DNA of 64,000 bases from Limnomonas spitsbergensis. Taxonomy: Eukaryota; Chlorophyta; Chlorophyceae; Chlamydomonadales. This document shows, piece by piece, positions 1 to 64,000 of the stretch. Where the stretch lies: positions 1,674,001 to 1,738,000 of the forward strand of contig JAYJMM010000110.1 in assembly GCA_037349105.1 (NCBI GenBank), in the 5' to 3' direction. Both the position numbers and the translations under genes were made by a program. The notes beneath the pieces are model-generated. The model was not told the DNA's origin, did not search any database, and was given only the letters and a program-made list of their open reading frames with translations. Position 1 is the stretch's first letter. Each line of letters starts with the position of its first letter.

Positions 1-1570
1 CCTCCTTCCTGACAGGTGGTACCTCCTCAGCCACTCCCCCCTCCGCCACTGCCGCCACATCAGCCATGGCTGCCGGGGCCTCAGCTGACCCCTCCTTCCT
101 GACAGGTGGTACCTCTTCAGCCGATCCACCCTCCGCCACTGCCGCCACATCAGCCATGGCTGCCGGGGCCTCAGCTGACCCCTCCTTCCTGACAGGTGGT
201 ACCTACTCAGCCGATCCCCCCTCCGCCACTGCCGCCACATCAGCCATGGCTACCGGGGCCTCAGCTGACCCCTCCTCCCTGACAGGTGGTACCTCCTCAG
301 CCGATCTCCTTTCTGCCACTGCCGCCACATCAGCCATGGCTGCCGGGGCCTCAGCTGACCCCTCCTCCCTGACAGGTGGTACCTCCTCAGCCGATCTCCC
401 CTCCGCCACTGCCGCCACATCAGCCATGGCTGCCGGGGCCTCAGCTGACCCCTCCTTCCTGACAGGTGGTACCTCTTCAGCCGATCCACCCTCCGCCACT
501 GCCGCCACATCAGCCATGGCTGCCGGGGCCTCAGCTGACCCCTCCTCCCTGACAGGTGGTACCTCCTCAGCCGATCTCCCCTCCGCCACTGCCGCCACAT
601 CAGCCATGGCTGCCGGGGCCTCAGCTGACCCCTCCTCCCTGACAGGTGGTACCTCCTCAGCCGATCTCCTTTCTGCCACTGCCGCCACATCAGCCATGGC
701 TACCGGGGCCTCTGCTGACCCCTCCTCCCTGACAGGTGGTACCTACTCAGCCAACCCCTCCGCCACCGCCGCCACATCAGCCATGGCTGCCGGGGCCTCA
801 GCTGACCCCTCCTCCCTGATAGGTGGTACCTACTCAGTCGATCCACCCTCCGCCACGGCCGCCACATCAGCCATGGCTACCGGGGCCTCAGCTGACCCCT
901 CCTCCCTAACAGGTGGTACCTACTCAAGTGACCCCTCCGCCACTGCCGCCACATCAGCCATGGCTACCGGGGCCTCAGCTGACCCCTCCTCCCTGACAGG
1001 TGGTACCTCCTCAGCCGATCCACCCTCCGCCACTGCCGCCACATCAGCCATGGCTACCGGGGCCTCAGCTGACCCCTCCTCCCTGACAGGTGGTACCTAC
1101 TCAGCTGCCCCCTCCGCCACTGCCGCCACATCAGCCAAGGCTACCGGGGCCTCAGCTGACCCCTTCTCCCTGACAGGTGGTACCTACTCAGCTGACCCCT
1201 CCGCCACTGCCGCCACATCAGCCATGGCTGCCGGGGCCTCAGCTGACCCCTCCTCCCTGACAGGTGGTACCTACTCAGCTGACCCCTCCGCCACTGCCGC
1301 CACATCAGCCATGGCTGCCGGGGCCTCAGCTGACCCCTCCTCCCTGACAGGTGGTACCTCCTCAGCTGACCCCTCCGCCACTGCCGCCACATCAGCCATG
1401 GCTACCGGGGCCTCAGCTGACCCCTCCTCCCTGACAGGTGGTACCTCCTCAGCTGACCCCTCCGCCACATCAGCCATGGCTGCCGGGGCCTCAGCTGACC
1501 CCTCCTCCCTGACAGGTGGTACCTACTCAGCTGACCCCTCCGCCACCGCCGCTGCCACATCAGCCATGGC
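1..1570 (+). repeat. 90-bp coding minisatellite (29-30 aa unit, 17 full copies)
   Basis: Tandem units read GASADPSSLTGGT then SADPPSATAATSA with few substitutions. Units are 90 bp, or 87 bp where one Pro is missing. All length changes are multiples of three and the frame stays open into unique sequence, so this is translated repeat rather than intron. The array continues past the left edge of the window. Confidence 0.9.
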
Positions 1571-4500
1571 TACCGGGGCCTTAGCCGCTGCTGCTTCTGC
1601 CGCCGATGCCGTGGCGAGTCGTAGGCAGGATACCTCACACTCAGATCTGTCTGCCGCGGCCACCGACGCTGGCATCTCTGGAGGGAGAGCCCTGGAGAGG
1701 CTGTCAGGAGAAGCAGCTGGATTAGGAGTAGGACCAGGAAGAGAAGCAGCAGAAGCAGGGGGTGAAGCAGCAGCAGGAAGAGCAGCAGCAGAAGCAGGAA
1801 ACGAAGCGACAGAGGCAGCATCTGGGAGAGAAGCAGCAGCAGGTGCAGGGGAGCATGGGTTGCAGCAGCCTTCGTCTGCACCGCACATGTATGTTAGTGA
1901 TCCAAGCACTGCCAAAGAGGCGGGGGTGGTGGAGGAGGAGGAGGAGGAGCACTCCAGAGGCGAGAAGACAGCCAAGGAAGCCTCCTACGCCTCCTACGCC
2001 CCCAGCGGCGGCGGGGGCGGGGCTGGCGGGGGTGCCTTCGTCATATTGAGTGGTGTCCGCCTATTGTCGGCAAGCCGGTCGGCCTCCCCGCAGCGTAGCC
2101 TCCTCCCGCCCCCGAGCGCCTCGAGCGGCGCCCGGCACCGCGTGCCCTCCCTGAGCCCGTTCGGCTCGGTGACGGCTCAGGGGGCCAGCCTCCCTGGCTC
2201 GAACTCGCCGAATGGATCCCCAAGATCCCCGCGACTTGATCCGGCTGTGTTCCCGCAACCGGATCCGGCTGCATCTCCACGATTGAATCCGGCCAGATCT
2301 GCGCCGCCCGTAGCTGCAGCTGCGCCGCTGTCGGTGCCGCTACCTCCCTCCGGCGCTTCCGCCCCGCGGGCCAAGAGCGGACTGAGCGCCAGCGGCTCCT
2401 CCGGCCCACCCTCAGCTGCAGCCGACTCGTCTGCGCTGCCCTGGGCGTCGTCCGCCTCGGCGCGGCAATCAGCAGGCAGTCCAGGAGCGAGCCTGCTCGG
2501 CTCGCCGGGCGTCCCGCGGGCTTTCAGCGCTAGGCTGGCCCTGAGCGGCAGCCAAGCGGCGGACGGCCACGGCGGCGGGCGGCCGCCAGCCGCGCCGCCG
2601 CCTCAGCCCCAGCCCCCGCCGCTGCCGCTGCACCGCGAGTCCTCGGAGGGAGACTGGCTCGACAGGGACTCCAGCTTCCGCTCGATCGGGCCGCTGGCGG
2701 GCACGCCCGCGCCGCTTCTGACACGTGGCAGCATGGTGCGGTACAGCGCCTACACCGCGCCCCCACCGGCCTCCGTGCTGTCCGAGGAGGCTTCCTCGGC
2801 ATGCCTCCGTGGTGCCGCTGCCTGCGTACATCCGGCCGTGGACGCCACCCCCGGGCAGATGGCCTACCCTCAGCTACGCCCGGCTAACGCTCCCATGGTG
2901 CGATGCGCGGGGCAAGCCAATTCCTCGGTCGTCATGGCGAGGAGCTACATGCCGCTGACGGCAACCCGCGCCGCGTCTGCAAGGCCAAGGGTGGGTCCGT
3001 ACTGCTGCTGTACATGCACTGCTCTCTGTGTACTGTCCATGTGCTACCCTAACTGTACTGCCCATGTGGGCATGTGCTAAGGCCGTCGTATACCATGTAT
3101 TAAGGCTATTGTACTGCTGCCATTGTACTGCCCATGTGCTATGGCCGATGTAGTCTATGTGCTACTACCATTGTACTACGGCCACTGTATTGCCCATGTG
3201 CTGTACTGCTGTCTATGTAGTGCGCTTGTGCTGCCCTCATGTACTGCCAATGGCCTATACCAGTGTCCTGTAGATGTGCTTTCCTCTCCCTCAAGAGAAG
3301 CGTTGTTCAGCAGGGTGGGAGGTATCAGGACACTGGTGACAGATTGTGGACGCCAGTCGGAAATCGAGACTTTTGGTCGTTGTTTTGCCCCGAGTGAGCA
3401 GCATAGAAAGAAAATCTCCATTCGTACCCGAGGGCGGGCAATTCAAACCCACGGTGATAAGCGCCAACACTCGACTTGAACCCTAATCCTTGTGCTTGCC
3501 CCTGCTGCTGCCAGAAAAAAAACATGTAGATGCTATGGCGGTTGTACTGCCTACATGCTACGGCCATTGTACTGCCCATGTGACCCCCTGAACCCCTGTG
3601 TGTACCCTTGGCTGCTGTCAGACACGTGTAGATGCTACGGCCATTTTACTGCCCATGTGAAACGCTCACCCCTGTGCTTTTCCTTGCTGCTGTTAGACAC
3701 GTGCAGATGCCGCCCTCTCCCTCTTCAGCACCACGCGCGTGTTTGAGCGCAACATGAACAGCAAGCTCGAGTGGCACTCGCAGCAGGTGCTGTCCCTCCA
3801 GATGCGGCAGGGGGCCATGGCAGCGGCATCAGTGAGTGGGCAGGGAGTGATGGAGGGAGAACCGGTGAGGGGGAGGTGGTGAGGGAGAGAGCACTGGTGA
3901 GGGGGAGGAGTGATCATTCCTGAAACTCTTGTAAACAAATCGTAAAATTCCTGAAGATTGACATGGTTTTGTCAGAACTGGTCAGTGCGCAGCACCGGTC
4001 AGTCCCTTCAGTACCTTCAGTGTTTAGCAGGTTTCAGCTCAATGTGCCTTCCTTAAATGCGCCCTCTGGATACCGAAGTGCAAAGTTCTGATTTATGGTA
4101 GTCATGAAGCCCTCATGCCCCCTGGACTGGTGCCCGCTAAGGTAGCACGATATGGCATGATACAGCACGATATGGCATGATTCGGTGCCGATTCAGCCGG
4201 ATTGTAACACCAAGGTCGCACAATATGGCATGATTCGGCACAATATTGTGCCGAATTTACGGCATCGGTTATAGCCTGATGGTGCAACAATGGCACCCTC
4301 TGGCCTGAACAACGATTTCTTTTTGAATCATGAGGCACGCCACCTCCAAGCCCACTTCCATACCCGTGCTCCTGAGCACCATAGGGTCCTGGCTGTGTAC
4401 GGCCCTTGCGGTAGCTGTTGCGTAGCTGAGTTTCAGCCACTGTTGCGTAGCTGAGTTGCGCAGCTTTTAGGGTTAAGGGTTTTGGGTTTAAAGGGGGGTC

Positions 4501-7500
4501 TCCTCACTCCTCAATCCCCCCAAGGGTAAAATTTCAGCCACTGTGTTCGCAAGGCAGATTCTGCTAATTTTGCCAGGAAGAGTTCTTTGTCACGTGCGGC
4601 GCAGGACTCCTGAATTACGGCGTAATCGTACCGCACTGCGTAGGGCCCAGGCTGCAGATATGTCTGCTGTGGCGGCTAGTGCCCGTTGGACTTTTCCGTT
4701 GTTTTGCCAGTCTTAAGCCTGCCGGCCTGCCCCCTTACTCCCTCCCATCCCATGCAGGCTACAGTGCACGGCTCACTTAGAGCCATGACAGCTGCGGCGG
4801 CTGGTGCCCGTGCAACTGTTCCATACTTTTACAAATCCAAAGCCTGCCCCCTCCACCCTCGCCTCTCCACTTCAGGCTGCAGTGCACCGCTCAGTAGTCA
4901 GAGATAGATATGGCTGCTGCTGTGGCGGCGGCTGGTGCCTATTGAACTGTAACATTGCTTTACAAATTGAAAGCCTATCCCCTACCCTTCGCATCTCCCC
5001 TTCAGGCTTCAATGCACAGCTCGGTCAGAGACATGGCTGCTGCTCTGGCGGCGGCTGGTGCCCATTGAACGATTACACTGTTTTACAAACCCCAAACCTA
5101 CTCCATCCCATCGACCGCAGTCTGCAGTGCACGGCTCAGTCTGGGATATGGCTGTTGCAAAGGCCTCCCCGCCCGTCTGTCTGTTTTATTCCTGTTACAA
5201 ATCGTTAACCTGCCCCCCCTGCCCATCCCTCGTAGGCTGCAGTGAACGGCTCACTTAAGAGACATTGCGCCTTGTCCCTTGACTTTCCTATCTGACTTAA
5301 GGCTTGCTGACGTGGCCGAGCTTTATTTAAGTAGGGCCCAGACGTGTAACGTCGTTAAGTTAAAGACGTTGCTGCTGCTATGGCGTCAGTTGCTGACTTC
5401 TCTCCCCTCTCTCCAATCTCTCCCCTGCAGGCTGCAGATCACGGCTCACTTCGAGACGTTGCTGCTGCTGTGGCGGCAGTCGCTGACCCCCTCTCTCGTC
5501 TCTTCCCTGAAGACTGCAGTGCATGGCTCACTGATGAGGGGCATGGCTGCTACTGTGGCGGAAGCTGGTGCCCCTTGAACCGTTCCATGTTTTTTCAAAT
5601 CAAGCCCACCCCCCTCCCGTCCCCTCTCCCCCACAGGCTGCAGTGCACGGCTCGATTCGAGACATGACAGCTGCGGCGGCTGCCGAGCAGAGCCGCACGG
5701 CGGTCGCGGCCGAAGCGGTGGCAGCTGCTCACGCTGAAGCAAATGCAAAGGCGGCTCCAAGGGTCGCCCTAGGTGAGCACACTTGGCCCTGTAAGAAGCG
5801 GTGCATGCGGTGCAATTGAAATAGAGATACCGTAGGTGGATTTGGAGGGGTGGTACTTATATTTTGAGAGCGTTCAGCAGGGCCCAGCGGAATCCCAGCG
5901 GGTATGCACCATTCTATACTTATATTTTGTGGGCCGTAGGCAGAAGACCGGGATGATCTCGGTCGGTGAGACTCCGGTGATATATAATGTCATAAACGGG
6001 CCATGCTTCTCCTCTGTACGCTTTTGTTCATTGAATCATCCCCATTTCCCATCTGCTGGGCCTTTAAACTGTGTGCCCACACATTACAGAGGCAGCTGCA
6101 AGCGGGACTGATGAGGGGCACGCATTCCATATGTGGGCATTCAGTGGTGCAAGAAGTAGGGCCGAGTCCGCAGCCAGTTTAAGAAGGACCAAACATCTAG
6201 GCAATCCAATACAACTGAAATAACCGACCCCAGTACACGTTCAAAATATTATGTACCTAACACATATCGGCCTTGCATGAAAGGCTCAGCCGTAACAGTT
6301 CCCATTGACTGTTTGGGAGAGATAAACACAGGAGGGAATTAGGTTTCATCAGCTTGTTTAAATGAGGGAAAGAGAGCCTCACTTGATTGCCTGTGCGAGT
6401 TCCAGAATTTGCACATCCGGTAGCATGCAAAACTCGAGTGCATACTACGAGGAGGAAAAACAATTTGGCCTATGTTGCGGAGTGTCCACCGCCAAACTTC
6501 AATACCCCAACCGTTGTTCAATAACTAAGGGTTACTATAGCCATGTTCTAACATGCACCCCCTTGACAAATCAAGAAACGGCATGAGCCATATTGCATAT
6601 TAATGTACTGTATACAAAACATTTTATAAGACGTTGACATTAAGAGCAAGCTTATCAAGCTCGTGCATTGAACCCTTTTGAGTAGGCTAGCTGAGGAGTT
6701 GGCTAGACATTGTTGTTAAGTCGTAAAAGCAGCAGTATTCCAATGTACCCTCATGTTCAATCTGACATGCACAGCCTCACGTGCACAACCATACGAACAA
6801 AACATGATGACAAATACCGGTAACTTGAGAGACTTTCTTCAAAGGGTACTACAGCCGCATACTAGCTAAGAATTAGCTCCAAAACATCTGGATATTTAGA
6901 AGCAACTATAAAGGCCTCTTGGACGCTAGCCAGTGGCGCATGTTCTGGCCAACCCAGAAACAAGCGCACCAATGCCTTGTGGCCACCCTCAGCTGCCCAA
7001 ACCAGCGCCTCGCCATCCCTGCAGTCCGCACGAGGTGCATGCTCTGGCCAATCCAGCATCATACGAGCCACCGCTTCATGGCCTCCCTCAGCTGCCCTAA
7101 TCAAAACCAGGCCATCCCTGCAGTCCGCACGAGGTGCATGCTCTGGCCATTCCAATAACGTGCGTGCCACTGCTTCATGACCACCCATAGCTGCCATAAC
7201 CAACGCAAAGCCATCGATGCTGTCCGCTGGAGGTGCATGCTCTGGCCAATCCAGCAACATACGCACGAATGCCTCATGGCCACCCTTAGCTGCCTTAACC
7301 AACGCCTCGCCATCCCTGCAGTCCGCACGAGGTGCATATTGTGGACAATCTGGCAACATACGAGCCATTGCTTCATCACCACCCGTAGCTGCCACAACCA
7401 ATGCAGAGCCATCCCCGCTGTCTGCAAGGGCTGCATGTTGTGGCCACTCCAACAACATACGAGCCATTGCTTCATGACCACCCTTAACTGCCCTAATCAA

Positions 7501-10500
7501 TGCAAGGCCAGATATGCAATCTGCACGAGGTGCATGCTCTGGCCACTCCAGCAACATACGAGCCATTGCTTCATGACCATTACCAGCTGCCCTAACCAAT
7601 GCTTGGCCAAACGCGCAGTCCGCAAGGGGGGCATGTTGTGGCCAATCTAGCAACATACGAGCCACTGCTTCATGACCACCCTCAGCTGCACTAACCAACG
7701 CCTGGCTACGCATGTAATCTGCACGAGGTGCATGATCTGGCCACTCCAGCAACATACGAGCCACTGCTTCATGGCCACCCTCAGCTGCCCCAACCAAAGC
7801 CAGGCCTAATTGGCAGTCCTCAAGGGGGGCATCTTGTGGCCAATCTAGCAACAAACGAGCCACTGCTTCATGACCACCCTCAGCTGCACTAACCAACGCC
7901 TGGCTACGCATGTAATCTGCACGGGCTGCATGTTGTGGCCAAGCCGTCAACATATGAGCCACTGCTTTATGGCCATTCTTAGCTGCCCTAACCAACACAA
8001 AGCCATCGCCGCAGTCCGCATGAGGTGCATGCTCGTGCCACTCCAACAACATCTGGACCCTCGCCAAGTTGCCACAAGATGCAGCATGGGCAAGGGCACG
8101 CCTATTCCCACAATCAGCCCTCACAGCGCCGGTATTCAGGATCTGCCTGACAAGGGTGCATGCATCCACTCTAGGGCTGTCGCACCGGGCTGCATGCATG
8201 AGAGCCTCCTCGGGGCCGTGGACCTCGATCAAGAGGTCGGCTAGGCGGTTTGGGCAGTCAAGCAGGCAATCGCGCCACTCCCGACAGATATTCCATGCAA
8301 GAACAGCAATGCCAGCTCTCTTCCACTTGCCTGCCCGGATGCACTTGCCTGCCCGGTTCTGTTGGAAATAGAAGGCAGCTGGTGTCGAGGGCGTGATAAA
8401 ATCCTCGTCAACAAAATTTGCCATCCTTGGCTAGAGGTGTAACTTGAGGATTTAATTTTTCGATTACTTGCGCGTATCCATATTATTACCCACCTTGCAG
8501 TCATGCACAGAGCGTGCAACTAATGCCAGATCGGCGGCTCCAATGCTGATAGATAAGCAAGACAGACTAAACGGAACAAAGTTTGCTCTACTGAGTGATG
8601 CTAGAGGAGACCAGATAGAAAGAAGAAAGAAAACGCCTGAGCGTGGCTTCAGGATCATGCAGGAACTATTAAAAGTCTAAGCAACAGTTGCTCCGAAAAT
8701 CCGAAACAAGACCGACGCGTGCGTGTGCCGCCAAGACAAGCCTTGAAGGGTACAAGACATGTGCCCATGTGCCATATAAAAGGGTTTGGCCATCAGGGCG
8801 GTACATACCGTACGTGGATGCATGGTAGCACGATATTGTCTTATCAGATGTCATATCAGCCATTTGAAATGATGTACTAGTACTGTCTCCATGCATGGGC
8901 ATGGGTTTAGTGGAGTGGTTATGGGTTAGGAATATGGCTCTTTGGCCATGCAAATCGTTCCGCACTATAATGGGCCTAATTGTTGCAAGCTTGTGTGACA
9001 CGTACAGCATTTACCATTCATGCAATATGTGGATGCATGGACGCATGGTGACCCTTGGGCCGTAGGGGGCAATCGGGGCGCTGGCGTGCTGCATGCAGCC
9101 CTGTCAGTACGACAGTACGTATGCCAGTATGCGAATGGGGTCAAGGGCAATGCACAAGTCGAATGCATGGGCTTGTTCCTGCATGGGCTTTTCCTTGTGA
9201 TTTTTTCAGTTTGGGACAAAATCGAGTTTTTGACTGCAAGATCTGACATGGTAAAATCACTCAATCATATCCTATCATATCCATGTCCTGCCACCTTGCA
9301 TGAATGTGTTTAGCCCTCAGGGCCAAGTGTGCTCACCCCATGTCACCATTCGTGTTTCCTGGTGTGGCATAGGCCATGTTGCCTGAGCCGCGGGCCTTAG
9401 GCCGGTCCAGGTTTGCTCCACAACCACGCAGGAGCAGCCCCCCGCCTACCTACAGAAATATTCCACATCAAAACCAGAATATACAAATACCCAAGCGTTC
9501 TTCTCCTTCACCCCAGATGTGATATGTCAATCAGTGCATGCTGTGCCAATTACGGTCCTTACAGTGGCTGAATTACGCAGCTGAGTTTCAGCCATCGTAA
9601 TTTCAAGGGAAATTCAGCCACTGTTGCCCGAAAGATACCGTAATTACTTACACAATTACGGCGCAATTGCACAGCATTGTTATCAATATGCATTTCTGGT
9701 GCTACCGAGGCCGTGCTGCTTGGGCCGCGGGCCACCTGCCAGTAACGGTCTGACCCACATCCACCTTTGCGGGGTCACCTGGCAGGCCCCCCCACCCACA
9801 CACAAAAACGTGGTATAGTGTGCATTAGTGACAACGCTGCCTGCTGTTCCACTCAAAGGTGGTGTATGGTATGGAGAAAAGAGTTCCATTTTAAATCCTA
9901 TCCGGCCCCTGCAGTCTGTGCCCCCTCCACTCATGTTCCATTTTGGCGCTGTAAAGGTGGTCTGCTGTGCACTAGTAAACGCTGCCTGCCGTTCCATTTC
10001 AAATCATATTTAACTATTTTGAATCCGTTGTATCGGGAAATCCTATTTTGAATCCCTGTTTCCATTTCAAATCCCTGAATCTATTTCAAACCATCTGTTT
10101 GAAGCCCTATTTTAAACCGTATTTTGGCCCCTGCACTGTGTGCTTCCTTTCCCTCTTAGGCTGGCAGCCCTCAGCCTCAAATCATGGAATGAAAGAAAGC
10201 TTCGCCCCGCAGGGTTAGGTTAAGGAAACAGCCTTGGCCGTGGCCTCATCCGCACCGTTGCCATCAAACCCTGGAAACAAAACCCTGTTACCCTCTGGAT
10301 ATAAAATCTGGATACGATCCTGGATACGATTCTGGATACGATTCTGGATACGATCCTGCATACGATCCTGGATACGATTCTGGATACGATTCTGGATACG
10401 ATCCTGGATACGATCCTGGATACGATTCTGGATACGATTCTGGATACGATCCTGCATACGATCCTGGATACGATTCTGGAAACGAGCCTACATACGATCC

Positions 10501-13500
10501 TTGATACGATTCTGGATACGAAATCCCGTTCCCCAAACCTGCATCCCCCTAACCCTGGATTTCCCTGCAAAACCAATTTGTTGCCCTCTGCCCATGCTGT
10601 GTTAAGGTGCTGCCCGTCCGATCTCCGCTGCCGACCGTGAGGCCGTCAAGCACAGCAGGGCCTCAGCCTGGGGGCCTGCCTCCAGCCTGGTGGGCCTGCC
10701 AACCGGCCAGGTGCTCCAAATGGCGCAGGGCGCGTACCTCACTTTCCCTGGTGAGCAGCTAGTTGTACTGCCCATGTACTGCTCATGTTCTGCCCATGTA
10801 CAACTCAGGGCTGGTAGAGTGGTAGGCCTGCTAACCGGCCAGGTGCTGCAAATGGGGCAGTGCACGCATCTAACGTTCTCGGACGTGCAGCTGGCTGTAC
10901 CGCCCCAGTGCTGCTCATGTACTGCTCATGTACAGCTCAGGGTCCAGGACAGGGCCTGCTACCCCTGCATGTGCTGCATGTGGGGCAGGGCGTGCACCCC
11001 ACGTTCCAGGATAAGATGCTGGTTGTACTGCCCCTGTACTGCCAACGTACTGATAATGTTCTGCTAATTTACTGCACTACATGGGTACAGCGGCTGAACT
11101 TACTTTGCCGGTCAGCTCTTTCATCCGTTGCCGCTTGTGCCACAGTGAGGTACTTTTACCTCTCTCTGAGCTCTACAACCCAGAGAGCCTGTTGCGCCTT
11201 AACCGCCCTGGGACCCAAATTTAATTATTGGCGGGATCCGCCACGGTGAAATAAGCTACCTAAACCCTGCTCCCTTGAACCCTGAAGAGTCCAGCTTCAG
11301 CGGGACTAGACCCTTCAAGGTGGAGCCTGACACGGGCATGCTGTTTGATAAGCGGACCGCCCAGGACACGCCGTCCTCACAGCAGGGGTTCATACGGCCG
11401 GAGCGGGCAACAGGCCCGGCTGCCGCCGGCGGTGCCGCCGGCACCGCCGGTGCGGCAGGCCGGGGTGGGCAGAGGGCGTCGAGCGCCAGGCCTGCCGCCC
11501 CGCCCGGGGGGCGGCCGTGCTCCGGCGGGCGGCGGCCCGTCGACGGCGTGCGGCCGAACGGCGTCCCGCTCTTGCGGGGCAGCCAGCAGCGGGCCGCGCA
11601 GGGAGAGGGGAGTGGGGAGGCGAGGAAGTGCTCGTCGGCGAGACCGGTGAGCAGGGGGGGGGGTAGGGTTAAGGGTTTATGGTTTATGGTTTAGGCGAGG
11701 CCGGTAAGTGGAGGGAAACTCAAGTGCTTGTCTCCCGCACTTACCCGAAGTGGGGCATGTCAATGTGGGAACCTTGGCTGTAGATTGGGGGGGGGAGGGT
11801 AACGGGTTAAGCTCGGACTTATGTTCGACAGAACCCTGCCACCAAAACGTAAGACCTTAGCAAGTCACTGTGGGAACCTTGGTTGCAGCTGGGGGTGCAG
11901 GGTGAAGGTTAAAGGGTTGAGACTGGACTAAATTTCGACAGAACCTCCAAAACTCTAAGACCCTCATCAAGCTGGTGTGGGAACCTGGGTTGCATCTAGG
12001 GTTTAGCTTGACACCCTTAACCCTTAACCCTAAACCTGGGTTGCATCTAGGGTTTAACTTGGTAACCTCAACCCTTAACCCTAAACCTGGGTTGCATCTA
12101 GGGTTAAGCTTGGCACCCTAAACACTAAACCCTAAACCTGGGTTGCATCTAGGGTTTAACTTGGTAACCTCAACCCTAAACCCTAAACCTGGGTTGCATC
12201 TAGGGTTAAGCTTGGCACCCTAAACACTAAACCCTAAACCTGGGTTGCATCTAGGGTTTAACTTGGTAACCTCAACCCTAAACCCTAAACCTGGGTTGCA
12301 TCTAGGGTTTAACTTGGTAACCTCAACCCTAAACCCTAAACCTGGGCTGCATCTAGGGGTTAGCTTCCCACAGGTTGAGGTTTGGGACTGCATTCGTTTT
12401 TGGGCGGTACATTCTGCACATCTGGTACAAGCATGCATGCTGAGTCATAATGCAATTTTTTTGCACGCTAGACGGTACAGCAGGCGGTACAAGCATAAGC
12501 GCTGAGTCGCTGAGTCGCACAAATGCGACACACGCCAGGCATCATCAAACAAATCCCTGCGGCCCAACTCCTCCCAGTAGTCACCCAAATCCCCATAGCA
12601 CCTTGCTCAAGGCTATGGTTCATGGTGATTTAGGGTTTGGGGTTCATGGTTTGGTGATTATAGTGTAGGTTTGAGTCTATGTCTAGTCTACAGTAGCCTA
12701 AACCCTCAATCCTCAACACATCCGATTGCCCCTGCCTGTCCACCATAGCGCCTTGCTCAAGTTCATGGTTTATGATTTGGGCTTTAGGTTTAAGTCCCTG
12801 TGTAGCAGGGATTGTTTAAGTGGCATTCGGAATTAACTTTGGTTGCCAGAAGCAGCGAGTTCTGACGGAGTTTTTGGTGAAGAGCGCGCCGCAGGCGCCG
12901 AAATTGTCCCGATCCGAATTGATTTTGACGATTTCCGTCACCGCGCCACAGAACCTCGGCTTCGCCGAATTCATTGTTTGGTTACCACTTTGGTTACGAC
13001 TCGTAACCAGTACGGTAACCTGCTGTCTAGTCTTCAGTAGCCTAAACACTTAACCCTCAACAAATCCGAAAGACCCTACCGGCCTACCTCCCCAGCAGTT
13101 GCCCAGGTTCCCACAGCGCCTATTTGAGGGCTTGACTCTGGGGTTGAGGGGGGCGAGTCTTAGCAAATCTTTGGGATCCATGGTCTTAGCTAAGTCTGGT
13201 GTCAACTCTGATTCCGCGAGAACCTAACCACCAAGCTGCAACCGTGGTTCCCACAGCGCCTCGTCAAGAGTTTGAGGTCTGGCTTCAAGGCTTGAGGGTT
13301 AATGCGTTAATGTTAAGGTTATAGGATTAGCTTTCAAGGTCAAGTTTATGGGTGAAGGGTTCAGAGTAGATAGAACTTATCGGTGATGTTTCACGCAAGT
13401 ACTGCATGTACCGCCCGCAGTACAAAAATATGCGGAGCGGCACGGCCGGGGTCGCCGTGAATCTGACCACCATCAACGCGACGCTGTTCGATGAGGAAGC

Positions 13501-14792
13501 CGCTGAGGAGGAGGGGATGCCCTCGGCCGCCGCCCGGACGAGCTTGCCGGGCCCCGGCCAGGTCGACCTGCCTATCCCCCGCCGATCCACATCGCCGATC
13601 CAGCGGCGGCCGGGCACCGGGTCGCCGGAACCGCGGGCCAGCCGTCCAGGCTCCGCCCGGCAGGACTCTTCAGGCGGCCAGGCGCACAGTGGCGGAGGCA
13701 GCGGCGGCGAGTCGGCGGCGGCTGCGGTGCAACTGCTCAACTGGACGGGGAACCGGGGGAACGGGGGGGCGGGCTCCAGGCTGTCGTTCCTGGCGGAGAC
13801 ACGAGCGCACCCGACGTCTGAGCCGCTCTTGGATGACGGCTTCTTCGCAGTGATGAAGGTGTGCAATGCTCAGCCCTAAAGCCTTATGCCTAACCCACAC
13901 TGAGGACCCTGATACATGTTCAGGGCTACGGTTCACAGCCTAAACCCTTCACACTTAGCCAACATCGTTTACTGTGATGTATGTTAAGGGTTTAGGGTAA
14001 CAGCCTAAATCCCAAACCCACACCATCAACCCTGATACTTAAGTCACACGGACGTACTTCGTTGTTTTGATCGTTCTTCAGGGAGCAACAAAATCGACTG
14101 TGAAATTGTTTTTGACTGGGATTTTTCACGGTAAGGGGCAACGAATCAAAAATTCGCCAAAACAGCGACTTGTTAAGCAACAACGAAATTCGAAAACAAC
14201 GAAACACGTCCGTGACTACGGTACATGTTGGTCCTACTAGGTACCATACACAGGCCTCTGGGGCTTGCCTGAATCCCTTCTCTCCCCGCTTTGCCTCCTC
14301 CTATTCTTATGCCGTGCTCAAGTCTAAATCGTTAACCCTATGCCAGGCTTTGCCTCTCTTCCATGGCCCTGGTTGACACCCACCCACGTCCACAGCCCTT
14401 GCCCATTTGCCATATTTGTATTTCGTGCTCAAATGTGTGTGTTTCTGGCAAATGTGATGCCCCGCTGGAATGTTCACACTTCATTCGAATTGTCACCATC
14501 TTCCCAGTATTATTTGAAGCAAGTGCTATACCATCTTTGTCCGGCTGCCTTGCGGAACTCTGGCTGAAGCAAACAAATAAGATACAATATATATATATAT
14601 ACATAAATCGGCTGAAGTGCACTAAGAAAGAAAAAAAAACTGCTTCTGCCGCAGTCACACTTCAACCAAATAGCGGACACGCAGACCGCGGGCCTGCGGG
14701 CTCAAATGAACCACGGGCTGCCGTCCATCCTGGAGGAGTTCGGAGTGCGCCACATCTCGGGAGTGCCGCAAGGCATGAGGCGACTGAGATGA
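3..14792 (+). CDS. Ala/Ser/Thr-rich protein of unknown function, 3' part, seven exons
   Basis: Proposed exons are <3-2994, 3707-3831, 5637-5772, 10607-10750, 11288-11646, 13421-13858 (13400 is an equally in-phase start) and 14655-14792, ending in TGA. Together they give 4332 nt, an open frame of 1443 residues, with matching phase at every junction. The first exon runs off the left edge. It holds 17 copies of a 29-30 residue repeat, then Ala/Glu-rich and Ser/Pro-rich low-complexity sequence. The exon at 3707 encodes a polar, probably helical segment (FERNMNSKLEWHSQQ). The exon at 5637 is Ala-rich. The last exon ends in a helix-like tail (SILEEFGVRHISGVPQG). No catalytic motif, signal peptide or membrane segment is visible, and I do not recognise the family. 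The first donor is least certain: 2994 was chosen because only a phase-1 end fits the next exon, while a better-looking GTGGGT lies at 2991. A TGTAA lies 142 nt after the stop. Confidence 0.65.
3000..3260. repeat. Degenerate short tandem repeat in intron 1 of the unknown gene
   Basis: Variants of a roughly 25-bp motif built on TACTGCCCATGTGCTA and GGCCATTG recur irregularly. The same words reappear at 3540-3660. It lies just after the proposed donor of the first exon. Confidence 0.6.
3520..3706 (+). repeat. Degenerate copies of the acceptor of exon 3707
   Basis: Words like CATGTAGATGCTATGG (3531) and ACGTGTAGATGCTACGG (3624) precede the proposed acceptor ACGTGCAG followed by ATGCCGCC (3707) at roughly 90-bp spacing. 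They look like two decayed copies of the intron-exon junction. Confidence 0.5.
3832..4740. other. Intron 2, 5' part: no gene seen
   Basis: This stretch holds short GAGGGGGAGG and CGATATGGCATGATNCGGC repeats, a perfect palindrome at 4233-4256, and at 4390-4460 a motif (GTTGCGTAGCTGAGTTTCAGCCAC) that recurs elsewhere in the window. No coding exon is evident. Confidence 0.5.
4233..4256. other. Perfect 24-bp palindrome
   Basis: The half-site ATTCGGCACAAT is followed directly by its exact reverse complement. Related partial words (CATGATTCGGTGCCGATTC) occur just upstream, so it may be the centre of a larger decayed inverted repeat. Confidence 0.85.
4740..5636 (+). repeat. Seven degenerate upstream copies of the acceptor and 5' end of exon 5637
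   Basis: The junction CACAG then GCTGCAGTGCACGGCTC, followed by GACATGRCNGCTGC, occurs at the real exon (5637). Decayed copies lie near 4757, 4875, 5006, 5122, 5236, 5431 and 5515, at 80-200 bp spacing. Each keeps an AG at the same place and part of the Ala-rich coding stretch, then turns into unrelated C/T-rich sequence. Only the 5637 copy reaches an in-phase donor. Confidence 0.75.
5820..6860. other. Intron 3, 5' part: no gene seen
   Basis: No exon or RNA gene is recognised. A roughly 45-bp segment at 5867-5918 (GAGCGTTCAGCAGGGCCCAGC, then GGGTATGCACCATTCT) is shared with 39218-39250 and looks like a dispersed repeat. The end of the span is downstream of the ankyrin gene. Confidence 0.5.
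6862..8424 (-). CDS. Ankyrin-repeat protein, intronless, 520 aa
   Basis: A single open frame encodes a short N-terminal region (about residues 1-110) and then about 12 ankyrin repeats of 33 residues with a partial capping repeat (about residues 111-520). The unit follows the ankyrin pattern: ALVRAAEGGHEAVARMLL, a loop with WPEHAPRADC, then the next unit. The Gly-His turn is kept in most units. Ankyrin stacks bind proteins, so a binding or scaffold role is likely, but the partner cannot be told. No signal peptide, membrane segment or F-box is seen. It lies antisense in the large third intron (5773-10606) of the flanking unknown gene and, unlike its neighbours, has no introns, which fits insertion by retroposition or a separate transferred gene. 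Repeats near 7650-7950 are very alike at nucleotide level, suggesting recent internal duplication. Confidence 0.85.
   Translation of the reverse strand: MANFVDEDFITPSTPAAFYFQQNRAGKCIRAGKWKRAGIAVLAWNICREWRDCLLDCPNRLADLLIEVHGPEEALMHAARCDSPRVDACTLVRQILNTGAVRADCGNRRALAHAASCGNLARVQMLLEWHEHAPHADCGDGFVLVRAAKNGHKAVAHMLTAWPQHAARADYMRSQALVSAAEGGHEAVARLLLDWPQDAPLEDCQLGLALVGAAEGGHEAVARMLLEWPDHAPRADYMRSQALVSAAEGGHEAVARMLLDWPQHAPLADCAFGQALVRAAGNGHEAMARMLLEWPEHAPRADCISGLALIRAVKGGHEAMARMLLEWPQHAALADSGDGSALVVAATGGDEAMARMLPDCPQYAPRADCRDGEALVKAAKGGHEAFVRMLLDWPEHAPPADSIDGFALVMAAMGGHEAVARTLLEWPEHAPRADCRDGLVLIRAAEGGHEAVARMMLDWPEHAPRADCRDGEALVWAAEGGHKALVRLFLGWPEHAPLASVQEAFIVASKYPDVLELILS
8430..10300. other. Intron 3, middle: dispersed repeats, no gene seen
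   Basis: No exon is recognised. Segments at 9375-9430 and 9545-9790 belong to a dispersed family marked by GCTGCTTGGGCCGCGGGCC, AGGCCGGTCCAGGTTTG and AATTACGCAGCTGAGTTTCAGCC. At 9890-10130 CATTTCAAATCCTAT-like words recur loosely. Confidence 0.45.
10308..10522. repeat. 12-bp minisatellite, about 18 copies
   Basis: The unit is CTGGATACGATC/T with T/C and G/C variants. The 12-bp period leaves open frames on both strands. These are artefacts of the period, not genes. Confidence 0.9.
10751..11060 (+). repeat. Two degenerate downstream copies of the 3' end and donor of exon 10607-10750
   Basis: The real exon ends with AACCGGCCAGGTGCTCCAAA, then ATGGCGCAGGGCGCGTACC and donor GTGAGCAG at 10751. 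Decayed copies of this end, followed by the same TGTACTGCCCATGTACTGC intron words, lie at about 10835-10950 and 10950-11070. Their translations still resemble the exon end (VLQMGQ, LTF). Confidence 0.7.
11974..12375. repeat. 51-bp tandem repeat with telomere-like motifs, about 8 copies
   Basis: The unit contains CCCTAAACCTGGGTTGCATC, then TAGGGTTTAACTTGG. Each copy carries CCCTAAA and its reverse complement, so each unit can fold on itself. It lies in the intron after exon 11288-11646. Confidence 0.85.
12376..13399. other. Intron 5, 3' part: no gene seen
   Basis: This span holds scattered TTTAGGGTT-like words and repeated phrases such as CCCACAGCGCCT (12740, 13120, 13250). A short span at 12820-13040 is open on both strands but has no recognisable product or repeat structure. 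Confidence 0.4.
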
Positions 14793-14933
14793 TCCTGTTG
14801 GACCTCGAATGAATCTGTCTGGCACATCTGTCCCGAGGGTTTTCGGCCAGGCCATCCTTAGGCACATGCCCTAATGGGCTTGCCGTGCGGCTAGAAGCCA
14901 TCTGTCAAAGTGGGCAGTTGGCTTCCAGGATAG

Positions 14934-14938
14934 TGTAA
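14934..14938 (+). promoter_or_regulatory. Probable TGTAA polyadenylation signal of the unknown gene
   Basis: TGTAA lies 142 nt after the TGA at 14790-14792 and just before an A/T-rich stretch. TGTAA is the common chlorophyte signal. Confidence 0.4.
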
Positions 14939-14939
14939 A

Positions 14940-16770
14940 AAATTTATACAAGCTCAAACCTCCCGCCCGTTTGTGGCGTAGTCCCTGGTTTATACTGTCC
15001 TTGTCATGTTTGCAGTCTTGCTTCGTGTTGTGAGGGCCTCTGGGTAGTAGTTTGGGCCTTGCGGTTTGTAATGTGCGATCTGTGACTTTGCGGGTGGGGA
15101 CCATGCCTGCTGGTGCTCCATAAGGGACCGGTAGACGTCCTTTGCCTTGGCACCGTTTTATGTTCATCGGCCTGCGCTGAAGAACACGCGGTTTATTAAT
15201 TAGTGAGTCAAGGGTCGTGCGGCTTAACTCGATATTTTGCTCGCATGGAATAACAAGCGGCTTTTCAATTAATTACTTGCCGACAAGGGTTGCGGCCTAG
15301 CGGTAATTTAAACAATCGTTAACTGAATTTACCTGTATGATTACCGATCCAGTATATATTAGCCACACTTTCCCACAGCGGCACCGGTATTCTTATCTCC
15401 TTGCTCTGTGCGTTCCCACCTACACCTGCAGTTGCTACGCCTTTATCTCTCTGGCAAAGCGCCAGTTTCCATTTAAGAGGCTTCGCGGAATAACATAAAA
15501 CTATCGATAGCCCCCGCGGCTCCATAAAAACTGTTTTTTGGCCCTGCAGTTTTGACATAATTTATTGCCTCACGCGAAGGCAAAGAAAGTCTACGGTATA
15601 TGCCCCTTCACCTCTTCGCAGCGGCTAGGCAGCTCCTTCCCGGCCTCCATCAAACCTGAAAACGGCTACTAACCGGCAGAAGGAGACATCAATCCTACAG
15701 GAAGTCAAAGAGGGAGCTGCTTGGACACTAAAAGGGAAAGGGGCATATGGAGCACCATTAGGTATGCCTCCCACCAGCAGAGGCACATACAGCTCGCAGA
15801 AAGCCTGGCGACCATAAGGCCAAACTCAGCAGAGGCCCTCTCAACACGAAGCAAGGTCGCAAACAAGACAAGCCAGCACAGCTTGAACCAGGGACGCAGT
15901 AACACAGCGGACGAACAGGTCGGAGGGCAAGAGATACGCAATCGGTACAAACACAAACGGACGTGCGCAAAGAACGAACCTTTCAAAAAAGCGGACACGT
16001 TGGCGGTTGCGAACCGGATTCTTGTGAAACCAACTGGAATACAAACCCTTCCCCTTTTCGTTCCTTTCAGTCACACGGGTATCTTTCTGCAGTCACTCTG
16101 AGCTCGGGCCTGTTATATAAACATTATATCACGCTTACCGATATATGGCGCGATTAGGTCTCCAGGACATAATGGAATTCGTCAAGGGCTATGAAACCAA
16201 CGTGCGGTAAATTTCAAATTTTGAATTGCCTTCCCGCATCCTCAGGGAAACAAAATTATTAAGTTCCGCAGTTTTTTAAATGCGCATTAAGTGCCGTAGG
16301 GACATATTTAATTGTCTACGATCCACGCACTGCAAGATTACAACCGGTTCTGCCCAGCGTGGTTGTCGCACACCCTGGATATTAATTATTTTGCAGTCCG
16401 CGCAGCCTATCGCACACCCCTCATAAGCAATATTTTTCGCGAAGTAAATTTGAAGGACCCTACCATGCATGAATTTGTTTGATACATTACATCCGTCCCG
16501 AGGGATTTCAGCCAGTCCATAGGTATATGCCGTGTAGCCATTCGCCATCAATCAGAGTGGCAACATCGGTTTCCAACTGAGATCACTTACCGTATAACAC
16601 TTGCTACATGGCATTTGCTTTGGGTGGGGAGTGCTATCCTGTCTTCTCGTTTTCCTCCTCTCCTTCTTTCTTCCCTTTTCGTCCTGTTTTTCCTTACCAG
16701 GCATTTCAGTGCCCACGCTACCGGGCCCTCTTGAGCAGGGCCCAGAGGTGTTCTGTGATTGACACAATGC
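14940..16770. other. Intergenic region between two convergent genes: no gene seen
   Basis: The unknown gene (plus) and ALG13 (minus) converge here. Short open frames exist on both strands at 15700-16100 but show no recognisable family. At 16719-16745 the words CTCTTGAGCAGGGCCCAGAG match a dispersed inverted-repeat family (see 37925-38030). Confidence 0.45.
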
Positions 16771-16777
16771 TGGGATC

Positions 16778-16782
16778 TTACA
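16778..16782 (-). promoter_or_regulatory. Probable TGTAA polyadenylation signal of ALG13
   Basis: Reading the minus strand, TGTAA lies 114 nt beyond the ALG13 stop codon. Confidence 0.45.
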
Positions 16783-16895
16783 TATCGACAGAGGCGTACT
16801 GGTTGTGGGTCGCAGTTAATACCAAAATGACGTTTCGAATGCAGAGAGACCTAAATATACAAGACAATATAACAACAGATCCTGAGACATGCCTA

Positions 16896-19800
16896 TCACG
16901 TTGCAAAGTCAACCACCCGTGCAATCTCTGCCACAATGCCCGCCGCAGCTGCCTGGTTGCTCCCACTCTTGAGGTACGGCTTCAGCTTGGCGGAATCTAA
17001 GGAGCGCATGGCAGCCACCAGGTCTGTCGGAGTGGAACAGATCTGCAAGGGAGGCAGAGGGGGGGGTGTGGAACAGAAGAAGGAGGCATATAAGGAGCGC
17101 ATGGCAGCCACCAGATCGGTTGAAGAGGAGTAGACGGTGTCTACCCAACCCTTACCCCCATCCAGGTGCTGCAGGTCTGCCAAGTGCCCCCTAAACACTA
17201 ACCCCAACCAGGTGCTGCAGGTCTGCCAAGTGCCTCTCTAACCTTGTAACCCTCAAACCTTCCATGCACTGCAGGTCTGCCAAGTGTCTCCGTAAACCCT
17301 GAACCCCTATCAGGTGCTGCAGGTCGGCCAAGTACTTCACTACTTCCTAGAACCCTAAACCCCGTTCCCACCAGGTGCGACAGGTCTGCCAAGTGTATCC
17401 GTAAACCCTTAATCCTACCAGGTGCTGCAGGTCGGCCAAGTGCCTCCCCAGCTCCGCCTGGTGGTTGTCCATGAGCAGCGGGTTGGGCACAACGATCAAC
17501 GGCAAGCTGCTGCTCAGCGTCTCAAAGATGCTGCCAGCGCCTGTGGAGCGAAAGTGTGGAGTAAAAGTGTGTAGTGGAGTGTGGAGGCCATCAGCAGCGA
17601 GTTGGGCACAACGATCAATGGTAAGCTGCGACTCAGCATCTCAATGATGCCACCAGCTCTTGTAGGGTGAAAGTGTGGAGTACTGTGGAGCATCAGCAGC
17701 AGGTTGGGCACAACGATAACCGGCAAGCTGCAACTCAGCGTCTCAAAGATGCTGCCAGCGCCTGTGGAGTGAAAGTGTGGAGTGGAGTGTGGAGTGGAGT
17801 CCCTGTGGAGCATGAAGTATGGATTTAAAATGTGCACTGTGGCGCGCAAGTGTGGAGAGGGGTATGGAGTGTGGAGTGTGGACTTGAGTGGAATGCTGGA
17901 GTGGAGTGTGGCGTGGGTGGAGTGAAGACTGAGTGGAGTGTGGATATATTAGCAGTGAAGTAAAAGTGTGGAGTGTGGGTTGCCTGGGGGTGGAGTGAAA
18001 GTGTGGTGTGGATCGCAGTGGAACACTACTGGAGCGGAGGGTGGTGTATCGATTCAAGTGGAGTGGGAGGGAGGGAGAGAGGAAGCCTCTTTCAAAATCA
18101 GTGTCCTAAACAAGGTGGGGCGGCGATGGGGAGAGATGATTTCAAGATCGGTGAATTGGCAAAGGAGGCGGACGGAAGGCCAAGGAGGATGCATCAGCTA
18201 AGGAGGTGAGCAAGAGATTTAGGAGGGTGGCTCAGCAAATGAGGAGGGAACGGTTGGTGGAGATAACAGATCGGCAATCAGCAAGTGTGGAGGGTGGAAG
18301 ATTGAGGAGGGTGGATCAGCCAATGAGGAGGGAACGGTTGGTGGAGAAAACAGATCGGCAATCAGTAAATGTGGAGGGTGGAAGATTGAGGAGGGTGGGT
18401 CAGCCAATGAGGAGGGAATGGTTGGTGGGGATAACAGATCAGCAATCAGCAAGTGTGGACGGTCAAAGATTGAGGAGGGTGGGTCAGCCAATGAGGAGGG
18501 AATGGTTGGTGGAGATAACAGATCGGCAATCAGCAAGTGTGGAGGGTGGAAGATTGAGGAGGGTGGGTCAGCGAATGAGGAGGGAATGGTTGGTGGAGAT
18601 AACAGATCGGCAATCAGCAAGTGTGGAGGGTGGAAGATTGAGGAGGGTGGGTCAGCGAATGAGGAGGGAACGGTTGGTGGAGATAACAGATCGGCAATCA
18701 GCAAGTGTGGAGGGTGGAAGATTGAGGAGGGTGGGTCAGCGAATGAGGAGGGAACGGTTGGTGGAGATAACAGATCGGCAATCAGCAAGTGTGGAGGGTG
18801 GAAGATTAAGGAGGGTGGGTCAGCCAATGAGGAGGGAACGGTTGGAGGAGATAACAGATCGGCAATCAGCAAGTGTGGAGGGTGGGAGATTGAGGAGGGT
18901 GGGTCAGCGAATGAGGAGGGAACGGTTGGTGGAGACAACAGATCGGCAATCAGCAAGTGTGGAGGGTGGAAGATTGAGAAGGGTGGATCAGCCAATGAGG
19001 AGGGAATGGTTGGTGGGGATAACAGATCGGCAATCAGCAAGTGTGGAGGGTGGAAGATTGAGAAGGGTGGATCAGCCAATGAGGAGGGAATGGTTGGTGG
19101 AGATAACAGATCGGCAATCAGCAAGTGTCGAGGGTGGAAGATTGAGAAGGGTGGGTCAGCCAATGAGGAGGGAATGGTTGGTGGGGATAACAGATCGGCA
19201 ATCAGCAAGTGTGGAGGGTGGAAGATTGAGAAGGGTGGGTCAGCCAATGAGGAGGGAATGGTTGGTGGAGATAACAGATCGGCAATCAGCAAGTGAGGAG
19301 GGTGGAAGATTGAGGAGGGTGGGTCAGCCAATGAGGAGGGAATGGTTGGTGGAGATAACAGATCGGCAATCAGCAAGTGAGGAAGGTGGAAGATTGAGAA
19401 GGGTGGGTCAGCCAATGAGGAGGGAATGGTTGGTGGGGATAACAGATCAGCAATCAGCAAGTGTCGAGGGTTGAAGATTGAGGAGGGTGGGTCAGCCAAT
19501 GAGGAGGGAATGGTTGGTGGAGATAACAGATCGGCAATCAGCAAGTGAGGAGGGTGGAAGATTGAGAAGGGTGGGTCAGCCAATGAGGAGGGAATGGTTG
19601 GTGGAGATAACAGATCGGCAATCAGCAAGTGTGGAGGGTGGAAGATTGAGAAGGGTGGCTCAGCCAATGAGGAGGGAATGGTTGGTGGGGATAACAGATC
19701 GGCAATCAGCAAGTGTCGAGGGTGGGAGATTGAGAAGGGTGGGTCAGCCAATGAGGAGGGAATGGTTGGTGGGGATAACAGATCGGCAATCAGCAAGTGT

Positions 19801-22800
19801 CGAGGGATGAAGATTGAGAAGGGTGGGTCAGCCAATGAGGAGGGAATGGTTGGTGGAGATAACAGATCGGCAATCAGCAAGTGTGGAGGGTGGAAGATTG
19901 AGAAGGGTGGCTCAGCCAATGAGGAGGGAATGGTTGGTGGGGATAACAGATCGGCAATCAGCAAGTGAGGAGGGTGGGAGATTGAGAAGGGTGGGTCAGC
20001 CAATGAGGAGGGAATGGTTGGTGGGGATAACAGATCGGCAATCAGCAAGTGTCGAGGGATGAAGATTGAGGAGGGTGGGTCAGCCAATGAGGAGGGAATG
20101 GTTGGTGGAGATAACAGATCGGCAATCAGCAAGTGTCGAGGGATGAAGATTGAGAAGGGGGGTTCAGCCAATGAGGAGGGAATGGTTGGTGGAGATAACA
20201 GATCGGCAATCAGCAAGTGTGGAGGGTGGAAGATTGAGAAGGGTGGGTCAGCCAATGAGGAGGGAATGGTTGGTGGGGATAACAGATCGGCAATCAGCAA
20301 GTGTCGAGGGTGGGAGATTGAGAAGGGTGGGTCAGCCAATGCGGAGGGAATGGTTGGTGGGGATAACAGATCGGCAATCAGCAAGTGTGGAGGGTGGAAG
20401 ATTGAGGAGGGTGGGTCAGCCAATGCGGAGGGAATGGTTGGTGGGGATAACAGATCGGCAATCAGCAAGTGTCGAGGGTGGAAGATTGAGAAGGGTGGAT
20501 CAGCCAATGAGGAGGGAATGGTTGGTGGAGATAACAGATCGGCAATCAGCAAGTGTCGAGGGTGGGAGATTGAGAAGGGTGGATCAGCCAATGAGGAGGG
20601 AATGGTTGGTGGAGATAACAGATCGGCAATCAGCAAGTGTCGAGGGTGGGAGATTGAGAAGGGTGGGTCAGCCAATGAGGAGGGAATGGTTGGTGGAGAT
20701 AACAGATCGGCAATCAGCAAGTGTGGAGGGTGGAAGATTGAGAAGGGTGGATCAGCCAATGAGGAGGGAATGGTTGGTGGAGATAACAGATCGGCAATCA
20801 GCAAGTGTCGAGGGTGGAAGATTGAGAAGGGTGGGTCAGCCAATGAGGAGGGAATGGTTGGTGGAGATAACAGATCGGCAATCAGCAAGTGTGGAGGGTG
20901 GAAGATTGAGAAGGGTGGCTCAGCCAATGAGGAGGGAATGGTTGGTGGAGATAACAGATCGGCAATCAGCAAGTGTCGAGGGTGGAAGATTGAGAAGGGT
21001 GGGTCAGCCAATGAGGAGGGAATGGTTGGTGGGGATAACAGATCGGCAATCAGCAAGTGTCGAGGGTGGAAGATTGAGAAGGGTGGGTCAGCCAATGAGG
21101 AGGGAATGGTTAGTGGGGATAACAGATCGGCAATCAGCAAGTGTGGAGGGTGGGAGATTGAGGAGGGTGGGTCAGCCAATGAGGAGGGAATGGTTGGTGG
21201 GGATAACAGATCGGCAATCAGCAAGTGTGGAGGGTGGAAGATTGAGGAGGGTGGATCAGCCAATGAGGAGGGAATGGTTGGTGGGGATAACAGATCGGCA
21301 ATCAGCAAGTGTCGAGGGTGGGAGATTGAGAAGGGTGGATCAGCCAATGAGGAGGGAACGGTTGGTGGAGATAACAGATCGGCATAGCAGCAAGTGTGGA
21401 TGGCGAGAGGGGTAGGATCAACAAATGTGTAGGGCAAAGATTCGTGGATATTAGAGATTGGCAAAACAGTAAAAGAGGAGGGCAGTACATCAAGGAGGGT
21501 GGATCAGCAGATGAGGAGGGAAGGCTGGTGGAGATAAGAGATCAGCGAATCAGTAAAAGAGGAGGGCAGTACATCAAGGAGGGTGGATCAGCAGATGAGG
21601 AGGGAAGGCTGGTGGAGATAAGAGATCAGCGAATCAGTAAAAGAGGAGGGCAAGAGATCTAGGAGGGTGGATCAGCAATCGAGGAGGGGAGATATTGGTG
21701 GAGATCAGTTAAGATAGGGAAAGCAACGAATGAGAAAGGCCGGACGAGATGCAGGGGGGCCTGCCTAGGCGCCCTTCAAGACATGGATTCAAATAGCTTC
21801 CGCTGCATGGTTGCTTTCTATTTGAAATTGCTCGACAAAAGTAAGGATGGCAGGGTGACAGCGCTACCAGGCTCATCTAAGGGGCCCTGACTGGGTCCAC
21901 CACGAAACCTCTGTTTCAAATTTGAATTTCGAACCTCACCCGCATGGCTGATCACGAGTGCCGCCTCCCTCATGTGGGTCTTGAGATCAGGCGCGTATTG
22001 GAAGAACCTGTGAAACAGAGACTGGCGAGATCAGGGTCGAGGATTTGCACACCGTGTCCAGTGTTTGTACTTTCGTGACTCAGCAACATGCCAGCTACAC
22101 TCAGGCCTCTGAGGCCCCAATTATGACCAGCCATGCTGCTTGGGCCGCCAGCCGGAGGCCGGTCCAGGTTTGGTCCCAATCGGGCCTTCGGCAGCTGCGG
22201 GGCTGCCAGCCAAAGGTGGATTCGTAGCAAAAAAAGAAGCACTGGCTGTGTCAGACAGGGTTTAGGGTTAAGGGTTTGCACACCGTGTCATTTACGGCAT
22301 TCCAGCTGCCATCCAGGTTTGGTGCCGGCGAATTCCGCTTCGCGGAAGAAAAGCTTAACAACTATTTTTTAATTTCACTATTTACCTTCTTGGGAGCGGG
22401 GCCTGCACCGTCTCTACAATTAGCGAGAAGCTATTAGATCACCTTCAGACAGATAGGCTGTTATTATTTATTTTAGGCAGACAGGCCTTGCAGACTGGCT
22501 GTCATTATTTATTTTAGGCAGACAGGCCTTGCAGACTGGCTGTTATTATTTATTTTAGGCACACAGGCCTTGCAGACTGGCTGTTATTATTTATTTTAGG
22601 CACACAGGCCTTGCTGTCTGGCTGGATTTCTTTATTTTAGGCAGAGAGACCGTGCCTATATATTTCAGGCAGGCAGGCTTTTTGCTGATTTATTTCAGGC
22701 AGACAGACCGTGTTTATCTTTATTTAGTTCGGTGCCCGCCACACCACCTTAAGCAGGCCACTGCACGTCACCCACTGGGAGGATGGGGGCCGGCCCTTGA

Positions 22801-25800
22801 CCGTCCTGCAACCGGTGGCCCAAGTAGCAGGGCTTGCTGCCCCACGCCAACCCGGCCTTTGGCTGTGCTGCTGCTGAAACGTAGCTGAGTAGGTGACACA
22901 CCCTAATACAAACAGTGGCCAGGGCCAGCAACAAGGCCATGGCCCCTACAGCAGGCACACCATGATGCACCGGGCAGCCTCCAACTGTCTGCCGCAATGT
23001 TGCTGAACTGTAGCTGAAACACTTCAGCTACAATTGCCTTGAGATTGTAGCTGAATCACTTCAGCTACAATTGCCCCTGAATTGTAGCTGAAAGACTTAA
23101 CCGTCACAGGGCACTCCTCTTTGACATTATTGTTCATGGCTTAGGCCGAACCCTAAACCCTTAACCCTAAAACCAATTGCCTCCACCACACTGACGGCAC
23201 CTCAGGGTTGGGTTTTTGACCTGAACCCACAACCCGTCCCCTTTGCCTTCAAGGCACCTCCAGGCCCTCCTGCGTCACGCCAGGGTCACGCCTTTCTCTT
23301 CGCCATCCTTGCTTATTACTCACGCCTGAACCCTCAACCTCTCTGCACTCACAGCACTTCAACGCCCTTGCATCACGTCTGCCTCTTACGTATGCCATCC
23401 TTGTTTAGGGTTTAGGGTATAACCCTTAACCCTCACCCCTCACCCCCCCCCCTGCACTCACAGCACCTCCATGCCCTTCTGCGTCACACCCTTCTCCTCC
23501 CCATCCTTGACTAGGTTGTGCGGAATGTAGGCGCCTGAGAAGGAAAAGCAGGAGGGGGGAGCAACACTCATTTTGGGGGGCAGGGATGTCCAAGGTCTCC
23601 ACCTGTCCAAGAGGTGAGTGGGTCCCCCCGGCCCTGTCCAAAAGGTGGGTTCCCCCAGCCCTGTCCCCAGCCCTGTCCCCAGCCCTGTCCAAAAGGTGGG
23701 TTCCCCCAGCCCTGTCCCCAGCCCTGTCCCCAGCCCTGTCCAAGAGGTGGGTCCCCCCCCCCCTGTCCAAGAGGTGGGTCCCCCCGGCCCTGTCCAAAAG
23801 GTGGGTCCCACCAGCCCTGTCCCCAGCCCTGTCCAAGAGGTGGGTCCCCCCAGCCCTGTCCAAGAGGTGGGTCCCCCCGGCCCTGTCCAAAAGGTGGGTC
23901 CCACCAGCCCTGTCCCCAGCCCTGTCCAAGAGGTGGGTCACCCCAGCCCTGTCCAAGAGGTGGGTCCCCCCAGCCTTGTCCCCAGCCCTGTCCCCAGCCC
24001 TGTCCAAGAGGTGGGTCACCCCAGCCCTGTCCCCAGCCCTGTCCAAGAGGTGGGCCCCCCCAGCTCTGTCCCCAGCCCTGTCCAAAAGGTGGGTCCCACC
24101 AGCCCTGTCCCCAGCCCTGTCCAAGAGGTGGGTCCCCCCAGCCTTGTCCCCAGCCCTGTCCCCAGCCCTGTCCAAGAGGTGGGTCACCCCAGCCCTGTCC
24201 CCAGCCCTGTCCAAGAGGTGGGTCACCCCAGCCCTGTCCCCAGCCCTGTCCAAAAGGTGGGTCCCCACAGCCCTGTCCCCAGCCCTGTCCAAGAGGTGGG
24301 TCCCCCCAGCCCTGTCCAAGAGGTGGGTCCCCCCAGCCCTGTACCCAGCCCTGTCCAAGAGGTGGGCCCCCCCAGGCCTGACAGAGGACAAACTAGCACA
24401 TCACCGAGGGAGGAAAGAGGTTAAGGGGATCATGTGCCAGGGGTGTGAGCCGAAGTGCTCATACCAGGGCAGTTCAAAACTTACTCCCAGGGGCATGGGG
24501 GGCCTTTTGAAATCCAGTTTTATTTCGTTGTTCTGCTCAAATAAAATGTAGGAGTCAGCCGAGTCCCTATTGTTGTTTTTTCCGCTGCTTAAGCCGAAGC
24601 AGCGGTTTTCTGAGCTCGGCTATCGTTTTTCCGGATCTGGAAAGTGTGGAAATGTTTGAAACGCTGATACCGATTTTAAAATGAACTACCTGCCGGGGGC
24701 AGCTACAGGCAGGTCCGGACCTGATCGGCTCCCAGGACCCTATAAGCAATTAAGCACCCAAGCCCACCAGCACTGCACTGCACATTGAGGGTTCAGGGAC
24801 TGAGCCTGAGCATACGAGTTTAGGCTTAAGGGTTTTGAGCCTGAGCATACGACTTAAGGCTTTGGGTTTTCAGCCTGAGCTTACGAGTTTAGGCTTAAGG
24901 GTTTTGAGCCTGAGCATACGACTTAAGGCTTTGGGTTTTCAGCCTGAGCTTACGAGTTTAGGCTTAAGGGTTTTGAGCCTGAGCATACGACTTAAGGCTT
25001 TGGGTTTTCAGCCTGAGCTTACGAGTTTAGGCTTAAGGGTTTTGAGCCTGAGCATACGACTTAAGGCTTTGGGTTTTCAGCCTGAGCTTACGAGTTTAGG
25101 CTTAGGGTATTGAGCCTGAGCACCATTTCCACCTGCACTGCATTGCACATAAATGGTTTAGGGTTAAGCATAAGCGAACGAGTTAAGCATTTGAGGGTTT
25201 TTACCCAAGCGCCCGAGCCCACCAGCACCATAAAGCACATCCAGGGTTTAGGGTCAGGAGGGTCTACTTTTGGTTCACCCAAGCTTTCCTGTGCTATACT
25301 GCACGTCAAGGATTCAACCTAATCGCTGAAGATCAAAAGGGCCGCAATGTCCGACCAGGGTTTACTATTCAGGGTTGAACCCTAAACGCCACAAGCATAA
25401 AATGCAGACTGCATGACCGGGATTTACTATTCAGGGTTTAAACTCTTAACGCCTCCAGTCAAAATTGCTGCACTACACGACCAGGGTTTACTATCCAGGG
25501 TTTAACCCTAAACGCCCAAGGTTATCAGCACTGCGCAGCATAACAAGGGTAAAGGAAAAAACGTCTGGGGTTTAGACTCTCAGTGCCCAAGCTTAACGGC
25601 GAATCCTGAACCTCGCTGCCACCCAACCCTCTCATCCGCCACGCTCGACAGCGTCACGATGCAATGGGCTAGGGTTACGGGTGGTGGGTTCAAGGTTTGG
25701 GGGTTGAGCTCTCAGCTTCCATGCTAAAGGCCAAACCCTGAACCTGCTGCCGCCCGGCCCACTACCCTGATACGCCAAACCTCACCAGCACCACGATGCT

Positions 25801-28800
25801 AGGGTTCAGAGTTAAAGGTCGAGGGGCCAGGGTTTGGGGGTTGAGCTCTTAGCGCCCATGCTAAAGGCCAAACCCTGAACCTGCTGCCGCCCGGCCCACA
25901 ACTCTGATACGCCAAAGCTGACCAGCACCACGATGCTAGGGTTCAGAGTTAAAGGTCGAGGGGTCAGGGTTTGGGGGTTGAGCTCTTAGCGCCCATGCTA
26001 AAGGCCAAACCCTGAACCTGCTACCGCCCGGCCCACTACTCTGATACGCCAAACCTCACCAGCACCACGATGCTAGGGTTCAGAGTTAAAGGTGGAGGGG
26101 TCAGGGTTTGGGGGTTGAGCTCTTAGCGCCCATGCTAAAGGCCAAACCCTGAACCTGCTGCCGCCCGGCCCACAACTCTGATACGCCAAACCTCACCAGC
26201 ACCACGATGCTAGGGTTCAGAGTTAAAGGTCGAGGGGTCAGGGTTTGGGGGTTGAGCTCTTAGCGCCCATGCTAAAGGCCAAACCCTGAACCTGCTACCG
26301 CCCGGCCCACAACTCTGATACGCCAAACCTCACCAGCACCACGATGCTAGGGTTCAGAGTTAAAGGTCGAGGGGCCAGGGTTTGGGGGTTGAGCTCTTAG
26401 CGCCCATGCTAAAGGCCAAACCCTGAACCTGCTGCCGCCCGGCCCACTACCCTGATACGCCACAGCTGACCAGCACCACGATGCAAGGGCCTAGGGTTAC
26501 AGGTGGAGGGGTCAGGGTTTGGGGGTTGAGGTCTCAGCGTCCATGCTAAAGGCCAAACCCTGAACCTGCTGCCGCCCGGCCCACTACCCTGATACGCCAA
26601 ACCTCACCAGCACCACGATGCTAGGGTTCAGAGTTAAAGGTCGAGGGGCCAGGGTTTGGGGGTTGAGCTCTTAGCGCCCATGCTAAAGGCCAAACCCTGA
26701 ACCTGCTGCCGCCCGGCCCACAACTCTGATACGCCAAAGCTGACCAGCACCACGATGCTAGGGTTCAGAGTTAAAGGTCGAGGGGCCAGGGTTTGGGGGT
26801 TGAGCTCTTAGCGCCCATGCTAAAGGCCAAACCCTGAACCTGCTGCCGCCCGGCCCACAACTCTGATACGCCAAACCTCACCAGCACCACGATGCAAGGG
26901 TCTAGGGTTACAGGTGGAGGGGTCAGGGTTTGGGGGTTGAGGTCTCAGCGTCCATGCTAAAGGCCAAACCCTGAACCTGCTGCCGCCCGGCCCACTACCC
27001 TGATACGCCAAACCTCACCAGCACCACGATGCTAGGGTTCAGAGTTAAAGGTCGAGGGGCCAGGGTTTGGGGGTTGAGCTCTTAGCGCCCATGCTAAAGG
27101 CCAAACCCTGAACCTGCTGCCGCCCGGCCCACTACCCTGATACGCCAAACCTCACCAGCACCACCATGCAAGGGCCTAGGGTTACAGGTGGAGGGGTCAG
27201 GGTTTGGGGGTTGAGGTCTCAGCGTCCATGCTAAAGGCCAAACCCTGAACCTGCTGCCGCCCGGCCCACTACCCTGATACGCCAAACCTCACCAGCACCA
27301 CGATGCTAGGGTTCAGAGTTAAAGGTGGAGGGGTCGGGGTTTGGGGGTTGAGCTCTTAGCGCCCATGCTAAAGGCCAAACCCTGAACCTGCTGCCGCCCG
27401 GCCCACAACTCTGATACGCCAAACCTCACCAGCACCACGATGCTAGGGTTCAGAGTTTAAGGTCGAGGGGTCAGGGTTTGGGGGTTGAGCTCTTAGCGCC
27501 CATGCTAAAGGCCAAACCCTGAACCTGCTACCGCCCGGCCCACAACTCTGATACGCCAAACCTCACCAGCACCACGATGCTAGGGTTCAGAGTTACAGGT
27601 CGAGGGGCCAGGGTTTGGGGGTTGAGCTCTTAGCGCCCATGCTAAAGGCCAAACCCTGAACCTGCTGCCGCCCGGCCCACTACCCTGATACGCCACAGCT
27701 GACCAGCACCACGATGCAAGGGCCTAGGGTTACAGGTGGAGGGGTCAGGGTTTGGGGGTTGAGGTCTCAGCGTCCATGCTAAAGGCCTAACCCTGAACCT
27801 GCTGCCGCCCGGCCCACTACCCTGATACGCCAAACCTCACCAGCACCACGATGCTAGGGTTCAGAGTTAAAGGTCGAGGGGCCAGGGTTTGGGGGTTGAG
27901 CTCTTAGCGCCCATGCTAAAGGCCAAACCCTGAACCTGCTGCCGCCCGGCCCACAACTCTGATACGCCAAAGCTGACCAGCACCACGATGCTAGGGTTCA
28001 GAGTTAAAGGTCGAGGGGTCAGGGTTTGGGGGTTGAGCTCTTAGCGCCCATGCTAAAGGCCAAACCCTGAACCTGCTGCCGCCCGGCCCACAACTCTGAT
28101 ACGCCAAACCTCACCAGCACCACGATGCAAGGGTCTAGGGTTACAGGTGGAGGGGTCAGGGTTTGGGGGTTGAGCTCTCAGCGTCCATGCTAAAGGCCAA
28201 ACCCTGAACCTGCTGCCGCCCGGCCCACTACCCTGATACGCCAAACCTCACCAGCACCACGGTGCTAGGGTTCAGAGTTAAAGGTCGAGGGGCCAGGGTT
28301 TGGGGGTTGAGCTCTTAGCGCCCATGCTAAAGGCCAAACCCTGAACCTGCTGCCGCCCGGCCCACTAACCTGATACGCCAAACCTCACCAGCACCACCAT
28401 GCAAGGGCCTAGGGTTACAGGTGGAGGGGTCAGGGTTTGGGGGTTGAGGTCTCAGCGTCCATGCTAAAGGCCAAACCCTGAACCTGCTGCCGCCCGGCCC
28501 ACTACCCTGATACGCCAAACCTCACCAGCACCACGATGCTAGGGTTCAGAGTTAAAGGTCGAGGGGCCAGGGTTTGGGGGTTGATCTCTTAGCGCCCATG
28601 CTTAAGGCCAAACCCTGAACCTGCTGCCGCCCGGCCCACAACTCTGATACACCAAAGCTGACCAGCACCACGATGCAAGGGTCTAGGGTTACAGGTGGAG
28701 GGGTCAGGGTTTGGGGGGGCGGATCTCAGCGCCTATGCTTAAGGCCAGACCCTGAACCTGCTGCCGCTCACCCCACAACTCTGACACGCCAAAGCTCACC

Positions 28801-30017
28801 GGCACCACGCTGCACGACGAGCCTGTTATACCCGAGCGCAATGGCCGCATCTGCAAACTCCAGGTCGTCGACAGCCCTGCGTGCATGCAGCAACATCATG
28901 TCAAGTCACCAGGGTTTACAGAAAGTTTTGGGTTGGGGTTTACGGCTTGCATTGGTTTTTTGTCCAAACTCCAAGTCATCGATAGCCCTTCGCGCTTGCA
29001 GCAAGATCATGTTAAGGCAAAAGGGTGTGTTAGGGTTGGGGTTAAAGGCTTAATGTTGGGTTTAGGGGTCAGCCATAGGATAAAGGATTGGGCCAACATC
29101 TTATTGCGTTGTGAAACTTTTGTCCAACCTCCAGGTCGTGGAAAGCCACGCACGCACACACGCCAGCACCATAGCAGGGTTTAGAATGAAACAGCATGAA
29201 CTTAACCCTGACTCTCGGTCATCGACAGCCATGCACGCTTGCAGCAACATAGTGCCAGAGTTGAAGGTTCCAGGCGAAAGATCGAATCCTAAGCACTGAA
29301 ATCTTGATCCAAACTCAAGGTCATCAACAGCCCTGCACATGCCCACCTGTTATATATAGATGTAAAGTATGGTTTTAGGGCTCAGGAGAATAAGTTCTGA
29401 AACTGAACCCGAACGCGACAGCCCTCCGCAAGGTGCACAGCAACTTCATAGCAGTACCGGCCTGGCATACAGGCCATGCGGCTGTCCACCCTATATCTGT
29501 CACTCCATGCGTTTGTGTCCATGCATGGACTGCTGAATAGGAGCTGTGCGGTGTGAACTGGCCAGGAGGTGAGGACCAGTGAGAAAGCCAGGAACCCTCG
29601 AGGCCATCCGAGACACAATGGCCTCATGCTTATGAGGGGGCGCAAAGCATCGTGCATGGCATCGGAGCCTGTGAAGGATCGGAATGCATCGTGCATGGCG
29701 TTGAAGCTATTGAAGGACCGAAAAGTATTATGCATGGCGTTGCAGCTTTTTTAGAGGAGGTCAGGTTCATGCATGGCGTTGAGGGTTCTGAAAGAGTGGA
29801 AGCACTATGCATGCATGCCACCTCCTTGGTCATAATTCATAGATTGAGGCATCTTATGCGGCGGTGCCCAGGACACCACTGAATCCTACATCGCCTGATG
29901 GCGGCATGCGAGCCATTGGGAGCACGTCATGGTTCACACTCACTTAACCAAGGCATCGAACTTAGTCGAGCCCACAGTCACGAGAATGGTCTTGGGTGTG
30001 CCACGAAGCGGGGCCAT
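16896..30017 (-). CDS. ALG13: ALG13, catalytic subunit of UDP-GlcNAc:dolichyl-PP-GlcNAc transferase, complete, six exons
   Basis: Exons in order of translation are 30017-29944, 28876-28800, 23534-23462, 22007-21940, 17540-17419 and 17042-16896. They total 561 nt, encode 186 residues, and all phases and GT/AG sites agree. With ALG14, ALG13 adds the second GlcNAc to dolichyl-PP-GlcNAc on the cytosolic ER face, early in N-glycan synthesis. Family hallmarks are all present: VTVGSTKFDALVKAVDDLE near the N-terminus (residues 13-31), LGYNRLVVQRGAGAYIP (about 39-55), ALVISHAGAGSIFETL (91-106) and NHQAEL (123-128). The C-terminal part (CSTPTDLVAAM) also fits. Length is normal for the family; no membrane segment is seen, as expected. 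Coding sequence is 4.3% of the gene. The introns hold most of the satellites between 17 and 30 kb, several derived from the exon edges. The start is the first ATG before the glycosyltransferase motif. Confidence 0.9.
17043..17130 (-). repeat. Upstream copy of the 5' end of ALG13 exon 6
   Basis: The exon 6 start encodes STPTDLVAAMRSLDS. A second copy encoding TDLVAAMRSLY lies at 17095-17125 and then diverges into a duplicated TTCTGTTCC-type acceptor tract. Confidence 0.75.
17150..17418 (-). repeat. Five downstream copies of the 3' end and donor of ALG13 exon 5
   Basis: On the plus strand, CAGGTGCTGCAGGTCTGCCA recurs near 17164, 17208, 17268, 17312 and 17371, before the real exon end at 17419. 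Each copy keeps the exon-end codons (ADLQHL-like) and a following GT, then TTTAGGG-like intron words. Confidence 0.8.
17541..17770 (-). repeat. Two upstream copies of the acceptor and 5' part of ALG13 exon 5
   Basis: The exon 5 start encodes AGSIFETLSSSLPLIVVPN. Copies at about 17590-17665 and 17695-17762 encode AGGIIEMLSRSLPLIVVPN-like and AGSIFETLSCSLPVIVVPN-like runs, but lose the frame after LLM. Each is preceded by CACTTTCACTCCACAG or a close variant. Confidence 0.85.
17771..18205. repeat. GTGTGGAGTGGA-rich degenerate repeat in ALG13 intron 4
   Basis: Irregular repetition of GTGTGGAGT and GTGGAGTGAAAGTG resembles the tract just outside the exon 5 acceptor copies, so it may be older, more decayed copies of that junction. 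Confidence 0.5.
18206..21690. repeat. 84-bp satellite, about 38 copies, plus a variant tail
   Basis: The 84-bp unit includes GGAGGGTGGAAGATTGAGRA, then GGGTGGGTCAGCCAATGAGG and AACAGATCGGCAATCAGCAA. Copies differ by a few substitutions. The last 220 bp (21470-21690) are a diverged 84-bp variant with GGGCAGTACATCAAGG. The array lies in ALG13 intron 4. Because 84 is divisible by three, long open frames (up to 1081 codons) occur on both strands; they are not treated as genes. Confidence 0.9.
22075..22250 (+). repeat. Dispersed repeat (SINE-like), copy in ALG13 intron 3
   Basis: A roughly 170-bp segment with CAGCCATGCTGCTTGGGCC, AGGCCGGTCCAGGTTTGGTCCC and GTAGCAAAAAAAGAAGCAC matches 31070-31250. 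It ends in an A-rich run, as SINEs often do. No tRNA-like head was confirmed. Confidence 0.6.
22445..22725. repeat. About 51-bp tandem repeat, 5-6 copies
   Basis: The unit contains AGGCAGACAGGCCTTGCAGA, CTGGCTGTTATTATTTATTT. The last copies are shortened. It lies in ALG13 intron 3. Confidence 0.8.
22780..22900 (-). repeat. Dispersed repeat (SINE-like), inverted partial copy
   Basis: The complement contains GGCAGCAAGCCCTGCTACTT, GGGCCACCGGTTGCAGGACGG, matching the family seen at 22075, 31070 and 53115. Confidence 0.5.
23010..23071. other. Two short perfect hairpins
   Basis: GTAGCTGAA-ACAC-TTCAGCTAC at 23010-23031 has 9-bp arms. ATTGTAGCTGAA-TCAC-TTCAGCTACAAT at 23044-23071 has 12-bp arms. 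A third half-copy follows at about 23080. The GTAGCTGAA word is shared with dispersed repeats elsewhere (37520, 62677). Confidence 0.85.
23190..23461 (-). repeat. Two downstream copies of the 3' end and donor of ALG13 exon 3
   Basis: The real exon end reads AAGGATGGGGAGGAGAAGG, then GTGACGCAGAAGGGCATGGA and donor GTGAGT. Decayed copies lie at about 23340-23400 (still followed by GTGAGTGCAG) and 23225-23310. Confidence 0.75.
23590..24380. repeat. Compound 15/23-bp minisatellite in ALG13 intron 2
   Basis: Two words alternate: CCAGCCCTGTCC and AAGAGGTGGGTCCCCC (or AAAAGGTGGGTTCCCC). Higher-order mixtures are visible. Open frames on both strands are period artefacts. Confidence 0.85.
24795..25125. 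repeat. 69-bp tandem repeat, four full copies plus partial ends
   Basis: The unit contains GAGCCTGAGCATACGACTTA, then GGCTTTGGGTTTTCAGCC and CTTACGAGTTTAGGCTTAAG. Copies are nearly identical, so expansion is recent. Confidence 0.9.
25575..28799 (-). repeat. 137-bp satellite, about 23 copies, derived from the donor junction of ALG13 exon 2
   Basis: On the minus strand each unit carries CATCGTGGTGCTG followed by GTGAGGTTTGGCGTATCAG. This matches the true exon 2 end and donor (GTGGTGCCG then GTGAGCTTTGGCGTGTCAG) and the following intron sequence with GGCGGCAGCAGGTTCAGGG. The array begins directly at the exon and runs 3.2 kb downstream. Alternating unit types (ACAACTCTG or ACTACCCTG; CAAGGGCCTAGG or CTAGGGTTCAGAG) suggest higher-order units. 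Confidence 0.85.
28877..29460 (-). repeat. About five upstream copies of the acceptor and 5' part of ALG13 exon 2
   Basis: The exon 2 start and its flank read TTGCTGCATGCACGCAG then GGCTGTCGACGACCTGGAGTT. Degenerate copies lie at about 28965-29010, 29118-29170, 29211-29255, 29303-29345 and 29400-29450. All encode a decayed version of RRAVDDLEF. They do not continue into the GYNRL motif. Confidence 0.8.
29630..29815. repeat. About 45-bp tandem repeat, 4 copies
   Basis: The unit is GCATCGTGCATGGCGTTGAA, then GGATCGGAA-like sequence, in ALG13 intron 1. Resemblance to the exon 1 edge (GGCATCGAACTTAG) is weak and not relied on. Confidence 0.7.
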
Positions 30018-30229
30018 TGTTATTGCAAAGCGGATATGAGCTGATTTCGGTTTAAGCCTGCGAGCCGGTCACAGTCGGGTCACTCCTCGCACGTGTTTTG
30101 TTGGTCGCTTCTCTTCAGAATCATGCGGATTGCCACCGGTAACAAAACGAAGCAATTTGCCGCAGCAGCCTAGATTAGAATCACGTCTTGCTTTTTCTAG
30201 CTTGGGCATGCATGTCATGCTTGCAAGTA

Positions 30230-31445
30230 CGCACGGCACGTTGTGACGTACCAAAAGTGTAGACTACCGTATAGTCGAGACACCAGATTCACCAGGTCAT
30301 CCACGACCTTCACCTTGACATTACATCGCTCACCACCTCCCATACAGATCGCCTCCCCATCGAATCTATCAGCAGTGCCTACCCAGCGACTGCCGTCACA
30401 GCCACGTGCATGGGCTGCATGGGCCGCATGGGCTGAAGCCAAGGACCATGTTGCAGCCGCGGTGTTGCTGCCGCGGCCACGAGCCCTGCTGCCAGCGGTT
30501 CTAGCAAACCTGTCACCCACGGTGCCGCGGCCTGTCGGAGACCGGCTTGCATCTTATGCAGTGGCGGCTGCGGCCCCTTGCACTCCCTCCGGCATTGGCA
30601 CTGCCTTGCAGCCCCCGCGGATCAGCAGCAGATTCCTCCATTGGTTGGGGCGAGAACAGCAAGGTTGAGCTGGCTGCCTGGCTTTCTGCTGCACGCAGGT
30701 GCGGGGCGGTCCACGCTGCATTCTCGCACTGATCAGAGGAGCAAGTGCAAACGTTGGTGCATGGCCTCTCTGCCAGCTGCAGCTGCTGTAGAGCGTTCCG
30801 CATAGCAGGGGTGGATGCCTCCAGAGGTTCCAGTCGGATCTCTGTCTCCACCATATCAAGCTTGGCATCCCTGTCCTTTATTTTGTCATGCTCGTTTTCT
30901 GGGCAGAAGTTGCCCTTGCATGGCTGAAAGCATGCCCGGCATTTGTACGGCTTGGGCTGGAATGCATGCCCGCGTACAGACGGATGCTGAGAGACAGAGA
31001 TATTCATCAAGACCTGCCAGAGGTCGCTGTGGTCCCCTTGCTTGCCTCCGGTTCAGTGTTTCTTTTTTCGTGCCTCAGCTACATGTCAGCTGCATTCCAG
31101 CCTCTGGCCTGCCGGCCCATTTTGGCCAGCCATGCTGCTTTGGCCACCAGTCGTAGGCCTACCCAAGTTTGGTCCCTATCGGGTCTTTCGGGGCCGTGGG
31201 GCGGCCTGCCGAAGGTGGGCTTGTAGCCAAAAAAAGAAACACAGCTCCGGTTGTTGCGCTGCCTCCTCCATGGCTGATGTAGCTCACAAGAGCCGTCTTG
31301 ATGAAATGGTTTGCTGTCTCAATGAAGATGGAGGCATGGTCCGTGAGGGTGACACCACTGCTGAGGGTCTCCTCAAGAAGAGGCTTCACATGTGCGACCA
31401 TGGGGTGTTCGTAGTTTCGCACAGCTTCCAGGTAAAGCTGACAGT
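30230..31445 (-). pseudogene. Possible decayed coding sequence upstream of ALG13
   Basis: Minus-strand open segments at 30513-31010 and 31250-31440 look protein-like. The first contains a Cys-rich motif (CRACFQPCKGNFC) and the second an amphipathic run ending NHFIKTALVSYISH. A CAG acceptor precedes the second at 31442. A dispersed repeat (31070-31250) lies between them. I do not recognise a family. The plus strand of the second segment is also open and ends in a CAGGTAAAG-like donor, so the coding strand is uncertain. Confidence 0.3.
31070..31250 (+). repeat. Dispersed repeat (SINE-like), second copy
   Basis: CAGCCATGCTGCTTTGGCC, AGGCCTACCCAAGTTTGGTCCC and TTGTAGCCAAAAAAAGAAACAC align with the copy at 22075-22250. 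Confidence 0.6.
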
Positions 31446-31830
31446 GTGTGTGGGGGGGGGTCAAAAAGTTTCGGGAGTTAAAACACTTTCCAGCTTTTTT
31501 CTAGTGTATGGGATAGCTTCAGCAAATTACCGTCTCAGATTATGCTCTAGGTCTGAGCATGCATGGGAATCACTCACGGGAACTACGCACTTTTGACTGT
31601 TTTTCCGTTGTGGGTGTGTAGGGCTTAACCAGGTGGAAGTGCGCAGAGGTGATAATTTCATGATTTAAATCTGCACAAAGTGGGCGTTCCCGTCCAGATG
31701 TTTTTCTCCATCCATGCTTGTGACTCACTTCAATTTCAATATTGAATTCCAGCAGACGAGCATTCTTCATTCGCCATGATTTCAAATTCATTTCGTTCTG
31801 TCAGAATCGACGGGAAAGGAGCAGCGAGAG

Positions 31831-34800
31831 GCACAGTGACCTGTCTCCTATAAATATGACAGTGCATGACCTCCTAGGCACAGTGACCTGCCTCCTATTA
31901 ACATGACAGTGCATGACCTCCTAGGCACAGTGACTTGTCTCCTATTAACATGACAGTGCATGACCTCCTAGGCACAGTGACCTGCCTCCTATAAACATGA
32001 CAGTGCATGACCTCCTAGGCACAGTGACCTGCCTCCTATTAACATGACAGTGCATGACCTCCTAGGCACAGTGACCTGCCTCCTATAAACATGACAGTGC
32101 ATGACCTCCTAGGCACAGTGACCTGCCTCCTATTAACATGACAGTGCATGACCTCCTAGGCACAGTGACCTGCCTCCTATAAACATGACAGTGCATGACC
32201 TCCTAGGCACAGTGACCTGCCTCGTATAAACATGACAGTGCATGACCTCCTAGGCACAGTGACCTGCCTCCTATTAACATGACAGTGCATGACCTCCTAG
32301 GCACAGTGACCTGCCTCGTATAAACATGACAGTGCATGACCTCCTAGGCACAGTGACCTGTCTCCTATAAACATGACAGTGCATGACCTCCTAGGCACAG
32401 TGACCTTTCTCCTATAAACATGACAGTGCATGACCTCCTAGGCACAGTGACCTGCCTCCTATTAACATGACAGTGCATGACCTCCTAGGCACAGTGACCT
32501 GTCTCCTATTAACATGACAGTGCATGACCTCCTAGGCACAGTGACCTGTCTCCTATAAACATGACAGTGCATGACCTCCTAGGCACAGTGACCTGTCTCC
32601 TATTAACATGACAGTGCATGACCTCCTAGGCACAGTGACCTGTCTCCTATAAACATGACAGTGCATGATCTCCTAGGCACAGTGACCTGCCTCCTATTAA
32701 CATGACAGTGCATGACCTCCTAGGCACAGTGACCTGCCTCGTATAAACATGACAGTGCATGACCTCCTAGGCACAGTGACCTGCCTCCTATTAACATGAC
32801 AGTGCATGACCTCCTAGGCACAGTGACCTGTCTCCTATAAACATGACAGTGCATGACCTCCTAGGCACAGTGACCTGTCTCCTATTAACATGACAGTGCA
32901 TGACCTCCTAGGCACAGTGACCTGCCTCCTATAAACATGACAGTGCATGACCTCCTAGGCACAGTGACCTGTCTCCTATTAACATGACAGTGCATGACCT
33001 CCTAGGCACAGTGACCTGTCTCTTATAAACATGACAGTGCATGACCTCCTAGGCACAGTGACCTGCCTCGTATAAACATGACAGTGCATGACCTCCTAGG
33101 CACAGTGACCTGCGTCCTATTAACATGACAGTGCATGACCTCCTAGGCACAGTGACCTGTCTCCTATAAACATGACAGTGCATGACCTCCTAGGCACAGT
33201 GACCTGCCTCGTATAAACATGACAGTGCATGACCTCCTAGGCACAGTGACCTGCCTCCTATAAACATGACAGTGCATGACCTCCTAGGCACAGTGACCTG
33301 TCTCCTATTAACATGACAGTGCATGACCTCCTAGGCACAGTGACCTGCCTCCTATAAACATGACAGTGCATGACCTCCTAGGCACAGTGACCTGTCTCCT
33401 ATAAACATGACAGTGCATGACCTCCTAGGCACAGTGACCTGTCTCTTATAAACATGACAGTGCATGACCTCCTAGGCACAGTGACCTGCCTCCTATAAAC
33501 ATGACAGTGCATGACCTCCTAGGCACAGTGACCTGCCTCGTATAAACATGACAGTGCATGACCTCCTAGGCACAGTGACCTTTCTCCTATTAACATGACA
33601 GTGCATGACCTCCTAGGCACAGTGACCTGTCTCCTATAAACATGACAGTGCATTACCTCCTAGGCACAGTGACCTGCCTCCTATTAACATGACAGTGCAT
33701 GACCTCCTAGGCACAGTGACCTGTCTCCTATTAACATGACAGTGCATGACCTCCTAGGCACAGTGACCTGTCTCTTATAAACATGACAGTGCATGACCTC
33801 CTAGGCACAGTGACCTGCCTCCTATAAACATGACAGTGCATGACCTCCTAGGCACAGTGACCTGCCTCCTATAAACATGACAGTGCATGATCTCCTAGGC
33901 ACAGTGACCTGCCTCCTATTACCATGACAGTGCATGACCTCCTAGGCACAGTGACCTGCCTCGTATAAACATGACAGTGCATGACCTCCTAGGCACAGTG
34001 ACCTGTCTCCTATAAACATGACAGTGCATGACCTCCTAGGCACAGTGACCTGCGTCCTATTAACATGACAGTGCATGACCTCCTAGGCACAGTGACCTGT
34101 CTCCTATAAACATGACAGTGCATGACCTCCTAGGCACAGTGACCTGTCTCCTATAAACATGACAGTGCATGACCTCCTAGGCACAGTGACCTGTCTCCTA
34201 TAAACATGACAGTGCATGACCTCCTAGGCACAGTGACCTGCGTCCTATTAACATGACAGTGCATGACCTCCTAGGCACAGTGACCTGTCTCCTATAAACA
34301 TGACAGTGCATGACCTCCTAGGCACAGTGACCTGTCTCCTATAAACATGACAGTGCATGACCTCCTAGGCACAGTGACCTGTCTCCTATAAACATGACAG
34401 TGCATGACCTCCTAGGCACAGTGACCTGTCTCCTATAAACATGACAGTGCATGACCTCCTAGGCACAGTGACCTGTCTCCTATTAACATGACAGTGCATG
34501 ACCTCCTAGGCACAGTGACCTGCCTCCTATTAACATGACAGTGCATGACCTCCTAGGCACAGTGACCTGTCTCCTATTAACATGACAGTGCATGACCTCC
34601 TAGGCACAGTGACCTGCCTCCTATAAACATGACAGTGCATGACCTCCTAGGCACAGTGACCTGCCTCCTATAAACATGACAGTGCATGACCTCCTAGGCA
34701 CAGTGACCTGCCTCCTATTAACATGACAGTGCATGACCTCCTAGGCACAGTGACCTGTCTCCTATAAACATGACAGTGCATGACCTCCTAGGCACAGTGA

Positions 34801-35968
34801 CCTGCCTCCTATTAACATGACAGTGCATGACCTCCTAGGCACAGTGACCTGTCTCCTATAAACATGACAGTGCATGACCTCCTAGGCACAGTGACCTGCC
34901 TCCTATAAACATGACAGTGCATGACCTCCTAGGCACAGTGACCTGTCTCCTATAAACATGACAGTGCATGACCTCCTAGGCACAGTGACCTGTCTCCTAT
35001 AAACATGACAGTGCATGACCTCCTAGGCACAGTGACCTGTCTCCTATTAACATGACAGTGCATGACCTCCTAGGCACAGTGACCTGTCTCCTATAAACAT
35101 GACAGTGCATGACCTCCTAGGCACAGTGACCTGCCTCCTATTAACATGACAGTGCATGACCTCCTAGGCACAGTGACCTGTCTCCTATAAACATGACAGT
35201 GCATGACCTCCTAGGCACAGTGACCTGCCTCCTATTAACATGACAGTGCATGACCTCCTAGGCACAGTGACCTGTCTCCTATAAACATGACAGTGCATGA
35301 CCTCCTAGGCACAGTGACCTGCCTCCTATAAACATGACAGTGCATGACCTCCTAGGCACAGTGACCTGTCTCCTATAAACATGACAGTGCATGACCTCCT
35401 AGGCACAGTGACCTGTCTCCTATAAACATGACAGTGCATGACCTCCTAGGCACAGTGACCTGTCTCCTATTAACATGACAGTGCATGACCTCCTAGGCAC
35501 AGTGACCTGTCTCCTATAAACATGACAGTGCATGACCTCCTAGGCACAGTGACCTGTCTCCTATTAACATGACAGTGCATGACCTCCTAGGCACAGTGAC
35601 CTGCCTCGTATAAACATGACAGTGCATGACCTCCTAGGCACAGTGACCTGTCTCCTATAAACATGACAGTGCATGACCTCCTAGGCACAGTGACCTGCGT
35701 CCTATTAACATGACAGTGCATGACCTCCTAGGCACAGTGACCTGCGTCCTATTAACATGACAGTGCATGACCTCCTAGGCACAGTGACCTGTCTCCTATA
35801 AACATGACAGTGCATGACCTCCTAGGCACAGTGACCTGTCTCCTATTAACATGACAGTGCATGACCTCCTAGGCACAGTGACCTGTCTCCTATAAACATG
35901 ACAGTGCATGACCTCCTAGGCACAGTGACCTGTCTCCTATAAACATGACAGTGCATGACCTCCTAGGC
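31831..35968. repeat. 47-bp satellite, about 88 copies
   Basis: The unit reads GCACAGTGACCTGCCTCCTA, then TAAACATGACAGTGCATGAC and CTCCTAG. Copies are nearly identical; variation is confined mainly to tgCctc/tgTctc, ctcC/ctcG and tAaac/tTaac. Stops in the unit prevent long open frames. The array ends abruptly at 35968 within CCTAGGCAACATCCATCC. Confidence 0.95.
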
Positions 35969-38700
35969 AACATCCATCCATAAACATGACCTCACACCCG
36001 ACCTTCTTGACAACATTCTCATTCGTGCGGGCAAATGGAAGGCATGTGGGACCGGTCATGCACCCTGGAGCGTATGCCGCGAATGTCCCAGATTGTAGCC
36101 CTCTATATGTCCTTCTCTAGTGGCTGATGTGTCATACCCGGAGTTGCGGGCATTTGTAGCAGTGTTAGTTGCGCCTATTATGGCCCATCCTGTGGCTGAG
36201 TTGCGCAGCTGGATTTCAGCCTGCATTATTTCAAGTCCAATTCAGCTACTTTTACCTGTACTGGTCAGGGACCGTAAGTACTACTGACATGATTTTAGAA
36301 TCACGCTGTTACAAAGGTTAAATAAAAATCACTGATGTGTGGCCCTTCAATTTGGTCATCATGATGGATGGCACTACGGCAGTAGCTGATAGGTTACACT
36401 GGTACCTGAACAGACATGATAAGATTGTTGACATCAAGTTACTAGTCTGAAGATGCTCATTTTGCAGGCCACACTTGAGTTGAGGTTGCAAGGAAACATG
36501 ATTTCCCGTTTTAAAAGGCGAGCCCAGAGAGGGCGAGCCCTTTTCTTTTTTGTTCAGTACCCCGATATCAAACTTGCAACATATTTAAATGTGGTATCAT
36601 CTGAAGCCGGAATGAGGAAAGCTTTCAGGACGGAGGTGAATCTAATAATGGAGATTGGAGAAGATCTAAGACGTTGATGGTTGTTGCTTTGTGTTTTGAG
36701 GCACATCGCCTCCTCTACCTGAAGGGGTACCTGCTGTTACCTGAAGGGTTCCGCGCTGTGTGATTTGAGGCGCATCGCCTCCTTTACCTGAAGTTGCAAG
36801 TAGTCCCAAGTACCGGCATTTGCAGCCCTCGTGTCCATTGCACCAGCTCGAGGGGAAACCTGGCAATCGCAATAGGAAGCTATGGCTGCCACCATCAGGG
36901 GGCGGTGGGTCGAGTGTTCATGACGTTACACCTCTGGGCCCTGCTTCAATTAAGCTATGCAAATATAGAGTCAGCCAGGATCGTCAAGGGAGAAGTCGAA
37001 AGAGGAAAGACAGGAAAGCAAATCAACCTTCCAAACAACAAGAACAAAAACAAAATGGCCATGCTAAGCGGTAGATCGAGGCGTGGGATCTGATCGCGAC
37101 TATCATGACCCTTAAAACAATTCGAGTACCCTTTGCTGTTTGTGGCATTAGCCCACTCTTACAGCCCATCCATTGTTTTAATTGCGTCTCAAATTGTCTC
37201 AAACTCACAACTGACAGAGTGGCACCCAATCCGTTATCATTTTGGTGTCAACTGTGTTGTACCTGACCCCGGCCTGACCACCGTTTCTCTGGCATTATTT
37301 TGTGCTCGAACCAGCTTCGATCACCTGTCCCATGCATTATACTTGATGCCCTGCTGGGCAGATGGGCTGAAAAACTCCACAAAAGCCTCGACATGAGCTC
37401 CAACTTTGGCAGGCTGCTGGAGAGCAACCCATGGGCCAAAGGCGCCCAAACCTGGAACGGGCCGTGTCCAAACAACAGGGCTTGCTGCGCCCAGCCCCCC
37501 CCAGCCATGAAGCGATGATGTAGCTGAAATGTAGCTGACGCTCAATAAATTAATTTAGGGTTAACCCATGATCAGCGCAGATGGGCTTGGTGCAGGGATC
37601 CGCCTGGCCTAATGTCAGCCATTATCAGTCCAGCTGGTATGGTTGTTGTTCGATCGCCAGCCACTATTACTGGCCGGTGTACATGCAGCTATCACTAACA
37701 GTTGGCATGCCCTCACTCTACTCACTTTCCTATTTCTCCTCACTCGACAGATGGGCGCACCTGATGCCGAGCCCTTCGCTCAGGGACGAGAGGTTTAGAA
37801 CAGTGCATACCCTGCTGAACAGGGACGAGAGGTGTAGCATCATTAACAAGGCTTAGCAATTTACGGTTTGTGACCTCTGGTTGGCCTCATAGTGGTGTCA
37901 CGGGAATTGGACGGTTCTTGACTATCATGTGGCCGAGCTTTTTAAGCAGAGCCCACATTTCAATGACGTTACACCTCTAGGCCCTGCTCAAGAAGGCTCG
38001 GCCCAGATGTGTAACGTCGTCAACCCATAAGAGCTCCTCGGTCTGCCTTCCATCTCCCGAGGGTGATATTTTTATTTCTCTCCTTTATCCCTTAATTTCC
38101 CAACCAGACAATTAGGTGAAGTTGTGAAGTTTTTACAGTCCAACGGGGCATCACATTTAATGCATGGGACTTGTGCCCGTAAACCGGGACATGCACTAAA
38201 TACACTAGGACAGCGAGCGAAAACCAGTGACCCCCCTGGGCAAGCAACCAACACACAACCACTGAGCAGTAGCGTGGGAATGAACCCCATAGTGCAGAAG
38301 ATTAGCCCCAGCCATAGAACATGACGTGGGTGCAAAAGAGTTCGGTTGGACGCCTCCTAGGAAAATTAAGAAGGAAAGGAGAAGATCTAAGTGAAATATA
38401 AGTCTGTGTAAAAAGTGTGTGATGCGTGAGCGACACTTCAATGAGATTAAGTGTTAAAAAAAATGTGAAATGGGTGAGGCACTGTGTGTTGTGTAACTTA
38501 AGTGAATACAGTGTTTAAAAAGTGTGAACTGTGTTGTATAATCATTGAGATGAGTACCGGGTGTGAAACTTCTGTAAGTGAGCGATTTCAATGTTGCTTA
38601 AGTGATCTAGAAACAAAGATGAGACCAGAGAAAGGAATTGTGATAATCAAGGGGACAGTCTTCCCATCAAGGACTGTTAGTCAAATCTCCCGCAAATTTC
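35969..38700. other. Repeat-rich stretch, no gene seen
   Basis: Short open frames (for example 36453-36677 plus) have no recognisable product. The dispersed motif GACGTTACACCTCTGGGCCC at 36921 and the inverted-repeat unit at 37925-38030 are the only clear structures. A duplicated CAGGGACGAGAGGT occurs at 37780 and 37818. Confidence 0.4.
37925..38030. repeat. Dispersed inverted-repeat unit (MITE-like)
   Basis: GGCCGAGCTTTTTAAGCAGA and GACGTTACACCT are followed by the inverted copies AGGCCCTGCTCAAGAAGGC, TCGGCC and GTGTAACGTCGTC. Parts recur at 5312-5352, 16719-16745, 36917-36950 and 39211-39240. No transposase accompanies it. Confidence 0.5.
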
Positions 38701-38729
38701 CCCCTTAACCTGACAAATGAGGTCAAAAC

Positions 38730-38981
38730 TCATGCGGCCACCTCCACCCCAACCACAAAGAGCCGAGCACGCGTGAAAAACACCCTCAACTTCATTTCCT
38801 TGGCAAACTGGAACTTGGGCCAGAGCTCATGCCGTGCCGACAGCTCTGCAGGGGACATATCATCCCAGATGGTGACACCCTTGCCTGCCAACTGAATCCT
38901 CATGTACACGATGCTCTCAGCCTCGCTGCGATTGTCCACGCGGATCTTGATCTTCCGCAATAACTTGCAGTTGGGATCCAC
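38730..38981 (-). mobile_element. LINE ORF1-like fragment
   Basis: The frame encodes KIKIRVDNRSEAESIVYMR, then LAGKGVTIWDDMSPAEL, LWPKFQFAKEM and a basic/hydrophobic end. The order of a strand-rich start, a KG.. I.D.LSP.E turn, a Trp-Pro helix and an R..L..V end resembles the C-terminal part of algal and animal LINE ORF1 proteins (judged from memory). No reverse transcriptase is adjacent, so it is a relic at most. Confidence 0.4.
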
Positions 38982-39865
38982 TAGGTGTAGACGCGCCCGA
39001 GCCTATTTCACCTGGGCCTATTTTCACCCTGGCATCCATACCCAAAGGTTGAGGGATCGAACCCGCTGCACGATCTTCTCTCTCCCCCCGACTAGAGCGC
39101 CGGGTTCCATGTTCCTGCCCCCTCACATAGGAGGATGGAATGGCTGCACCATGGCCCAGGCTGTGCATGGTAGCTGGAATTAAGCCTAGTCATTCCCTAT
39201 CAGCCCCACGTGGCCGAGCGTTCAGCAGGGCCCAGCGGGTATGCATTATTCTGAACCTTGGCCCAGAGGTTCGTTCAGACCCACTTCACCTAAAGAGCCT
39301 GTCACAGTCATCTGTCCAAAAGTTGCAATTCCTGACACTACCGTTTGCTGGAAGTCCCAAATAAAGCAGGCAAACGAGACTAAGGCCCATGCATATACCT
39401 CTCTACCTGCACATTTGATGAATGAGTGGGCGCAAAGTTCCGTGCCGGTTCTGGGAATGGCCTCTATGTTGGTTTTGTTTCCCATTGGACTGAATGGACA
39501 CCATACTCCCTAGAACATTGCCGCTTTTGGATGCCCAGTCGGTTTTATTTCAAAGGGAATCCTGGTGCATGGGGCCTTTGTGTGGCCAACTTGTGTCCAT
39601 GGCATCTCTATACCGGGAACTCAGCTTGTAAGAGGCGATTGTGCCTCAGGCCCATGCTGTCTGGCCTAAGCATTTAATTCGGTATTTTGTGTTGTTCACG
39701 CTTTCATACTCGGACTAACCAATGAAAAAAGGCCAGAAGCATCAGCAAGCATTCTTTCCGGGAGAAGGCTGAAGAGCATGGATGCTGGTTTTCAAATAAA
39801 GAAGGGACCCAGTGAATTCAAATGGCTGAACGAGAAGAATGCAATTGGGATTGATACAGAAGTTG

Positions 39866-39870
39866 TTACA
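39866..39870 (-). promoter_or_regulatory. Probable TGTAA polyadenylation signal of alpha-tubulin copy A
   Basis: TGTAA on the minus strand lies 129 nt beyond the stop of the gene ending at 39999. No TGTAA is seen within about 400 nt after copy B. Confidence 0.4.
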
Positions 39871-39998
39871 CGGCAAGACTGAAAGATCACAGAAGTGAAA
39901 CATAGGCAGTTAGTTTCCGGTCAAGAGCTCACCCGCAGCAACGACAAAAGATTGCCCAAAAGTCAAATCAAGACAACGGCAGGCCTAGCTGGAGCTGT

Positions 39999-41682
<1,684 letters not shown>

Positions 41683-42326
41683 TCTTGGATACTTGAGATA
41701 GGTGAGAAGTAAGGGTGTTGAGTTTCGAGGACAGTGAGAGAACTCCTGACTCGATAATTGTTATACTATGTGGGCTCTCCCCAGTCTCTTTGTCTCACTG
41801 GGGCTTGCCAGAACTGCAAAGGCTGATGGCAGTACATTTCCGCGTCCTGCGGTAGATTCCTTATAGCGACCACCGTATAGCGACGTCTTTCCTGGCCGCG
41901 GGGGCGTCCCGAATTCAACAGCTACTTTCATGGCGACATGTTAATTTGCACGTGCTATGCATCTCGGCTAGAATGGAGGCAGATGATGGGGGGAGGTATG
42001 TGATGCAGTCAAGGCTCACATTTGGCTCATGTAGGGCTAATCATGTTTCCCCCTGCATGTTAGATCTGAAGCTGTCACGAGACTGCTTCCTGAAGCCCTA
42101 CTTTAAAATAAATCACATGCTTGTGAAGTCACCAGGGGTTGTCTGTGCCTAGTCATGCGTTTTTGGCCCAAGTGAAGGGGCAACCAATGCACGCACCAGT
42201 CATGTGCCCACTGCCCACCACTGCTGATTGTTAAAGGGTTTAGCTGCACTTCAGCTGCTATCCGTCCACCGGCCGACAGGTGCTGGTGCAAAAATTCCTA
42301 TCGTTTAGATCATCGGTCAAATTGGG

Positions 42327-42373
42327 ACCACGCCTTTCCCAGCCAACGGCATCTTGGCTGGGAAAGGCGTGGT
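42327..42373. other. Perfect 18-bp-arm hairpin
   Basis: ACCACGCCTTTCCCAGCC (42327-42344) is followed after an 11-nt loop by its exact reverse complement (42356-42373). The arms are GC-rich and would form a stable stem. Confidence 0.9.
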
Positions 42374-42384
42374 TCAAGTCTCGC

Positions 42385-42480
42385 CCCAATGGTCCAGTCC
42401 GCCCCCTGGTCTCCAGTCCGCCCCCATGGTCCCAGTCCGCCCCCTGGTCTCCAGTCTGCCCCCTGGTCCCAGTCGACCCA
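42385..42480. repeat. 20-22-bp minisatellite, about 4-5 copies
   Basis: The unit is CCAGTCCGCCCCCTGGTCT with small variants, directly after the hairpin. Confidence 0.8.
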
Positions 42481-43468
42481 ATGGTGACTGCCTGGCATTC
42501 CTGCAAAGAGGCAAACGGAAATGAAGACCGGACGTGGGCAGACGAGAGGAAAGCGGCGGGAATCGGAAGATACAGGTGCTTGGGACAGGTCTGTGGCAAG
42601 TTGACGAAAAGTTGGGACTTATTCAGATGTAATCAGGCCCTAAGGGGTAAATTACAAGACAGACAGAAGGACATCTCGCCCTTCCATCCGAAGTGTTTAC
42701 AGCCTGTGAATGTTGTTAACGTTGAATGTTTGTACGATCCAGCGGATGATCACATTGGATACTTGGATGCATTGGAAGGTGCCCCAAACCGATAGGTGTA
42801 CTACATGAAGTACGATACCGTACAGAAAAAGTGATGAACTGGACAAACCACCAACAGACGACAGCAGACCAGTTGCGTGGGAATGACCCCTATAGCGGAA
42901 GGTGGTAATGAATGAAGCTGAGCACCGCCCACAAAAATAAGAAAGGAGACTGCAATACCGATACAATGTGTTTTGCAGAGTTTTGACTTTTTTCTTTTCT
43001 TGTCATCCAACTTCGACTGATAAAGGATATTCCTACAAAAATTAGGCGCACAAAACTTTTATGAACATGTTCATGGCACCATCCTCAGCCATTAGATGAT
43101 TGGGAAAGTAAATTGAAGTCATAAAAGGGAAGGTCTGAGAGAAACGGGCAGTAAATTATGAAAAGCTCATCCTCGCTAGTCCCCACCGGAATACGCTTTT
43201 CGGTTGGTGCAAAATTCATAATAAAATGGATTTTGCGAACTGCTTGCACGCTTGTATAAATTCGGAAATCCGAGCTACGCGCTAATTTGGCGGTCTGGGT
43301 GAACATAAATGTTTGGCCCGCGAGCGGCCCAGTCCTGGTACGCTGGATTCCCAGTAGCCTCCCAAAGCGTGCTCCGATTTCTGCGTCACATTGTCACACA
43401 CAAACATCTCAGCATGGCCAGTGCAAAAGCCCACAAGCGTCAACGGCACAGGCTAGACAGAGCCATGC

Positions 43469-43700
43469 CTATCTCTTCTTAGTAGGCATGTAGTTCCTCA
43501 GGAAATCCGTCTTCAGGAAGTTCTGATCTTGACAGACAACAGATCGCACGTGCCACTGTCAATCCTTCCTGCATGTTGCACAAACAGTGCGTGGGTCACA
43601 CAAGGTGGCAGACAAGCAGCCATGCACATAGTCTATGCACTCTTCAATCTCTTCGTCCTCTGCAAGCCCATCCGCTTTCCTCTCTAGATCAACCTTTCCT
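43469..43700 (-). pseudogene. Decayed C-terminal coding fragment, unrecognised
   Basis: The minus strand reads DLERKADGLAEDEEIEECID, then a Cys-containing run (CDPRTVCATC), an in-frame TGA, and a continuation ending NFLKTDFLRNYMPTKKR with TAG at 43471-43469. The composition is protein-like on both sides of the internal stop, so it looks like a relic, or an exon pair with an unseen intron. Family unknown. Confidence 0.35.
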
Positions 43701-43904
43701 CATCTGACAGCATGCCATGGAGGGCCATGGAAAATGCGACGGGATGTCCAAGCCATGCGAAGTCGGTATGCATGAACGGTGGCCTAACCTCACCATCTTC
43801 TCTTTCTGCGTGAACGCGTCATCGAGATTAAGAGAGACTAGCCATGTTCTTACACAGGAGAAGAAGGGGGTTAAACGTAAGGAATTTATTTACATGGCCT
43901 GGAT

Positions 43905-44375
43905 CGCCCTGATTTAAAACATGGCCTGGCTTGCCCTGATCAAATACATATCCAGATATCCTGGCTTGCACAGATATAATAATTTGTTTGGCTTGTTTGG
44001 CTTGCCCGTTTTAATGAATGTCCAGGCATGTGCTGATTGAATACAAATTTTGGCATGTGCTGATTTAATATATGTCCTGGCTTGCCCTAATTTAATACAT
44101 GTCCTGGCTTGCCCTGATTTAATACATGTCCTGGCATGCCCTGGTTTAACACAGGGCCTCGCTTGCCCTGAATTAATGAATTGCATGGCTTGCCCTCATT
44201 TAAAAATGTCTTGGCTTGCCCTGATTTAATGCATGTCCGGGCATTCCCTAATTTAATATATGTCCTGCTTTGCCCTGATGTAATAAACGTCCTGGCTTGC
44301 CCTGATTTAATGCATGGCATAGCTTGCCCTGATTTAATGCTTGGCTTGGCTGGACCTGCCCTGGCCTCATGTATG
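43905..44375. repeat. About 30-bp minisatellite, about 15 copies
   Basis: The unit is CTTGCCCTGATTTAATACAT, GTCCTGG. It resembles diverged copies at 47930-48055, suggesting one ancient array split by later sequence. Confidence 0.8.
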
Positions 44376-44702
44376 AATGACCTCAGTTTATATGCAGAAC
44401 GACGATCTGCACAGTCGTTCAGCCGGACCACATGAAAAGGTGAACACCTGCCAGGCCCTAGGCCTGAAGCACACAGAGCAGAAGATCCCGCTGCAGCTGG
44501 ACGTGTACACAGTGCACATAGCACAGAGTTTCCGGACCTGATAAATGGGGGGGGCCACATTACCCCCTGGATGCTACTGTGCTACACTGTCCCCAGCTGC
44601 ACGCTTGTCGGTGACTCCCTCCTCAACTGCTTTCAGAAGCACCACATGAAGGTGCAGTACCTGGACTAGTAGTTGGAGGAGCTCAAGACACAGATTCGGG
44701 AA

Positions 44703-47315
44703 GGCGTGTGTGCATGAGGGTGTGTGCATGGGGCTGGGTGCATGAGGGTGTGTGCATGGGGCTGGGTGCATGAGGGTATACGCATGGGGCTTGATGCATT
44801 GGGGTGTACGCATGGGGCTAGGTGCATTGGGGTGTGTGCATGGGGCTGGGTGCATTGGGTGTACGCATGGGGCTGGGTGCTTCGGGGTGTACGCTGGGGG
44901 CTGGGTGCATTGGGGTGTGTGCATGGGGCTGGGTGCATTGGGGTGTACGCATGGGGCTGGGTGCATTGGTGTGTGCATGGGGCTGGGTGCATGAGGGGGT
45001 GTGCATGGGGCTGGGTGCATTGGGGTGTGTGCATGGGGCTGGATGCATTGGGGTGTGTGCATGGGGCTGGGTCCATGAGGGTGTGTGCAAGGGGCTGGGT
45101 GCATGAGGGTGCGTGCATGGGGCTGGGTGCATTGGGGTGTAAACATGGGGCTAGGTGCATTGGGGTGTTGTGCATGGGGCCGGGTGCATTGGGGTGTACG
45201 CATGGGGCTGGGTGCATTGGTGTGTGCATGGGGCTGGGTGCATGAGGGGGTGTGCATGGGGCTGGGTGCATTGGGGTGTGTGCATGGGGCTGGATGCATT
45301 GGGGTGTGTGCATGGGGCTGGGTCCATGAGGGTGTGTGCAAGGGGCTGGGTGCATGAGGGTGCGTGCATGGGGCTGGGTGCATTGGGGTGTACGCATGGG
45401 GCTGGGTGCATGAGGGTGCGTGCATGGGGCAGGGTGCATCAGGGGGGTGCGCATGGGGCTGGGTTCATGAGGGTGTGTGCATGGGGCTGGGTGCATTGGG
45501 GTGTATGCATGAGGCTGGGTGCATTGGGGGGTGCACATGGGGCAGGGTGCATGAGGGTATGGGCATGGGGCTGAGTGCATGAGGGTGTGTGCATGGGGCT
45601 GGGTGCATTGGGGTGTACACATAGGGCTGGGTGCATGGGGGGGTGCGCATGGGGCTGAGTGCATTAGGGGGTGCGCATGGGGCTGGGTTCACAAGGGCGT
45701 GTGCATTGGGCAGGTTACATTGGGGGGGGCGCATGGGGCTGGGTTCATGAGGGTGTGTGCATGGGGCTGGGTGCATTGGGGTGTGCGCATGGGGCTGGGT
45801 GCATGAGGTTGTGTGCATGGGGCTGGGTGCATTGTGGGGATGCTCATGGGGCTGGGTGCATGAGGGTGTGTGCATGGGGCTGGAAGCATTGGGGTGTACG
45901 CATGAGGCTGGGTGCATTGGGGTGTGTGCATGGGGCTGGGTGCATGATGGTGTGTGCATGGGGCTGGGTGCATGAGGATGTGTGCATGGGGCTGGGTGCA
46001 TTGGGGTGTACACATGGGGCTGGATGCATTGGGGGGTGCGCATGGGGCTGGGTGCATTCAGGGGTGAACATGGGGCTGGGGTCATGAGGGTGTGTGCATG
46101 GGGCTGGGTGCATTGGGGTGTACACATGGGGCTGGGTGCATTGGGGGGTGCGCATGGGGCTGGGTGCATTGGAGGGTGAAGATGGGGCTGCGTTCATGAG
46201 GGTGTGTGCATGGGGCTGGGTAAATTGGGGTGTGTGCATGGGGCTGGGAGCATTGGGGTGTGTGCGCATGGGGCTGGGTGCATGAGGGTGTATGCCTGGG
46301 GCTTGGTGCATTGGGGGGTGCGCATGGGACTGGGTTCATGACGGTGTGTGCATGGGGCTGGGTGCATGAGGGTGTGCGCATGGGTCTGGGTGCATTGGGT
46401 GTACGCATGGGGCTGGCTGCATTGGGGTGTGCGCACGGGGCTGGGTTCATGAACGTGTGTGCATGGGGCAGGGTGCATTGGGATGTGTGCATGGGGCTGG
46501 GTGCATGGGGGTGTACGCCTGGGGTTGGGTTCATTGGGGTGTACGCATGGGGCAGGGTGCATTGGGGGGTGAGCATGGGGCTGGGTTTATGATGGTGTGT
46601 GCATGGGGCTGTGTGCATGAGGATGTGTGCATGGGTCTGGGCGCATTGGGGTGTACGCATGGGGCTTGGTGCATTGGGGTGTGCGCATGGGGCTGGGTGC
46701 ATTGGGGTGTGCGCATGGGGCTGGGTGCATGACGGTGTGTGCATGGGGCTGGGTGCATTAGGCTGTGTGCATGAGGCTGTGTGTACGGGGTGTATTCATA
46801 GAACTGGGTGCATGGGGCTGGGTGTATGGGGCTGGGTTTATGAGGGTGTGTGCAAGTGGCTGTGTGCATGTGGATGTGTGCATGCGGCTGTGTGCATGAG
46901 GGTTTGTGCATGAGGGTATGTGCATGAGGGTGTGTGCATGAGGGTGTGTGCATGAGGGTGTGTGCATGAGGGTCTGTGCCTGAGGGTCTGTGCATGAATG
47001 TGTGTGCATGGGGCTATGTGCATGAGGCTGGATGCATGAGGGTGTGTGCATGAGCCTGTGTGCATGAGGCTGTATGCATGGGGTTTTGTGCATGGGGCTG
47101 TGTGCATGAGCCTGTGTGCATGAGGCCGTGTGCATGGGACTGTGCACATGGGGCTGTGTGCATGGGGCTGTCTGCATGAGCCTGTGTGCATGGGCTGTGT
47201 GCATGGGACTGTGTGCATGGGGCTGTATGCATGGGGCTGTGTGCATAAGCCTGTTTGCATGGGGCTGTATGTGCATGGGGCTGTATGTGTATGAGACTGT
47301 GTGCATGGGGATGAT
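44703..47315. repeat. 28-30-bp minisatellite, about 90 copies
   Basis: The unit is GTGTGTGCATGGGGCTGGGT, GCATTGGG or GCATGAGG. Copies toward 47000 shorten to about 14 bp (GTGTGCATGAGGGT). Long open frames on both strands are period artefacts. Part of the array (44960-45100) is repeated at 45200-45345. Confidence 0.9.
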
Positions 47316-48239
47316 TTATTTTTTATTTCGCTCTTCAGGTGTTGCAGCAAAGGATTTAAATCAGGCTGACAGCCTCTAAATTCTGTTGCCCCTGTCGCTG
47401 GAGTTGGCAATGAACTCCGATGCTTACATCAGCATGCTCGGGTTCTCCATCCGCAAGGACTTCGAGGAGATAGGCATCATGCAGGCTCTGACAGACACAG
47501 CGTACGAGCGGGCGGCCATGGATGAGGCGGCACGCATCTTCCCTGGTGCCCCTAAGATCGCACTCTGCACTCTGCACATACACACCACATTGACTCCAGG
47601 GGAGCCGGCCTTTTCAGTCCCGCTTTCCCAAACATGGTGGGGGATCATAAGGCTGTGCCTCTAGCGGATGTGGTAGGCTGGTAGCAGCCATGACAGCCAG
47701 GGTCCCGGGCAACCTCCAGCAAGCCATGCATGGGAGGAAGAGCAGGATGCAGCCTTTCTATCAACAGGGGCAGAGGAAGGGCCGTCCGGCACAGCAGTGG
47801 AGAGAGCGCAGCGGATATCAGCTCAGTTTCCGGACCAGCTCAGCTAGGCAAAGCTGATGGAAGTGACCGAGGGCAAGACGAGGAAGCAGGCCAAAGCATA
47901 CAAGGTCACTCAAGGTATTTTTCAAGCCTGATTTGATACATTGACCAAGCCTCTAATTAAAATCTGGCATGGCCTCATTTTCAAACTGGCCTGCCGAGTA
48001 AATTTATACCTGGCCTCATTGGATACCTAGCATGCCCTCTGATTTAACATATGTTTGTGTGCCCTTTAAGGTGGCCAAGGCTCTGGCTGTGGCTACTACT
48101 GTGGTGGCCAAGATACCATGGGCCAACGCCATCGCCAAGGCCACAACTAGCATGCTAGTGGCCAGGAATTTGCAGGGCAGGGCACTAAGGGGCAAGGCCA
48201 AAGCCAAGGCCAAGCGCACAGAGGAGTGGGAGCGGGAGG

Positions 48240-48265
48240 GGGAAGAGGAGGAGGAGGAGGAGGAG

Positions 48266-48300
<35 letters not shown>

Positions 48301-48335
48301 GGAGGAGGAGGAGGAGGAAGAGGAGGAGGAGGAGG
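48240..48335 (+). repeat. (GAG/GAA)n trinucleotide run encoding poly-Glu
   Basis: About 33 consecutive Glu codons, mixing GAG and GAA, in the last open piece of the 44437-48397 unit. Confidence 0.9.
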
Positions 48336-48399
48336 TGATTATTAGGCAGGCCTCAGAGGAGGAGGCCGAGGAGGAGGAGGATCTGAATGACTGGTAGTT

Positions 48400-49403
48400 T
48401 GCTACACTGCTCTGGGTTGCATGAATGCCCGATGACAGAGAACTTCCCAGGCCTCAAAATACGGCTTTTGACTGATGATGCACACCAGTTTAAGCGTTGC
48501 GCGGACGATTGCACTTTTAGCGATGCGCGAATGATTGTAAATTATTGACCCGCACGTTGAATTTAAAAGCCGCACAATAATATAAATTAATTATGTTTGA
48601 GGGGGTCTATTCAACTTTGCAACATTTGCAAAACCTCAATGCCAGGCACTTGCAGGTAAGCTTTTTTAACATTCAGATGACGTGATCCCATCCAATACCG
48701 TGCAGGGCAAAAGCAAGATACCGTAATATTGGGCCTGCTCAAATGTAGTCAGAAAATCTCCTTCACATCGCGTTCCACCTGGAACCACTTAAATATCGTG
48801 GAGTTCCTCAGAGAAAGTGGAACCACTTCAGGACTGCACTCCAGTATTCTTTTCTAGCTATGTGTGACATGTCCACCTTCGCCCTGTTGCCTCCAAAGGC
48901 CCAACTGGGACCATATCTGGACCTGCCAGAAATTCAGACACAGGCCCAGTCAGCATGGCTGGCCAAATGACCGTATCTGGGGCCTTGGGCCGGAGGACAG
49001 GAGGCAGGTACTGGTAGTTAATTGTGGCTGAATTTTAGCCAAACCACGAAAAAGCAAGCACTGTTGCGCGCCCCTACTAATGGCAAAAGGAGCTCCTAGC
49101 CAGGCAACTCTAAGCCACTTTTCTGAGAGGAACACAAAAAGACCACCTGCGACATAGGTGCCAGAGTTGGTGTGATTTTGCGCGCCAGTACTTCTTATAT
49201 TTGGGCCGCGGCTAAACTGCTGACGCTGACGGTATTGCTCGGGTACTGCTGGTACTTCAATATCTTCGAGTAAAGGCAGGCCACGAAGCAAGTAATTGAG
49301 CCAGCGCTTCGATTACATTCAGAATCGAGTCAGAAGTGAACCTCTCTGTCCTCAACTCTTCACAAACATTTAATCCCTCTTCCTCTCCCTTTCCAATCCA
49401 AGA
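48400..49403. other. Upstream of tubulin copy B: no gene seen
   Basis: This contains a diverged dispersed-repeat segment (48955-49050, GGCCTTGGGCCGGAGGAC, GTGGCTGAATTTTAGCC). The leader shared with copy A starts at about 49322 (ATCGAGTCAGAAGTG). No promoter box is assigned. Confidence 0.4.
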
Positions 49404-51091
<1,688 letters not shown>

Positions 51092-51479
51092 ACAGCTCAA
51101 GCTAGGTCTGCTGATGTCTTGATTATCCCTTTGTGCCACTGATGCCGTTAGTGCTGCTGATGGGTGTTTTGATTCAGCTTTTATTTTCTTGATTCCGGTC
51201 TGTTGATAGAGAACATCTGCTTTTCACTGTGTGATCTTCCAGTCTTGTTATGTCGCAAATTATGTTTCAATGTATCGATCTGATCCGGTATTTGAATCCA
51301 CTGTCCCTTGCAAACGTGAAATGCCAGCAGCAGTCTCATCCCAGTTTCAAAAACAGCTCTCAGTCATCTAGGATCTCTCGTGTGCAGGCTTCGCTAGTAA
51401 ATGAAACAGCCTCTGGTGCAGTCTCAGCTCAATTTGCAAGTCTGCTTACCATCACCGTAACTTAAAAGTGTCAGCTACC

Positions 51480-52490
51480 TCAAATTTACAGCTACTCGAT
51501 CAGGGTAGAAGTCTTATGCATTGAAATTCCCTGCCTGGGCAACTACGACTGGTCAAAGCCCGGACCCCACTGGCCCATTTGTGGCTGCTTGGCAGCACGC
51601 TATACGTACTGAACAGTATGGAGGACACGTCAATCTCAAATACGCATGATGGATGCCGAGTTAATAACGCCCCCAGGATATCTAGAACGGGGAGGCTTCA
51701 GGCGTGCCCACAAAGAATTGTCATGTTGACAGCTGAGGGTCCAGGCCATGGCACCATATCAAAAGTAGCGTGCAACTCGGACGAGCGTCAGTAATGATTT
51801 TCGAATACCGGTAGACAGTCCAAAAATGAGGAATTCAATTAAGGGCCTCGCTCTTTCAATTCACTTCAAGTACAAACAGGTGACATCCCATGTGCTAAAT
51901 AAAGCATAGTCAACAATCGCAATCGCCACCTTTGCTTTTGGCTAACGTCAGGAACAGCATGGCCAACGGACACATGGGCCTGGTGCAGCAAGGTGCCAGC
52001 TGCTTGGGCCACTGGTTGTAGGCTGGTTAAGATTCGGTCCCCATCCGCCCAGTATTGCACGACGAGCAGAGCCAGCCAAAGGCAGTCAGGTACACACTCA
52101 TGTAGTGTGTGCCTCCATCCCTCTCTCTTTCTCTCTCTTGCCTCCCTGGCCCTAAATGACCAAGTCAATAATGACCAGTATTGGGCTCTGAAATCGTAAC
52201 AGGACCTCATGCTTGAACCCCGGTAGGACAGTCTGTGACACAGTAAAACAGTAATATTCCGACTGAACAAAATTCTTATGACGTAGGACCGTCACAGCCG
52301 TATTACACAAAACAGATATGACGTCACATCACCAAATGACCAAGTACGTGCGGCGAATCTCCCGTGCCAGCTCCCCTGAACCCATCTCTCTTTCTTGCCT
52401 CCCTGTCCTAAACAGCTTTTACTGTCCTGCGGAGCATCACATTAAATCATGCCAATGACGTTTCACCTTAAAATGACCAAGTCAATGACA
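51480..52490. other. Between tubulin copy B and the TFIIIC gene (convergent): no gene seen
   Basis: A dispersed-repeat copy lies at 51965-52090 (CAGCTGCTTGGGCCACTGG, TGTAGGCTGGTTAAG). The phrase AATGACCAAGTCAATRA is repeated at 52156 and 52473, and CGTGCCAGCTCCCCTGA at 52362 and 52529, indicating a local duplication around the end of the TFIIIC gene. Confidence 0.5.
52303..52307 (-). promoter_or_regulatory. Possible TGTAA polyadenylation signal of the TFIIIC gene
   Basis: Minus-strand TGTAA lies 192 nt beyond the stop codon at 52499. Confidence 0.3.
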
Positions 52491-52498
52491 TAACACCT

Positions 52499-55400
52499 CT
52501 AAATCACCAAGTATGTGCGGTATATCTCCCGTGCCAGCTCCCCTGACCCGCTGGCCGCGTAGATCATGGCCAGATTATGCGCAGCCTCCATTTGCAACGG
52601 TCCGCCACCCCCTACCCCCCTTTGCCCCGTTTCCGAGTCGCTCGGCGAGCCACCATCTGACGCCCCACGCCCAAGCGATGCCCCCTCCTCCTCATCCCCG
52701 CAACACTCATCCCCCCCTGTCACCACCGCCGCAGCAGCAGCAGAAGCAGAGGCTTCTCCCGCCGCCGCCGCCGCACCAGCGCCCTCCGGCGCAGATCCCC
52801 CCCGGCACTGCAGAGCCTCCGTGTAGTAGTGCGCCGCGATGTTCGGCAGGCCCAGCTGGTGCGCCGCACGACCCATGTTGTAAGAGGCTTCTTGGGTGCA
52901 TGCCGCGACAGCCACACCGCTGGCGAGCGACGGCGGCGGCGGCGGGGCCGTACCGAGCGGGACCGGCGGCTGGTGACCCGCGGGCCGCGCAGTCTCGACG
53001 CGCCTTCGCATGTAATCCTGCGAAGAGAAGGGCACGGCACGTCAGCAGCTCAGCGCCTTTCTTCCCCGCGCGTTCCAGCTGCAATTGAGCGGGACGTCAC
53101 GGCCTGAAGCCAGGGGGGACTTGGAGTAGCAAGCCCTGCAGCTTAGGCCACCGGCCTTAGGCCGGTCAAATTTCCCCCCAGAATCATTGGGCGGTCAAGG
53201 TGTTGTCCCAGTCGGCCCAGCGGTGACCTCGTCTCATAAACGCAAAGCCATTGAGCACTGTCCGGCACTCTCCTGGTGGCCGCCTGGTGCAGGGTACATG
53301 ACGGCAAGCCCCTTAACCCCAACCCCTGGCCTACATGAAGGCAAAGCCATTGAGCACTGCTCCGTGCCTGTCCGACGGTGTCCAGCACTCTCTTGGTGGC
53401 CGCCAGAAGTACATGACGGCACAGCCCCTTCGCCCCAAACCCCCACTTCAATTAACCATTGAACCATACCCCAAACCCTCGCCTGCATGAACCTAAAACC
53501 ATTGAGCACGGCCGGGTACCTGTTTGGCACTTTCTTGGTGGTCGCCAGATTCAGGTACGCGATGGCAAAGCCCTATACCCTTAACCCTCACCTGCATGAA
53601 ACCTTAACCCCAAACCCTCACATGCATTGATGCAAAGCCATTGAGCACTGCTTGGTACCTGACTAGCAATCATGGTTAAGCAATCATTAAGAGGAATGCG
53701 ACGGCAAAGCCGTAACCTCCAATCCCTCACTTAAACGACCCCTAAACCCCAAACCCTTGCCTGCATGAACCCAAAACCCTCACCTGCATGAACGCAAAGC
53801 CATTGAGCATGGTGCCTGTCTGGCACCCTCTTGGTGGTTGCCAGAGGGATGCGATGGCAAAGCCCAGAACCCCCAACCCTCACATGCATCAAGTTAACAA
53901 CCCTTAACCCCCACCTGCATGAACCCTTTACCCCAAACCCTCACCTGCATGAATGCAAAGCCATTGAGCACTGCTCGGTGCCTATCCGGCACCCTCTTCG
54001 TGGTTGCCAGATTCAGGTAAGCGACGGCAATGCTCAGCAGCAGCAGCGGCTCCTCAGGCCAGAAGCGGTACGCGTGGAAGTACTCCACTAGGGCCTCGGT
54101 GTACAAGCGGTACATGCTGTGCACATGGCCCTTCAGGGGGCACAGGGCACACATGGTGGTTTAGAGTTTAGGCACACACAGGGGTTGAGCGTTTAGGCCC
54201 ACACAGAGGTTCAGGGTTAAGGCTCACACGGGGGTTAAGCGTTTAGGCCCGCACGGGGTTAAGGGTTTAGACCCACACGGGAATTTAGGGTTAAGGCACA
54301 CACACGGGTATGATGTTTTTTTTGTTAAGGTTTGGGCAAACATGGAGTTATATACTTCTATACGTTTAGGGTTCAGGCAATCACGGGGTTACGGTTTTAG
54401 GAGTAAGGCAAACCTGGGGTTTAGAGTTAAGGAATGGTTTTAGAGGCGCTGACCTCAAGAGGCCAGCCCACCCTCCCATAAAAAAAAGATGCAGGAAAAG
54501 CAAGGGGCATACATTTCGGTTCTGGGAAGAACTATTGGACATTTTGGTTCAGGGAAGAACCATTGGAGAAGATGGAATACCAGGGCTTGATGCACTGGAT
54601 AATCAGGAGCTTGGACAAGCTTTTACGTTTTGGGGTATAGATTTAGGTTCAGGGTTTAGAGCTTGATACTCTGGTTGATCAGGAGCTTGGACCAGGGGGG
54701 CATCCTGAATCTGTTATTGGCTGTACCTTGGGTCTTACCATGACACTTCACTATTGTATGGCGACGCAATGAGTAAGGGGCTCAGGGGCAAGATAATGGC
54801 ACCTCTCTGACACGTTTCTTACCATCAGCATCCCACTCCTGCCCTTGACCGCCCTATCAAAGTGCACACACAGCCCCCCCACGAAATAAGTGGAACCTCG
54901 CTGCCCCTACCCAGCTGCCATCTATCCCCTCCCTCGACCACCCTCAATGCAGCCCTCCCCTCCCCCCCTCCTGGCCAGAACCCTCCCCCGCCCCCCCGCC
55001 CTCGACTGCATGATCATGACCGGCACGCTGGCCAGCTTAAGGGTTCAGGGCTTATGGCTGAGGGTTTAGGATTACGGTTACCGTATAGGGTTGGATCTAA
55101 ACTCCGCCCCCCCCCCTGCCATCACCTGCGCGATCATGACCAGCAAGCTTAGAGTTTAGGGTTTGGGGTTTAAGGTTGAATCTTAAACCCAAACCCGAGC
55201 CCCTACCCTCACCTACATGATCAGCATTGGAAAGCTGGCCAGGTTAGGGGTTGAGGGGTTACAGCTATAAGGTTAAGAGTTGGATAAAAACCCTCACAAA
55301 AAATCAACCCCAGCCCCCGCCCTCACCTGCATGATCATGACCGGCAAGCTGGCCAGAATTAGGGTTCAGGGCTTACGGCTGCGGGTTTAGGGTTGAATCC

Positions 55401-58400
55401 TAACCCTTACCCCAGCCCCCTCCCTCACCTGCATGATCATGACCGGCAAGCTGGCCGGGCACCTGCGCCGCATCGTCGAAACGTGCACCGCCCAGCTGCG
55501 CACAGTGCCGGCCCGGGCGCTGACGCGGCAGTAGCGAGACCAGGCCGCCAGGCTGGCGGGCCACCGCACGCACAGGCCGCGCAGGAGCGCCATGGCCGGG
55601 CCGTGCTGGCCGCCTCGCGACAGTGCATCCACGAGCAGCATCGCCAAGCGGTCCCTGGTGGAGCGGGGGAACCACCTACGCACGGGCAGGCAGTAAGGAC
55701 AGGCAGTACACGTCGGCGGGATGGGCAGGTAATACGCAAGGACAGGCAGAACTGACAGGCAGTACACGTGGGCGGGATGGGCAGGTAATACGCAAGGACA
55801 GGCAGTACTGACAGGCAGTACACGTGGGCGAGATGGGCAGGTAATACGCACGGGCAGGCAGTATGGACAGGCAGTACACGTGGGCGAGATGGGCAGGCAC
55901 TACGCAAGGACAGGCAGAGCCAACAGACAAGGCGTATGGGCAGGACGAGCAGGCAAAAAGAAAGGACAGGCAGGACAAACAGGCAAGATGCATGGGCTGG
56001 ATGGGCAGGCAGTACGCATGGGTAGAAAGTGTGAAAATGCTAAGATAGACGGTGGTGACTTGTGTGAGAGTAGAGCACAGCCGGGTTTAAGCTTACACCC
56101 TAAATGCTCCTCATCCCTGAACCCTAAAACCTCCTCATCGTCAATTAGGTAAGCTTTAACCCTAAACCCTGCTCATCCTTGAACCCTGAACCCTCATCAC
56201 CGTCACCTTAAATATAGAATGCCCCTGAAATGAACCCTTAACCCTGAAATGCACTCAAAGCCCTTATCCCTAAAATGAGCCCTGAACCCATAACCCTATA
56301 CAGAACTCTTAACCCTCAACCCTAAATTAAACCCTAAATGAAACCTAACCCTCAACCCCCGTCTCCCACCTGGACTGCTGGCTGCTGAGGTCGTGGGCCT
56401 TGGACAAGAGCGTAGCGGCTTCGTCACACTGCCCTTCTTCAACCATTGTACTGAAGGGAGAGGGGGAAAATGTACTCAATCATTTTTTGTTCATACAGCA
56501 AACATATTGAATAGAATTTTTGTTGGTGATGTGCCTAGATGAAAGGGTGGGGCGAAAAATTAAGTCAGTCGTTTTTTTTTAGCCACCATCCTGAATAGAA
56601 ATGGTGTTCGTGTTCGTGATGTGCCTAGATGGAAGGGAGAGGTGGAAAATAAAGCCAGCCATTTATGTTAGCCACCATCCTGAAAATGTGTGTCGTTCAT
56701 GCTATACTGACATACCTACATAAAGGGTGAGGTGAATAATGGAGTCAAACAACTCATTAATTGTTTTCGTATCGACCATCCTGAATATAATTCGTGATGT
56801 ACATACATAAAGGGTGACAGTTTATTTATCGAAAATGAGCCGTCACTGATCTTTGATCGAATTTAAGACACTTCTGCTCATTTAACGAAATTAAGACATT
56901 TCTGCTCATTTGTTGAAATTAAGACGTCCCTGCCAATTTATCGAATTCAAGACGTCTCTGCTCATTTAACGAAATTAAGAGGTCTCTCCTCATTTATCGA
57001 AATGAAGACGTCACTGCTATTTTATGAAATCTGATACGTTGGCTACAGCCTGCCGGGGGTGGGAGTGGCCGTGGGTGGGTCTGGATCTAGATCGGGGGAA
57101 GGGCTCTGAGGTTGGGATCATCCTGAGGTCCCTGTGCCGGGCGTGTTGGGGAACCATGTTTTGCCGACACTGCTCATGGATCGAAATTAAGCGGTCACGA
57201 CTCATTTATGGAAATTTAGCAGTCAAGGTATCCTGAGCGCCGAGTGCTGAGCTCATGCCCTGACCAGCATTGAAACGACTGCAGTGCACACGCACCCACG
57301 TACCTGCTCAGGTCCATGATTATGGACAGGTACGCCATATGGAGCCACGGCTGCCAACCGCGGACCAACTGTGATTCAAAATCAAACTAGAACCGGCTGT
57401 ACTCACATACAAGCACCTGCTCAGGTCCATGAACATGACCAGGGACTCCTTGTGAAACCGCAGCGAGCGAGCCACGGCCACCAACCGCCGACCAATTGCC
57501 TCTCAAATATTAACTCGAACCGGCTGCACACACACACACACACCTGCACAGGTCCATGAACATGGACAGGTACTCCTCGTGGACCAGCATCGAGCGAGCC
57601 ACGGCTGCCGCCGGGCCGCCGACGCGGACGCCGCCGGCGGCGTCATTCAGCTGATCCGCCTCAAGGCCCGCTAGGTAGGCCTCGGCCGCCCGATCGGCCT
57701 CCAACGTTTTGGAGGAGCGGCGCTCGCGCCGCGTTGCGCCCTTGAACACGCTCTCTGTCTCGTGTGCGCCCTCGCCTGACGTAACACACACACATCAGGA
57801 TCGACAGTGATGGTTGAAGTCAAGTTAGCTGGCGAGCCTTCCTTCACTCTCTGTCTCATGTGCGCCCTCGCCTGACCTAAACACGCATGAGGGTTCAATC
57901 AACACAGTGATGGTTGAAGTAACGATAGCTGGCGACCCTGCATTCACTCTCCGTCTGCTGGGCATCCTTGCCTGACACAAACACGCATGAGGGTTTGACC
58001 TGTACCTCCATTCTCATAGCCTCACCCTTGCGGCCGCCCCTGCTCATGATGATCCGCCGCCGGTTGACAGCCTTGAGCACCTGCGAAAATTACATGGTCA
58101 TAAATTATTTACTGGAGCATGTAAATAATAGAGCTTTGTTTGTTACATTCTGAATGACCGAATGCTCCCAAGCCTTGAGCAGTTGAAAAATTACACAGCC
58201 ATGCTTTATTTACTGGGAATAGTGTTTAAAAATAATAGTGATTTGATTATTACTCGCTTGATGGCAAGTTGGCAACAAAGACTGAACACCGGTATCGTGA
58301 ACACTACCAAACCTTGAGCAACAAAACATATAGCGCAGCAGAAGTCGCATAGGGCTCACGAGGAAACGACACACCCACACCCACACGCTTGGACTCAAAG

Positions 58401-61400
58401 GCTCAAGCCAGCTGGCTTTTGCTTGAAGCCCCGCTGGCCAAGAGTCTCGTAACCCAACTGTCTTTCGTGCCGGAGAGTGCCAGAGGCACACAGGAGTTAG
58501 GGTTTAGGGTTTAGGAGCTGGAGTTAGGATCCCAGCTGTCTTTTGTGCCAGAAAGTGTTGGGGACACACAGGACTAACATGGTTTAGGGTTACGGTACCT
58601 AGAAGCCCCAACACTTGGCCCGAAACCTTGACCCTAAACCCTAGCCTGAGAGCATCCGTCCATCCAACCCCTCGACCTCCGTTTGGAACCGGGATTCTCA
58701 AAGCCTACAAACGTGAAGGCCTGCACCCTAAACATGAAGGCCTGCACCCTAAACATGACGGCCTGCACCCTAAACATGACGGCCTGCACCCTAAACATGA
58801 AGGCCTGCACCCTAAACATGAAGGCCTGTACCCTAAACATGAAGGCCTGCACCCTAAACATGAAGGCCTGCACCCTAAACATGAAGGCCTGCACCCTACA
58901 CATGAAGGCCTGCACCCTAAACATGAAGGCCTGCACCCTAAACATGAAGGCCTGCACCCTAAACATGAAGGCCTGCACCCTAAACATGAAGGCCTGCACC
59001 CTAAACATGAAGGCCTGCACCCTAAACATGAAGGCCTGCACCCTAAACATGAAGGCCTGTACCCTAAACATGAAGGCCTGCACCCTACACATGAAGGCCT
59101 GCACCCTAAACATGAAGGCCTGCACCCTAAACATGAAGGCCTGCACCCTAAACATGAAGGCCTGTGCCCTACACATGAAGGCCTGCACCCTAAACATGAA
59201 GGCATGTACCCTAAACATGAAGGCATGCACCCTAAACATGAAGGCCTGCACCCTAAACATGAAGGCCTGCACCCTAAACATGAAGGCCTGCACCCTAAAC
59301 ATGAAGGCCTGCACCCTAAACATGAAGGCCTGCACCCTAAACATGAAGGCCTGCACCCTAAACATGAAGGCCTGTACCCTAAACATGAAGGCATGCACCC
59401 TAAACATGAAGGCCTGCACCCTAAACATGAAGGCATGTACCCTACCATGAAGGCCTGTACCCTACACATGAAGGTCTGTACCCTAAACATGAAGGCCTGC
59501 ACCCTAAACATGAAGGCCTGCACCCTAAACATGAAGGCATGTACCCTAAACATGAAGGCATGCACCCTAAACATGAAGGCCTGTACCCTAAACATGAAGG
59601 CATGCACCCTAAACATGAAGGCCTGCACCCTAAACATGAAGGCCTGCACCCTAAACATGAAGGCCTGCACCCTAAACATGAAGGCCTGCACCCTAAACAT
59701 GAAGGCCTGCACCCTAAACATGAAGGCATGCACCCTAAACATGAAGGCATGCACCCTAAACATGAAGGCCTGCACCCTACACATGAAGGCCTGCACCCTA
59801 AACATGAAGGCCTGCACCCTAAACATGAAGGCCTGCACCCTAAACATGAAGGCCTGTGTACTACACATGAAGGCCTGCACCCTAAACATGAAGGCATGTA
59901 CCCTAAACATGAAGGCCTGCACCCTAAACATGAAGGTCTGCACCATAAACATGAAGGCCTGCACCCTAAACATGAAGGCCTGTACCCTAAACATGAAGGC
60001 CTGCACCCTAAACATGAAGGCCTGCACCCTAAACATGAAGGCCTGTACCCTAAACATGAAGGCCTGCACCCTAAACATGAAGGCCTGCACCCTAAACATG
60101 AAGGCATGTACCCTACCATGAAGGCCTGTACCCTACACATGAAGGCCTGTACCCTAAACATGAAGGCCTGCACCCTAAACATGAAGGCCTGCACCCTAAA
60201 CATGAAGGCCTGCACCCTAAACATGCATGTCTGCACCCTTAACATGAAGGCATGTACCCTAAACATGAAGGCATGCACCCTAAACATGAAGGCCTGTACC
60301 CTAAACATGAAGGCCTGCACCCTAAACATGAAGGCATGTACCCTAAACATGAAGGCCTGCACCCTAAACATGAAGGCCTGCACCCTAAACATGAAGGCCT
60401 GCACCCTAAACATGAAGGCCTGCACCCTAAACATGAAGGCATGCACCCTAAACATGAAGGCATGCACCCTAAACATGAAGGCCTGCACCCTAAACATGAA
60501 GGCCTGCACCCTAAACATGAAGGCCTGCACCCTAAACATGAAGGCCTGCACCCTAAACATGAAGGCCTGCACCCTAAACATGAAGGCCTGCACCCTAAAC
60601 ATGAAGGCCTGCACCCTAAACATGAAGGTCTGCACCATAAACATGAAGGCCTGCACCCTAAACATGAAGGCCTGCACCCTTAACATGAAGGCATGTACCC
60701 TAAACATGAAGGCGTGCACCCTAAACATGAAGGCGTGCACCCTAAACATGAAGGCCTGCACCCTAAACATGAAGGCCTGTACCCTACACATGAAGGCCTG
60801 CACCCTAAACATGAAGGCATGTACCCTAAACCTGAAGGCCTGCACCCTAAACATGAAGGCCTGCACCCTAAACATGAAGGCCTGCACCCTAAACATGAAG
60901 GCATGTACCCTAAACATGAAGGCCTGCACCCTAAACATGAAGGCCTGCACCCTAAACATGAAGGCCTGCACCCTAAACATGAAGGCCTGCACCCTAAACA
61001 TGAAGGCCTGCACCCTAAACATGAAGGCCTGCACCCTAAACATGAAGGCATGTACCCTAAACATGAAGGCATGCACCCTAAACATGAAGGCCTGCACCCT
61101 AAACATGAAGGTCTGCACCATAAACATGAAGGCCTGCACCCTAAACATGAAGGCCTGTACCCTAAACATGAAGGCCTGCACCCTAAACATGAAGGCACGC
61201 ACCCTAAACATGAAGGCCTGTGCCCTACACATGAAGGCCTGCACCCTAAACATGAAGGCCTGTACCCTAAACATGAAGGCCTGCACCCTAAACATGAAGG
61301 CCTGTACCCTAAACATGAAGGCCTGCACCCTAAACATGAAGGCATGTACCCTAAACATGAAGGCCTGTACCCTAAACATGAAGGCCTGCACCCTAAACAT

Positions 61401-63754
61401 GTAGGTCTGCACCATAAACATGAAGGCCTGCACCCTAAACATGAAGGCCTGCACCCTAAACATGAAGGTTCAGCGTTATACAGAATTTAACTACAACGAC
61501 CTGTAACTCCTGTATGTCTCTGGGTATAGGGTTTAGGGTTTAGGGTTTTAGGGTTGTGCCAACGTGGGGAAGCCAATAAGGGTTGAGGGTATACTGCCAG
61601 CTTGGCGTCCCTGTCGAGGCTTTCAAGTTGGCCACAATCAATGCCAGGCCATCCTGCACGTTTTTGAGACCCTCTCCTCATACCTTCCACGGGAAACAAA
61701 CCCTACCCCCAGTACTCGAGTAGTGCCACACTGCCACCGTGGCACCCTTTCTGAAGAGGACTTCTGGTTTCAGCGTGGCGTCGTTTAAAAAACGGCCCCT
61801 CCCCCCCCCCCCCTTTGCTCCGGGACAAAACAAATACCGGTACTTCTGGTACCAGTGTGGCGTCGTTTAAAAAAACGCCCCCCCCCCCCTCCCCTTTGCT
61901 CCGGGACCAAAACAAATACCGGTACTTCTGGTTTGAGCGTGGCGTCGTTTAAAAAACGGCCCCTCCCCCCCCTCCCCTTTGCTCCGGGACCAAAACAAAT
62001 ACCGGTACTTCTGGTTTGAGCGTGGCGTCGTTTAAAAAACGGCCCCCCCCCCCTCCCCCCCTTTGCTCCGGGACCAAAACAAATACCGGTACTTCTGGTT
62101 TGAGCGTGGCGTCGTTTAAAAAACGGCCCCCCCCCCTCCCCCCCTTTGCTCCGGGACCAAAACAAATACCGGTACTTCTGGTTTCAGTGTGGCGTCGTTT
62201 AAAAAACGGCCCCTCCCCCTCCCCCCCTTTGCTCCGGGACCAAAACAAATACCGGTACTTCTGGTTTCAGTGTGGCGTCGTTTAAAAAACGGCCCCTCCC
62301 CCCCCCTCCCCTTTGCTCCGGGACCAAAACAAATACCAGTACTTCTGGTTTCAGTGTGGCTTCCATTCTGACAACTCAGCAACACCCCACCTCGGGCGCC
62401 AGCTTGACATCGTTCTTGAACAAAGAATCCCCACCCGAGGGAATCCCCCCCCCCCCTACCTCCGGCGCCAGCGTGGTGTCTTTTGACGCTATCACATCGG
62501 CCTCCAGGAGGGCCAGGCTGTCCTGGACTAGAGGCAGGACCGCGGCCACGTACTCCTGCTGCTTCCCAAGCTGCAAGTGGGTGGGTGGGTAGTTTGTGGG
62601 TGGGTGGATTTTTCAGTAAGTAGGCGTGAGGGTTGAGCAGGGCCAGGCTGTGTTCGAGCCGATTCGTAAGTCAACTGTAGCTGAATTGTAGCTGAATATA
62701 AACCCTCAAAAGGACACCGAAAGCCACACACACACACACACACACACCTGTAGCATCAGCTTGTTCCTGCGCATGAAGTGCGAAACCTCATCGCGCGTCA
62801 TGGAAGGCTGCACGGCAGTCGGAGCGCCGGAGAGCAGCAGCGCCGGGCTGCTGGCGGCGCCAGCCGCCGCTGCTGTCCGCCCGTCATCGTCGTCGTCATC
62901 GTCGAGATCCATGGGATCCTCGCCGCTGGGTGCAGCACCTCCGGCCGCCGCCGCCGCCGCGGCCGCTGCCGCCCTGAATGCGGCCTGCTGCTGCTGCTGT
63001 TGCTGCTGCTGCTTTTGGGCTTCACTCAGGCGTCGCAGGAGAGCTGCCGCTTCCTCCACCTGGCCGCGCTCCGCGTAGAGCTCAGCCAAGGTCAGGCAAA
63101 TGCCAGAAAACCTGCGCCACCCAGGTATAAGGGTTAAGAAATGAGTGTTTGAGGCTTACATTTCAGGGTTTAGTGAGCATTGCGAGTACCGCATATTTGT
63201 GTGACTTGAAATCCCACACTTGGCTGCGGCTTTCTTGGCGCGTTCGAAAAGCACTGAAGGCAGTGCACTTCCCCCCTCCCCCCCCTTCCTCATTGGTGTT
63301 CAGGATTTTGAGAGCTTCGTCTTTTGGATCAAGGGTTTAGTGTTTAGGGCCTATGCTAAGAGTTGAGGGATAGCTGTCAGGGTTTAGGGCATCTATTTAG
63401 CCAGAATCGACCAACTAAGCCAGATTCAGGCAGCCAGATCCAGCAAAACTCAGCCAGATCCAGCCAAGATTAGCCAGATATAGCCAGATCCAGTCAGATC
63501 TAGTCACAGTCCAGTCAGATCCTGTCAGATCCAGTCACATCCAGCCAAGATCCAGCCAGATCCAGCCAAGATTTAGCCTGATCCTGTCGGATCTAGCGGT
63601 ACGCAGATCCTGGTGGCCATCACCTGGAGTCGGCGCTGTCCACGAGCGCCATCTTCTCCTGGTACAGTGCGACCCCGTCCTCCAGTCGGCCGAGGGCGCG
63701 GAAGCAAAGCAGAAGCCGCTCCCACAGGGCGGGGTCCTTGCAGCTGGGAAGCAT
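52499..63754 (-). CDS. GTF3C3: TFIIIC TPR subunit (GTF3C3/TFC4 family), C-terminal 641 aa, nine exons, 5' end outside the window
   Basis: Exons in order are 63754-63624, 63111-62748, 62570-62460, 58080-58026, 57775-57544, 56450-56370, 55675-55429, 54130-53945 and 53017-52499, which sum to 1926 nt with every phase agreeing. TFIIIC binds internal promoters of tRNA genes and recruits TFIIIB for RNA polymerase III; this subunit is its TPR scaffold. Family marks at the C-terminus are clear: NGFAFMQDYMRRR, then ASYNMGRAAHQLGLPNIAA, HYYTEAL and a final AHNLAMIYAASGSGELA ending in YLVI. TPR-like helices recur upstream (RFSGICLTLAELYAERGQ, EEGQCDEAATLLSKAHDL). Oddities are a poly-Gln/poly-Ala/poly-Asp insert in exon 2 of this set and a roughly 70-residue Ala/Gly/Ser/Glu insert in the last TPR hairpin. 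A missing small exon between 62460 and 58080 cannot be excluded, though phase fits without one. Confidence 0.85.
53115..53225 (+). repeat. Dispersed repeat (SINE-like), partial copy
   Basis: AGCAAGCCCTGCAGCTTAGG, CCACCGGCCTTAGGCCGGTC, TTGTCCCAGTCGGCCCAG match the family at 22075 and 31070. It lies in the last TFIIIC intron. Confidence 0.5.
53225..53944 (-). repeat. Five downstream copies of the 3' end and donor of TFIIIC exon 54130-53945
   Basis: The true exon ends with codons for TTKRVPDRHRAVLNGFAFMQ and donor GTGAGGGTTTGGGG. Decayed copies (plus-strand mark GCAAAGCCATTGAGCA, with GTTGCCAGAT-like ends) lie near 53240, 53335, 53485, 53630 and 53790, spaced 95-165 bp. Most keep the exon-end ATGCAG/GT junction and the CCCTAAACC-type intron start. 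Some truncate earlier than others. Confidence 0.85.
54150..54440. repeat. About 33-bp degenerate repeat with GTTTAGGC words
   Basis: Repeated GGGGTTAAGCGTTTAGGC and CACACACGGG phrases upstream of the exon at 54130, in the TFIIIC intron. Confidence 0.6.
54990..55428 (-). repeat. Four downstream copies of the 3' end and donor of TFIIIC exon 55675-55429
   Basis: The plus-strand mark CTGCATGATCATGACCGGCA, AGCTGGCC (exon end plus donor) is present at the real edge (55429). Copies lie at about 55327, 55210, 55127 and 55008, each followed on the minus strand by GTGAGGG and T/G-rich intron. Copies contain only the last 20-30 exon bases. Confidence 0.85.
55676..56000 (-). repeat. Upstream copies of the acceptor tract of TFIIIC exon 55675-55429
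   Basis: The plus-strand words TACGCACGGGCAGGCAGTA and GGACAGGCAGTACACGTGGG recur every 35-57 bp. The first is the tract directly next to the exon (acceptor GCCCGTGCGTAG). Confidence 0.7.
56460..57030. repeat. Two tandem arrays in a TFIIIC intron (about 95 bp x 4; about 30 bp x 7)
   Basis: At 56470-56820 a unit with GATGTGCCTAGATGRAAGGG and TTAGCCACCATCCTGAA recurs. At 56825-57020 the unit is CTCATTTATCGAAATTAAGA, CGTCTCTG, with decayed relatives at 57173-57220. Confidence 0.75.
57290..57543 (-). repeat. Two downstream copies of the 3' end of TFIIIC exon 57775-57544
   Basis: The exon end encodes ARSMLVHEEYLSMFMDLC. Copies at about 57418-57490 and 57301-57365 retain CACCTGCTCAGGTCCATGA, ACATGRMCAGG and GAGCGAGCCACGGC. 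Both keep a GT at the donor position. Confidence 0.85.
57776..57980 (-). repeat. Two upstream copies of the acceptor and 5' end of TFIIIC exon 57775-57544
   Basis: The plus-strand mark CACTCTCTGTCTCATGTGCG, CCCTCGCCTGAC (exon start plus acceptor) recurs at 57846-57877 and, more decayed, at 57945-57976, with GTGATGGTTGAAGT between copies. Confidence 0.85.
58095..58700. other. TFIIIC intron, proximal part: no further exon seen
   Basis: This holds short duplications (ACCTTGAGCA words at 58066, 58175 and 58310; CTGTCTTTCGTGCCGGAGAGTG at 58458 versus CTGTCTTTTGTGCCAGAAAGTG at 58535) and TTTAGGG words. Confidence 0.5.
58710..61475. repeat. 21-bp satellite with telomere-like core, about 131 copies
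   Basis: The unit is CATGAAGGCCTGCACCCTAA plus A. Variants are GCATGTAC, GTCTGCACCATAA and CTACACATG. Each copy contains CCCTAAA. The 21-bp period leaves frames open for hundreds of codons on both strands. It sits in the TFIIIC intron between exons 62460 and 58080. Confidence 0.95.
61580..61690 (-). pseudogene. Decayed duplicate of TFIIIC exon 62570-62460
   Basis: The minus strand encodes LKNVQDGLALIVANLKAST, which aligns with LPLVQDSLALLEADVIASK of the true exon without a gap; by eye about two thirds of bases agree. It lacks a convincing donor. Confidence 0.6.
61755..62459 (-). repeat. 82-84-bp array (about 8 copies) plus a 62365-62420 copy, derived from the 3' end of TFIIIC exon 62570-62460
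   Basis: The exon end encodes SKDTTLAPE with donor GTAGGG. A near copy at 62375-62420 encodes KNDVKLAPE followed by GTGGGG. The 82-84-bp units at 61761-62365 encode NDATLKPE at the matching place, followed by a GTACCGG-type sequence, poly-purine and poly-G. A graded series from exon to array is visible. Confidence 0.8.
62725..62747. repeat. (CA)n microsatellite at a TFIIIC donor site
   Basis: On the coding strand the intron starts (GT)n immediately after CAG at 62748. A second (GT)n starts the intron after exon 57775-57544. Confidence 0.9.
63130..63600. repeat. 10-11-bp repeat in a TFIIIC intron
   Basis: CAGCCAGATC and CAGTCAGATC words recur from 63400 to 63600. The preceding part (63130-63390) shows only TTTAGGG-like words. 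Confidence 0.75.
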
Positions 63755-64000
63755 CTGCACGTTTTTTGAAAATTTGAAATCAAATTTGAAAAACCATATT
63801 GTTTTCTTCGAACCCAGGTCGGCAGGTTCCACAGCGCGGGGTCCTAACAGCTGGAGAGCATCTGCGAGAGATTCAAAACATTTGAAATCGTGTATAGAAA
63901 GTCATTTGGTCCTCCTGGCGGCCGAGAGCGCGGAAGCAAGGCAGCAGCCGCTCCCACAGCGCCGGGGCCTTGCAGCTGGGTCAAAACTTGAAACCACGTT
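63755..64000 (-). repeat. Two upstream copies of TFIIIC exon 63754-63624
   Basis: The exon begins MLPSCKDPALWERLLLCFRA. A copy at 63810-63868 has a stop after the fourth codon and soon diverges. A copy at 63905-63985 keeps an open frame for about 25 codons (SCKAPALWERLLPCFRALGR, QED) with mostly conservative changes. The second could be a usable alternative exon. Confidence 0.8.

What the first reader, a model, noticed from the sequence alone, without database searches (positions are those of the whole stretch)
3520..64000. Exon-intron junctions are tandemly multiplied in three unrelated genes
At least ten exon edges in the unknown gene, ALG13 and the TFIIIC gene are flanked by decayed tandem copies of that same edge. 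Upstream arrays carry the acceptor plus the exon 5' end; downstream arrays carry the exon 3' end plus the donor. Copies rarely span the whole exon. The two tubulin genes, with short introns, have none. This looks like a genome-wide mode of intron growth that uses exon edges as seeds (by slippage or break repair), and it leaves dozens of decoy splice sites. I know of no described system with this exact pattern.
Basis: partly seen in the sequence, partly recalled or inferred. Interest (0 to 1): 0.9.

Follow-up and report, generated by a model that had tools for sequence, protein, structure and literature searches.

The report
Exon ends copied into neighbouring introns
In a green alga whose genome best fits the Arctic snow alga Limnomonas spitsbergensis, many introns contain head-to-tail copies of the ends of the exons beside them, most likely because short stretches of non-coding DNA keep duplicating next to themselves and a duplicated exon end does no harm.

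Summary
In the window, 10-11 of 29 tested splice edges of ALG13, the TFIIIC gene and an unnamed gene have significant copies beside them; the tubulins have 0 of 5. It is not local: aminopeptidase N, in a block chosen blind, has 112 copies of one exon's last 30 nt in an 11.7-kb intron. Over 11 genes, 28 of 77 donor and 25 of 77 acceptor edges have copies, but 8 CCT/HSP70 genes only 4 and 5 of 39. Wrong-edge controls: 1 of 72.

Random intron windows are copied as often (143/322, 136/318), so is DNA outside predicted genes (73/148, 66/148), and 2 of 9 stop-codon ends are copied too. Local tandem duplication seems to act on non-coding DNA at large; copies straddling an edge survive because the original edge stays. 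One exact 154-bp duplication spans an acceptor. A modest edge excess is not excluded: rate-matched uniform simulations under-predict edges 1.3-3 fold. Decoys mostly keep GT or AG; their use in RNA was not testable.

The parts
52499..63736 (-). GTF3C3-type TFIIIC subunit, 3' half of the gene: exons 63736-63624, 63111-62748, 62570-62460, 58080-58026, 57775-57544, 56450-56370, 55675-55429, 54130-53945, 53017-52499; the gene continues to higher coordinates in L029
   Evidence: phase-consistent exons; C. eustigma P0001 50% identity over 100% of query; PDB 8clk_D E=4e-14; spliced alignment
53227..53809 (-). 7 decayed copies of the 3' end and/or donor of exon 54130-53945 (53769-53809, 53741-53768, 53602-53660, 53572-53600, 53467-53521, 53311-53369, 53227-53265)
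   Evidence: donor z=16.0; protein-level copies
54993..55354 (-). 4 decayed copies of the 3' end + donor of exon 55675-55429 (55307-55354, 55193-55243, 55107-55149, 54993-55033)
   Evidence: donor z=16.2
57285..57454 (-). 2 copies of the 3' end + donor of exon 57775-57544
   Evidence: donor z=13.9
57847..57988 (-). 2 copies of the acceptor + 5' end of exon 57775-57544
   Evidence: acceptor z=15.3
63822..63980 (-). 2 copies of the acceptor + 5' end of exon 63736-63624
   Evidence: acceptor z=10.1
61760..62460 (-). 83-bp tandem array and a copy near 62.41k whose units resemble the 3' end + donor of exon 62570-62460; borderline
   Evidence: TRF, read by eye; z=4.0, 3.4; no hit at the cut
52318..52371 (-). 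copy of the CDS end incl. stop codon of TFIIIC in its 3' flank: an edge copy at a stop codon, not at a splice site
   Evidence: z=10.1, 11.3
16896..17540 (-). ALG13-like gene, exons 17540-17419 and 17042-16896 (C-terminal part)
   Evidence: 2ks6 E=3.3e-8; PF04101 E=6.2e-11; exons from gene finder
17147..17395 (-). 5 copies of the 3' end + donor of ALG13 exon 17540-17419
   Evidence: z=14.3
17620..17781 (-). 2 copies of the acceptor + 5' end of ALG13 exon 17540-17419
   Evidence: z=19.2
17096..17134 (-). copy of the acceptor + 5' end of ALG13 exon 17042-16896
   Evidence: z=7.9
4748..5559 (+). 7 copies of the acceptor + 5' end of predicted exon 5644-5772 of the unnamed gene (exon unverified; another predicted exon, 5431-5567, overlaps two of these copies and may itself be a decoy)
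   Evidence: z=12.9; 123-bp and 90-bp tandem arrays
10820..10990 (+). 2 copies of the 3' end + donor of predicted exon 10607-10710 of the unnamed gene (exon unverified)
   Evidence: z=6.5
39999..41560 (-). alpha-tubulin gene (exons 41560-41471 and 41249-39999; first exon not located), no edge copies
49550..51091 (+). second alpha-tubulin gene (exon ending 49621, start uncertain, and exon 49841-51091), no edge copies

Best explanation
Non-coding DNA of this genome undergoes frequent local tandem duplication of units of roughly 40-180 nt, often followed by further head-to-tail expansion into arrays. Placement is at or near random. Events wholly inside exons are removed by selection. Events that straddle an exon edge are tolerated, because the unit's original, exon-attached edge is still there and still works; the extra edge (exon end + donor downstream, or acceptor + exon start upstream) becomes intron and decays neutrally. 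Introns thereby grow and fill with exon-end copies and decoy splice sites. Shown in the sample: the copies, their direction, similar raw copying rates in introns and outside predicted genes, near-absence in exons, the fall-off within about 60-90 nt of the edge, codon-position decay, stop-codon copies, one exact (fresh-looking) duplication. Inferred: selection as the filter, a microhomology or slippage mechanism, non-use of the decoys.
For: Similar rate at edges and inside introns: donor 28/77, acceptor 25/77, internal 143/322 and 136/318; 55 paired introns, no significant difference. Similar rate outside predicted genes: 73/148 (C9) and 66/148 (C39) windows have a copy within 1 kb; whole window 68/150, C9 71/148, C39 36/149; exon windows 5/179 against their own exon. 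Profile across the edge is continuous (38 introns): donor -120..+120 = .09 .12 .47 .63 | .66 .54 .59 .68 .56; acceptor .41 .43 .41 .55 | .47 .31 .09 .04 .00. A purely geometric prediction from the intronic unit length (median 99 nt, n = 723) gives .87 .58 .31 .22 .15 of the intronic rate; observed donor 1.04 .78 .20 .15, acceptor 1.04 .69 .20 .09 0. Gene by gene, edge and internal rates tend to go together (11 genes, Spearman 0.57, p = 0.067). Non-splice edges are copied: 2 of 9 stop codons (z 11.3 and 6.9). Copies decay like neutral daughters of a constrained parent: identity at codon positions 1, 2, 3 = .90 .94 .81 (donor, 20 edges) and .86 .93 .75 (acceptor, 16 edges); donor GT .904, as codon positions 1-2. 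An exact 154-bp tandem duplication with 2-nt microhomology spans the acceptor of MnmA exon 2. 9 isolated exact two-copy duplications (two of them the same place in overlapping loci) have median 3 nt microhomology, null mean 0.86.
Against: Uniform-placement simulations whose internal rate (0.20-0.26) was near the observed 0.267 predict an edge/internal ratio of 0.39-0.88 (0.95-1.28 in runs with internal rates of 0.05-0.12, 0.49-0.81 for donors in runs at 0.61-0.81); observed 1.30 (donor) and 1.02 (acceptor). After copy-number weighting, donor edges exceed internal positions (0.348 v. 0.125, p = 0.044), acceptors not significantly (p = 0.57); that measure leans towards edges because the exon parent does not decay. 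Donor-near intron windows are copied more than random internal ones (.54-.68 v. .46). One blind gene (CCCH, C39 block) has 3 of 6 edges copied but 0 of 19 internal windows; CCT L030 shows the reverse, 1 of 12 v. 30 of 70. The observed fall-off into the exon is steeper than the geometric one beyond 60 nt. Acceptor AG in copies is kept at .984 per base, above codon positions 1 and 2 (p = 0.0015, 0.005), which pure neglect does not predict.
Confidence: 0.7

Rival explanations
1. Exon-intron boundaries are mutational hotspots for tandem duplication: something at the edge, for example base-composition change, R-loops or splicing-coupled breaks, starts duplications there preferentially, most of all on the donor side.
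For: Donor edge 0.348 v. copy-weighted internal 0.125, p=0.044; rate-matched simulations under-predict edges; donor-near intron windows .54-.68 v. .46 internal; CCCH gene 3/6 edges v. 0/19 internal; more copies on the donor side, 215 at 28 edges v. 44 at 20 edges. A family count also pointed this way but timed out and is not usable.
Against: Raw rates not different; no peak at the edge itself; similar density outside predicted genes; acceptor excess not significant; CCT L030 introns have internal copies (30/70) but 1/12 edges.
Confidence: 0.2
2. The copies are kept because they do something: donor copies next to a copied exon end in AG make AG|GT and could serve as recursive (zero-length exon) splice sites that let long introns be removed in steps, or acceptor copies could serve as alternative acceptors.
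For: GT kept in 85% of donor copies and AG in 92.5% of acceptor copies, per-edge means (28 and 20 edges); splice dinucleotides kept more than other dinucleotides (41 edges pooled, p = 9e-5); AG per base .984, above constrained codon positions; recursive sites are juxtaposed AG/GT motifs (PMC6110457, passages); my own spliced aligner used such copies as zero-length exons.
Against: Donor GT retention (.904) is what an invariant parent and neutral daughters give, and the excess has the same cause at least in part; decoy donors score lower than true ones (median 3.27 v. 5.24); the AG test is post hoc with 16 edges; no RNA evidence.
Confidence: 0.06
3. Assembly or gene-model artefact: collapsed or expanded repeats from long reads, or wrong exon calls.
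For: PacBio CLR/Canu assembly (PMC11228838, Methods part 1); array copy numbers may be inexact; some exon edges in my sample are wrong (L031).
Against: Copies differ from the exon edge at roughly 5-25% of aligned positions, which polished assembly error would hardly make; exon models of the three reference genes follow orthologues; wrong-edge controls 1/72.
Confidence: 0.03

Closest known systems
[quoted passage not shown] Hellsten et al. 2011, as cited in PMC4974935)
   Same: tandem duplication involving exonic sequence, protein unchanged, splice signals duplicated; PMC4974935 also reports an 83-bp tandem duplication inside a potato intron and repeated duplication of a 24-bp AGGT exonic segment in fission yeasts (passages)
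   Different: there the duplication makes a new intron; here an intron holds copies of its own flanking exon end, often many, in several genes; whether any intron was gained this way was not tested
Intronic tandem repeats in green algae (PMC3887541, C. reinhardtii and Volvox)
   Same: highest tandem-repeat density in introns, more repeats near intron-exon junctions (abstract and passages)
   Different: the motifs named for green-algal introns in the passages seen are dinucleotides (GT/AC); no statement there that a repeat unit contains the exon end and splice site
Recursive splicing sites (PMC6110457, Drosophila; passages)
   Same: AG/GT juxtaposition inside introns
   Different: no RNA evidence here; copies are decaying and repetitive
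Introner elements (recalled)
   Same: multiplication of intron-related sequence
   Different: introners are one family in many genes; here the copies found match their own exon edge

Membership tests
Intronic minisatellite / tandem-duplication growth | head-to-tail copies with unit of tens to about 200 nt | tested here: met
   spacing median 124 (donor) and 146 nt (acceptor); intronic nearest-copy distance median 99 nt, n=723; TRF
Intronic minisatellite / tandem-duplication growth | not restricted to splice junctions | tested here: met
   internal and extragenic windows copied at similar rates; stop codons 2/9
Tandem genomic duplication intron gain | exonic segment duplicated next to itself | tested here: met
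Tandem genomic duplication intron gain | the duplication creates a new intron at that position | not tested
   only proteins of relatives were at hand, not their intron positions
Introner elements | one sequence family inserted in many unrelated genes | not tested
   no family-wide search of intron sequences was made; edge copies match their own exon
Recursive splicing | AG|GT juxtaposition in the intron | tested here: inconclusive
   26 of 28 donor-edge families keep at least one GT at the copied junction; the AG before it was not counted separately
Recursive splicing | stepwise removal seen in RNA | not testable with these tools
   no reads available
   raw: no; copy-weighted and simulated: modest donor excess

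The most novel reading that the evidence does not exclude
Exon-intron boundaries, above all donors, are genuine hotspots of local tandem duplication in this alga, so that introns lengthen mainly by amplifying their own edges; the decoy acceptors are partly maintained (AG kept at 98% of bases), and the AG|GT junctions so created supply ready-made recursive or alternative splice sites from which new introns, shifted boundaries and cassette exons can arise.
Probability: 0.18. Interest if true: 0.85.

Novelty: new variant of a known kind. Interest (0 to 1): 0.58.

Why it matters
How introns lengthen without transposons, and how the spliceosome picks the right edge among many near-identical ones, are open questions. 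Here some genes offer a natural series: identical copies (two equal acceptors 154 nt apart in MnmA), decayed copies, and an array of over 100 copies. The IsoSeq data that the genome paper describes for this strain (PMC11228838) could show which copy is used. It also warns that ab initio annotation may string decoy copies into proteins: my own gene finder did so in aminopeptidase N and MnmA and chose a decoy donor in TFIIIC (MnmA).

Tried and rejected
Seed hypothesis in its strong form: not borne out on raw rates, kept open in a weak form. Selection against decoys: expected loss of GT/AG was not seen; an apparent excess retention is matched for GT by codon positions 1-2, while a small AG excess remains. 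Microhomology on all 106 exact two-copy pairs: discarded as most lie inside arrays; one search kept 9 isolated ones of 21. The first gene-finder run joined unrelated genes and was replaced. Several tests were post hoc and p-values are not corrected for their number.

Rows dropped before counts., aminopeptidase N: of 138 pieces 114 of zero length, two short ones (14 and 19 nt) and two weak ones were dropped, 20 kept; the end of the HExxH exon was moved 11 nt by hand. TFIIIC: four zero-length pieces dropped, the last two merged. MnmA: the first partial exon dropped, exons 3-5 and the last two replaced by gene-finder exons, because the guide protein had aligned to a decoy copy. Of 60 introns predicted in the eight CCT and HSP70 loci, 39 were used (22 of 27 CCT, 17 of 33 HSP70); the rest had doubtful edges. 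L031: the eight-exon chain was not open in any frame, so at least one edge is wrong; its 7 introns were still counted. The labels CCT, HSP70 subtypes and the subunit letters in my scripts are recalled beyond the Pfam family; 'predicted genes' are those of my own gene finder, which may miss genes. Searches looked only at the nearest 1.5 kb of long introns. Eight literature searches listed no paper whose title or shown abstract describes arrays of exon ends with splice sites in introns; the library holds only CC-licensed PMC papers and I opened six (in part). No comparison with relatives' genomes was possible.
Full report
What was checked. The window is G000:C110:1674001-1738000 of a genome of 260,226,709 bases in 124 contigs. 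TRF covers 41% of the window, 50% of a 100-kb block on C9 and 27% of one on C39 (printed before its script failed); both blocks were chosen blind.

Gene models. The TFIIIC gene is a GTF3C3 orthologue: 50% identity over the whole query to a C. eustigma protein and a match to PDB 8clk_D, with nine phase-consistent exons in the window and more in L029. ALG13 is confirmed by 2ks6 and PF04101. The 'unknown gene' stays unknown (no Pfam match) and its exons are gene-finder predictions. In the C9 block I found aminopeptidase N (orthologues such as P0011) and MnmA (PDB 9hlv E = 2.1e-45; P0131). With my own spliced protein aligner, and the hand corrections told under Tried and rejected, this gave a reference set of 41 exons and 38 introns.

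Observation. In the window 10-11 of 29 splice edges have copies. In the reference set 24 of 38 donor and 19 of 38 acceptor edges have a copy of the 30 exonic nt in the adjacent intron at z >= 4; probes 45-75 nt inside the exon 13/36 and 9/36; the far edge of the same exon 1/36 and 0/36. Aminopeptidase N is the extreme: 8 further protein-level copies of one exon end, 9-10 of another, and an 11.7-kb intron with 112 copies of the last 30 nt of the HExxH exon.

Extent. Adding four PF00118 (CCT-type) and four PF00012 (HSP70-type) loci gives 77 introns in 11 genes: donor 28, acceptor 25. By gene, donor and acceptor: aminopeptidase N 14/19 and 11/19; TFIIIC 8/14 and 5/14; MnmA 2/5 and 4/5; L030 1/6 and 0/6; L031 0/7 and 3/7; L032 0/3 and 0/3; L033 0/6 and 0/6; L034 0/6 and 1/6; L035 1/4 and 0/4; L036 1/5 and 0/5; L037-L038 1/2 and 1/2. 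The eight housekeeping loci together have 4/39 and 5/39. Two C39 genes, tested apart: CCCH donor 2/3 and acceptor 1/3, ankyrin 0/3 and 0/3, with two of its z values at 3.9 and 3.7. So it is widespread but uneven. TFIIIC was chosen because the finding named it; aminopeptidase N, MnmA, CCCH and ankyrin came from the blind blocks.

Is the edge special? Random intron windows, searched on one side only like the edges, are copied in 143/322 and 136/318 cases. Pairing each of 55 introns with itself gives no significant difference. The rate profile is flat from the intron into the exon and falls within about 60-90 nt, close to, though beyond 60 nt somewhat steeper than, what placing units of the intronic size at random would give. 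DNA outside predicted genes is copied as often, 73/148 and 66/148; a retroelement not at all, 0/150; exon windows against their own exon in 5/179 cases. Stop-codon ends are copied into the 3' flank in 2 of 9 genes, most of these ends being gene-finder calls. This points to a process that ignores splice sites. Results on the other side: a stricter count with copy-number weighting leaves donor edges above internal positions (0.348 v. 0.125, p = 0.044) and acceptors not significantly (0.273 v. 0.125, p = 0.57), although the raw internal rate at the same cut is 0.267 (p = 0.37 and 0.53; 66 introns of >= 300 nt). In crude simulations of uniform duplication, decay and exon constraint the edge/internal ratio was 0.39-0.88 where the internal rate was 0.20-0.26, and 0.95-1.28 where it was 0.05-0.12, against 1.30 and 1.02 observed at 0.267. 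A modest, mainly donor-side excess is therefore possible.

Mechanism. Identity between edge and copies follows codon position, as expected if the exon is constrained and the copies drift. One event looks fresh: an exact 154-bp tandem duplication with 2-nt microhomology over the acceptor of MnmA exon 2, giving two identical acceptors; use of the upstream one would add 154 nt and shift the frame. Nine isolated exact two-copy duplications (eight places) show median 3 nt of microhomology against a chance mean of 0.86, a small sample. Slippage or microhomology-mediated repair fits; which one is not shown.

Decoys. 215 donor copies at 28 edges and 44 acceptor copies at 20 edges span the junction (long introns searched over 6 kb); GT is kept in 85% and AG in 92.5% (per-edge means). 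Decoy donors score below true ones, decoy acceptors nearly the same. Splice dinucleotides are kept more than other dinucleotides, but donor GT just as constrained codon positions are; acceptor AG somewhat more. Whether decoys are used cannot be tested here.

Known or new. Tandem repeats concentrated in introns and near junctions are known in C. reinhardtii and Volvox (PMC3887541, abstract and passages), and tandem duplication as a source of new introns is known (PMC4974935, passages). I found no description of arrays made of a gene's own exon ends with their splice sites (searches, CC-licensed PMC only, judged from listings). I file it as a new variant of tandem-duplication-driven intron evolution.

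Noticed in passing
C9 block, aminopeptidase N (G000:C9, about 1051080): The functional donor of the HExxH exon appears to be GC (CAG|GCGAGG), while 29 of the 60 copies found in the first 6 kb of the intron carry GT.
   Followed up: partly
window 6862-8430 (-): Open 522-aa ankyrin-repeat frame with a 99-bp period: a tandem array that is probably coding.
   Followed up: partly
window 31829-35969, 25686-28813, 44710-47310: Large minisatellites (47 bp x 88, 137 bp x 23, 28 bp x 93) not tied to any exon that I verified.
   Followed up: no
window 58709-61468: 21-bp x 131 array inside the 4.4-kb TFIIIC intron; by eye its unit does not look like an exon edge.
   Followed up: no
G000:C39:4054254-4071489: Long Gypsy-like retroelement frames (label from reading, no family search) with no local tandem copies (0 of 150 windows).
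   Followed up: partly
window 39999-41560 and 49550-51091: Two alpha-tubulin genes with the same predicted 417-aa main exon product by eye, in divergent orientation about 8 kb apart.
   Followed up: no
window and blocks: Telomere-like AAACCCT motifs are scattered through introns and flanks (read by eye).
   Followed up: no
acceptor copies, 16 edges of the reference set: AG in decoy acceptors is kept at .984 per base, more than codon positions 1-2; post hoc and unexplained.
   Followed up: partly
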